Below are positions 1-39,408 of a DNA stretch of 39,408 nucleotides, one piece after another (position 1 is the first letter of the stretch; the number at the start of each line of letters is the position of its first letter). Origin of the DNA: an uncultured Bacteroidales bacterium (GTDB lineage Bacteria; Bacteroidota; Bacteroidia; Bacteroidales; Paludibacteraceae); assembly GCA_900321605.1 (NCBI GenBank), contig ONWR01000005.1, positions 1-39,408 of the forward strand. Reading direction: 5' to 3'. The translations under genes were made by a program, and so were the position numbers. Below the pieces are notes generated by a model that had not been told where the DNA came from, did not search any database, and was given only the letters and a program-made list of their open reading frames with translations.

Positions 1-500
1 ATTTGGTGGTGAAACAGTTTCTTTCCTTGTGTGGTGTCAAAAGCTTCGTCTATATCCATCAATCGTGCTACTACCCGATACACATTGCCGTCCATAGCAG
101 GGTAAGGTTCGTTGTACGCAAAAGAAGCGATAGCTCCTGCCGTATAATCGCCGATACCCGGTAGGGAACGAATATCCTCAAAGCGTGTGGGGAAAGGAGT
201 CCAACCGTTCGCTACCACCATTTGTGCTGCTTTGTGCAGGTTGCGAGCACGGGAATAATAACCGAGTCCCTGCCATTCCCGCAATACGTCCGCTTCGTCC
301 GCTGCCGCTAAATCCTCTATCGTTGGCCATCGATTGACAAAACGTAGATAATATTCCAGACCTTGCATGACTCTTGTCTGCTGCAAAATGACTTCACTCA
401 ACCAGATCCGATAGGCATCTTCCGTCTCTCTCCACGGGAGTGTTCGGCAGTTGGATTCGTACCAGTGATATAAATGGCTATATACTAATGAATTGGACAT
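1..500 (-). CDS. mutY: A/G-specific adenine glycosylase MutY, 3' part beyond the window
   Basis: Base-excision repair glycosylase that removes adenine mispaired with 8-oxoguanine or guanine. About 166 N-terminal residues are visible. The catalytic-Glu helix reads LSEVILQQTRV (Glu36). The helix-hairpin-helix reads LPGIGDYTAGAIASFAY and is followed by MDGNVYRV, which holds the catalytic Asp typical of MutY. The start is the ATG complementary to 498-500, just downstream of a promoter on the same strand; the C-terminal iron-sulfur and 8-oxoG recognition parts lie outside the window. It is transcribed divergently from the HU gene. Identification is secure; the family includes EndoIII-like relatives, but PWRETEDAYRIW favours MutY. 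Confidence 0.93.
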   Translation of the reverse strand, partial: MSNSLVYSHLYHWYESNCRTLPWRETEDAYRIWLSEVILQQTRVMQGLEYYLRFVNRWPTIEDLAAADEADVLREWQGLGYYSRARNLHKAAQMVVANGWTPFPTRFEDIRSLPGIGDYTAGAIASFAYNEPYPAMDGNVYRVVARLMDIDEAFDTTQGKKLFHHQ

Positions 501-541
501 AAAAAAAGCTTATTTTTTGCTAAAAACATCAAAATCGGGTG

Positions 542-572
542 CAAAATTACAAAAAAATGCACAAATTTGCAA
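542..572 (-). promoter_or_regulatory. Promoter for mutY (Bacteroidota type)
   Basis: On the minus strand, a -7 element TAATTTTG (complement of 542-549) lies 20 nt from a -33 TTG (570-572). The initiation region reads GCACCCGATTTTG, a string shared with other promoters in this window. Confidence 0.7.
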
Positions 573-590
573 TTTTTTTTGCGAAAAACT

Positions 591-620
591 TTTGTATTTC
601 AATAATTTATAGTAACTTTG
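591..620 (+). promoter_or_regulatory. Promoter for the HU gene
   Basis: TTTG at 591-594 and TAACTTTG at 613-620, spaced 18 nt, about 45 nt before the HU start codon. Matches the Bacteroidota -33/-7 consensus. Confidence 0.85.
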
Positions 621-664
621 CAGAGTTTTTTGAATTTTAACAACAAAATATAGGAATAATCGCT

Positions 665-946
665 ATGACTAAAGCAGAATTAGTAAATGAAATTGCAATC
701 TCTACAGGCTATGACAAAACCTCTATCGGAGTTGTGCTGGAGTCGTTCATGGAGATTGTAAAAAAGAACGTAACCAAGGGAGAGAATGTCTATCTCCGTG
801 GTTTCGGTAGTTTTATCACCAAGACGCGTAAGGCCAAGATTGCCCGTAACATTACAATGAGCACATCCATTCCTGTGCCGGAGCATCAGATCGCAGCATT
901 TAAACCGGCAGCAGAGTTTGCCGCTCAGGTGCGCAAAGGTAAATAA
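665..946 (+). CDS. HU/IHF-family DNA-binding protein
   Basis: Small nucleoid-associated protein of 93 residues, the usual HU length. The N-terminal helices (MTKAELVNEIAISTGYDKTS) are followed by the conserved core ENVYLRGFGSFITKTRKAKIARN and a C-terminal FKPAAEFAAQVRKGK. HU dimers bend DNA non-specifically. The ATG at 665 is the only sensible start downstream of the promoter at 591-620. It precedes a tiny basic ribosomal-type protein by 44 bp and probably shares its transcript, which ends at the terminator at 1101-1151. It could be HU or an IHF-like paralogue; the sequence alone does not decide. Confidence 0.93.
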   Translation: MTKAELVNEIAISTGYDKTSIGVVLESFMEIVKKNVTKGENVYLRGFGSFITKTRKAKIARNITMSTSIPVPEHQIAAFKPAAEFAAQVRKGK

Positions 947-990
947 GCAAACAAAATATTTTTTTAATAACATTTTAATAATTTAAAATT

Positions 991-1080
991 ATGCCAAACG
1001 GAAAGAAGCATAAAAGACACAAGATGTCAACGCACAAACGTAAAAAACGTCTGCGTAAGAATCGTCATAAGCATAAGTAA
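991..1080 (+). CDS. 29-residue bS22/AURKAIP1-COX24-like small basic protein
   Basis: Encodes MPNGKKHKRHKMSTHKRK followed by KRLRKNRHKHK, almost entirely Lys, Arg and His. In sequence and size it looks like the bacterial relatives of the AURKAIP1/COX24 C-terminal domain (Pfam PF08213), which in actinobacteria (bS22) and mitochondria (mS38) sit on the small ribosomal subunit. It lies between the HU and RNase E/G genes, an arrangement I recall from other Bacteroidota. It starts with ATG at 991 and ends in TAA directly before the terminator at 1101-1151. Ribosomal location here is inferred from homologues. Confidence 0.8.
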   Translation: MPNGKKHKRHKMSTHKRKKRLRKNRHKHK

Positions 1081-1100
1081 TTGACGATCGCTCTTTGGCT

Positions 1101-1151
1101 TTGTGGCTTGAGACTTGTCCGAGTGAGGACAAGTTGCCACAAGGCTTTTTT
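1101..1151 (+). terminator. Two-tier intrinsic terminator after the HU/bS22-like genes
   Basis: Inner stem ACTTGTCC (1113-1120) pairs with GGACAAGT (1127-1134) around loop GAGTGA. Outer stem TTGTGGC (1101-1107) pairs with GCCACAA (1136-1142). A run of six T follows (1146-1151). It separates the small genes from rng. Confidence 0.88.
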
Positions 1152-1177
1152 ATTTCATTAATTAACCCCTATCAAGT

Positions 1178-3214
1178 ATGAAAAGCGAATTGATTGTGGA
1201 CGTCCAACCGCAGGAGATCGCGATAGCGCTGACAGAGGATGACCGATTGCAGGAAGTGGCGCGTGAGAAACGTGACCAAGACAATTTCTCGGTGGGAAAT
1301 ATATACTACGGTCGAGTCAAGAAAGTGATGCCTGCGCTGAATGCGGTTTTCGTGGATGTGGGACATGAGAAAGAAGCTTTTCTACATTATTTGGATTTAG
1401 GTTCTCAGTTTCGTACGCTGCAAACTTATGTAACCAAAGCCGTTTCGGATCGACGTCATATGCCGGTCATGACCAAGACTCAACGTCAACCCGAAGTGGG
1501 CAAAGAAGGACAGATTGCCGATGTTCTCAAGGTGGGTGACCCTATTCTGGTACAAGTCTCGAAAGAGCCGATCAATACCAAAGGTCCGCGTCTTACCGCT
1601 GAGATTTCTATCGCAGGACGTAATATTGTCTTGATCCCCTTTGCCGACGGTGTCATGGTTTCGCAGAAGATTAAACGCGAGGCAGAACGCCAGCGTCTCA
1701 GACAACTGATGCTTTCTATTAAGCCGCAAGGCTTTGGAATCATCGTTCGTACGGTTGCAGAAGACAAACGTGTGGCTGAGTTGGACAATGAATTGCGACT
1801 ACTGGTGGAGCGTTGGGAACAGACTGTGAAAAGTCTCCAACAGAAAGAACCGGTCAGTCTTGTGAGCGAAGAGATGGGACGTACACTCGGTATCATCCGA
1901 GACGTGCTTAGTCCTGATTTTACCACTATTCAGATCAATGACAAGGACATCTATGATGAAGTGCGTCATTATCTGGAATTGATTGCTCCCGAGAGCGCAA
2001 AGATTGTCAAACTCTATCAAGGCACACAGCCTATCTTTGACCATTTCGACATCACCCGTCAGATGAAGACAGGGCTCGGCAGAACGGTCGGTTTTAAACA
2101 CGGTGGTTATCTCATCATAGACAAAACCGAAGCACTGTTCTCTATTGATGTCAATTCCGGCAGCAAGAAGATTTATGAGGACCAAGAGGAGAACGCGTTC
2201 CAGTTTAACATGCTGGCAGCAGACGAGTTGGTTCACCAGCTCCGTTTGCGAGATATAGGCGGCATCATCATTGTTGATTTTATCGACATGGACGACAAAG
2301 GCCACCAGCAGGAGTTGTACGATTATGTACGCAAACTGATGGAACGTGATCGCGCTAAGCACAATGTGCTGCCGCTCAGTAAGTTCGGACTCATGCAGAT
2401 CACGCGTCAGCGTGTACGTCCGGCGGTAGAGGTAGAGGTGATGGAGACTTGTCCGACCTGTATGGGCAAGGGTAAGATTCAACCGTCTATTCTTTTCACC
2501 GACCAAGTAGCTGAGGCTTGCGAGCATATGTCCGAGCAGTATGGACGGGGATTGAAGTTGCATTTGCACCCCTATGTCTATGCCTATGTCCGTCGCGGAT
2601 TGCTCTTCTCGCTCAAAAACAAATGGCGTCTCCAATATGGAGTGAAAGTGGTTGAGAACCAGTCTCTTGGAATGTTAGAAATGCGTTTTGTAGATGCAAA
2701 AGGCCAAGTAGTACAGCATAAACACGACGAGCCTAAGCAGGAAAAGAAGACTGAGGTAAAACCGGAACAGCCCAAACAGGAGCAGCCTAAGCAGGAACAA
2801 CCGAAACAAGAGCAGCCGAAGAAAGAGCCACAACCGGCTCCCAAACCGGCAGAGCAACCCAAGACGGTTGAGAGTGTTGCCAAGACGGAAACTCCGGTAG
2901 AGACTCCGGCTCCGAATCCTGTTCCCGCCAAGTCTAAGAAAAAGGCGAAGAAAAGCAAGAAAGCGGAGCCCAAACAAGAGGCAAAGCCCGAAGTGAAAGC
3001 GGACAAACCTGAAGAGCAGCCTGCCGAAACGGCATCGCCGAAGAACAAGACCGCGCGTCACAGTTCCAAGAAAGCAGCCAAGCCTGCTCCCGTAGCTCCT
3101 GCTGAGCCATCTCCGGCTGAGACAAAGGCTCCTGCAGCGGTTAAGAAACGCGCTCGTAAGAAAAAAGCAGCAGACAAACCTGCTGAAAATCCTAATAATG
3201 GAGAAAATGCATGA
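1178..3214 (+). CDS. rng: Ribonuclease E/G family endoribonuclease with long disordered tail
   Basis: Endoribonuclease for rRNA processing and mRNA turnover. Residues 36-75 form the S1-type domain (FSVGNIYYGRVKKV...). The DNase I-like catalytic part contains FSIDVNSGSKK (Asp324) and GGIIIVDFIDM (Asp367), matching the two metal-binding aspartates of RNase E. The zinc-link motif CPTCMGKG (Cys425, Cys428) is intact. Residues 1-515 correspond to a complete RNase G-size enzyme. Residues about 516-678 are an added Lys/Pro/Ala/Glu-rich tail that begins with PKQEQ pentapeptide repeats (15-bp DNA repeats near 2770-2825) and ends strongly basic. Many Bacteroidota homologues stop near residue 520, so the tail is notable; it may be an RNA- or partner-binding region like the RNase E scaffold, but that is inference. 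Confidence 0.93.
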   Translation: MKSELIVDVQPQEIAIALTEDDRLQEVAREKRDQDNFSVGNIYYGRVKKVMPALNAVFVDVGHEKEAFLHYLDLGSQFRTLQTYVTKAVSDRRHMPVMTKTQRQPEVGKEGQIADVLKVGDPILVQVSKEPINTKGPRLTAEISIAGRNIVLIPFADGVMVSQKIKREAERQRLRQLMLSIKPQGFGIIVRTVAEDKRVAELDNELRLLVERWEQTVKSLQQKEPVSLVSEEMGRTLGIIRDVLSPDFTTIQINDKDIYDEVRHYLELIAPESAKIVKLYQGTQPIFDHFDITRQMKTGLGRTVGFKHGGYLIIDKTEALFSIDVNSGSKKIYEDQEENAFQFNMLAADELVHQLRLRDIGGIIIVDFIDMDDKGHQQELYDYVRKLMERDRAKHNVLPLSKFGLMQITRQRVRPAVEVEVMETCPTCMGKGKIQPSILFTDQVAEACEHMSEQYGRGLKLHLHPYVYAYVRRGLLFSLKNKWRLQYGVKVVENQSLGMLEMRFVDAKGQVVQHKHDEPKQEKKTEVKPEQPKQEQPKQEQPKQEQPKKEPQPAPKPAEQPKTVESVAKTETPVETPAPNPVPAKSKKKAKKSKKAEPKQEAKPEVKADKPEEQPAETASPKNKTARHSSKKAAKPAPVAPAEPSPAETKAPAAVKKRARKKKAADKPAENPNNGENA

Positions 3215-3216
3215 AA

Positions 3217-3251
3217 AAAACAGAGATCGAAGTTATCGGTCTCTGTTTTTT
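3217..3251 (+). terminator. Intrinsic terminator after rng
   Basis: Stem CAGAGATCGA (3221-3230) pairs with TCGGTCTCTG (3236-3245) with one T-G pair, loop AGTTA, preceded by an A run and followed by six T. The A and T runs make it potentially bidirectional for the convergent gene. Confidence 0.88.
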
Positions 3252-3252
3252 A

Positions 3253-3294
3253 GAATTCAGATTTCAGAATTCAGATTTCAGATTTCAGAATTTA
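3253..3294 (+). repeat. Heptamer array, GAWTTCA family, 6 units (42 bp)
   Basis: Units GAATTCA, GATTTCA, GAATTCA, GATTTCA, GATTTCA, GAATTTA. It fills the space between the rng terminator and the convergent gene, and its last three bases are that gene's stop codon (TAA on the minus strand). The array at 27509 is the same family in opposite orientation. Confidence 0.95.
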
Positions 3295-3780
3295 GTTTTC
3301 GGCTTCTTCTTCCACGGCTCCCGGAATATAACGTTTGAGCACACGTGCTACGCCGGTTGTCCAGCTGTTGATGGAGTCGTTGTCCATCTGTAAACCGCTG
3401 ATCATATGTACCACTTGGTCAATAGGCATTCCGTATCGCAACACGCCGGAGATAAGCTTTGCGTAGTTCCAGAACTCGCGGTCGAACTTATAACTCAGTC
3501 CCTCTACCGTCGTTTTGAACCCGCGCGTGTTAACGAACTGAAAATCATAACGTTTCTGTCCGTCCTCTTGTACCACTTTGATGATTTTGCCTTTGGTGAC
3601 CGATTTAGGCAGAGCGATACCCATTTCGTCGTCAGCCAAACCGGTGAAGATCTCATAGGGGCGTCCGTCTTTGAGTCCCACGAACGCAATCCATTTGTCT
3701 TTTTGGTTTTGGAAACGTACCACGTCGCATTCCAACTCAGCCGGACGCTTCAAGAGCGTGTTATTTTCCTGTATTTCCAT
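3292..3780 (-). CDS. Stand-alone domain resembling the C-terminal part of class II ribonucleotide reductase
   Basis: 162 residues from the ATG complementary to 3778-3780 (a TTG three codons upstream is the alternative). The segments ECDVVRFQNQKDKWIAFVGL, GRPYEIFTGLADDE, LPKSVTKGKIIKV and SGVLRYGMPIDQVVHMISGL recall the region before the TSCPD end of adenosylcobalamin-dependent (NrdJ) reductases of Bacteroidota. No catalytic barrel is present, so it cannot be a reductase alone. It may be a split-off subunit, a regulatory protein or a divergent paralogue. It follows the thioesterase gene by 5 bp and is probably translated from the same mRNA. Family resemblance is from memory; function unknown. 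Confidence 0.6.
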   Translation of the reverse strand: MEIQENNTLLKRPAELECDVVRFQNQKDKWIAFVGLKDGRPYEIFTGLADDEMGIALPKSVTKGKIIKVVQEDGQKRYDFQFVNTRGFKTTVEGLSYKFDREFWNYAKLISGVLRYGMPIDQVVHMISGLQMDNDSINSWTTGVARVLKRYIPGAVEEEAEN

Positions 3781-3785
3781 AATCG

Positions 3786-4496
3786 TCAATCAATAGTTAT
3801 TTTTGCCGAGCAGCTGGTCTCGCCGTTCTGGTTCTTTTGCTGGTATTGCACGCCGTCAGCCGAAACCAAATAATAGGTTTGCAGCTCATCGCCGAGCATA
3901 ACCTCTTTGGAGTAGTTGATGTCCAGACGTATTTTCTTACCGTAGTAGTCGGGCAGGTACGCATCCATCATTGCCTGCAGATAGCGGCAACTATTGCAGT
4001 GTCCGTTATAATCGATGTCCGAATAGACAATCTTATGCGGCATGCAGCCGGTCGGCTCGGGTAGAGTAGTCATCCGGACACGTGCCATTTCGATGACATC
4101 GCCGTCCACCGAATCCGCAAAGATCGGATCTTCGAAGATATTGACAATCTCGCGTTTTTGCAGATCCAGCACAGCCCAGACGCTCTTACATTGCCCGATG
4201 AGTTTGTCGCCGCTATAGATCCGGAAATTACGGGTACTCAGCATATGTGCGTTGCTTTCAATCCAAGTCTCGAACCGCACTTTCTCGCAATGAGTCGGCA
4301 ACTCATACATCTCCAGACTCAGCCTCGTTAGAATCCATGTCAGCCCTTTGGGATGCAGTTGAGCAATACCAAATCCCAACTGATCCGCTACTGTTCCTGC
4401 CACTTCCAACAGGTAGTTCTCCAGATTGAAGAGACGCAGTTTTTTATTGTCGTCCACTTCCTGGTATTTGATCTCGTATTCGTAGTTGTATTTCAT
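3786..4496 (-). CDS. Acyl-ACP thioesterase (FatA/FatB, BT2075-like)
   Basis: 236 residues with a double hotdog layout. The first hotdog (about 1-135) carries LRLFNLENYLLEVAGTVADQLGFG and TWILTRLSLEMYELPTHCEKVRFETWIE. The second (about 150-236) carries IVYSDIDYNGHCNSCRYLQ with the Asn/His region expected of the active site. The enzyme releases free fatty acids from acyl carrier protein in the cytoplasm. It lies between the S9 peptidase gene and the RNR-like domain gene, all on one strand. Length matches bacterial members such as BT2075 of Bacteroides thetaiotaomicron. Confidence 0.85.
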   Translation of the reverse strand: MKYNYEYEIKYQEVDDNKKLRLFNLENYLLEVAGTVADQLGFGIAQLHPKGLTWILTRLSLEMYELPTHCEKVRFETWIESNAHMLSTRNFRIYSGDKLIGQCKSVWAVLDLQKREIVNIFEDPIFADSVDGDVIEMARVRMTTLPEPTGCMPHKIVYSDIDYNGHCNSCRYLQAMMDAYLPDYYGKKIRLDINYSKEVMLGDELQTYYLVSADGVQYQQKNQNGETSCSAKITID

Positions 4497-4507
4497 TTTT
4501 TCGTGAT

Positions 4508-4558
4508 CACGTAATTACGTAATGACGTAATAATTTTTAACTATCAACTTTTAACTTA
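4508..4558. repeat. Degenerate octamer plus heptamer array between peptidase and thioesterase genes
   Basis: Three octamers (CACGTAAT, TACGTAAT, GACGTAAT; 4508-4531) are followed by looser heptamer-like TAACTAT, CAACTTT, TAACTTA (about 4538-4558). It fills the gap, and the peptidase stop codon (complement of 4556-4558) lies in the last unit. Confidence 0.75.
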
Positions 4559-6667
4559 TTTGAGCCAGCGGTCGAGCCAGTTGCGGAACTCACGTTGCCA
4601 GAGGATGCCGTTCTGGGGTTTGAGGACCCAGTGGTTCTCGTCCGGGAAGATGAGGAGTTCGGCAGGCACGCCGCGCATCTTGGCGGCATCGAAGGCTGCC
4701 ATGGCTTGGTTAGCAAGGATACGGTAGTCTTTCTCGCCGTGGATACAGAGAATAGGGGTGTCCCATTTGTCCACGAACCGATGCGGACTGTTAGCAAAGG
4801 TACGCTGTGCGATCTTGTTGTCTTTCTCCCAATAAGCACCGCCCATATCCCAGTTGGCAAACCATTTCTCTTCGGTTTCGAGGTATTGCATCTCCATATT
4901 GAAGATACCATCGTGCGCGATGAACGCTTTGAAGCGTCCGTCGTGGTGACCTGCAATCCAATAGACACTGAAGCCACCAAAAGATGCACCCACACAGCCC
5001 AGATGGTCTTTGTCCACATAAGGCTCTTTGCAGAACTCGTCGATTGCCGTGAAATAATCCTTCATACACTGACCTCCGTAGTCGCCGGAGATCTCTTCAT
5101 TCCACTCCATGCCGAAGCCCGGCAGACCACGTCTGTTCGGAGCGACGATGATATAATCGCCGGCAGACATCATCATAAAGTTCCAACGGAAAGACCAGAA
5201 CTGCGAAACAGGACTCTGCGGACCTCCTTCACAATAGAGGATCGTCGGGTATTTCTTCGATGGATCGAAATGCGGCGGATAGATGATCCAAGTCAACATC
5301 TGCTTTCCGTCCGTCGTCTTCTGCCAGCGGGGAACGACTGTTGAGCGCTCTATCTGGTTGTAGATATTATCGTTCTCATGCGTCAGTTGCGTCAGTTCAA
5401 TATAACCGTCGATTTTCTCCAGAGCCTTTGCGATGTCTAATTTGCAGACTTCGTTTGCCTCTCTCATGGAGTGACGAAGCAAATAGGCATAATGGTCGCT
5501 TACATCTCCCAGAGCTACGTCGAACTGTCCTTCAGTCATCTTGGCACACCATCCTTCCAAGCCCATTGCCCACAGATGAACGGTGCCTTGTATCACGGCT
5601 GTGCCGAGCAATACGGAGTCGTTATACCACGCGAACTCATCGATATTGGTATCGAGGAAATGGCTGATAAATTTCTTTTCTCCTGTCTCCATGTTCATCG
5701 CCATCAGACGATTCTCGTCACTCTCATAGCCGTCTCTTGCCATGGACTGCCAAGCTATCCATTTGCCATCGGGCGAATAAGAGGGGTTGGTGTCATAGCC
5801 ACCATTGTCCGCTGTGATGTTACGTTCCTCGTGCGTGCGAACATTATAAAGATAGATATCGCTGTTCGTTGAAATAGCGTAGTCCAAGCCGGTTTTCTTG
5901 CGGCAGGTATAAGCTATCTCTTCGTTATTCGGATTCCAAGCCAGTTGCTCGATGCCACCAAACGGTTTCATCGGGCACTCGAAAGCGGTTTCCTCCAAGA
6001 TGTTGTGGCATTCGCCAAGCTTGGCGGATTTAATTCGCTCGCCCTCACCGTAGTACTCGATCTGTAACTCACAAACGAAAGGCTGCGGGGCAGTTTCCGT
6101 CCATTCATCCCAGTGTTTGTACATCAGATCCTCGTGCATGTGTCCGGTAGCCAAGGGCAGGTCGGGATACTTATCCGCTGTCGAAGGAACTGTTTTTACC
6201 TGCTTGATCAAGATCACTCTGTCGCGCATAGGGGAGAGGAGGAATCCTTCTACGTCATCCGCTCCCTCTACTTTGACTTCCTCTTTGTCTCGGCGGAGAT
6301 AGAGCTGTCCGCCTTTGAGATAAGCGAGCCATCCGCTGCTACCAAACCACGCCGGCTCATAGCCCACAAACTCATCGAAAACCTCCAATTCGCCTTCTTT
6401 GGCGAACTGGTCGCATAGCCTAATCCACGAAGTACTTCTGTTTTCCTGTACGCTGTAATAGCTGACGGTGTACGCGAGCCATCCGGTCTCGATGTCACTT
6501 TTTACACTACCGATGCGCCCCATAGCCCACAGACCTTCCGGTGCCAAACGACCACCTTCAATAGTAATTTGCGGCTTAGTAATAGGAGCCTTACCTTCTT
6601 CTGCTTTTTGGCAACTGGTGCCCACTAAAGCCAATGCTGCCATAATGAATAGATGTATTTTTTTCAT
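4556..6667 (-). CDS. S9-family (prolyl oligopeptidase/DPP) serine peptidase lipoprotein
   Basis: 703 residues. The N-terminus MKKIHLFIMAALALVGTSC is a lipoprotein signal with Cys19 as the lipidated residue, so the protein is membrane-anchored outside the cytoplasm. Residues about 60-430 are a beta-propeller with WD-like repeats (AWNPNNEEIAYTCR, TNPSYSPDGKWIAWQS). Residues about 440-703 are the alpha/beta hydrolase with nucleophile motif GASFGGF (Ser562), Asp647 (EKDYR) and His679 (ENHW), a complete triad with normal spacing. It probably trims peptides in the periplasm. It is the first gene of a three-gene unit, with a promoter at 6688-6719. Confidence 0.93.
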   Translation of the reverse strand: MKKIHLFIMAALALVGTSCQKAEEGKAPITKPQITIEGGRLAPEGLWAMGRIGSVKSDIETGWLAYTVSYYSVQENRSTSWIRLCDQFAKEGELEVFDEFVGYEPAWFGSSGWLAYLKGGQLYLRRDKEEVKVEGADDVEGFLLSPMRDRVILIKQVKTVPSTADKYPDLPLATGHMHEDLMYKHWDEWTETAPQPFVCELQIEYYGEGERIKSAKLGECHNILEETAFECPMKPFGGIEQLAWNPNNEEIAYTCRKKTGLDYAISTNSDIYLYNVRTHEERNITADNGGYDTNPSYSPDGKWIAWQSMARDGYESDENRLMAMNMETGEKKFISHFLDTNIDEFAWYNDSVLLGTAVIQGTVHLWAMGLEGWCAKMTEGQFDVALGDVSDHYAYLLRHSMREANEVCKLDIAKALEKIDGYIELTQLTHENDNIYNQIERSTVVPRWQKTTDGKQMLTWIIYPPHFDPSKKYPTILYCEGGPQSPVSQFWSFRWNFMMMSAGDYIIVAPNRRGLPGFGMEWNEEISGDYGGQCMKDYFTAIDEFCKEPYVDKDHLGCVGASFGGFSVYWIAGHHDGRFKAFIAHDGIFNMEMQYLETEEKWFANWDMGGAYWEKDNKIAQRTFANSPHRFVDKWDTPILCIHGEKDYRILANQAMAAFDAAKMRGVPAELLIFPDENHWVLKPQNGILWQREFRNWLDRWLK

Positions 6668-6687
6668 TGCTTTCTATAAAAATCGTG

Positions 6688-6719
6688 CAAAGATAGTGAA
6701 AAATTTCTTTTTATGCAAA
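6688..6719 (-). promoter_or_regulatory. Promoter for the S9 peptidase unit
   Basis: Minus-strand -33 TTTG (complement of 6716-6719) and -7 TATCTTTG (complement of 6688-6695), 20 nt apart, back to back with the promoter at 6745-6776. Confidence 0.85.
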
Positions 6720-6744
6720 TAAATGCGATTATTTTTCACTAAAT

Positions 6745-6776
6745 TTTGCATATCTGCAAAAAATTTCGTATCTTTG
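6745..6776 (+). promoter_or_regulatory. Promoter for the small acidic protein and ribF
   Basis: TTTG at 6745-6748 and TATCTTTG at 6769-6776, 20 nt spacing. Its position rules out upstream in-frame starts for the next gene. Confidence 0.85.
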
Positions 6777-6794
6777 CACAAATTTTTACGGAAT

Positions 6795-7148
6795 ATGGAG
6801 AATAACAGTATTGAGTTGGCTCTTTTGGAGCCGGAAGAACGCGAATTGGTGGAATATGTCTATAGTGCTATTCCGGCAGAGGATCGCGGCGAACTGACAG
6901 CAGATGATATCCTTGCGGTGCTTGATCTGATGGACGATTATCTGGAGGAGCAGGGCTTGCTCAAGGAGAATGCCGAGACGGGCGAGATGGAGTATTTGGA
7001 CGGTGAGGTGGATGAGACAGAGCAGTTGAACTATGTCCTTGCTGCGATGAAAGAAGACGGACGTTCTATCACCGGCGTGCAGATACAGTTGATTCAGGAT
7101 GCCGAGCTTCAGTATGGCATCGAGCATGGCTATTACGAGGAGGAATAA
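6795..7148 (+). CDS. Small acidic conserved hypothetical protein
   Basis: 117 residues starting MENNSIELALLEPEERELVEYVYSAI; the ATG at 6795 is about 19 nt past the promoter -7 element, so the longer reading frame beginning upstream is not the protein. It is strongly acidic (many Glu and Asp), predicted helical, and has no signal peptide, Cys or membrane segment. I do not recognise a named family, though similar short acidic proteins occur beside ribF in Bacteroidota. It ends in TAA two bases before the TTG start of ribF, whose Shine-Dalgarno is inside its last codons, so the two are probably translationally coupled. Confidence 0.75.
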   Translation: MENNSIELALLEPEERELVEYVYSAIPAEDRGELTADDILAVLDLMDDYLEEQGLLKENAETGEMEYLDGEVDETEQLNYVLAAMKEDGRSITGVQIQLIQDAELQYGIEHGYYEEE

Positions 7149-7149
7149 A

Positions 7150-8043
7150 TTGGGAAAGATAGCTACAATAGGTTTCTTTGACGGCGTACACGGGGGACAC
7201 CGTTTTCTGTTTGAGCATTTGCGAGAGGAGGGAACTAAGCGTGGTCTGGATCCGCTTATCGTGACGTTCGATACGCATCCTCGTGCTGTGCTGCAAAGCG
7301 ATTATGTGCCGCAGTTGTTGACTTCTTTGGACGAGCGAAAAGCGCTGCTAAGTGCCTTTGGGGAGGTAAAAATATTGCCATTCGCAGACATCCAAAGTCT
7401 TACAGCTGCGGAGTTTATGGCGCAACTGAAGGACGAATATGATGTCCAAGTGCTGCTCATGGGGTACGATCATCGGTTCGGCTCGGATCGTTTGCAGCAT
7501 CCTCAGGATTACCGCCGAATAGGTGAGTCCATCGGGGTAGAGGTGCTAACGATGCCTGAATATACAGAGGGAGAGTGGCATGTGTCTTCGACGGAGATTC
7601 GTACTGCATTGGAGACAGGAAACGTAGCAGTAGCCAATGAGTTATTAGGTCGTCCGTACAGTTTGTGCGGCACGGTGGTACATGGTGTGGGGCTTGGTCA
7701 TACAATCGGTTTCCCGACGGCGAACATTAAACCTCTTGACCCGCATAAGATCATTCCGAGGACAGGTGTCTATGTGGCATCGGTGAATACACCGTCGATG
7801 GACAATGCGCCTGCTTTTCTCTATATTGGAACAAACCCCACACGCAATCAATCGGATGTTACGTCTCATCCGTCAGAGGTGTTCATTGAGGTTCATATTC
7901 CGTCGTTCAGAGGGGATTTGTACGGACGCACCTTGGAGATCCGCTTCTTGCGGTTGTTGCGTGAAGAGAAACGATTTAATTCCTTGGAAGAACTGAAAGC
8001 CCAGATCAAGGCTGATATTGATAGCACCCTGCGTCAGGTTTGA
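7150..8043 (+). CDS. ribF: Bifunctional riboflavin kinase / FAD synthetase
   Basis: Makes FMN from riboflavin and FAD from FMN. The N-terminal adenylyltransferase has IATIGFFDGVHGGHRFL, then LLMGYDHRFG and VSSTEIRTAL (the SSTxIR motif). The C-terminal kinase (about 175-297) has LGHTIGFPTANI and TGVYVASV, the flavin/ATP-binding loop. I chose the TTG at 7150-7152 because AGGAGG (7138-7143) sits 6 nt upstream; an in-frame ATG at 7126 is the alternative and would overlap the preceding gene. A true SD is unusual here. Its 3' end overlaps the convergent lipoprotein gene by 38 bp. Confidence 0.92.
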   Translation: MGKIATIGFFDGVHGGHRFLFEHLREEGTKRGLDPLIVTFDTHPRAVLQSDYVPQLLTSLDERKALLSAFGEVKILPFADIQSLTAAEFMAQLKDEYDVQVLLMGYDHRFGSDRLQHPQDYRRIGESIGVEVLTMPEYTEGEWHVSSTEIRTALETGNVAVANELLGRPYSLCGTVVHGVGLGHTIGFPTANIKPLDPHKIIPRTGVYVASVNTPSMDNAPAFLYIGTNPTRNQSDVTSHPSEVFIEVHIPSFRGDLYGRTLEIRFLRLLREEKRFNSLEELKAQIKADIDSTLRQV

Positions 8044-9442
8044 CATTCGCGCGACTGACACTATCTCGGTCATAAGGGCAGGGCAGGGCAGTGATACTAT
8101 CTCCTGCACAACGAGCAGGACTCAGGCTGTCCAGATGAAAATCATAATACACGTATTCCTTGTATTTGAAATACGTATTGCGGAAAACGGCTTTGTCCGT
8201 TTTCTGCCAATACGTGTTGTTCTCAGCGTGTGGAACCGCAAGGCTGTCGGTCTTCAGATAATTGCCGATGAAAGAGCCGGTATAGTATTGGTCAAAGGGC
8301 GTAGCCACTACCAGTTGGTTAGCACGCATTCCGGTGACGATACAGTTACGGAACGAGGTGACGGTAGCCGGTTTCTCTTTGCTCAGATTATCGATATAGA
8401 CTGCCGCGGTGTTCTCGTTTACGGCAGACTGAATACGCACGTCCGTATTGCCGAAATAAGAGGCAACCGTCGTATGGAGGAAGTCATGCTTACCACCTGC
8501 GCAATACACGCAGTACGAAGCACAGTTACTGATTTCGGTATTGACCACTTTCGCGTTCGTACGAACCAGCACAAGTCCGTAGAGCGTGTGATTATGAATA
8601 CGGCAAGCATTGAGCGTCAGTTGCGGCAGCGCGCCCTCGTTGAAGCCGGCACAATAGAGACCGACGTTACCGGACAATATATCCACATATTCGAATCGCC
8701 ATGTACGCGAAGTCTCGGCTTGCAGGTAGAAGCCATTCCAACTACCGCCCGCATAGAGGTAAGGTACGTCTTTGAAGAGGTAGTCCAAACGGTCACCACG
8801 AATAACAATCGGTTTGTCCTTGGTTCCCACTGCATTGACGTTTCCCAACGCAATGATACATGCTCCGGAGTGCATATAGACCGTAGCTCCCGGGCGTATG
8901 GTCAGCGTGCCTTCCACCACCAAGGTATCGTAGATAAGCGTCGGTTTGGAGGCAGAGAGGGTACAAATGATTTTTGAGGTACGTCCGCAGCCGGGTTTAC
9001 CGATACGCGTCACGTCCTGTCCGTACGCCTCCAGATGGATGTCCTGCGTAGCATCGTTGGCGAGATGAAAACGCAGCCGGTCGGTTACCAAAACAGGCAG
9101 GTTGCTTTTGGTGGTGTCGATATCCGTACGGACGAAGACAAAGAGACTGTCTCCGCCGTTGAGCGTTATGTCCTTCAGCTGCGACAAGTCGGCTTCTCCG
9201 TCCACGTTGATGCGGAACGAAGTACCATCATCTAACCATATACGGTTGATGCGGAGGGCGTTTTTATTGCGGTTATAGACCATGATCTGCGCAGTAGCAC
9301 TACCTTGCGCCGTGAAGACGGTATCAAAATGAAGTGTGTCGCACGAGAAGGTGAGACGCAATGAAGGATCATTGCTCACCTTGTACTCGCGGCAACTTAC
9401 CAACGCGCTGATGGATACTATGAGAAGGAGGAGCTTACGCAT
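8006..9442 (-). CDS. Surface or periplasmic lipoprotein with predicted right-handed beta-helix
   Basis: 478 residues. The lipobox is LVSC with Cys17. The middle section shows short repeated strands (LIYDTLVVEGTLTIRPGATVYM, GLYCAGFNEGALPQLTLNAC, YGLVLVRTNAKVVNTEISNC) typical of parallel beta-helix proteins. The C-terminus PDAGCYQYQ resembles the ends of Bacteroidetes choice-of-anchor/pectate-lyase-like proteins. No catalytic motif is evident. It starts immediately after the stop codon of the PorT-like gene (TAA directly followed by ATG), so the two are coupled. Ligand and function are unknown. Confidence 0.75.
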   Translation of the reverse strand: MRKLLLLIVSISALVSCREYKVSNDPSLRLTFSCDTLHFDTVFTAQGSATAQIMVYNRNKNALRINRIWLDDGTSFRINVDGEADLSQLKDITLNGGDSLFVFVRTDIDTTKSNLPVLVTDRLRFHLANDATQDIHLEAYGQDVTRIGKPGCGRTSKIICTLSASKPTLIYDTLVVEGTLTIRPGATVYMHSGACIIALGNVNAVGTKDKPIVIRGDRLDYLFKDVPYLYAGGSWNGFYLQAETSRTWRFEYVDILSGNVGLYCAGFNEGALPQLTLNACRIHNHTLYGLVLVRTNAKVVNTEISNCASYCVYCAGGKHDFLHTTVASYFGNTDVRIQSAVNENTAAVYIDNLSKEKPATVTSFRNCIVTGMRANQLVVATPFDQYYTGSFIGNYLKTDSLAVPHAENNTYWQKTDKAVFRNTYFKYKEYVYYDFHLDSLSPARCAGDSITALPCPYDRDSVSRANVKPDAGCYQYQP

Positions 9443-10195
9443 TTATTCGAAATTGAAGGTCAGACATATACTATGACTCGTGAGTTTCTGGAGGGCGTCG
9501 GTATAGAAGGCATCTTGCGGTGCTAACTCCATACGTCCGTCAGAAGGGTAGAGTTGGTTTCCGAAGCCTATTCGGTACGTGATCTCGGGGCAGAACTTAA
9601 ACCAACGGAAATATAAATCCACACCAAATCCGACCTCGCAGAAATAGTCCATCATCTTGAGTAAGACCGGTTTGTCGCGGTCACGGCTCACGTTGAAGCT
9701 GACGCCTCCGCCGCCGATGACGTACGGACGGTAGTTACCTTCGCGTGCTGCCGACCATTTGAGCAGCAGAGGCAGGTAAACCGGCATAGCCAACACGTCA
9801 ATATGTTTGCCGAACTTACCGGGTGTGCCCTGTACGGGATTGCCGGACTCGGTCTTGTAATTGAGTGTGCGGCTTGTGAACATGATACCCGGACAGAAAC
9901 GCAAGTTCAGGTATTTGCACAAACGCAGGTCGCTGATGAAACCCACGTGGAAACCCGGCAGAAGTGTACTCACTCGTGCGTGGTAAATCTCCGTCTCACC
10001 GGTAATCGGGTTCGCTATGGGTATCTCACTGTCCGTCACGCTGAACGTAGAGAAGTTCAGACCTAATTGGAAACCGATATGCACTAACCGGTCATCGATG
10101 TACGGCTTATTCTGTGCCTGCTGTGCCCATAACGGAGCGCATAGTGCCGAAAATACCGTACACAATCCTATTACTATGTATCTATATTTTTTCAA
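9443..10195 (-). CDS. porT: PorT-like outer-membrane barrel (type IX secretion)
   Basis: 250 residues with signal peptide ending near WAQQAQ. Stretches such as RLVHIGFQLGLNFSTFSV, GFHVGFISDLRLCKYLNLRFCPGIMF, MPVYLPLLLKW and YFCEVGFGVDLYFRWFKFCPEITY match my memory of PorT/SprT, an eight-strand barrel protein needed for the type IX secretion system. The start is TTG (complement of 10193-10195); the upstream in-frame codon before it is preceded by a stop, and only this start keeps the signal peptide. The TTG is part of a heptamer array. No other T9SS gene is in the window except possibly the GldF-like one. Confidence 0.75.
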   Translation of the reverse strand: MKKYRYIVIGLCTVFSALCAPLWAQQAQNKPYIDDRLVHIGFQLGLNFSTFSVTDSEIPIANPITGETEIYHARVSTLLPGFHVGFISDLRLCKYLNLRFCPGIMFTSRTLNYKTESGNPVQGTPGKFGKHIDVLAMPVYLPLLLKWSAAREGNYRPYVIGGGGVSFNVSRDRDKPVLLKMMDYFCEVGFGVDLYFRWFKFCPEITYRIGFGNQLYPSDGRMELAPQDAFYTDALQKLTSHSICLTFNFE

Positions 10196-10227
10196 ATTTC
10201 AAATTTCAAATTTCAAATCTCAACTAT
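10193..10227. repeat. Heptamer array, CAAATTT family, 5 units (35 bp)
   Basis: Units CAAATTT x3, CAAATCT, CAACTAT. It spans the whole gap between two minus-strand genes. Its first unit contains the TTG start of the porT-like gene and its last unit the TAG stop of the receptor gene. Confidence 0.95.
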
Positions 10228-12791
10228 TCCTCCATATTACTGTTTCCGCTATCATCGAAATCATCGTTACCGCCTAAGTCTCCTTCCGGTCTGCTACGAC
10301 GTTTGCCGCTTTGGTTACCGAAGTTATAGGTCACGGTGAAACTGATCGAACGGCTATGCCATCTGTTCTCGCTGAACTGCCAGAAGCCTTCGCCCCACGT
10401 AGTGTTACGACGAGCACGGCTATCCAAGAGGTCGCGTACGTTAAGCGCAAGAGCCAACTGTTTGTTCAAGAGGGTGTAACGCAGACCAATATCAATGGAG
10501 TAGCTATGACTTGTGGTTCCTTGTGCTACCACACGCGGCGAACGGTACATTCCCGTTAACTGACCGCTGAAATTCTTGGTAAACAGGAACTGCGCATTGA
10601 TACGAACCGAGCCTGCGAAGATGTTCTGTCCCGACAGGTTGACGGGTATTGTGTCGCCTTGGTGGAACATGGTCTCATGCACGGCTCCGACGTTGTTCCA
10701 ATAGAAATTGGCACTGGTGGTGAGTTGCAGCAACTCGCCGAAGAGGCGGTTCTTGGCTACCACTTCGATACCCAATTCCTGACGTTTGGCTACGTTGAGA
10801 TATGTATTCTTCATCGTTTTGCCGTCCATGTATTTGATGTTCTGCACAGCTCCCTCACGGTATTTCCAGAAGACTCCGGCAGAGAGGGTGTGGCGTTCCC
10901 AAGTCTTGAGGTAGTTCAGCTCCAAGTTGTTGGAATAAGCAGGAAGCAAGTCCACGTTACCGTAACTGATGTTCGTACTATCACTCATGTCCATACGCGG
11001 GTTGATCTGATGTCCCCAAGGACGATTGACACGGCGGGTATAGTTGAGTTGCAACTCATGTCCGTGTCCGAAATCATAGCTGATATACGCACTTGGGAAG
11101 AGTTGGAAATATGCGGTATCCTTCTTTCCCGGGAAGGGTGCATAGGAATCCTTAACGGCTCCATTGCCATCTTTATACTCCGAATCGAGGTGACGCATGT
11201 AGTACTCACCGCGCAAACCAACTTGTATGGACAGTTTGTCCCAGAAACGGTTGCCGTACGTCAAATAGATAGCGTGGTTTTGCGTAAGTCCTCGAAAATC
11301 AGCGTAGTACGGGTACAACTCACCTGTGTGATTGCCGTCGGCATCATCGTTATAAGCATCTGCGTAATTGCTGCTCCAACTTCGGGTGTAGTTATAACCG
11401 GCTTCCAAACGGCTCTGCTTCGTCGGTTTCCATTCGTAGTCGGCTTTGATGTCGATGCTGCGATCTTTGTTACGGGTCGTCTGGCTCTGATAATTCGTCT
11501 TTTCTGTCGGAAAACGCTCTGTCTGACGGTAGTCCAAGTCCTGATTCCAACTGAATTCGTTGTACGTACTGCTCACTTGCAGTTTATGGTTGTCTTGCTC
11601 GAAGGTATAATCCAAGGTGGCATTTCCTCCCGGATGACTACCAACGCCCGATTGATAGCGCTCAAAGTCGCGTGTTGTGTTGCCGGCTTTGTCCGTAAGC
11701 AAGTATGTACGGGTGTTGGTGTTTCTGTTATTGAACACCTTCGGGTCGCTTACCATACCGAATCCCGAGACGCCGATGGTGTGACCTTGCGCTACATGGA
11801 AATTGAGTCCGGCACGAGCGAACATTCCACCGCCTTGGTGTTTCTGGACACCCTCTTGCTCCAAATGGCTCTTAATCAAGGTACTATCCAATTTCTTGCT
11901 ACCTGTTCTGGTGAGGTCATAACGGTCGGTTTTGCTACCACCATTACTGGTGTGATAGCGGTAACCGACGTTGAAATAGCCGTCCATGATACCGGAGTTG
12001 AAATTGATATTAAAGCCCACGTTAGCCCCCGGAGGGGTATTCCAAGGCTTGGCAAGCGAGTAGTCGATGCCGGCTTGTACGGAACCGTAATAACCTGCGG
12101 CACGATCTTTCTTCATGACCAGATTGATGATACCCGAAGTGCCCTCCGGGCTGTATTTGGCAGAGGGATTCGTGATCAGCTCAATCTTCTCGATCGTTCC
12201 GGCAGGCATCTGCTGGAGTACTTGTCCGCGGTTCTCGGAATTGAGTCCTGCGGGTTTGCCGTTGATCCAGATCTCCACATCCTCGGAGTTACGCAAAGAG
12301 ATGTTTCCTTCCTGATCGACATCTACGGACGGGATGTTCTCCAAGATCTCCGAGACGCTGGCTCCTGCCGAAGCAATATTCTGATCCACGGTGAATACTT
12401 TCTTATCCAGTTCAAAACGCATCGAGCTGCCTTGTGCCACCACTTCTACGTCTTGAAGCGTTTGTGCATCTTCTTTGAGCGCAATACGTCCCACGTTCAT
12501 CGGCACTCCGGCTACTTTGATGGTCTTGCGTTGCTCGCTGTAACCCATAAATGAAACGACCAGCGTGTAGTTGCCGTTCTTGAGATCCAGTGTGAAGTTT
12601 CCTTTCTCATCGGTAATAGTACCGGTGACAAGCTCTCTTTGCGTATTGTCGCCTTGTACTTTCTCGACGCTGACATTGGCAAAGTCAATCGCTTGCTTTG
12701 TTCCTGCGTCAATAACTCTTCCTGTTATCTCCACTGCCATGACGCAGAGCGTACTCATTGTCAGCCATATGATAGAGAATAGTCGTTTCAT
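10224..12791 (-). CDS. TonB-dependent receptor / outer-membrane beta-barrel family (OMP_b-brl_3)
   Basis: 855 residues from the ATG complementary to 12789-12791, which begins the signal peptide MKRLFSIIWLTMSTLCVMA; a longer frame upstream adds 34 basic residues overlapping aroQ and is rejected. After the signal comes a carboxypeptidase-like regulatory domain (about 20-105: GRVIDAGTKQAIDFANVSV...), then a plug (about 130-230: ASVSEILENIPSVDVDQEGNISLR, IEKIELITNPSAKYSPEGTSGIINLVMKK) and a C-terminal 22-strand-type barrel. It imports an unknown substrate across the outer membrane. No SusD partner is adjacent, so it is not a classical polysaccharide locus. Confidence 0.88.
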   Translation of the reverse strand: MKRLFSIIWLTMSTLCVMAVEITGRVIDAGTKQAIDFANVSVEKVQGDNTQRELVTGTITDEKGNFTLDLKNGNYTLVVSFMGYSEQRKTIKVAGVPMNVGRIALKEDAQTLQDVEVVAQGSSMRFELDKKVFTVDQNIASAGASVSEILENIPSVDVDQEGNISLRNSEDVEIWINGKPAGLNSENRGQVLQQMPAGTIEKIELITNPSAKYSPEGTSGIINLVMKKDRAAGYYGSVQAGIDYSLAKPWNTPPGANVGFNINFNSGIMDGYFNVGYRYHTSNGGSKTDRYDLTRTGSKKLDSTLIKSHLEQEGVQKHQGGGMFARAGLNFHVAQGHTIGVSGFGMVSDPKVFNNRNTNTRTYLLTDKAGNTTRDFERYQSGVGSHPGGNATLDYTFEQDNHKLQVSSTYNEFSWNQDLDYRQTERFPTEKTNYQSQTTRNKDRSIDIKADYEWKPTKQSRLEAGYNYTRSWSSNYADAYNDDADGNHTGELYPYYADFRGLTQNHAIYLTYGNRFWDKLSIQVGLRGEYYMRHLDSEYKDGNGAVKDSYAPFPGKKDTAYFQLFPSAYISYDFGHGHELQLNYTRRVNRPWGHQINPRMDMSDSTNISYGNVDLLPAYSNNLELNYLKTWERHTLSAGVFWKYREGAVQNIKYMDGKTMKNTYLNVAKRQELGIEVVAKNRLFGELLQLTTSANFYWNNVGAVHETMFHQGDTIPVNLSGQNIFAGSVRINAQFLFTKNFSGQLTGMYRSPRVVAQGTTSHSYSIDIGLRYTLLNKQLALALNVRDLLDSRARRNTTWGEGFWQFSENRWHSRSISFTVTYNFGNQSGKRRSRPEGDLGGNDDFDDSGNSNMEE

Positions 12792-12811
12792 AAACAGTTT
12801 AACCTTTTTGT

Positions 12812-13288
12812 TTAAGCCTTGACGTTCTCCAAAAGCCATTCCACCGCTTCTGAATATCCGTTTGTGCCTTTTCCTATAATTGTATGTGCGCACACGTCCG
12901 TGAGCAGGCTCTGTTGCCGGAACGGTTCGCGTTTTGTAATGTCGCTTATATGTACTTCCACTACCGGTATACGGCTGTCCTCAACGGCATCGCGCAGCGC
13001 TACACTCGTGTGGGTGTAGCCGCCCGCGTTGAGTACGATACCAAGATATTGGTCGTTAGTCGTTGGTCGTTGGTCGTTGGTCGTTGGTCCAGTCAGGGCC
13101 TCGTTGGCTTCCTGAATCCAGTCTATCAGGTCACCCTCGTGGTTCGATTGACGGTATAGGAAATGGGTATCCCGCCAGCGTCGCTGGATATCCAACAAAA
13201 TCTGTGCCATTGTGCGCGTACCATATATATCAGGCGCGCGTAAACCCAAACGGTTCAGATTCGGTCCGTTGAGAATTAAAATTTTCAA
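12812..13288 (-). CDS. aroQ: Type II 3-dehydroquinate dehydratase with embedded heptamer array
   Basis: Third step of the shikimate pathway. The motifs LILNGPNLNRLGLRAPDIYG (catalytic Tyr22), QSNHEGDLIDWI, IVLNAGGYTHTSVALRDA and VVEVHISDITKREPFR are complete. Residues 67-80 (GPTTNDQRPTTNDQ) have no counterpart in ordinary AroQ and are exactly encoded by six heptamers at 13049-13090 (42 bp, so in frame). The insert falls in the loop before the strand carrying NAGGYTHTS. The start is TTG (complement of 13286-13288) and lies in another array. It is co-directional with rho upstream and the receptor downstream. Family certain; effect of the insert unknown. Confidence 0.93.
   Translation of the reverse strand: MKILILNGPNLNRLGLRAPDIYGTRTMAQILLDIQRRWRDTHFLYRQSNHEGDLIDWIQEANEALTGPTTNDQRPTTNDQYLGIVLNAGGYTHTSVALRDAVEDSRIPVVEVHISDITKREPFRQQSLLTDVCAHTIIGKGTNGYSEAVEWLLENVKA
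13049..13090. repeat. In-frame heptamer array TTGGTCG inside aroQ, 6 units (42 bp)
   Basis: Units TTGGTCG, TTAGTCG, TTGGTCG x3, TTGGTCC. Read on the aroQ strand it encodes GPTTNDQRPTTNDQ (residues 67-80). Confidence 0.97.
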
Positions 13289-13320
13289 TTATCAATTATC
13301 AATTATCAATCATCAATCAT
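13286..13320. repeat. Heptamer array, CAATTAT family, 5 units (35 bp)
   Basis: Units CAATTAT x3, CAATCAT x2. It is the entire junction between rho and aroQ: the first unit contains the TTG start of aroQ and the last the TGA stop of rho. Confidence 0.96.
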
Positions 13321-15083
13321 CTTGCTCCGTTAACAGCCAAGAGGAACTCGTCATTGTCCTGCGTACGCTCCATATAGGCTTTGAGTTTCTCCATCGCTTC
13401 CTGACCGTTCATGTCGCTGAGTTGCTTGCGGATCTGCCACATGCGGCTCAGTACGTCTGCCGGTAAGAGCAGGTCGTCACGACGGGTGCTCGAAGCAGGT
13501 ATATCCACAGCCGGGAAGATGCGGCGGTTAGCAAGCTTACGATCAAGCTGCAACTCCATGTTACCGGTTCCTTTGAACTCCTCAAAGATGAGGTCGTCCA
13601 TCTTCGAACCTGTCTCGGTAAGAGCTGTAGCGATGATGGTGAGACTACCGCCGTTCTCGATGTTACGAGCAGCTCCGAAGAAACGTTTTGGCTTGTGAAG
13701 CGCTTGAGCTTCCACACCACCGGAGAGCACTTTTCCGCTCGAAGGAGCTACGGTGTTGTATGCACGAGCCAGACGGGTGATAGAGTCGAGTAGGATGACT
13801 ACGTCGTGTCCGCTCTCCACCAGACGTTTGGCTTTCTCGTGAACGATATTCGCTACGCGAACGTGGTTCTCGGCAGGCTCATCAAAGGTCGAAGCGATCA
13901 CTTCGGCATCGACGCTACGAGCCATGTCGGTCACCTCCTCCGGACGCTCATCGATGAGCAGAACGATCATATAGACTTCGGGGTTGTTTTTCAGAATAGC
14001 GTTTGCTAACTCCTTGAGCAGCACGGTCTTACCGGTCTTCGGCTGCGCAACAATGAGTCCACGTTGACCCTTACCAATAGGCGAGAAAAGGTCAATCATA
14101 CGGACGCTGAGCGAGTCGTTATGACCCGTACAGAGTTTGAATTTCTGATCAGGGAAGAGCGGCGTGAGGTTCTCAAAAGCGACACGTCTCTTAGCGAGTT
14201 CAGGCGACAGACCGTTGATGCGGATGACCTTGTCCATCGGGAAAAACTTATCCGGCTGCGGGTTCACGCGAATAGAGCACTCTACGGTGTCACCGGGTTT
14301 GAGTCCGTATTGACGCACCTGATCCTTGCTCACGTACACATCGTCCGGGCTTGGCAGGTAGTTATAATCCGCCGAGCGCAGGAATCCATATCCGTCCGGA
14401 GCTACTTCCAGCGTACCCATAGCAATCACGTTCTCGCCCAGATCCGGCATGACGAACTTCGTCTCTTCCTTCTCCTCTTCCTGTTCGAAAGGTATCTCTT
14501 CCTGTGCAGCAGGAGTCTCTTCTTTTACCACAGGTGCTTCTTCCGGAGCAACGGTCGCTGCCTCGGGTTGTACTTTCCTCGGTCTTCCGCGTTTCTTAGC
14601 CGGTTGCTCAACTACGGGAGCTTCGCTTGCGGCTTGTGGCTCTTGTGCCGGAGTCGGTACTTCTGCCTGCTCTGCGTTAACGGCTTCTGTTCTCACATCT
14701 TCTGCCATCGGCTTAGCAGCAATCACCGTCTTGTTGGGCTTGTGATTGTTTGCCTTGAGGTCTTCCTGCATCTTTGCCATCTCCTCTTTCTCGGAACCGA
14801 CAGTAGCTAAAACTTGTCCGCTCTTGAGGTTAGAGGTGTTCACCTTGGCAGCATTGCGTTTCACACCACGGGCACGCTCACGCTTACTGGGCAAACCAGC
14901 TGCCTCACGGGCATCCTCTTTAGCTTGAACCACTGCTGCGCGGTTGTCCGCTTGCGCGTCTAAGATAGCGTAACTGATCTCACGTAATGATTGGCTGCGT
15001 CGAGGTTTAAGACCCATACTAACCGCAATCTCACGTACTTCGTCGAGCGTCATACGCTCGAGTTTTTGTAATTCGTATTGCAT
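13317..15083 (-). CDS. rho: Transcription termination factor Rho with long disordered insert
   Basis: RNA helicase that ends transcription. 588 residues: N-terminal Rho_N domain (1-45), a Lys/Ala/Pro/Glu-rich linker (about 50-212) that includes an AT-hook-like KKRGRPRK (163-170) and an acidic stretch EEEKEE, a cold-shock RNA-binding domain (about 213-290), then the RecA-like ATPase with P-loop AQPKTGKT (346-353) and Walker [16 protein letters not shown]. The extra linker is typical of Bacteroidota Rho; in Bacteroides thetaiotaomicron this region has been reported to drive phase separation. A promoter at 15147-15178 serves it, and aroQ, the receptor, porT-like and lipoprotein genes follow closely. 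Confidence 0.96.
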
Positions 15084-15146
15084 AAATCAAATAATAAATT
15101 TTCTTGGAAAATTCAAAAAAAAGAATGCCTTTTTTCAAATCGGGTG

Positions 15147-15178
15147 CAAAGTTACAACTTTTTTTTTACATATGCAAA
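15147..15178 (-). promoter_or_regulatory. Promoter for rho
   Basis: Minus-strand TTTG (complement of 15175-15178), an A-rich spacer of 20 nt, TAACTTTG (complement of 15147-15154) and GCACCCGATTTG at the start region. Confidence 0.86.
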
Positions 15179-15400
15179 TAAAAAGTGAAAAAATATTGAC
15201 CTTTTGCGATTTTGGGCTATAATTGATGGACGATTGAAACTGAAAATATGCGTCATTTTGAGTGCCTTAAAATTGTTTGTAATTGTTTGTATATGAGGTA
15301 GTTATATGCTGTTTATAGTTAGTATGGTCTAGGATACCTCTGTTCCGAGTCTTTAGTAGTCCCTTTTTAGGTCTGTTTTGAAGGTTAGGGGGGTAGTGGA
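15179..15400. other. Non-coding spacer between apbE and rho
   Basis: Together with 15084-15178 this leaves about 360 bp without a gene. I see the rho promoter, a directly repeated TTGTTTGTAA-like string near 15275-15290, and the octamer array at the right edge. No credible small gene or terminator was found. Confidence 0.6.
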
Positions 15401-15456
15401 GTGGATTAGTGGATTAGAGGATTAGAGGATTAGAGGATTAGTGGGTTAGTGGGTGA
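15401..15456. repeat. Octamer array GWGGATTA, 7 units (56 bp) overlapping the end of apbE
   Basis: Units GTGGATTA x2, GAGGATTA x3, GTGGGTTA, GTGGGTGA. The apbE stop codon (complement of 15446-15448) lies in unit 6, so the last residues of ApbE are encoded by the array. Confidence 0.93.
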
Positions 15457-16528
15457 GTGTCCAGTTTGGAGAGGTGAGGGTAATGAGGGTGTCGGATTGC
15501 GCGGATGAAGGGGACGCAGATTGCGTGGATGAATGGGACGCAGATTGTGCGGATGAAGGGGACGCAGATTGTGCGACGATGAGGTAACAGGCGGCATCAC
15601 CGGCACGTTGAATGAGATCGAGGGCTTCTTCTGCTCCCAGGACCATACAGGCTGTAGCCAAAGCGTCGGCACGCATACACGAGGAGCTGACGACTGTTGC
15701 GCTAAGGAGGGAGTGTTGTACCGGATAGCCGGTTCGCGGATCAATGGTGTGACTGCGACGAACGGAACCATCGTAATAGAAATTGCGGTAGTTACCGCTG
15801 GTAGCCATGCAGATGTCTGAAACGGCAAGAATCTCTTGGAGTTCTTCCTGCGCACCTTCGTTGTTGAGGTTTGGTTTGGTGATACCAATACGCCATGGTT
15901 CCCCTTTGGCGTTGATGCCATGTGCGACTACTTCTCCGCCTATGTCCACGAGGTAGTTGTCACAACCGTTTGCACGGAGGACGGAAGCTATCATGTCGCA
16001 GGCTTGTCCTTTAGCAACAGCTCCGCCGTCAATCTGTACACGCGGGTCGGACTTAAGTACATGGTGATCAATGAGTTGCACTTTGTTGAAGCCCACAAAT
16101 GCGCGTAGCGAATCGATGGTCTGAGTGCAGATGGACGCTATTTGGTCGGATTTTCTACCAAAGCCGAACGCTTTGACCAAAGGAGCAACGGTAATGTCAA
16201 ATGCTCCGTTGGAGAGGGTATAGACCCGTTCTGCTTCCGCCCACATGGTCTCGAAAGCGGTGTTAGTGAGGGTGTCACGGTTTGCGTTGACGGCAGAGAG
16301 GATAGAGTGAGGATTGAAAAGGCTTAGGCTGTTGTCAAACTCGGTAAAAGCGGCTTTGATGCTGTCTTCGAGATCCGCAGTAGCTTCGTAACGGATGTTA
16401 TAATAGGTTCCGAAGACTTTACCTTGGTTATGGTAGTACGACGATTTGGGAGCTTCATCGAGCCCCCAAATCAAAATCGCACATACGACGACGCCTAATA
16501 AGGCGGTTATGGTCTTTCTTTTATCCAT
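15446..16528 (-). CDS. apbE: FAD:protein FMN transferase (ApbE) with repeat-derived C-terminal tail
   Basis: Covalently attaches FMN to Thr/Ser of target flavoproteins outside the cytoplasm. 360 residues: a single N-terminal membrane segment (ITALLGVVVCAILIWGL), then GTYYNIRYEAT, IDGGAVAKGQACDMIASVL, YLVDIGGEVVAHG and the C-terminal SHTIDPRTGYPV with metal-binding Asp. The conserved enzyme ends near residue 325. The tail holds 8-residue repeats QSASPSSA encoded by 24-bp repeats, then array-encoded LTH. Its start overlaps by one base the stop of the upstream barrel gene, so it is coupled to it. Its flavoprotein target is not in the window. Confidence 0.92.
   Translation of the reverse strand: MDKRKTITALLGVVVCAILIWGLDEAPKSSYYHNQGKVFGTYYNIRYEATADLEDSIKAAFTEFDNSLSLFNPHSILSAVNANRDTLTNTAFETMWAEAERVYTLSNGAFDITVAPLVKAFGFGRKSDQIASICTQTIDSLRAFVGFNKVQLIDHHVLKSDPRVQIDGGAVAKGQACDMIASVLRANGCDNYLVDIGGEVVAHGINAKGEPWRIGITKPNLNNEGAQEELQEILAVSDICMATSGNYRNFYYDGSVRRSHTIDPRTGYPVQHSLLSATVVSSSCMRADALATACMVLGAEEALDLIQRAGDAACYLIVAQSASPSSAQSASHSSTQSASPSSAQSDTLITLTSPNWTLTH
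15501..15572. repeat. Three 24-bp direct repeats in apbE
   Basis: Units at 15501-15524, 15525-15548 and 15549-15572 differ at one to four positions. In the apbE frame they give repeated QSASPSS(A/T). The string resembles the CGCAGATTGCGCGGAT-type repeats common in Bacteroidota intergenic DNA. Confidence 0.9.
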
Positions 16529-17409
16529 TAGAACCAGAATCCAAGACCGATAGTACCATTCAAGCGCTGAGAAGCACCCAGTTTGTAATCACCGGCAGTC
16601 CAAGCAAAGCAGTTGTCTTTGTTGATCTCCCACGTATTGATGCTACCCAAAGCGAAGAGCTCAATGTCCACGATCTCAGCTACGTTCCATGTTTTGCCGA
16701 GACGAAGCGAGATGTTGTTGACCGCAAATTTTCCTTCGTAGTCGGTATAGAGACTCTTCCAAGGAGTGAAACCGAGAGCTATAGCGAGTGTGATGTCGTG
16801 CTCGAACTCTGCTTCGTAACCAGCCTCGATATAGGTTGACCAAGCGCGTTTCGCTTTTACGTCACCATTACTGTACTCCTTATAGTACACGTCGTTTCCG
16901 GCAACCATCATGTGCCAGTCCACGTAGAGACCTTTGGCTTTGCAGAAATCACCAAAACGGAGTCCGACCATTACCTCGGTCTGGCTACCACCATCGTCCT
17001 CCAGTTTGGAGAAGAACGGAGTGCCGCCAAAATAGTAGTAATGAGTCATTCCAAGAGCAAGACCGTACACACGGAGGTTCACGGAGAAGTCCACTTCGGG
17101 AACGAAATAGGTGTTCGGGTTCATGTCATTCTCATCGGGATTCGGACGACCTTTGCGGAACACCCAGTCCGATGCACCAACATTACCCCACACATTGACA
17201 TCGAACTGCACTTTATCGGCAAGCGATACGAAACCGACCGATACGCTTGGTTGCAGACTCAAACCACCATTGTAGAGACCACGCCAGATATAGGAACTAA
17301 CTACCTCTGCTCCGGCTTCATAGGTGAAACGAGCTTTCGGGCTGCTTTCTTCAGCCATTACTGTTGCCGCCATGAGAACAGCGGCAAAAAGAGTAAAAAA
17401 TTTCTTCAT
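16528..17409 (-). CDS. Outer-membrane barrel protein with SYIWRG motif (Gcw_chp/TorF-like), copy 2
   Basis: 293 residues from the ATG complementary to 17407-17409 (MKKFFTLFAAVLMAATVMA signal peptide); a TTG four codons upstream is the alternative. Repeated amphipathic strands and the N-terminal motif VVSSYIWRGLYNGG match the putative porin family Gcw_chp (PF09694). It ends with the aromatic residues expected for BAM recognition (LGFWF). It is clearly a paralogue of the neighbouring barrel (shared YxWRGxYxGG, NVGxxDWxFR, FTPWKSxYTxxxGxFAVxNIxxxLxKxW). Substrate unknown. Confidence 0.78.
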   Translation of the reverse strand: MKKFFTLFAAVLMAATVMAEESSPKARFTYEAGAEVVSSYIWRGLYNGGLSLQPSVSVGFVSLADKVQFDVNVWGNVGASDWVFRKGRPNPDENDMNPNTYFVPEVDFSVNLRVYGLALGMTHYYYFGGTPFFSKLEDDGGSQTEVMVGLRFGDFCKAKGLYVDWHMMVAGNDVYYKEYSNGDVKAKRAWSTYIEAGYEAEFEHDITLAIALGFTPWKSLYTDYEGKFAVNNISLRLGKTWNVAEIVDIELFALGSINTWEINKDNCFAWTAGDYKLGASQRLNGTIGLGFWF

Positions 17410-17445
17410 TGTTTGTACCAAAAATGTTTGTTATTGTTATTTATT

Positions 17446-18321
17446 TTATTTGAGAAAAACTCCAAATGTTAAGTTGGCATTGACGGACTGGTTGCCCGGA
17501 TTCTTCGGATGCCATTCGACCGAGGACTTGTCCTCCGAGATATAATACGGGTTGATCATCAGTTGCCCCTTGAGCATGAGTCCCAAGTACTTGTTCAGCG
17601 TCCAATTTTTGCGCAAGGAGATGTCAATGTTGACGACTGCAAAATCACCTCTAAAAGAAGTGTAGCGACTCTTCCAAGGCGTCATGCCGAGTGCTCCTCT
17701 CAAGCTGAGATCATAAGGCAGAGCTTGCGTATAACTGATTTCCAGATAGGAAGAGTACGCTCTTTTGAGATTGCCGTTGGCATCGATATATCCATCGGCA
17801 GCGGAGACGCGTGTCCCCCACAAGATACTCAACGGTATTTTGCTGCTGAGGGTATATCGGAGATTGAGCTCGAGACGGTTGCCTTTGTCCGCATAATTGG
17901 CGAAATCAAAGAATCCGCAGTTGAAATTATGGACATAGAGCATATAGAGATTCAGTCCCCAACGGTTGAAACCGAGCGAGAGATCGACCTCGGGCTGAAA
18001 CGTACGGAACGTCCAGTCCGTGACGCCGATGTTCCACCACATGTTGAAATAGAGTCCACCGTAACCGACGCTGGCATCCAATTGGATGTTCGCAGCTCCG
18101 GAATACTGTCCTCTCCAGAGATAAGCAGTTTGTAGAACCGCTTTGCCGTCATAGGTAAAACCGACGGGTTTAGAATAGTCATCAAACCACCGATTCTCTT
18201 TAGGCTGCTGTTCGGAATCGGTCTCGGTCTCTTGCGCACATGCGCGTGCGTTAAATAAAAAAGGTAATACTCCGACGCAAAGCGCCAGAGTGATTACCTT
18301 CTTCATCATTACCTTAGCCAT
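17446..18321 (-). CDS. Outer-membrane barrel protein with TAYLWRG motif (Gcw_chp/TorF-like), copy 1
   Basis: Up to 291 residues. The signal peptide starts at MKKVITLALCVGVLPFLF; ATG codons complementary to 18319-18321, 18307-18309 and 18304-18306 are all possible starts. TAYLWRGQYSGAANIQLDASVGYGG and GMTPWKSRYTSFRGDFAVVNIDISLRKNW align by eye with the next gene. It follows the small HTH-like gene by only 6 bp and precedes the second barrel by 36 bp, so one mRNA with apbE is likely. A role in redox or transport is possible because of apbE but is inference. Confidence 0.77.
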   Translation of the reverse strand: MAKVMMKKVITLALCVGVLPFLFNARACAQETETDSEQQPKENRWFDDYSKPVGFTYDGKAVLQTAYLWRGQYSGAANIQLDASVGYGGLYFNMWWNIGVTDWTFRTFQPEVDLSLGFNRWGLNLYMLYVHNFNCGFFDFANYADKGNRLELNLRYTLSSKIPLSILWGTRVSAADGYIDANGNLKRAYSSYLEISYTQALPYDLSLRGALGMTPWKSRYTSFRGDFAVVNIDISLRKNWTLNKYLGLMLKGQLMINPYYISEDKSSVEWHPKNPGNQSVNANLTFGVFLK

Positions 18322-18327
18322 TTGTGC

Positions 18328-18567
18328 TTAAAGTGCATTTTGTGCTTCCCATGCACGGCGCAAGGCAGCCTCCAGAATGCGGGTATTGCTGAACTCAACG
18401 ATACCACCCTCCGGACCTGCTTCCATGTGATAGTCAGCGTTACCTTCACCATTGAAATACGCTCTCACCTCTTCACCGGTAATACCGAGCTCAGCGGCGA
18501 TAGCGTCCATACTGCCATGAGGAAGACTGTCTTTTACTGCACGAAGGCGATTAAATGTCGTACGCAT
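18328..18567 (-). CDS. Small HTH-like hypothetical protein
   Basis: 79 residues, MRTTFNRLRAVKDSLPHGSMDAIAAELGITGEEVRAYFNGEGN. The segment MDAIAAELGITGEEVRAYFNG has the spacing of a helix-turn-helix, so it may bind DNA. No signal peptide or membrane segment. It lies directly downstream of a strong promoter and 6 bp upstream of the first barrel gene, so it could regulate that unit. I do not recognise a named family. Confidence 0.7.
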   Translation of the reverse strand: MRTTFNRLRAVKDSLPHGSMDAIAAELGITGEEVRAYFNGEGNADYHMEAGPEGGIVEFSNTRILEAALRRAWEAQNAL

Positions 18568-18628
18568 AGTTGTGTTGTGTTTTTATATGATTTATGAATG
18601 TTAATTAGTCATTTTTACAAAATCGGTG

Positions 18629-18660
18629 CAAATTTACTACTTTTTTTTGATATATGCAAA
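18629..18660 (-). promoter_or_regulatory. Promoter for the HTH/barrel/apbE unit
   Basis: Minus-strand TTTGCATATATC, an A tract, TAAATTTG (complement of 18629-18636) and GCACCGATTTTG. Divergent from the promoter at 18705. Confidence 0.83.
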
Positions 18661-18704
18661 TAATTATGCATTTTTTGCGAAAAATAATTTTTATTGCCCT
18701 AATA

Positions 18705-18736
18705 TTTGCGTATGTCGCGAAAAAAGCGTAACTTTG
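18705..18736 (+). promoter_or_regulatory. Promoter for the EamA transporter
   Basis: TTTGCGTATGTC from 18705 and TAACTTTG at 18729-18736, 20 nt spacing. It excludes an upstream in-frame ATG as the start of the gene. Confidence 0.85.
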
Positions 18737-18763
18737 CAGCGCATAAGTGTGCGTCCTATTGAA

Positions 18764-19693
18764 ATGAAACAAACTATTCCTATTATAGCGCTGATCATCT
18801 CTATGGTGATTTGGTCAGTAAGCGGTATTGCTATCAAGCATGCACTCGTCGTTCTACCTCCGTTTACGATGATTGTGATGCGGTTTGTACCGGCTGTTCT
18901 GTTGATGTTGATTATTGGTATTATTTGTCGCCATCATTCGTTGTTCTGTCTGCAAAAGATGGATTTGCGCGATTTGCCGCTTTTCCTTATTGCCGGAACG
19001 TGTCAACCGTTTTTGTACTATCTGTTGGAGACGTACTCGTACGCTGCGCTCAACAGTCCGACGATAGCGGAGACGCTGCTATCCACCAGTCCGTTGCTCA
19101 GTCCTATTTTTGCGGCTGTTTTATTAGGCGAACGGGTGACAAAATATAATATATGGGGTATTCTCATCTCTACTATTGGCGTTTTTGTATTAACGTTAGC
19201 CGGTGGAACGGATTATTCGATAGGCAGTTATTGGGGTGTGTTGTTGGCTTTTGCAGCCGTTTCTGCGGCGGTAGTGGACTCGATTATGATGCGCAAAGCA
19301 CCGCTTAGATACAGTTCGCTTTCTTTTGTTTTTTATACCCAGCTCATCAGTTTGATGTACTTTATTCCTATCTGGTGGATAAAAGAAGGACCGGAGGCGA
19401 TAAACAATTTGCAATTTACCATTCACCATTCACAATTAATGACTGCGCTGGGATGTGTGGCGTACCTGACTGTATTTGCAAGCGTGACGGCGTTTATTTT
19501 GTTCTGCTATGCGCTTCGTCAAGTAGGCGTGACACAAGCCAATGCGTTCAATAATATCCGTCCTGCTTTTACGGCACTTTGGATGTTTCTTTTCTTTGAT
19601 GAAATACTGCCTTGGGCGAAGTGGTTAGGCATCGTATTCATCATTTTTGGCCTTTTTATATGCCAAAAGCAAGAAAAAAAGCATAATTATTGA
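18764..19693 (+). CDS. DMT-superfamily (EamA) transporter with embedded heptamer array
   Basis: 309 residues from ATG 18764; an earlier ATG lies upstream of the promoter and is rejected. Ten hydrophobic helices in two EamA repeats; the first repeat includes WSVSGIAIKHALVVLPPFTMIVMRF and the end of the second LPWAKWLGIVFIIFGLFI. Drug/metabolite exporters of this family move small molecules such as amino acids; the substrate here cannot be told. Residues about 214-225 (NNLQFTIHHSQL), in the loop after helix 7, are encoded by a 35-bp heptamer array at 19405-19439. It stands alone, with a new promoter directly after it. Confidence 0.87.
   Translation: MKQTIPIIALIISMVIWSVSGIAIKHALVVLPPFTMIVMRFVPAVLLMLIIGIICRHHSLFCLQKMDLRDLPLFLIAGTCQPFLYYLLETYSYAALNSPTIAETLLSTSPLLSPIFAAVLLGERVTKYNIWGILISTIGVFVLTLAGGTDYSIGSYWGVLLAFAAVSAAVVDSIMMRKAPLRYSSLSFVFYTQLISLMYFIPIWWIKEGPEAINNLQFTIHHSQLMTALGCVAYLTVFASVTAFILFCYALRQVGVTQANAFNNIRPAFTALWMFLFFDEILPWAKWLGIVFIIFGLFICQKQEKKHNY
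19405..19439. repeat. In-frame heptamer array CAATTTR/CCATTCA inside the EamA gene, 5 units (35 bp)
   Basis: Units CAATTTG, CAATTTA, CCATTCA, CCATTCA, CAATTAA. It is read on the strand that lacks stop codons in all frames; the other strand contains TGA. Confidence 0.85.
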
Positions 19694-19699
19694 ATAATA

Positions 19700-19731
19700 T
19701 TTGCATATACGAAATAAATTTCGTAATTTTG
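19700..19731 (+). promoter_or_regulatory. Promoter for the 5-alpha-reductase-like gene cluster
   Basis: TTTG at 19700-19703 and TAATTTTG at 19724-19731, 20 nt spacing, about 30 nt before the start codon. Confidence 0.85.
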
Positions 19732-19762
19732 TGCGCTTTTTTGAATATAACAAACATTTAAT

Positions 19763-20578
19763 ATGAATTATTTGAATACTTCTTTTGGCGACCTGCTGTT
19801 CATCATGTTCTTGGTGGGTTTTGTAGTGTTCGTATCGCTTTATTTTGTCGATGCAGGCTATGGTAAGATGCGTTCCGAGAAATGGGGACCGTCTATGAAC
19901 AACAAAGCGGGATGGCTTCTGATGGAGTGCCCGGTGTTCTTCGTGGTGTGGTATGAGTATTTCAAGGCAATTGGCAGTCCGGATCCGGTAGTGTCTGAGG
20001 CTGTGAAGAATGCGCCGTATTGGTTGTTCTTCCTGTTCTTTGAGTTCCATTATTTCCAGCGATCGTTTATCTTCCCGTTCTTGCTCAAAGGTAAGAGTAA
20101 GATGCCGTTTGCGATTATGATCCTGTCGGTAGTATGGAACCTGATCAATGGATATATACAGGGTTATTTCCTGTTCCATATTGCTCCGACTGATCCGTAC
20201 TACTCGCAGTTGTACACCTCGTCATGGCTGACTGATCCGCGTTTCATCATCGGAACGGTGATTTTCTTCACGGGATGGATCATCAATATGCATTCCGACT
20301 ACGTGATACGTCATCTGCGCAAACCCGGCGACACGAATCACTATCTGCCGAAAAAGGGAATGTACCGATTTGTGACGAGTGCCAATTATTTGGGTGAGAT
20401 CACGGAATGGCTTGGTTTTGCTATTCTTACTTGGTCGTTTGCCGGATTGCTGTTCTTCTGGTTCAGTTGCTGCAACCTCGTGCCTCGTGCCAATTCGATT
20501 TATCATAAGTACGAGGAGGAGTTCCCCGATGAGTTTGACCGCAAGAAACTGAAACGTATTATTCCGTTTATTTATTAG
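19763..20578 (+). CDS. 3-oxo-5-alpha-steroid 4-dehydrogenase family membrane protein (DUF1295/steroid reductase)
   Basis: 271 residues, about six to seven membrane helices. The C-terminal part carries the steroid 5-alpha-reductase signature: YFQRSFIFPFLLKG, NMHSDYVIRHLRKPG, YLGEITEWLGFAI and NLVPRANSIYHKYEEEFPDEFDRKKLKRIIPFIY. Members use NADPH to reduce the C4-C5 double bond of 3-oxo steroids or related enones. It heads a run with an Old-Yellow-Enzyme-like gene and an SDR gene. In gut Bacteroidales such as Parabacteroides and Odoribacteraceae, comparable genes (5AR, 5BR, 3-beta-HSDH) convert 3-oxo-delta4 bile acids to allo forms; whether this locus does the same is inference. Confidence 0.85.
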   Translation: MNYLNTSFGDLLFIMFLVGFVVFVSLYFVDAGYGKMRSEKWGPSMNNKAGWLLMECPVFFVVWYEYFKAIGSPDPVVSEAVKNAPYWLFFLFFEFHYFQRSFIFPFLLKGKSKMPFAIMILSVVWNLINGYIQGYFLFHIAPTDPYYSQLYTSSWLTDPRFIIGTVIFFTGWIINMHSDYVIRHLRKPGDTNHYLPKKGMYRFVTSANYLGEITEWLGFAILTWSFAGLLFFWFSCCNLVPRANSIYHKYEEEFPDEFDRKKLKRIIPFIY

Positions 20579-20616
20579 TCGTTAGTCGATAGTCGATAGT
20601 CGTTAGTCGATAGTCC
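20575..20616. repeat. Heptamer array, WTAGTCG family, 6 units (42 bp)
   Basis: Units TTAGTCG x2, ATAGTCG x2, TTAGTCG, ATAGTCC. It begins one base before the stop codon of the reductase gene (TAG within the first unit) and ends 5 bp before the start of the next gene. Confidence 0.97.
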
Positions 20617-20621
20617 AAAAT

Positions 20622-20987
20622 ATGGCACATAATTATAAAGAATTAGAAGTTTGGAAGCGCGCTATGTCGATTGCTAAGTCGATATATACGATGACTAAGA
20701 AGTTTCCTATCGATGAAAAGTTTGGACTTACGTCTCAAATTCAAAGGGCGGCAGTGTCTATCGCCTCCAACATTGCAGAAGGAGCAGGACGAGGAACGGA
20801 TAAAGATTTCGTTCATTTCCTAAATATTGCGTTAGGATCTGCTTTTGAGGTAGAAACCCAGGTTCTTTTATCTTTAGATTTGGGATATTTATCCAATGAA
20901 GATAGTAAAGATATATTAGATAATATTCGCGTGATTCAACCACAATTGAATGCATTAATCAAAAAATATGGAGAAATTATTCTATGA
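20622..20987 (+). CDS. Four-helix-bundle protein (S23/23S rRNA IVS protein family)
   Basis: 121 residues: MAHNYKELEVWKRAMSIAKSIYTMTKKFP, YGLTSQ-like FGLTSQIQRAAVSIASNIAEGAGRG, FVHFLNIALGSAFEVETQVLLSLDLGYL. This is the TIGR02436/PF05635 family, first seen inside intervening sequences of 23S rRNA genes and related to the Avd protein of diversity-generating retroelements. Its cellular role is unknown. Its TGA stop overlaps the ATG of the next gene (ATGA). It interrupts an otherwise redox-enzyme cluster and is bracketed by heptamer arrays of one family in opposite orientations, which suggests insertion. Confidence 0.92.
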   Translation: MAHNYKELEVWKRAMSIAKSIYTMTKKFPIDEKFGLTSQIQRAAVSIASNIAEGAGRGTDKDFVHFLNIALGSAFEVETQVLLSLDLGYLSNEDSKDILDNIRVIQPQLNALIKKYGEIIL

Positions 20988-22213
20988 AAAATAATACCAA
21001 TGAGGCATTGGCGGACCAACGACAAACGACCAATGACCAACGACTATTTACCCCGTTTCAATTGGGACCCATTACATTGCGGAATCGAATCATCCGTTCT
21101 GCAGCCTTTGAGAACATGGCGCGACATAATGCACCGACCAAGGAATTGCAGGACTATCACGTCTCCGTAGCGCGTGGTGGAGTTGGCATGACGACTGTTG
21201 CCTATTGCGCTGTGGACTTGAGCGGCGTGTCGTTTGACGGTCAGCTCTATGTCCGTCCGGAGATCATTCCCGATATGAAAAAGATGACCGACGCTATTCA
21301 TGCGGAGGGCGCGAAAGCCAGTATCCAGTTGGGACACTGCGGTAATATGACGCATATCTATACTTGTCATTGTATACCGGTGAGTGCAGATACGTGGTTC
21401 AATCTCTATAGTCCGACGATCCATCGCCGTCTCAAAGTGGCGGAGATCAAGAACCTCGTTAAGAAATTCGGCGAGGCGGTGGACTGGGCGCGTGAGTGCG
21501 GTTTTGACTGCGTGGAGATACATGCAGGACACGCCTATCTCATCTCGCAGTTCATTAGTCCGCGTACGAACCACCGTCATGACGAGTACGGAGGCTCTTT
21601 TGAGAACCGCGTACGATTCATGAACGAGATCCTCGACGAGGTGATGGTTCATGCGAAAGACGATATGGCGGTAGTGGTCAAGACCAATATGTGGGATGAC
21701 TGCTGGCATGGTGTCAGCGTTGAAGAGGGTATCAAAGTAGCCAAAGAGATAGCCAAGCACAAGGTGCATGGTATCGTTCTCTCCGGCGGAACCGTGAGCC
21801 GTTCGCCAATGACTATCCTTGGCGGCGCTATGCCGTACAAGACCTTGGCGCACTATATGAACATGAAATCATTCTGGTGGCTCAAGGCGGCACTTAATAT
21901 CCCGGGTGTAGCTGCTATCATGACGCCGACCGTGCCTTTCAAAGAGCTCTATTTCATGGAGAAAGCAAAGATCTTCCAGAAAGAGATCACCGACACGCCT
22001 CTTATTTATGTCGGCGGCGTGCAGAGCGGAGATAACTGCCAGCAGATCATGGACGAGGGTTTTGACCTGTTCCAGATAGCGCACGTGCTCATTAAGGATC
22101 CGGATTTTGTGAAGCATGTGCAGGAGAACCCGCATTACCATGCCGGTTGCGGACGATCCAACTACTGTGTGGGACGTATGTACTATGAAATGTCACGAGT
22201 GTGTGGAGCGTGA
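20984..22213 (+). CDS. NADH:flavin oxidoreductase / Old Yellow Enzyme family, probable frameshift near the 3' end
   Basis: FMN-dependent TIM-barrel enoate reductase of 409 residues. The conserved start is LFTPFQLGPITLRNRIIRSAAF (from residue 21). The active-site region around 180-212 (EIHAGHAYLISQFISPRTN, then DEYGGSFENR) is typical of the family. Residues 11-22 (DQRQTTNDQRLF) come from a heptamer array and precede the conserved domain. The frame ends abruptly at RMYYEMSRVCGA; a +1 frame from about 22185 continues as MKCHECVERDGEVIAP and then a helix, ending at 22307 just before the next gene. That looks like the true C-terminus. Size and family resemble steroid 5-beta-reductase/BaiCD-like enzymes; substrate unproven. 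Confidence 0.87.
   Translation: MKNNTNEALADQRQTTNDQRLFTPFQLGPITLRNRIIRSAAFENMARHNAPTKELQDYHVSVARGGVGMTTVAYCAVDLSGVSFDGQLYVRPEIIPDMKKMTDAIHAEGAKASIQLGHCGNMTHIYTCHCIPVSADTWFNLYSPTIHRRLKVAEIKNLVKKFGEAVDWARECGFDCVEIHAGHAYLISQFISPRTNHRHDEYGGSFENRVRFMNEILDEVMVHAKDDMAVVVKTNMWDDCWHGVSVEEGIKVAKEIAKHKVHGIVLSGGTVSRSPMTILGGAMPYKTLAHYMNMKSFWWLKAALNIPGVAAIMTPTVPFKELYFMEKAKIFQKEITDTPLIYVGGVQSGDNCQQIMDEGFDLFQIAHVLIKDPDFVKHVQENPHYHAGCGRSNYCVGRMYYEMSRVCGA
21014..21048. repeat. In-frame heptamer array GACCAAC in the oxidoreductase N-terminus, 5 units (35 bp)
   Basis: Units GACCAAC, GACAAAC, GACCAAT, GACCAAC, GACTATT. Translated as DQRQTTNDQRLF (residues 11-22). Inverse orientation to the array at 20575-20616. 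Confidence 0.95.
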
Positions 22214-22307
22214 CGGAGAGGTGATTGCCCCGCGTCTCAAGAAAGAGATCGCGCAATTGGAGGCGAATGCCAAGAAATCGATTGAACAACAAAAAGCCGG
22301 TAAATAA
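22185..22307 (+). pseudogene. Out-of-frame C-terminal tail of the oxidoreductase (or separate 40-residue ORF)
   Basis: Reads MKCHECVERDGEVIAPRLKK then a helical EIAQLEANAKKSIEQQKAGK and stops at TAA 22305-22307, one base before the SDR start. It overlaps the end of the preceding frame in the +1 register. The CxxC pair and its perfect fit between two coupled genes suggest it is the displaced end of the oxidoreductase, by mutation, assembly error or frameshifting. A small independent protein starting at ATG 22185 is the alternative. Confidence 0.5.
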
Positions 22308-22308
22308 G

Positions 22309-23136
22309 ATGATCGCTTTAGTTACGGGAGCCAGTAGCGGTATAGGACTGCAGTATGCTACTCAGTTGGCACGCGATTACCGATGCGACCTGCTGTTGGT
22401 CAGCAATCAGGAGAAGGAACTCGCGCAAGTGGCAACCGATTTGGCTGCGCAATACGGTGTCCAGACGGTAGCACATTATGCGGATCTCAGTCAGACGGAT
22501 GCCGCGGAGAAACTCCATGCATGGTGTCATGAGCAGGGCTACACGGTAGATATACTCATCAACAACGCCGGTGTGTTCTTCTTTAATCCGTATTGCGAGA
22601 CTCCGCTCAAGCGGATTGACCTCATGCTGCAACTGCATGTGAATACGGTAGCCAAACTGACACGTCTTTTTGCCGAGGATATGTGCCAACGCGAGTTGAC
22701 GGCGGAAGAGGCATCCTCGCGTATATGCGGGCACAAGCGCATGCGCGGGTACATTCTTAATATGAGTAGCATGTCGGCTTGGATGGCGATGCCGGGTATT
22801 CAGACCTATAATGCCACCAAAGCGTTTATCTATAATCTCTCCAAATCCATCTGGTACGAACTCAAACCGCATAACGTAGGAATCACGGTAATGGCTCCGG
22901 GAGCTGTGGATACAGAGTTATTCGGTTTGGCGCCTAAATGGAGAAAGATAGCTGTCAGCCTGACGGCTTCTATACCGCCGGAGAAACTGGTCAAACGGGC
23001 TTTGCGGAATATGTTCCGTAACAAGAAAGCGGACACTCCGGGCTTCCTGAACTGGCTGAGTACGCCGCTGTTGAAACATACACCGGACTGGATACTCTTT
23101 TTTGCTCAAAAGAAATTATCGCAATTTATGCATTGA
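22309..23136 (+). CDS. Short-chain dehydrogenase/reductase (SDR), possible hydroxysteroid dehydrogenase
   Basis: 275 residues from ATG 22309, where the Rossmann start MIALVTGASSGIG begins; upstream in-frame codons belong to the previous tail. The classical SDR elements are present: TGASSGIG (6-13), NNAG (85-88), Ser153/154, Tyr167-Lys171 (YNATK). PGAVDTELF follows the active site. The hydrophobic C-terminal part (WLSTPLLKHTPDWILFF) may associate with membrane, as in steroid/3-ketoacyl type SDRs. It is next to the 5-alpha-reductase-like and flavin reductase genes. A 3-hydroxysteroid or 3-ketosphinganine/lipid role is possible; sequence alone cannot choose. Confidence 0.88.
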   Translation: MIALVTGASSGIGLQYATQLARDYRCDLLLVSNQEKELAQVATDLAAQYGVQTVAHYADLSQTDAAEKLHAWCHEQGYTVDILINNAGVFFFNPYCETPLKRIDLMLQLHVNTVAKLTRLFAEDMCQRELTAEEASSRICGHKRMRGYILNMSSMSAWMAMPGIQTYNATKAFIYNLSKSIWYELKPHNVGITVMAPGAVDTELFGLAPKWRKIAVSLTASIPPEKLVKRALRNMFRNKKADTPGFLNWLSTPLLKHTPDWILFFAQKKLSQFMH

Positions 23137-23141
23137 TACCT

Positions 23142-24671
23142 ATGAAACGATTGTTCTTATTTCTCACAGTCAGCGTATTAGCTCTGGCGGTAAACGCAAA
23201 TGACATCGCCTACACGGCTGATGACGTGACGATTTTCCCGAATCCTGAACGCGGTTTTACCGACGAGTTAGGAGGAGATTTTGCTCTGACGGATTCCAAG
23301 AATCATGTGGTGCAACCGGTAGAAGACTGGTATTGGGACGAAGAGGACGAAAACTATCCCGAGCGTAAAAACCAGTCCCTCGTTATGCTGATGTATTACC
23401 TCAAGAACTACAAGACCAAAGATTTGTCGAACAAAATCTTGCAGGGCTTCAATGAGGATATGCAGATCCTTCGTAACCATGGGTTCAAATGCGTGCTGCG
23501 TTTTGCTTATGACTGGAGTAGTAAGACCGATGCTACGCTTTCGTGGGCACAACGCCATCTGGAGCAACTGACGCCGTATTTGGAGTCCAATAAGGATGTT
23601 ATTTTTGCCCTTGAAGCCGGTTTCGTAGGTCGTTGGGGCGAGTGGTATTATAGCAGTAATTACGGTAATGAGACTCAGGAACTGACTTCTAACCGTCGCA
23701 CTCTGCTGCAGTCGTTGATTAGTGCTTGTCCGTCGGGTCGTTTCCTGTTGGTGCGCTATCCGCTGATCAAACTGTCGTATTTAGGTGATGAAATACCGCT
23801 TGATTCTGCACAAGCTTATTCCTCTTCTGCACGTGCCCGTATCGGTCATCATAATGATGCGTTCCTCAATGCATGGGGTAATGATGGTACGTATGGTCGT
23901 AATGGTGACGGACCGGATGATGATCCTATTTTGCGTAACTACATCGCTCAAGAAACGCTTTATGTGCCTAATGGTGGCGAGACGAATGTGGAGGAGAATC
24001 CGTTGGCAAGCATCGTTGCGCAATACGACACTACTATGACGGAGTTGCGTCGGTATCATTGGACTTTCTGCGGTTCGCAATATGCAGAAGAAGTGACGAA
24101 TGTATGGCGTACGAATGGTGCTTTTGCGGAGATGGAACGCGTGTTGGGATATCGTTTCCAGTTGATTACTGCTACGTTGCCGGATGTTGCTGAAACCGGT
24201 AGAGAGATGCGCGTGCAACTGAGATTGCGTAATGTGGGATGTGCGCCCTTATATAACGAACGTCATGCGTATATCGTTCTGAAGAATGGTAACTCCGAGT
24301 ACCGTGTTCAGTTGGCTTCTGATCCTCGTCGCTGGTTGCCGAACGGAGCAGAGACGACGATAGATGAGACCCTGACGTTGCCGGATAATATGCCGGAAGG
24401 TACGTATCAGCTCTATCTGTATCTGCCGGATGTAGCAGAGACCTTAGCTTCTGATCCGCGCTATGCGGTTCGTTTTGCCAATACCAATGTTTGGGATGCA
24501 ACGACAGGTATGAATAGCCTGAACGCCTCTGTCTTGGTATCTGTCCCGTCTGATTTGGATCATGCGGCGGCGGTTTCTCGTCCGGCTAAGATGATCCGTG
24601 ACGGAAAGGTGTTCATTCTGCGTGACGGCAAACGCTACTCCTTGACAGGACAGGAGCAAACGCAATACTAA
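23142..24671 (+). CDS. Secreted DUF4874/DUF4832 protein
   Basis: 509 residues from ATG 23142 with signal peptide MKRLFLFLTVSVLALAVNA; a TTG three codons earlier is less likely. The N-terminal domain (DUF4874 type) contains FPNPERGFTDELGG, VMLMYYLKNY, CVLRFAYDW and VIFALEAGFVGRWGEWYYS, a barrel-like arrangement. The following DUF4832 domain has YVPNGGETN and WRTNGAFAEMERVLGYRFQL, then a beta-sandwich. The C-terminus AKMIRDGKVFILRDGKRYSL ends in TGQEQTQY, a pattern I associate with short terminal sorting or anchoring segments in Bacteroidales secreted proteins. Function unknown, possibly glycan-related. It starts 5 bp after the SDR gene. Confidence 0.82.
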   Translation: MKRLFLFLTVSVLALAVNANDIAYTADDVTIFPNPERGFTDELGGDFALTDSKNHVVQPVEDWYWDEEDENYPERKNQSLVMLMYYLKNYKTKDLSNKILQGFNEDMQILRNHGFKCVLRFAYDWSSKTDATLSWAQRHLEQLTPYLESNKDVIFALEAGFVGRWGEWYYSSNYGNETQELTSNRRTLLQSLISACPSGRFLLVRYPLIKLSYLGDEIPLDSAQAYSSSARARIGHHNDAFLNAWGNDGTYGRNGDGPDDDPILRNYIAQETLYVPNGGETNVEENPLASIVAQYDTTMTELRRYHWTFCGSQYAEEVTNVWRTNGAFAEMERVLGYRFQLITATLPDVAETGREMRVQLRLRNVGCAPLYNERHAYIVLKNGNSEYRVQLASDPRRWLPNGAETTIDETLTLPDNMPEGTYQLYLYLPDVAETLASDPRYAVRFANTNVWDATTGMNSLNASVLVSVPSDLDHAAAVSRPAKMIRDGKVFILRDGKRYSLTGQEQTQY

Positions 24672-24695
24672 TTAGCAATAAAATAAATACAAGAT

Positions 24696-27512
24696 ATGAA
24701 AGTAAACTACTTAGAGTCCCGTCATATTGGACTCACCCCTGAGGATGAAAAACAAATGTTGAAAGCCGTTGGCGCCGAGTCGTTGGACGCTTTGGTTCGC
24801 GAGACGATGCCTGCGGATATCTTGCTGCCGGAACCTATCGAACTGGACGAACCCTATACGGAGCAGCAGCAACTGGAGGTAGCGGATACGCTTCTGTCCC
24901 AAAATGAACCGGCTCGTTCGTATATCGGACGCGGTTGGTATGGTACGATCACTCCGGCTGTCATTCGTCGCAATGTATTGGAGAATCCCGTTTGGTACAC
25001 CTCGTACACGCCGTATCAGGCTGAGGTGAGTCAGGGACGTCTGGAAGCTTTGTTTGTTTTCCAGACCATGATCAGCGATTTGACCGGTCTGCCGCTGGCT
25101 AACTGCTCGTTGCTGGATGAAGCGACAGCGGCTGCTGAGTCGGTTACGATGATGCGCAACCTGCGGACCCGTGAGCAAGTGAAAGCCAACGTGCGTAAGG
25201 TCTTTGTGGACGAGAAGATTTGGCCCAATACGCTGTCTGTGCTGCGTACTCGTGCTGCCGGTCAGGATATTGAGATAGTAACCGGCAGTTATGCGGATTT
25301 TGAACCGAATGCAGAGTTCTTTGGTGCTTTGGTTCAATGGCCGAATGCAGATGGCGCTATCGAAGATTATGAGACCTTCATCGACGATTGTCATGAGGCA
25401 GGACTCAAAGTGACGGTAGTAGCTGATCTGATGGCTTTGGCGCTCCTCAAACCGCTGAAGGCAGATATCATGTGCGGTACAGCACAGCGGTTTGGTCTGC
25501 CGATGGGCTTTGGTGGTCCGACTGCCGGATATATGGCTACGAAAGACGAGTACAAACGTGATATGCCGGGACGTATCATCGGACTGAGTAAAGATAAATA
25601 CGAGCATCCGGCTTATCGTCTGGCACTCCAGACCCGTGAGCAGCATATCAAACGTGAGAAAGCCACTTCGAACATCTGTACAGCAGAGGCGCTTTCGGCT
25701 ATGATGGCGGGATTCTATGGCGTTTATCATGGCGCACAAGGTATCCGCGAGATAGCGGAAGGTATCCACGGCAAGGCGGTGTACCTGAGTGAGATGCTTC
25801 AGGCGTATGGTTACAACCAAGAGAACGCGGAGTTCTTTGATACGCTCAAGATCACGCGGGACGAAGAGGGTTGGATCGATGATCTGCGCGAATTGGCGGA
25901 AGAGAAGGGTATCAACCTCTATTATGATCCGCAAGGCTGGGTTGGACTCTCTATCGATGAGACCGTGGACGGCTGCGATATGAATGACCTGATTGAGATC
26001 TTTGCAGACGCATCGGATAACATGGCGCAACTGGAGGATTCCGACGAGGCGTTCGAAGGACTCTGGGCGATTGACGAGAGTCGTGTCCGCGAGCTGGATT
26101 ATATGCAGGCTCCGGTCTTCCAACTCTATCATACGGAGACCGAACTGATGCGTTATATCAAGCGTCTGGATCGCAAGGATATATCGTTGGCTACATCGAT
26201 GATTCCGTTGGGTAGCTGTACGATGAAACTGAATCCGGCAGCGGCGATGATTCCTATTACGTTTGCTGCTGCGATGAATGTGCATCCATTGGCTCCGGCT
26301 GAGCAGACCGTTGGTTATGAGACGATTATGGAGCAGTTGAAGGAACAGCTGTGCGCTATCACCGGTTTTGATGCTTGTACCTTACAGCCGACTTCAGGAG
26401 CCGCAGGCGAATATACAGGTCTGGTGGTTATCCGCGAGTATCTGAAACGTCAAGGTCAAAGCCAACGCAAAGTGCTTCTCATTCCGGCTTCGGCTCACGG
26501 TACGAATCCCGCATCTTGTGTGCAGGCCGGTTTCACGCCTTGCGTAGTCAAGTGTGACGAGTTGGGAAATACCGATCTGGCGGACTGGAAAGCGAAAGCC
26601 GAGGAGAACAAAGAGGTGCTTGCCGGATGTATGATCACGTATCCTTCTACGCATGGTATCTTCGAGCAAGCAATCCGCGAGATGATTGATGCTATCCATT
26701 CCAATGGTGGCTATGTCTATATGGATGGTGCGAATATGAATGCTCAGATAGGGTGGACGAATCCGGCGTTTATTGGAGCCGATGTGTGCCACCTCAACCT
26801 GCATAAGTCGTTTGCTTCGCCTCACGGAGGCGGCGGACCGGGAGCTGGAGCAGTATGCTGTACGGAGAAGATGGCTGATTGCCTGCCTACGGATGATGCC
26901 AACCGTGTATCGTCGGCTCTCTATGGAAATGCTAATATGGCGCTTATCTCGTGGGGCTATATCGCTATGATGGGAGCCGAAGGACTCCGTCATGCTACTG
27001 CAGCGGCTATCTTGTCTGCTAACTATATGGCTTCTCGTCTCAAAGACGCATACGGCATCGTCTATACAGGTGTGACGGGTAGAGTAGGACACGAACTGAT
27101 TCTCGACTGCCGTCAGTTCCACGCTATCGGAATCACCGAGGCAGATATCGCTAAGCGTCTGATGGACTTCGGTTATCATGCGCCTACGCTGTCGTTCCCT
27201 GTTCATGGTACGCTGATGGTAGAACCGACCGAGAGCGAGTCGCTGCAAGAGATTGACCGTTTCTGCGATGTGCTGCTTCAGATCCGTCAGGAGATAGCCG
27301 ATATCGAGTCTGGTAAAGCCGACAAGACCGATAATGTGCTGCTGAATGCGCCTCACCCGGAATACGAAGTAGTAGCAGACGAGTGGAATCATGCTTACTC
27401 TCGTCGTCAGGCTGCGTATCCGACGGAGTGGGTAGCTCAGACGAAGTTCTGGTGTCCGGTAGGACGTGTAGACAATGGTTTCGGAGATCGTAATCTCGTA
27501 GCTCGTTTCTGA
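24696..27512 (+). CDS. gcvP: Glycine dehydrogenase (decarboxylating), P-protein of the glycine cleavage system
   Basis: Pyridoxal-phosphate enzyme that decarboxylates glycine and passes the aminomethyl group to lipoyl GcvH. 938 residues, the single-chain form rather than the split GcvPA/PB. The N-terminal half has the start ESRHIGLTPEDEKQML, and the C-terminal half contains IPLGSCTMKLNPAAAM and the PLP lysine in CHLNLHKSFASPHGGGGPG (Lys704). gcvT and gcvH are not in the window. It follows the DUF4832 gene by 24 bp, and its TGA stop is inside the first unit of a heptamer array. Confidence 0.97.
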   Translation: MKVNYLESRHIGLTPEDEKQMLKAVGAESLDALVRETMPADILLPEPIELDEPYTEQQQLEVADTLLSQNEPARSYIGRGWYGTITPAVIRRNVLENPVWYTSYTPYQAEVSQGRLEALFVFQTMISDLTGLPLANCSLLDEATAAAESVTMMRNLRTREQVKANVRKVFVDEKIWPNTLSVLRTRAAGQDIEIVTGSYADFEPNAEFFGALVQWPNADGAIEDYETFIDDCHEAGLKVTVVADLMALALLKPLKADIMCGTAQRFGLPMGFGGPTAGYMATKDEYKRDMPGRIIGLSKDKYEHPAYRLALQTREQHIKREKATSNICTAEALSAMMAGFYGVYHGAQGIREIAEGIHGKAVYLSEMLQAYGYNQENAEFFDTLKITRDEEGWIDDLRELAEEKGINLYYDPQGWVGLSIDETVDGCDMNDLIEIFADASDNMAQLEDSDEAFEGLWAIDESRVRELDYMQAPVFQLYHTETELMRYIKRLDRKDISLATSMIPLGSCTMKLNPAAAMIPITFAAAMNVHPLAPAEQTVGYETIMEQLKEQLCAITGFDACTLQPTSGAAGEYTGLVVIREYLKRQGQSQRKVLLIPASAHGTNPASCVQAGFTPCVVKCDELGNTDLADWKAKAEENKEVLAGCMITYPSTHGIFEQAIREMIDAIHSNGGYVYMDGANMNAQIGWTNPAFIGADVCHLNLHKSFASPHGGGGPGAGAVCCTEKMADCLPTDDANRVSSALYGNANMALISWGYIAMMGAEGLRHATAAAILSANYMASRLKDAYGIVYTGVTGRVGHELILDCRQFHAIGITEADIAKRLMDFGYHAPTLSFPVHGTLMVEPTESESLQEIDRFCDVLLQIRQEIADIESGKADKTDNVLLNAPHPEYEVVADEWNHAYSRRQAAYPTEWVAQTKFWCPVGRVDNGFGDRNLVARF

Positions 27513-27567
27513 AATCTGAATTCTGAATTCTGAATTCTGAACTCTGACATCTGACATCTGAACTCTG
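27509..27567. repeat. Heptamer array CTGAATT family, 8 units plus 3 bp
   Basis: Units CTGAAAT, CTGAATT x3, CTGAACT, CTGACAT x2, CTGAACT, then CTG. It starts at the gcvP stop codon and ends 7 bp before yitT. It is the inverse of the family at 3253-3294. Confidence 0.96.
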
Positions 27568-27574
27568 TTAGGCC

Positions 27575-28549
27575 ATGCTTCGTTACAGTAAACTGGTTAA
27601 TCCACATAACGAATCGCACTCTTACGTCCGGACGATTTTCGAGTACCTGATTATCTTTCTCGGTATCGCTCCGATGGCGTTGATGGTGAACTGGGTGTTG
27701 TTGCCGCATGCGTTTGTAGGCGGTGGACTGACGGGTATCTGTTCGGCGATCTATTATATCACCGAAGGGATGTTCCCGTCCCTTTTCCCGGAGTACGGTG
27801 GTGCTATACCCGTGTGGCTGACGACTTTCGTCTTCAATGCGGTATTGTTGCTTATCGCCGGTCTGACGGTCGGTTGGCGTTTCTGTGTTCGCACGATGAT
27901 GGGCGTGGCAGCGATTACTTTTTGGTATCGCGTCATTCCCATCTTACCGCAACCGATTATTGATGATCCGTGGTTAGGAGCTATCATCGGAGGTTTCGTG
28001 TTTGGACTCAGTCTGGGCTGTGTATTGACGGTCAATGGATCGTCGGGAGGAACGGATATTGTGGCTATGATTGTCAATCATTACCATGATATATCCTTGG
28101 GAAATATCATGCTGTTATGTGATATTTTGATTATCGCCTCTGCTTTCTTCCTGCCTCTGCCCGAGTCGATGAAGATAGAAGGCGAGAATCCGCTCTATCT
28201 GCAAATCAAACGCGTCTTATACGGTGTATGTATGACCGTTTCTTATACGGCAGCAGTCGATTGGCTGATGGCGCGTATACATCGTTCTGTCCATTTCCTC
28301 ATTTATTCTTCCAAATACGATGAGATCGCAACAGCCATCAATACGACGGTGAACCGTGGAGTCACGGTGTTGGATGGAACCGGTTGGTATTCGAAGAAGT
28401 CCGTGAAGGTAATTTCCGTACTGGTTCGCAAGCCCGAGAGTTCGTTGGTGCTTAGTATTGTGGACGAGATTGATCCCAATGCTTTGGTGTCCATTGCGGA
28501 TGTTAGAGGCGTCTTTGGCTCCGGTTTTGACAAGATAAAAGCCAAATAA
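27575..28549 (+). CDS. YitT family membrane protein (DUF161/DUF2179)
   Basis: 324 residues. An N-terminal membrane part has about five to six helices (PMALMVNWVLLPHAFVGGGLTGI, LGCVLTVNGSSGGTDIVAMIV), and the C-terminal soluble DUF2179 domain reads NTTVNRGVTVLDGTGWYSKK, ending in VSIADVRGVFGSGFDKIKAK. This layout is that of YitT/YebE-like proteins, whose transport role is unproven. The ATG at 27575 follows the array after gcvP, so it is probably co-transcribed with it. A fresh promoter for tRNA-Ser lies 31 bp after its stop. Confidence 0.88.
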   Translation: MLRYSKLVNPHNESHSYVRTIFEYLIIFLGIAPMALMVNWVLLPHAFVGGGLTGICSAIYYITEGMFPSLFPEYGGAIPVWLTTFVFNAVLLLIAGLTVGWRFCVRTMMGVAAITFWYRVIPILPQPIIDDPWLGAIIGGFVFGLSLGCVLTVNGSSGGTDIVAMIVNHYHDISLGNIMLLCDILIIASAFFLPLPESMKIEGENPLYLQIKRVLYGVCMTVSYTAAVDWLMARIHRSVHFLIYSSKYDEIATAINTTVNRGVTVLDGTGWYSKKSVKVISVLVRKPESSLVLSIVDEIDPNALVSIADVRGVFGSGFDKIKAK

Positions 28550-28580
28550 GTATCTTTTTTGCAAAAAAAATGCGGATTTA

Positions 28581-28612
28581 TTTGCGTATGTCAAAAAAAA
28601 GCAGTACCTTTG
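28581..28612 (+). promoter_or_regulatory. Promoter for tRNA-Ser
   Basis: TTTGCGTATGTC from 28581, an A8 tract, TACCTTTG at 28605-28612, then GCACCCG. Leader of about 120 nt to the tRNA contains small hairpins (GTTAC/GTAAC near 28699-28711; TCGTCG/CGACGA just before the tRNA). Confidence 0.86.
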
Positions 28613-28737
28613 CACCCGCTTTTCGAAAATTGAAATAAGTAGGACTCCCGAAAATTTCTAATTTTAGGGAAGAGGAGGGAACACGACCATTACATTTGTT
28701 ACGTAGTAACTTAATCATGGATCGTCGTTACCGACGA

Positions 28738-28826
28738 GGAGAGTTGTCTGAGTGGTCGAAAGAGCCGCACTCGAAATGCGGTATACGCATTACGTCGTAT
28801 CGGGGGTTCGAATCCCTCACTCTCCG
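28738..28826 (+). tRNA. tRNA-Ser (anticodon CGA)
   Basis: Acceptor GGAGAGT (28738-28744) pairs with ACTCTCC (28819-28825), discriminator G. Anticodon arm CCGCA-CTCGAAA-TGCGG gives anticodon CGA for UCG. The long variable arm typical of serine tRNA follows. The T arm is GGGGG-TTCGAAT-CCCTC, one mismatch-tolerant pair. CCA is not encoded. Confidence 0.95.
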
Positions 28827-29022
28827 CAAAGCGAAGAGCTCGGGAAACCGGGTGATTGGCTGAAACGATAAACGGAAGTCCATTGGGCTTCCGTTTATTA
28901 TTGGGCGATAGGTCTGACATAAAGAGCTCGCTCTTATATGGCGGACATAGCGGACAATAATAGCAGACACATCGTGTCGTTTAGTTTCAGTTAATCATCC
29001 GGTTTCCCGTGCTCTCGCTTTG
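28827..29022. ncRNA. Candidate structured RNA or MITE: 39/40-nt imperfect inverted repeat enclosing three hairpins
   Basis: The 40 nt right after tRNA-Ser (28827-28866) are nearly the reverse complement of 28984-29022: 35 of 40 positions match, with one gap and one U-U mismatch, and the three remaining differences are G/A changes that still pair as G-U in RNA. Between the arms are a long hairpin (28868-28898), a palindromic one (28918-28940) and GACAC/GTGTC (28966-28978). No ORF fits. It may be a co-transcribed structured RNA downstream of the tRNA or a decayed miniature element. Confidence 0.6.
28868..28902 (+). terminator. Hairpin after tRNA-Ser, possible terminator
   Basis: ATAAACGGAAGTCC (28868-28881) pairs with GGGCTTCCGTTTAT (28885-28898) around ATT, a 14-bp stem with one T-G pair. 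The downstream U tract is weak (TATTGGG), so termination may be partial. Confidence 0.6.
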
Positions 29023-29243
29023 CCCCGGATGCCGCCGGCAGGCTTTAGGGTTTTCGAGGTGGGATTGCCAAAGGCAATGTCGGTGCCCTCGAATCCCTAT
29101 GAGAGCCTTCTCAACCCCCGATCGGTGGGTTCTTATCTCGCTTCGCTCGAACGATTATTACTCATCTGCGTTATGCTACGTTCCATAATCGTCCTTGCCG
29201 CTTATGGGTAGCATATACGCATATTTCGTAATTTTCGAATCCC
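29023..29243. other. Structured non-coding stretch with partial copies of the tRNA-Ser 3' end
   Basis: No gene seen. It contains small hairpins (ATTGCC-AAA-GGCAAT near 29064-29078; AACCC...GGGTT near 29114-29132; ACGATTAT...ATAATCGT near 29149-29195), a TCGAATCCCT copy near 29089, and TTCGAATCCCTCA at 29234-29246, which repeats 28807-28819 of the tRNA. Confidence 0.6.
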
Positions 29244-29246
29244 TCA
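29234..29246. repeat. 13-bp direct copy of the tRNA-Ser 3' region (att-like)
   Basis: TTCGAATCCCTCA is identical to 28807-28819 in the T arm and acceptor of tRNA-Ser. Its last three bases are the stop codon of the CPBP gene. Such copies are left when elements integrate at tRNA 3' ends; no integrase is visible. Confidence 0.55.
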
Positions 29247-29942
29247 GCCTTTGTCTTTTTTTCGCACTACAATCTTATTCCATGGTACATACCAGATAAT
29301 AAACCAACCGGCAATAACGACGATATAAAGAACTATCACCATAGGAGTAAAAGTTATGCCACTCTGGTTAGAGAAGTTAAATAACGTGTGGAAACAAGCA
29401 CAAGCAACAAGACTTTTCGTATCGCGGGCAATGCAACCGATTCCCCACGTACCCAACAAAAGGACAGCTAAGAATATTAGGCTACCCATATTGAAACCTA
29501 TTGAGATATGCCAGAAAAACCACATGAGTCCAATGATGAGCACGCGCCAGATTGTATTCAATTCTTTCAGCTCCCCTTGCAGATAGCCTCGCCAACCAAC
29601 CTCTTCAAGAAATGAATAAAAGACAAAACCAAGCAAGGTAAAACTCAGTTCACGATTGAGAAAAAAGCACAGACAGAACGGCAACAATACAGTCAATATG
29701 GATTTCCAAACAGATGTGCCCGTTATTGAGCAATAGAATTTTCGCTTAAAGACGAGTACTGCGATGATTGCTCCCAAACAAGGACCAATGCCACGTGCCC
29801 AATTCCATAGCCATGTTACGTACGTATAGGTATCGAGGTCTTGGTATTTCAATGCCAGCGCACGTACAATTACTGCAATTACATAGAACAAAGCGATTGC
29901 CATCCATCTATTTTTGGACTCTTTTGTTCCCATAGGTATCAT
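29244..29942 (-). CDS. CPBP-family intramembrane metalloprotease (CAAX protease/Abi-like)
   Basis: 232 residues, about seven membrane helices. The catalytic motifs are FLEEVGWRGYL (Glu113, Glu114, Arg118), WFFWHISIG (His145) and CACFHTLFN (His185). Members cleave prenylated or bacteriocin-related peptides or confer self-immunity; the role here is unknown. It has no nearby bacteriocin gene. I see no TTTG/TAnnTTTG promoter in the 100 bp upstream. The region is visibly more AT-rich than the core genes, and its stop codon lies in a copy of the tRNA end, so it may be imported. Confidence 0.85.
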   Translation of the reverse strand: MIPMGTKESKNRWMAIALFYVIAVIVRALALKYQDLDTYTYVTWLWNWARGIGPCLGAIIAVLVFKRKFYCSITGTSVWKSILTVLLPFCLCFFLNRELSFTLLGFVFYSFLEEVGWRGYLQGELKELNTIWRVLIIGLMWFFWHISIGFNMGSLIFLAVLLLGTWGIGCIARDTKSLVACACFHTLFNFSNQSGITFTPMVIVLYIVVIAGWFIIWYVPWNKIVVRKKDKG

Positions 29943-30043
29943 GTCAAACCATCAGATCACAAGCGTGTAAACGCTTTATTTCAACATGTTCGCGCACGCT
30001 TGCGCAATCTCCTGTTTTACGTCATGGAGAGGGGCAATTTACC

Positions 30044-30286
30044 TTATGCGGCTTTCAACAAGTCAAGCACAGAATAGATGCGACTCATGTGCTCGAAGGT
30101 AAAGTACTGGTCGTCCAGAATCATCCATTCATTCCGCCTCTTAACAGATAAATGTTGGATGTCTGGGAACATAGACACCGGAACAATGATTTCACGCCCG
30201 TCTGTCAGTTTTGCGGAAAACTTACCACGCTGAACTGTGAAATCTAATGATTTAATACCTAATGTTACATTTGGAATCTTGCACAT
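30044..30286 (-). CDS. DUF2442 domain protein
   Basis: 80 residues. The core KLTDGREIIVPVSMFPDIQHLSVKRRNEWMILDD is the DUF2442 (PF10387) pattern. A clear Shine-Dalgarno AAGGAGG lies 8 nt before the ATG and overlaps the stop codon of the DUF4160 gene, so the pair is translationally coupled with a 12-bp gap. DUF2442 and DUF4160 proteins are commonly found as a pair and are suspected to form toxin-antitoxin-like modules, but their activity is not established. Confidence 0.85.
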   Translation of the reverse strand: MCKIPNVTLGIKSLDFTVQRGKFSAKLTDGREIIVPVSMFPDIQHLSVKRRNEWMILDDQYFTFEHMSRIYSVLDLLKAA

Positions 30287-30298
30287 AATTGTTCCTCC

Positions 30299-30595
30299 TT
30301 ATTTTTCAATATTTTTTGGCTGCGGTTTCTCTCCACGGAAAGTCTTCGAAATTTGATCATTTAGAAGCTCCCAGTGCCGATCAATCGCCGCTACTATCAT
30401 GTTATTCTCTTTGGCCGTTAGCTCAGATTCTGCAATCTCTATACATTTCTCGCCGTTTTTCTCAATCCATATTTTTGCAACCGAACGTAGATGCCGACTA
30501 CCTTTCTTAAAAACATGAATATGACGACGATTGTCATTTACATCTAAAGGAATGGCCACGAGTATAAATGTCTTCAAAAAAGCTAACTGTCCCAT
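30299..30595 (-). CDS. DUF4160 domain protein
   Basis: 98 residues from the ATG complementary to 30593-30595. A TTG eight codons upstream lies inside the promoter -7 element, so it cannot be the start. The family core reads NRRHIHVFKKG...AKIWIEKNGEKCIEIAESELTAKE. DUF4160 proteins are short, usually encoded just before a DUF2442 gene, as here. Function unknown; a toxin-antitoxin role is a hypothesis from pairing. Confidence 0.83.
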   Translation of the reverse strand: MGQLAFLKTFILVAIPLDVNDNRRHIHVFKKGSRHLRSVAKIWIEKNGEKCIEIAESELTAKENNMIVAAIDRHWELLNDQISKTFRGEKPQPKNIEK

Positions 30596-30616
30596 AAGCT
30601 TTGCAACTTTCGGCTG

Positions 30617-30647
30617 CAAAGTTACTGTTTTTTTTCGATATATGCAA
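30617..30647 (-). promoter_or_regulatory. Promoter for the DUF4160/DUF2442 pair
   Basis: Minus-strand TTGCATATATCG, an A8 tract and TAACTTTG (complement of 30617-30624), 20 nt spacing. It uses the host-type extended promoter seen elsewhere in the window. Confidence 0.84.
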
Positions 30648-30941
30648 GCATTTTGAAATAAATCAATCGAAAATCTTCAAATTTGCGCCAACATATCTCG
30701 AAATCAGGATAAGTATGGTCCAAATACGGACGTATATCGGTGTTATCACGAGGGTATCCTAGACCTTAGCCGTACTCATCCTGTACTCTCCGTGTACTCT
30801 CATGCTTAGGTGATGCTAAGGATTCGGTAAGCACTTAGTAAGGTTAATGAATAAGGAATGAATAAATAATATATAAGGAATATATAAGCTTTTCCGGTCT
30901 GAAAATGCCTGAGAGGTATAATAAAAAAATGACATGACACT

Positions 30942-31071
30942 TTTGACACTTTTGGCACTTTCTATCTTTTTGATAGTAGAGCCATGATTTACAAGTATCA
31001 AAATGTTAATGATCGAACGGAAAAAATAGGGTATTATTGACATTTTGAAAGAAAGTGCCAAAAGTGTCAAA
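30942..31071. repeat. Perfect 21-bp inverted repeat, arms 88 bp apart
   Basis: Left arm 30942-30962 reads TTTGACACTTTTGGCACTTT plus C; right arm 31051-31071 is its exact reverse complement. The left side also has a tandem TGACACTTT. The enclosed 88 bp are AT-rich with no ORF. It could be the ends of a miniature element or a transcribed hairpin. Confidence 0.85.
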
Positions 31072-31107
31072 GTGCCAATGCAAATTTTTATAGTTCAAAA
31101 TGACTTT

Positions 31108-31220
31108 TCCTAAAATTAGTAGACAGTTTTTTGATTATTTTCCTAAGTTAGTAGACACTCTTCCTAACTTTGTTGACACTTTCCTAAAAAAGTAGACAAT
31201 CATCCTAAATTAGTTGACAG
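31108..31220. mobile_element. Five-copy CCTAAnTTAGTNGACA repeat cluster, IS21-end-like remnant
   Basis: Five degenerate copies at about 31108, 31141, 31163, 31183 and 31204, spaced 20-33 bp. On the minus strand each reads TGTCWACTAANTTAGG, and the outermost copy begins with TGT (complement of 31217-31219). Multiple short terminal repeats beginning TGT are characteristic of IS21-family ends. No istA/istB is present, so this would be a solo end or remnant. Binding sites for a regulator or replication iterons are alternatives. Confidence 0.5.
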
Positions 31221-31288
31221 TGCCGATTGCAACTATGCAAAAAAAATTGAAAAATTTGTTACTACGAACCCATATACCAATAAGAATG

Positions 31289-31323
31289 TAACTCCCGTCA
31301 CTCGGAAGAGTGGGCGGGAGTTA
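31289..31323. other. Strong isolated hairpin with GGAA tetraloop
   Basis: TAACTCCCGTCACTC (31289-31303) pairs with GAGTGGGCGGGAGTTA (31308-31323) with one bulged G and one T-G pair. There is no T run, so it is not a standard terminator. Confidence 0.75.
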
Positions 31324-31352
31324 TATATAGTTAAGAGGTCCTTTATAAAGCG

Positions 31353-31383
31353 AAAACAGTCGTCATCACGACGCCTGTTTTTC
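31353..31383 (-). terminator. Bidirectional intrinsic terminator
   Basis: AAAACAG (31353-31359) and CTGTTTT flank an inner CGTC/GACG stem. Both strands carry a T run after the stem. It can end the phosphoesterase operon and the candidate small RNA on the minus strand. Confidence 0.75.
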
Positions 31384-31493
31384 TAAGGTATTAGTCTGTT
31401 TATTTAAGGTACAAAAAGATTGGTCTTCATCAAGTGCCATTTGCTCATTTACAAGTGGCTATTTTGTAAAGTGGACTTGTCAATTTTCAAATC
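31353..31493 (-). ncRNA. Candidate small RNA between an orphan promoter and a terminator
   Basis: The promoter at 31499-31529 faces left and the terminator at 31353-31383 follows about 110 nt later, with no gene between except a possible 14-codon ORF at 31404-31448 (MSKWHLMKTNLFVP). Expected transcript is roughly 130-140 nt. This is inferred from the signals only. Confidence 0.45.
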
Positions 31494-31498
31494 CGGTG

Positions 31499-31529
31499 CA
31501 AAGGTACTGCTTTTTTTTTATATGACCAA
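31499..31529 (-). promoter_or_regulatory. Orphan promoter facing a gene-free stretch
   Basis: Minus-strand TTTGGTCATAT (complement ends at 31529), an A8 tract, TACCTTTG (complement of 31499-31506) and GCACCGGATTTG. It matches the extended promoter of the window but no gene follows within 100 nt. Confidence 0.72.
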
Positions 31530-31609
31530 ATCTTTTTATATGTTTTATAGCATATATCGTCAAAAAAAAACTCATTTTTCACTAAAAAGGGCATTTTTGA
31601 ACTATAAAT

Positions 31610-32155
31610 TTATAATCTTTCCAATTCAATGACTTCTAAATTATCAATTTTGAAACCATCGATGGTAAAGCGCAAAAGCGTTTGGCAGGGTTGCCATCCT
31701 TGCTTTCCGGCCGCTCCCGGATTCATGGTGAGGAACTTATAAAGTGGATCGTATTGCACCTTCAGAATATGGCTATGACCGCAGACAAATAAGTCGATGA
31801 GGTCGCTGGTCGCTGGTCGTTGGTCGTTAGTCGATTGAGTTTTTGCTTCCAAACTTTTGCGGAACCACGGAATGAGCCAAGGGTTATAATGTCCGGGATA
31901 GCCGCCAATATGGGTCATAAAGACGTTGACATCTTCCACCCGGAAACGGTAGAACTCCGAAAGCGAATAGCGCACATCGCCGGAGTCCATATTGCCAAAG
32001 ACAGCCCTTGTGGGTTTGAACTCACGAAGACGATGAAGTACCATGTCGGAGCCGATGTCTCCGGCATGCCAAATCTCATCTACATCCTTGAAATGCTCAA
32101 AGATGCGTTTGTCCAACAAACCGTGAGTATCGGATAAAATGCCTATTCTTGTCAT
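31610..32155 (-). CDS. Calcineurin-like phosphoesterase (YfcE/MJ0936 type) with embedded array
   Basis: 181 residues. All metal-binding motifs are present: ILSDTHG (7-13), HAGDIGSD (30-37), FGNMDSGD (53-60), THIGGYPG (81-88) and VCGHSHI (124-130). The family hydrolyses phosphodiesters in the cytoplasm; substrate unknown. Residues 108-118 (STNDQRPATSD), between the third and last motifs, are encoded by five heptamers at 31801-31835. It is the last gene of the pheT unit, and its ATG shares a base with a heptamer array. Confidence 0.92.
   Translation of the reverse strand: MTRIGILSDTHGLLDKRIFEHFKDVDEIWHAGDIGSDMVLHRLREFKPTRAVFGNMDSGDVRYSLSEFYRFRVEDVNVFMTHIGGYPGHYNPWLIPWFRKSLEAKTQSTNDQRPATSDLIDLFVCGHSHILKVQYDPLYKFLTMNPGAAGKQGWQPCQTLLRFTIDGFKIDNLEVIELERL
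31801..31835. repeat. In-frame heptamer array GGTCGYT inside the phosphoesterase gene, 5 units (35 bp)
   Basis: Units GGTCGCT x2, GGTCGTT x2, AGTCGAT. On the coding strand it gives STNDQRPATSD (residues 108-118). Confidence 0.95.
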
Positions 32156-32189
32156 TAGTCGTTGGTCGTTAGTCGTTAGTCGTTGGTCA
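32155..32189. repeat. Heptamer array TTRGTCG, 5 units (35 bp)
   Basis: Units TTAGTCG, TTGGTCG, TTAGTCG x2, TTGGTCA. It is exactly the junction of two minus-strand genes: its first base is the A of the phosphoesterase ATG and its last three are the TGA of the GldF-like gene. Confidence 0.97.
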
Positions 32190-32852
32190 TTTCTTTGTGA
32201 GGCGGTCTATTGTGAAGATGGCTCCTATGATAGCAATAATAGCAATCGAAACAAAGAAGACTACATCGCGGAGATCTAAGACACCGCGGGAAAGGGAAGA
32301 GTAGTGGTCTTGGAAAAGCACCCAATACAACACAAAGCAACTCAATGCGGCACAGATGAAACAAACGATCTGACTTTTGCTGAAAGTCGCGCAAAGCAAA
32401 CCGATTGCCATGAACGTGCTGCTCAAGAGGATCAAGCCGATGAACGAACCCAAGAATGCTCCGCTATCCAGATTACCCATCGGTTCAGCCATGTATGCTA
32501 CCACAAAATAGTGTACAAAACATGGCAGCAGACCGATTAACACTAACGTCCATGCCGCAAAATACTTACCGAGCATAATACGTGTTAGCGAGACGGGTTT
32601 GGTGCGAATAAGATCCCAAATGCCTGACTGTCGCTCTTCGGATAGTAAGCGCATCGTCAAAGCAGGACAGAGCAGCATGAAGAGCCACGGACTCAATTGG
32701 AACAATCCGTCCACTTGGGCATACCCGGAATCAATGATGTTCCATTGCCCGGGTATCACCCAAAGGAAGAGACTGATTGCCAATTGGTAAAGCCCAATAA
32801 CGATGTACGCAATCGGCGTAGAGAAATAATATGATAATTCCTTGCGGAACAT
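32187..32852 (-). CDS. gldF: GldF-like ABC-2 type permease
   Basis: 221 residues with six membrane helices. FSTPIAYIVIGLYQLAISLFLWVIPGQWNIIDSGYAQVDGLFQLSPWLFMLLCPALTMRLLSEERQSGIWDLI matches my memory of GldF, the permease of the GldAFG transporter linked to gliding and to type IX secretion in Flavobacterium. In most genomes gldG follows; here a phosphoesterase does, and no gldA is in the window. In non-gliding Bacteroidales the transporter's role is unclear. Confidence 0.8.
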   Translation of the reverse strand: MFRKELSYYFSTPIAYIVIGLYQLAISLFLWVIPGQWNIIDSGYAQVDGLFQLSPWLFMLLCPALTMRLLSEERQSGIWDLIRTKPVSLTRIMLGKYFAAWTLVLIGLLPCFVHYFVVAYMAEPMGNLDSGAFLGSFIGLILLSSTFMAIGLLCATFSKSQIVCFICAALSCFVLYWVLFQDHYSSLSRGVLDLRDVVFFVSIAIIAIIGAIFTIDRLTKK

Positions 32853-32878
32853 TTGAGATTTGAAATTTGAGATTTAAT
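32851..32878. repeat. Heptamer array ATTTGAR, 4 units (28 bp)
   Basis: Units ATTTGAG, ATTTGAA, ATTTGAG, ATTTAAT. It overlaps the start codon of the GldF-like gene (32850-32852) and contains the stop codon of the symporter gene (complement of 32874-32876). Confidence 0.93.
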
Positions 32879-34172
32879 GTTTCACTTCAAGGTCTTTGTT
32901 GACCGGGGTTTTCGGGAAGAAGAGCCAGAAAGCGATGGCAACGACGAGGGCAAAGCATGCAAAGATGTACCAGGCTTGTTTCCAACCATCCCAAATAGCG
33001 AGCGGTCCTTGCGAGGTGACTTCCTCTGCCATGACGAGTTTATTGACAATCGCTTGCGCTGAGAGCGTTCCGATAGTAGCTCCTAAACCGTTGGTCATCA
33101 TCATAAAGAGACCTTGTGCCGACGAACGCTGTGCTTCTTCGGTCTCCTGATCGACATAAAGCGCACCGGAGATATTGAAGAAATCAAAGGCGAAGCCGTA
33201 AACAATACAACTGAGCACGAACAAGATCACACCCGGCATACCCGGATCACCTGCTCCAAAGAAACCAAAGCGGAATACCCAAGCAAACATCGCCATGAGC
33301 ATGACGTTCTTGATACCGAAGCGTTTGAGGAAGAACGGAATAGCAAGGATACAGAGTGCCTCGCAGATCTGCGAGATGGAGATGAGGATGTTAGCGTGCT
33401 GTACACCGAACGTATTCGCGAATTCTTCGATAGCACCAAACGAGGTAATGAAGGGGTTGGCATAGCTGTTGGTCACTTGCAGACACATACCGAGCATCAT
33501 CGAGAAGATGAAGAAAAGCGCCATCTTCTTTTGTTTGAAGAGCGTAAAAGCTTTGAGACCCAGTGCTTCTACGAGATCCACAGATCCTTCTGTCTTATTG
33601 ATCTCACAAGCCGGAAGGGTGAGCGAATAAGCCGCCAAGAGAATACTCAGACCACCGGAAACGACAAACTGCCAAGGCGTAGCTTGGAAACCGAGCAGGT
33701 CAATACACCACATAGTGGCGATGAACCCCACAGTTCCGAACACACGAATAGGTGGGAAGTCCTTGACCGTGTCCATTTTAGCTTTTACCAAGGCATTGAA
33801 AGCCACCGAGTTCGTCAGCGCGATGGTCGGCATGAAGAACGCTACAGAGATGGTGTAGAGCGAGAAGAGGGTAGCGAACTGCACATCTTCTGCCGTATAG
33901 GCATAGAGACCTGCAGCGCACATGAAGATACCCGCTAAGGCGTGGCAAAGACTGAGGGTCTTTTGCGCCTGAATCCAACGATCCGCCACAATACCCATCA
34001 ACGCAGGCATGAAAAGGCTGACGATACCTTGGATAGAGTAGAACCATCCGATGTGATGACCCATACCTTGTTTGAAAAGGTACGTTCCCATTGAGGTTAA
34101 GTACGCGCCCCACACAGCGAACTCCAAGAAGTTCATAACGATGAGGCGGATTTGAAGTGATCTGTTTTTCAT
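32874..34172 (-). CDS. MFS nucleoside:H+ symporter (NupG/XapB family)
   Basis: 432 residues, 12 membrane helices. MNFLEFAVWGAYLTSMGTYLF at the start and IGWFYSIQGIVSLFMPALMGIVADRW are characteristic of the nucleoside-H-symporter branch, common in Bacteroides as NupG-like. Later IRVFGTVGFIATMWCIDLLG and NISGALYVDQETEEAQRSSAQGLFMMMTNGLGATIG agree. It imports nucleosides using the proton gradient. It lies between prfC and gldF in a single-strand unit that probably starts at the pheT promoter. Confidence 0.87.
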   Translation of the reverse strand: MKNRSLQIRLIVMNFLEFAVWGAYLTSMGTYLFKQGMGHHIGWFYSIQGIVSLFMPALMGIVADRWIQAQKTLSLCHALAGIFMCAAGLYAYTAEDVQFATLFSLYTISVAFFMPTIALTNSVAFNALVKAKMDTVKDFPPIRVFGTVGFIATMWCIDLLGFQATPWQFVVSGGLSILLAAYSLTLPACEINKTEGSVDLVEALGLKAFTLFKQKKMALFFIFSMMLGMCLQVTNSYANPFITSFGAIEEFANTFGVQHANILISISQICEALCILAIPFFLKRFGIKNVMLMAMFAWVFRFGFFGAGDPGMPGVILFVLSCIVYGFAFDFFNISGALYVDQETEEAQRSSAQGLFMMMTNGLGATIGTLSAQAIVNKLVMAEEVTSQGPLAIWDGWKQAWYIFACFALVVAIAFWLFFPKTPVNKDLEVKH

Positions 34173-34194
34173 ATTGTTTTGTTTTTGTTGTTTG

Positions 34195-34232
34195 CTAGTC
34201 TCTATAGTCTCTCTAGTCTCTCTAGTCTTCTA
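34195..34232. repeat. Nonamer array CTAGTCTCT, 4 units plus overlap
   Basis: Units CTAGTCTCT, ATAGTCTCT, CTAGTCTCT, CTAGTCTTC. The prfC stop codon (complement of 34230-34232) begins at its edge. Confidence 0.9.
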
Positions 34233-35726
34233 GAACTCGCTCGTGAAATGGAACGTGATATGTTTGTAGTCCTGTTGCGCCATGGAAAGGACATAAGCGG
34301 AGTCCGCCATGAAGACATCACGGCCTTCTTTGTCCGTAGCCATATACTGCGCTTTACGTTTCTTGAACATGTCCAGCTCGGCATCGTCGTCGGACTCAAT
34401 CCAGCAGGCTTTGTACATCTGGAGCGGTTGCCATTTGCATTTAGCTTGGTACTCGTGTTCAAGGCGGTATTGGATAACCTCGAACTGGAGTTGTCCCACT
34501 GTTCCGATGATCTTACGACCGTTAAGTTGGCTCACAAAGAGCTGCGCTACGCCTTCATCCATGAGTTGGTTGATACCCTTATCGAGCTGTTTCTGCTTCA
34601 AGGGGTCGGCGTTGTCAATGTATTTGAACATCTCCGGCGAGAAGGACGGAAGACCTTTGAAATGCAAGTGTTCGCCGGAAGTGAGTGTGTCTCCGATCTT
34701 GAAGTTTCCGGTATCGGGCAGACCCACTACATCTCCTGCAAACGCTTCATCAACCGTCTCTTTCTTTTGCGCCATGAAGCAGGTCGGAGCAGCAAAACGC
34801 ATCTGTTGATCCTTGCGCACGTGATAATAATAGGTGTTGCGCAGGAACTTACCGGAACAGATCTTGAAGAACGCGATGCACGAGCGGTGGTTCGGATCCA
34901 TGTTCGCGTGGATCTTAAAGCAGAAGGCTGTGAACTTATCTTCCATCGGTTCTACAGTACGCTCTTCGGCGGTAACAGGAAGAGGTGAGGGTGCATTCTC
35001 TACGAGAAAATCAAGGAGTTCTTGCACACCGATGGTCTTGTATGCTGAACCGAAAAAGACAGGTGCAAGATCACCACGCAGGTATGCTTCTTTGTCAAAC
35101 TCCGGATATACACCATCAATCATTTCAAGGTCTTCCTCCAGTTTCGGAGTAAGTTCTGACGGGCGATTGTTGAGCGCGAAGACAGACTCGAATTTCAATC
35201 CTTGTCCGTTCGCCCAAGTTACTGGCGTGCAATGAATACCAAGTTCTTTTTCCGCTTCGTCCATGAGATCGAACGGATCTTTACCCTCGCGATCCATCTT
35301 GTTCATGAACACCATGACCGGTGTCTTACGCATTCGGCATACTTCCATGAGTCGGCGAGTCTGCGCTTCGACACCTTTCGCGGAGTCGATGACGACGATG
35401 GCTGAGTCCACGGCAGTAAGCGTACGGAAAGTGTCTTCCGCAAAGTCTTGGTGACCAGGAGTATCGAGGATGTTGATATGATGGTCGGCGTAGTCGAATC
35501 CCATGACGGAAGTGGCTACGGAAATACCACGTTGTTTCTCGATCTCCATCCAGTCCGAGGTGGCAGTCTTGCGGATCTTATTGGACTTGACTGCTCCGGC
35601 TACGTGAATAGCACCTCCATAGAGCAGGAGTTTCTCGGTCAAAGTCGTCTTTCCGGCATCCGGGTGCGATATGATCGCAAAAGTGCGACGTTTTAATATT
35701 TCGTTTTGATCAGCGGAGGGTAGCAT
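34230..35726 (-). CDS. prfC: Peptide chain release factor 3
   Basis: GTPase that recycles RF1 and RF2 after peptide release. 498 residues, a little shorter than the 529 of E. coli. The G1 motif is SHPDAGKT (20-27), G3 is DTPGH and G4 is NKMD. IEKQRGISVATSVMGFDY is the switch I region; the C-terminal domain includes YHVRKDQQMRF and VGQLQFEVIQYRLEHEY. Its ATG lies inside the end of pheT (17-bp overlap). Confidence 0.96.
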   Translation of the reverse strand: MLPSADQNEILKRRTFAIISHPDAGKTTLTEKLLLYGGAIHVAGAVKSNKIRKTATSDWMEIEKQRGISVATSVMGFDYADHHINILDTPGHQDFAEDTFRTLTAVDSAIVVIDSAKGVEAQTRRLMEVCRMRKTPVMVFMNKMDREGKDPFDLMDEAEKELGIHCTPVTWANGQGLKFESVFALNNRPSELTPKLEEDLEMIDGVYPEFDKEAYLRGDLAPVFFGSAYKTIGVQELLDFLVENAPSPLPVTAEERTVEPMEDKFTAFCFKIHANMDPNHRSCIAFFKICSGKFLRNTYYYHVRKDQQMRFAAPTCFMAQKKETVDEAFAGDVVGLPDTGNFKIGDTLTSGEHLHFKGLPSFSPEMFKYIDNADPLKQKQLDKGINQLMDEGVAQLFVSQLNGRKIIGTVGQLQFEVIQYRLEHEYQAKCKWQPLQMYKACWIESDDDAELDMFKKRKAQYMATDKEGRDVFMADSAYVLSMAQQDYKHITFHFTSEF

Positions 35727-38196
35727 TGAATTTCTCTTCGAATGTTGCCTTTAGGCGGTTCATAATATTCTCGATCTGTGTATCTTTGAGCGTGTTCTCT
35801 GCATCTTGGAGGATGAAGGAGAGGGCATAGGATTTCTTGCCTTCTTCGAGGTTCTTACCCTCATAGACATCAAACAGATAGACGTTCTTGAGCAGTTTCT
35901 TCTCCGTGGAGAAGGCAGCACGTGCGAGATCCGCGAACTCAACGGCTTTGTCCACGAGGAGCGCAAAGTCACGTTTCACCTCTGGGTATTTAGGCAGGTC
36001 GTTGATGACAGCTTTGTATTGTTTGTTCTGCTTGAGCAGTTGGTTCCAATCGAGGTCTGCGTAATACACTTCTTGGTCGATGTCAAAAGCTTTGAGCTGC
36101 TTGCGGTTGACGATACCGATGAAGCCGAGTGCCTTGCCGTTAGCGGCTTTGAGGACGAGACCATCCGAGAAGAGTTCGTTCTCCAGACGCTCTACGGTCG
36201 TTTTGGAGAGATCGACTCCGAGACGCACAAGGATATTGTTCACATATGCGTGGAGCTGGTAGAATGTGGTTTTCTCTTCCTTGCGTACCCAAGTCTGTGC
36301 GGCTTTATTACCGGTGAGCCAAAGACCCAAATGCGGTTCCTCGGAATACTCGACGAGCGAGTTCTCGGGGTTGTGCTCACGTGCAGCAGGATTTGCTTTG
36401 TAATGGTAACAGTTACCAAACTCGTAGAACTTGAGGTCGCTGTTCTTACGGTTGGCGTTACGAGCGATGGACTCCAGACCGCCAAAGAGCAGGGTCTGAC
36501 GCATCACACCGAGATCTTGGCTCAAGGGGTTCATGATCTTGACGCACGTATCGAGCGTCAGTTGGGTCAGCGGCTCGTAGTACGACACTTTGGTAAGCGA
36601 GTTATTGAGGATCTCATTGAAGCCCTGTGCGGTGAGTTGCTCTGCAATCTTACGACGCAGTTTCTCGGGATCCGGCTTGAGACCATATGCAAGGCTGGTG
36701 TTCAGTTTCTCAGGAAACTCGACATTGTCATATCCATAGATACGGAGAATATCTTCTACGACGTCGCACTCACGCTGTACGTCCACACGGTAACGCGGTA
36801 CTTCCAACTGCCATGAGTCGCCATGTTTGGCGACTATATTGATCTCCAATGCGTGGAGGATCGTTTCGATCGTGTCCTCACCGATGGCTTTGCCGATAAG
36901 AGAGTTGACGCGATTGATGTCAATAGTAACAGGCCACGGCTTGAGAAGCTCAGGAGTGGCGGTATGGTCTAGGATTCCTCCGATGTACTCTGCATTTGAG
37001 AGCGTCTTGATCAGGAGAGCAGCCCGTTTGAGGATGTAGAGTGTGTTGCAGGGATCACAACCACGCTCGTAACGGAAAGAAGCGTCCGTCTGGAGCTGGT
37101 GACGACGACTGGTCTTGCGGATGGTCACTGGGTCGAAATAGGCTGACTCCAAGAAAATGTTCTTGGTATTTTCGGTTACACCGCTCTCAAGTCCGCCAAA
37201 GACACCGGCAATACACATTGCTTCTTCTTTGTTGGCAATCATCAGATCGCGGCTGTCCATCTCACGCTCTACGCCATCGAGGGTAACGAATTTCTCGCCT
37301 TGGCGAGCATAGCGAACATGGATCTCGTTGCCCTTTATCTTGTCTGCATCGAAGGCGTGGAGCGCTTGTCCGCACTCGTGGAGGACGAAGTTAGTGACAT
37401 CGACGATGTTGTTAATCGGACGCAGACCGATAGCGAGCAGGCTGTTCTTGAGCCAATCCGGTGATTCTTTTACCTCCACACCTTTGATATAGAGACCAGA
37501 ATAACGCGGAGCAGCGTCCGGAGCGTCCACGAAGACGCTTATTGGTCGTTGGTCATTAGTCGTTGGTAGTTGGTCGAATTCCTCTACAGAGGGTTTGGTG
37601 AGTGCAACTTCCTGTCCGTGGGCTTTGTAGTACGCATAGAGATCGCGTGCTACGCCGTAGTGAGAAGCGGCGTCGGAACGGTTTGGCGTAATGTCCACCT
37701 CGATGATGGTATCGTCCTGCACATTATAATACTCACGTGCGGGCATACCCACGCGCGTATCGGCAGGCAGCACGATGATACCTGCATGGTCGGAACCCAC
37801 ACCGATCTCATCTTCAGCACAGATCATACCAAAGGAATCTTCACCACGCAGTTTGCCTTTCTTGATAGTGAAGGACTGATCTCCGTCATAGAGAACCGTT
37901 CCGATAGTAGCCACAATGACTTTCTGTCCGGCAGCCACGTTCGGTGCTCCGCAAACGATCGGCAGCGGTTCTCCCTCGCCGATATTCACTTTGGTGATAT
38001 GCAAGTGGTCGGAATTAGGGTGGGGTTCACAACTCAACACTTCTCCCACTACGAGACCTTTCAGACCACCTTTGATGGTTTCTACGGTCTCCACTGTACC
38101 CACTTCCAAACCGATAGAAGTAAGAATTTTTGCTACAGTCTCAGCGTCATCTGTCAACGCAATGTAGCGTTTTAACCAATTGTACGAAATATTCAT
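35710..38196 (-). CDS. pheT: Phenylalanine-tRNA ligase beta subunit with embedded array
   Basis: 828 residues. The tRNA-binding (EMAP-like) domain is at about 40-150 (LVVGEVLSCEPHPNSDHLHITKVNIG), the B3/B4 editing domain at about 225-395, B5 at about 415-485 and the FDX-ACB anticodon-binding domain at about 735-828 (PKYPEVKRDFALLVDKAVEF). Residues 208-218 (DQLPTTNDQRP) in the linker before B3/B4 are encoded by five heptamers at 37542-37576. pheS is not in the window. It heads the unit pheT-prfC-symporter-gldF-phosphoesterase, with a promoter at 38246-38276. Confidence 0.96.
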   Translation of the reverse strand: MNISYNWLKRYIALTDDAETVAKILTSIGLEVGTVETVETIKGGLKGLVVGEVLSCEPHPNSDHLHITKVNIGEGEPLPIVCGAPNVAAGQKVIVATIGTVLYDGDQSFTIKKGKLRGEDSFGMICAEDEIGVGSDHAGIIVLPADTRVGMPAREYYNVQDDTIIEVDITPNRSDAASHYGVARDLYAYYKAHGQEVALTKPSVEEFDQLPTTNDQRPISVFVDAPDAAPRYSGLYIKGVEVKESPDWLKNSLLAIGLRPINNIVDVTNFVLHECGQALHAFDADKIKGNEIHVRYARQGEKFVTLDGVEREMDSRDLMIANKEEAMCIAGVFGGLESGVTENTKNIFLESAYFDPVTIRKTSRRHQLQTDASFRYERGCDPCNTLYILKRAALLIKTLSNAEYIGGILDHTATPELLKPWPVTIDINRVNSLIGKAIGEDTIETILHALEINIVAKHGDSWQLEVPRYRVDVQRECDVVEDILRIYGYDNVEFPEKLNTSLAYGLKPDPEKLRRKIAEQLTAQGFNEILNNSLTKVSYYEPLTQLTLDTCVKIMNPLSQDLGVMRQTLLFGGLESIARNANRKNSDLKFYEFGNCYHYKANPAAREHNPENSLVEYSEEPHLGLWLTGNKAAQTWVRKEEKTTFYQLHAYVNNILVRLGVDLSKTTVERLENELFSDGLVLKAANGKALGFIGIVNRKQLKAFDIDQEVYYADLDWNQLLKQNKQYKAVINDLPKYPEVKRDFALLVDKAVEFADLARAAFSTEKKLLKNVYLFDVYEGKNLEEGKKSYALSFILQDAENTLKDTQIENIMNRLKATFEEKFNATLR
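37542..37576. repeat. In-frame heptamer array TTGGTCG inside pheT, 5 units (35 bp)
   Basis: Units TTGGTCG, TTGGTCA, TTAGTCG, TTGGTAG, TTGGTCG. On the pheT strand it encodes DQLPTTNDQRP. Confidence 0.96.
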
Positions 38197-38237
38197 CTAT
38201 TTACGATTTTACGATTTACAATTTAGGATTTTACAAA
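38197..38237. repeat. Degenerate 7/8-bp array ATTTACG upstream of pheT
   Basis: Units approximately ATTTACG, ATTTTACG, ATTTACA, ATTTAGG, ATTTTACA. It fills the 5' leader between the pheT start and its promoter. Confidence 0.8.
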
Positions 38238-38245
38238 ATCGGCTA

Positions 38246-38276
38246 CAAAGGTACAACTTTTTTTTGAAATACGCAA
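38246..38276 (-). promoter_or_regulatory. Promoter for pheT unit
   Basis: Minus-strand TTGCGTATTTC, an A8 tract and TACCTTTG (complement of 38246-38253), 20 nt spacing, then a GCCGATTTTG start region. Confidence 0.85.
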
Positions 38277-38358
38277 GCGCGCGTGCAAAATATTTTGCAA
38301 TAATTAGGCAAAGAAGGGAGATAAGTGCTGATTTTTTTATAAAAAAATCTTCAAGGTC

Positions 38359-38389
38359 TTGTGTATATGAAATATTTTTAGTAATTTTG
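38359..38389 (+). promoter_or_regulatory. Promoter for the secreted protein at the right edge
   Basis: TTGTG at 38359-38363 and TAATTTTG at 38382-38389, 20 nt spacing, 60 nt upstream of the ATG. Confidence 0.8.
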
Positions 38390-38448
38390 CAGCGTGAAGT
38401 AGTGTGTAAATGAAAAAACAATCATTTAACTAAATAAATTATAACACA

Positions 38449-39408
38449 ATGAAAAAGCTTTTCTCTTTCGTGGCAGGTGCTCTGATGAGCGTAGCCATGT
38501 TGGCAGGACCGAATGACCTGCTATGGGATTACACGGAGGCAGCTCCGAGTAGCAGTCCGGACAATGGGCTGTATTTCAACAACAAAGTGAATGATGCGGC
38601 AGGCACGAACAACGGTCTGAAGGGTATCAAGTTGAACAGCTCGGGTTATTGCTGCTTTACGAAGGCAGCGGTGCCGGGTAAGTTGAAACTGAGTTTCGGT
38701 CCGCGTAGCGGTAGCAATGCTGCCGATATTGAGGTCTGGAACTGGAGTGGTGACGCAAGTGCGCAGACCAGGGGTGACACCAAGTACGCTACGACCGGTC
38801 AACAGACCGAGTACGGTACGCAAGTGATCGAGTTGACGGCAGAACAGAACAATATCTACCTCTGCCGCGGTGTGAACACGGAGACGGCGCTGCAGAAGAT
38901 TCAGTTTGTAGAGGATGTAGCGCGTACGTTTGTAGATTTCAAGATTGAGTTCCGTGATAATCCTTATACCGTTCTTGAGCCCGCAGCCGGTCTGCCGGAT
39001 GGTGTTGTGGTAGATTGCCCGACCTACAACGGCGGTCAGCATGGCGTGCAAGGCGGTACGATCACGGTGCCGGTGGACGGCATGGTGAAATTTACCATCG
39101 GTGCTTGTCAGCATAGCCAAACAGACATTACCGTGAAGAAAGACGGTGAGGTGTACGCAACGATCAGCAATAAGGAAGCTTGCGGAGAACAAAAACCGAA
39201 CTATAATCAGAACGTGACCTACATGTATCTGGGCGATGCCGGTGTGCTGACCTTCGAGTTCGGCTCGCAGACCTACGTACCGTATTTCTTCGCAGAGGCA
39301 ACGGATATCATTCCGTGTGAGATCATCTTCAAAGACCAGAACGGAGTAGAGTTGAGCCGTGTGGAGACTTATGAAGGCGCGGCATTGGGCATTTTGCCGG
39401 AAGCAAGC
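38449..39408 (+). CDS. Secreted protein of unknown function, 3' end beyond the window
   Basis: 320 residues visible. MKKLFSFVAGALMSVAMLAG is a Sec signal peptide. The mature part has repeated beta-rich stretches: LLWDYTEAAPSSSPDNGLYF, GYCCFTKAAVPGKLKLSFGP, QFVEDVARTFVDFKIEFRDN, GQHGVQGGTITVPVDGMVKF, TYMYLGDAGVLTFEFG. The pattern of a short-domain surface protein with carbohydrate-binding or adhesin-like folds is suggestive but unassigned. It has its own promoter. No known motif was recognised. Confidence 0.75.
   Translation, partial: MKKLFSFVAGALMSVAMLAGPNDLLWDYTEAAPSSSPDNGLYFNNKVNDAAGTNNGLKGIKLNSSGYCCFTKAAVPGKLKLSFGPRSGSNAADIEVWNWSGDASAQTRGDTKYATTGQQTEYGTQVIELTAEQNNIYLCRGVNTETALQKIQFVEDVARTFVDFKIEFRDNPYTVLEPAAGLPDGVVVDCPTYNGGQHGVQGGTITVPVDGMVKFTIGACQHSQTDITVKKDGEVYATISNKEACGEQKPNYNQNVTYMYLGDAGVLTFEFGSQTYVPYFFAEATDIIPCEIIFKDQNGVELSRVETYEGAALGILPEAS

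Follow-up and report, generated by a model that had tools for sequence, protein, structure and literature searches.

The window analysed here, a stretch of 39,408 nucleotides from an uncultured Bacteroidales bacterium, contains short tandem arrays of seven-nucleotide units both within and between its protein genes. Four arrays of the CGACYAA type are read in frame in the genes for AroQ, PheT, a metallophosphoesterase and an Old-Yellow-Enzyme relative (OYE), and the places given for them in a preliminary description of the sequence are confirmed by the coordinates and the encoded peptides. The solo array in aroQ (13049–13089, minus strand) encodes GPTTNDQRPTTNDQ within a type II dehydroquinase (12812–13288, minus strand; Pfam DHquinase_II, 12812–13282 scanned). 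In pheT (35710–38196, minus strand; Pfam PheT domains), a solo array at 37542–37576 (minus strand) supplies DQLPTTNDQRP between the tRNA_bind and B3_4 domains, and a third solo array (31801–31833, minus strand) is read as STNDQRPATSD in the phosphoesterase gene (31610–32155, minus strand; Pfam Metallophos_2). The OYE gene (20984–22213, plus strand; Pfam Oxidored_FMN) carries a GACCAAC array (21014–21044, plus strand) that yields DQRQTTNDQRL near the start of the protein, and its relatives begin without this insert. A further CGACYAA array runs from the permease stop codon to the phosphoesterase start codon (32151–32188, minus strand). Other heptamers are also present: the CATTCAC-type array in the EamA gene (19405–19437, plus strand), read as LQFTIHHSQL and correctly located beforehand under the unit CCATTCA, an AATTATC array between rho and aroQ (13280–13321) and a TCTGAAA array between gcvP and the gene that follows it (27507–27567), with no strand assigned to the last two. 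Allowing up to two mismatches, CGACCAACGACCAA is matched 21 times in the window compared with 0.29 expected, and 346 times in the assembly compared with 10 for the reversed pattern.

These arrays belong to a much larger population. In a sample of 786,035 of the 2,315,634 bases of the genome (34%), 185 period-7 arrays were found, compared with 2 in one shuffled copy that served as the control. Gene-interior arrays account for 61 of the 185 and are spread over 49 of 587 genes called by a simple home-made gene caller. Only 13 of these 61 lie within one mismatch of CGACCAA. The earlier view of one repeat in four genes thus holds for the arrays themselves and is too narrow in scope, since many heptamer families occupy the 49 sampled genes, and a single planted peptide in four genes is rejected. 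The DNA beside CGACYAA arrays is more similar than a random control in two pairs of loci and not clearly so in the others.

Comparison with relatives supports the proposal that the inserts arose as repeat DNA and are translated as part of the protein, and a conserved protein motif is rejected, as relatives lack the residues or have different ones. At these loops sister species have either a different heptamer or none; for example, the aroQ site in G138 has a different heptamer. The suggested placement in loops or ahead of the conserved domain also agrees with the comparison, with inserts in variable loops and AroQ having 16 residues more than the solved dehydroquinase 1gqo. As 7 and 3 share no factor, the unit encodes the same cyclic peptide in all three frames, an argument made at the outset that is arithmetically right. 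It had also been argued that the open strand is the one that is read. This is only partly right. CGACCAA has no stop codons on either strand, so its orientation in genes is not forced, yet in the genome sample 12 of the 13 arrays within genes have CGACYAA as the sense strand. Between co-directional genes in the same sample CGACYAA is sense in 11 of 21 arrays, which leaves a mechanistic strand bias unsupported; a bias found inside genes but not between them points to selection acting on the encoded peptide.

The array in the OYE gene had been listed together with the other three. It is the right-hand arm of a gene, unnoticed before, that lies between the left-hand neighbour and OYE, and this alters the most probable reading of the arrays. 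The gene (20622–20987, plus strand) encodes a 121-residue protein of the IVP/S23 family (PF05635, 23S_rRNA_IVP), with a Pfam E-value of 4.8e-40 and 136.5 bits against a curated cut-off of 33.8; PF05635 is its only Pfam match, with none to RAYT (Y1/HuH transposase). Upstream lies a TTAGTCG/TAGTCGA array (20576–20615, plus strand) that begins within the stop codon of this left-hand neighbour, the IVP stop codon overlaps the OYE ATG, and the downstream arm (21014–21044, plus strand) is the inverse of the upstream one. The full element, 20576–21044, therefore consists of a heptamer array, an IVP gene and the array inverted, and it sits between two protein genes rather than inside a 23S rRNA gene. 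Its RNA folds with the arms paired, and 2 of 100 shuffled sequences were as stable. An IVP gene is present at this site in the genus genomes G000, G132 and G257 and absent from 11 others; in G121 and G139 the site has neither IVP gene nor array. The IVP gene at this site may have been inherited rather than newly inserted. Inspection by eye identified no target-site duplication at the window site, and no movement was seen.

Inverted arms of this type are found at IVP genes in a wide range of bacteria. They were scored with a threshold of at least 14, picked after the first set, and in that set of relatives they occur at 17 of 30 IVP loci (with a few mis-called open reading frames, L258, L273 and L274 among others) compared with 1.5% of 519 control genes. 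For the next two sets and the combined set described below, as for the assignment of CGACYAA arms to IVP subfamilies, IVP genes were located by a profile built from the sequences of the relatives' set. Inverted arms flank 20 of 29 loci in CGACCAA-bearing genomes of many phyla (L313 being dropped at a contig end) compared with none of 87 controls, and 13 of 29 in Bacteroidota not picked for repeats compared with none of 58, where the 29 rows represent 28 loci (L374 is split, and L385 was dropped at a contig end). On named plasmids they are present at 7 of 10 IVP loci and at 1 of 10 neighbour genes; a search for IVP in phages gave no match. Most of the genomes compared are metagenome assemblies, as would suit an artefact of binning or assembly, or chimeric records, but with in-frame arrays in many separate assemblies and the same element build on named, complete plasmids of cultured strains, such an origin is hardly credible.

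A combined set retained 77 IVP loci of 90, after removal of duplicates, short flanks and failed matches. Inverted arms flank 42 of them and direct arms 14, with 35 lacking inverted arms at the threshold. These proportions bear on the idea that the arrays came first and served as landing sites into or beside which IVP genes inserted. Arrays without a matching IVP gene are common, as this idea would predict; insertion into an array should, however, leave direct copies on both sides, so the excess of inverted flanks counts against it, as do the sites in G121 and G139 that lack both components. We consider this order of events improbable.

The sequence of the repeat unit is tied to the IVP subfamily. 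At 60% identity or more between IVPs, all 6 same-locus pairs and 5 of 8 pairs from different loci have arms that are alike, compared with 5 of 216 pairs at 45–60% identity and 16 of 1661 below 45%; in a reversed-arm control they are alike in none of 1891 pairs. CGACYAA arms are confined to the window's IVP subfamily in the relatives (3 of 30 loci) and also occur beside a 46% identical IVP in a proteobacterial MAG. Protein loops also contain in-frame inserts of a second kind, AVCQRSGL, which match the flanks found at a different IVP subfamily (G000, G121, G135), with best scores of 25 to 40 where shuffled inserts reach at most 9.5. In G000, 33 of 192 dispersed arrays have exactly the unit of the window IVP, compared with none of 133 in stretches of eight relatives.

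Array density across the relatives does not track the number of IVP genes: G122 has no IVP match and 14.5 arrays per 100 kb, G121 has five IVP genes and 6.7 arrays per 100 kb, and G123 has four and no arrays in a 35-kb stretch. IVP number as the cause of density is unsupported by these counts. Of the 12 genus genomes with at least ten CGACYAA matches, nine contain no IVP that exceeds 51% identity to that of the window, and the other IVP genes of G000 lack the window's unit. With CGACYAA set aside, 21 of 185 G000 units match arms of sampled genus IVP genes, no better than the shuffled mean of 15.6, in a comparison whose ‘non-genus’ set wrongly includes a few loci of this genus; derivation of all G000 heptamer families from the sampled IVPs is thus unsupported. 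An automatic scan detected no period-7 unit beside G000 IVP2 and IVP4. By eye, an ATTTGAR array is seen upstream of IVP2, and IVP4 has GATGTAY arms resembling the ACATCGT/AATGTAC families; both are leads only.

Ordinary simple-sequence repeats offer a different explanation, in which slippage favours 7-nt steps, as proposed by Mrazek in 2007 (cited in the portion of PMC4679880 on these repeats), chance seeds grow and persist in intergenic DNA or tolerant loops, and IVP genes merely happen to be there. A period of 7 dominates for all kinds of unit, followed by 8 and 11; perfect runs become fewer as their copy number rises; many array-rich genomes have no matching IVP; and arrays recur at tolerant loops, with 11 of 40 sites common to different species. 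These observations speak for slippage. It accounts poorly for the inverted symmetry at IVP genes, for the link between unit and IVP subfamily, for a unit family that occupies dozens of unlinked sites in a single genome and none in samples of eight relatives, and for net length changes at insert sites that, on comparison with relatives, are often not multiples of 7. Array length and phase also argue against it: lengths have their mode at 28–35 nt and peak near 33 nt, the copy number of imperfect arrays peaks at 4–5 instead of falling from the detection limit upward, and 18 of 34 CGACYAA arrays begin at one of the seven phases. We consider slippage unlikely, though it deserves serious consideration.

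It has also been suggested, in a proposal by MacGregor for TAACTGA (outlined in the relevant part of PMC4679880), that such heptamers act as regulatory or translational signals; here the arrays would be under selection and IVP would be a binding protein of the network. Intergenic arrays in the window do often abut stop and start codons. This reading is very improbable given the third of sampled arrays that are gene-interior, and because units differ between sister species at the same site, which is unexpected for a conserved signal.

Our preferred explanation, to which we assign a probability of about 0.6, is that IVP genes and heptamer arrays form one family of elements working like RAYT and REP, with the in-gene arrays as solo arms. 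A full-length member would consist of a heptamer array, an IVP (PF05635) gene and the same array inverted, a build that IVP genes of many bacteria share, with close IVP relatives tending to have a common unit. The TTNDQRP inserts would be solo copies of a short module, usually of ~33 nt or four to five heptamers. Such modules may spread through the genome and settle either between genes or within protein loops. Those inside genes would survive if they keep the reading frame, contain no stop codons and specify a hydrophilic peptide that the protein can tolerate. Neighbouring like arrays are not generally inverted: in G000, 4 pairs are inverted and 6 direct, and in the relatives 7 are direct. 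IVP would take the place of RAYT in this REP-like scheme, and we infer that it drives the spread of the arrays, its protein binding them as single-stranded nucleic acid and causing them to be copied, perhaps through template switching during replication or together with a reverse transcriptase, an enzyme that its relative Avd assists. We know of no catalytic activity for IVP. Several observations do not fit the scheme: the array-rich genus genomes without a close IVP, the array densities that do not follow IVP number, the G000 units that match IVP arms no better than shuffled ones, and the IVP loci with direct arms or without inverted ones.

A broader version is possible, although we would not favour it at present. 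Pentamers of the four-helix-bundle protein IVP/S23, a subunit number taken from the five chains in each of the solved relatives of the window protein (PDB 2gsc and 2rld), would be the agents of heptanucleotide repeats across bacteria, the ring recognizing an array and writing or copying it to new sites. Heptanucleotide repeats, the STRRs of cyanobacteria, the intervening sequences of rRNA and in-frame peptide inserts would then be products of one unrecognized class of mobile element that lacks a recombinase of its own. Perhaps the array has about five units because each subunit takes one. CGACYAA arrays do peak at five units, but period-8 arrays peak at four, so a constant length of ~33 nt would explain the data equally well.

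Cyanobacteria, Beggiatoaceae and others have long been known to carry heptamer repeats, to our knowledge with no agent assigned to them, and no function is known for the large and widespread S23/IVP protein family. What is new here is that heptamer families in the ordinary proteins of a gut bacterium also flank an IVP gene in mirror image. The link makes both the origin of the arrays and the function of IVP testable, and suggests that IVP-flanking heptamer families are an overlooked kind of mobile element. The repeat supplies housekeeping proteins with ready-made, frame-independent, hydrophilic loops, and the peptides supplied differ between sister species.

Several known systems share some of these features. 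The STRR of cyanobacteria and long simple sequence repeats are other cases of heptanucleotide repeats. Rickettsia palindromic elements are palindromes of roughly 100–150 nt that are read in frame at tolerant positions of unrelated proteins, and the likeness drawn in the preliminary description is a fair one for dispersed in-frame repeats. The present arrays differ in being shorter, non-palindromic tandem heptamers, frame-independent by their 7-nt period and tied to IVP genes. Tandem heptamers of four to six copies are described for TAACTGA in Beggiatoaceae, in intergenic DNA and some open reading frames (PMC4679880); within the sections concerned no gene is linked to them, whereas the arrays here are seen next to IVP genes and, in many cases, within housekeeping proteins. 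The 23S rRNA intervening sequences involve the same protein family, and that of Coxiella has tandem heptamers upstream of the S23p open reading frame and inverted repeats, in an account whose relevant passages do not mention dispersed solo arrays (PMC4990558); the present elements are situated between protein genes or within them and not in rRNA. PF05635 resembles the Avd protein of diversity-generating retroelements in sequence and structure, according to the pertinent part of PMC10053308, but no reverse transcriptase and no template/variable repeat adjoin the window IVP. The REP/REPIN repeats with RAYT (TnpA-REP), the subject of PMC3116915, PMC3733652 and PMC8266576, provide the model for our preferred explanation. 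In these systems short dispersed repeats of ~20–40 bp occur in many copies, a related gene stands between inverted copies of the repeat, as in the window element, and each repeat family goes with a protein subfamily. The repeats there are palindromes and those here tandem heptamers, the gene here encodes a four-helix-bundle protein without a known nuclease, and the copies here are read in frame inside genes.

The four heptamer arrays that the preliminary description placed inside unrelated proteins are all present where it put them, in frame and encoding RPTTNDQ-type peptides. The genes that carry them encode a type II dehydroquinase (AroQ), PheT, a metallophosphoesterase and an Oxidored_FMN protein (an Old-Yellow-Enzyme relative, OYE). 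With up to two mismatches allowed, CGACCAACGACCAA occurs 21 times in the window compared with 0.29 in shuffles, and 346 times in the 2,315,634-base assembly compared with 10 for the backward pattern. Repeats of other kinds are found in the window as well. A 24-nt tandem repeat at 15495-15575, near the 3' end of a minus-strand gene (15446-16528), gives eight-residue protein repeats around SASPSSAQ, and an intergenic stretch holds, at 31139-31219 and 30935-31078, long imperfect, non-heptamer repeats of TAGTAGACACTC and TGACACTTT units.

Eight contigs of this genome (G000), mostly long and totalling 786,035 bases (34%), were sampled for tandem repeats. Period 7 led the spectrum, with 185 arrays compared with 2 in one shuffled copy, followed by periods 8 (66 arrays) and 11 (44 arrays). 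The units are diverse: AACGACC and AACGACT, the commonest along with AAAAATT, make up 33 of the 185. A simple home-made caller identified 587 genes in this sample, 49 of which contain 61 arrays, and translation of each in-gene array gives the peptide that its unit encodes, for example QISNLKSQISN or YTIHHTPYTIHHTP. Of the CGACYAA arrays inside genes, 12 of 13 have CGACYAA on the sense strand, versus 11 of 21 of those between co-directional genes, a bias likely to be due to selection on the peptide. Unlinked CGACYAA arrays at C14:4649, C39:50172, C37:43629 and C14:7082 have composite spacers in common, CGACAGCCCTTGCATGGAC and CGACAGGCTCTGTCCCG; these resemble small modules of the CGACYAA family with hairpins. 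In another genome, G217, all 17 CGACYAA matches lie on the forward strand of contigs, unlike in other genomes.

The nearest genomes to G000 are members of the same genus; one of them, G257, and the record Bacteroidales bacterium UBA3742 are identical over 3,315 bases. The PheT loop that holds CGACYAA in the window genome carries ATTCAGA-type heptamers in G122 and G132, with net length unchanged, and an AAAATTA-type array in G125; no array was seen by eye in the remaining aligned rows (G130, which was misaligned, is excluded). Another heptamer occupies the position of the window array in aroQ of G138. The phosphoesterase loop is short and NYDDPNHR-like in six relatives, and G138 and G139 have diverged arrays in this gene with partly different units. 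Sixteen of the 61 in-gene arrays could be compared, over 35 gene pairs; net length changes include +9, +12, +15, +24, +27 and +33 nt and in most cases cannot be divided by 7, which means that sequence has been replaced locally as well as added. Among the fetched stretches, 26 of 184 single-copy orthologue groups bear arrays. Array sites are common to at least two species in 11 of 40 cases; 2000 random placements gave 2.0 on average and never more than 7.

The likely key to these arrays is a gene at 20622-20987 encoding a PF05635 protein (23S rRNA intervening-sequence protein; IVP). A TTAGTCG array lies upstream of it and the inverse, CGACYAA, downstream, the downstream copy being the OYE insert itself. 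The left-hand neighbour of the IVP gene adjoins OYE in 12 other genus genomes examined, of which only G132 has the IVP gene, with CGACYAA arrays on both sides; its IVP is 67% identical to that of the window, and the neighbours are 87% and 88% identical. G257 provides a third copy at this locus. The site is tight and lacks an array in G121 and G139, and holds other repeats in G126, G118 and G021. In G120 there is an inverted pair of its own AAAGAAAAAAGACCG family without IVP, which looks like a non-autonomous copy.

Inverted arms flank many IVP genes besides this one. The 200 nt upstream of each gene were aligned with the reverse complement of the 200 nt downstream, with a threshold score of at least 14. 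Arms were found at 17 of 30 IVP loci of relatives versus 1.5% of 519 control genes, and in genomes picked for three exact CGACCAA copies at 20 of 29 loci versus 0 of 87 control ORFs (17 of 24 when the five loci from the window's genus, L291, L302, L303, L305 and L314, are excluded). An even draw over the phylum, with no choice for repeats, gave 13 of 29 rows versus 0 of 58 controls. Named plasmid loci gave 7 of 10 versus 1 of 10 neighbour genes, the set being ten of 29 matching records, nine of them cyanobacterial and two near-copies. PF05635 itself is present in 34 of 40 CGACCAA genomes searched, 45 of 61 drawn over the phylum and 0 of 14 control genomes. Plasmid units include GGGAACA in Nostoc (NZ_CP054697.1 and NZ_CP040276.1), GGGTGTA in Calothrix (AP018208.1) and GGTGACA in Anabaena (NC_019429.1). 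The cas6-cas4 interval of a CRISPR operon holds an IVP gene with arrays in two cyanobacterial plasmids (NZ_CP112875.1, 46268-46627, L387; the Anabaena plasmid, 44265-44633, L390).

The repeat unit also follows the IVP subfamily. Arms were compared among 62 arm-bearing IVPs of the 106 examined. Pairs with at least 60% identity had like arms in 6 of 6 cases at one locus and 5 of 8 at different loci; the counts were 5 of 216 at 45-60% identity and 16 of 1661 below 45%, and reversed arms matched in 0 of 1891. Flank arrays are low in C (13%) when read on the upstream-arm strand. CGACYAA arms are limited to the window's IVP subfamily (3 of 30 loci; L353 adds just one marginal match, on one flank), and also adjoin a 46%-identical protein in a proteobacterial MAG. 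The exact unit of the window IVP accounts for 33 of 192 dispersed G000 arrays versus none of 133 in the stretches taken from eight relatives. Some loops carry AVCQRSGL-type peptides instead, encoded by AGCGAAGCGGTCTGTC, in genes at C37:79000 and C29:12716 of G000, G121 49994 and G135 38514. A match to this DNA lies beside the IVP genes of another subfamily (L257, L263, L278 and L277); the best scores in the four cases range from 25 to 40, and shuffled inserts score no more than 9.5. At least two IVP-flanking repeat families are therefore read inside proteins.

The modules have a preferred size. Across G000 and eight relatives, period-7 array length peaks at 28-35 nt (83 of 130 arrays in genes, 93 of 235 outside); among CGACYAA arrays, 24 of 45 comprise five complete units, and 18 of 34 share a single start phase out of seven. 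For perfect-copy runs taken alone, frequency falls as copy number rises. IVP relatives with solved structures consist of five chains, and a homopentameric ring is described in PMC4990558; our guess would be that each IVP subunit is matched by one heptamer unit.

Several results run against the IVP link. IVP number does not correspond to array density, and an IVP more than 51% identical to that of the window is missing in 9 of 12 genus genomes with at least 10 CGACYAA matches. Once CGACYAA is set aside, the units of G000 do not fit the sampled arms of the genus better than shuffled units do (21 of 185; shuffled mean, 15.6). Inverted arms are below threshold in 35 of 77 IVPs, like neighbouring arrays without IVP are not predominantly inverted, and no movement was observed. 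Either arrays outlast their IVP, or a second process also produces them.

Parts of the literature already touch on such repeats. PMC4679880 describes TAACTGA heptamers as mostly intergenic, with some within ORFs, and relates that in an earlier survey heptanucleotides outnumbered every other class in most genomes. In Coxiella, according to PMC4990558, tandem heptamers lie upstream of the S23p ORF in numbers that vary by strain, and a mobile-element idea is cited there; PF05635 is said in PMC10053308 to resemble Avd. In the part of the literature covered we found no statement on heptamer arrays flanking IVP genes in general, which is a weak negative. The preliminary description was correct in its observation, and its likening of the inserts to Rickettsia palindromic elements, by a different kind of repeat, holds only in part. 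A tentative extension, which we hold possible at less than even odds, is that heptamer repeats across bacteria at large are the work of IVP. We favour, with a probability of roughly 0.6, the reading that IVP genes and heptamer arrays form one element family, which would work in the manner of RAYT and REP.
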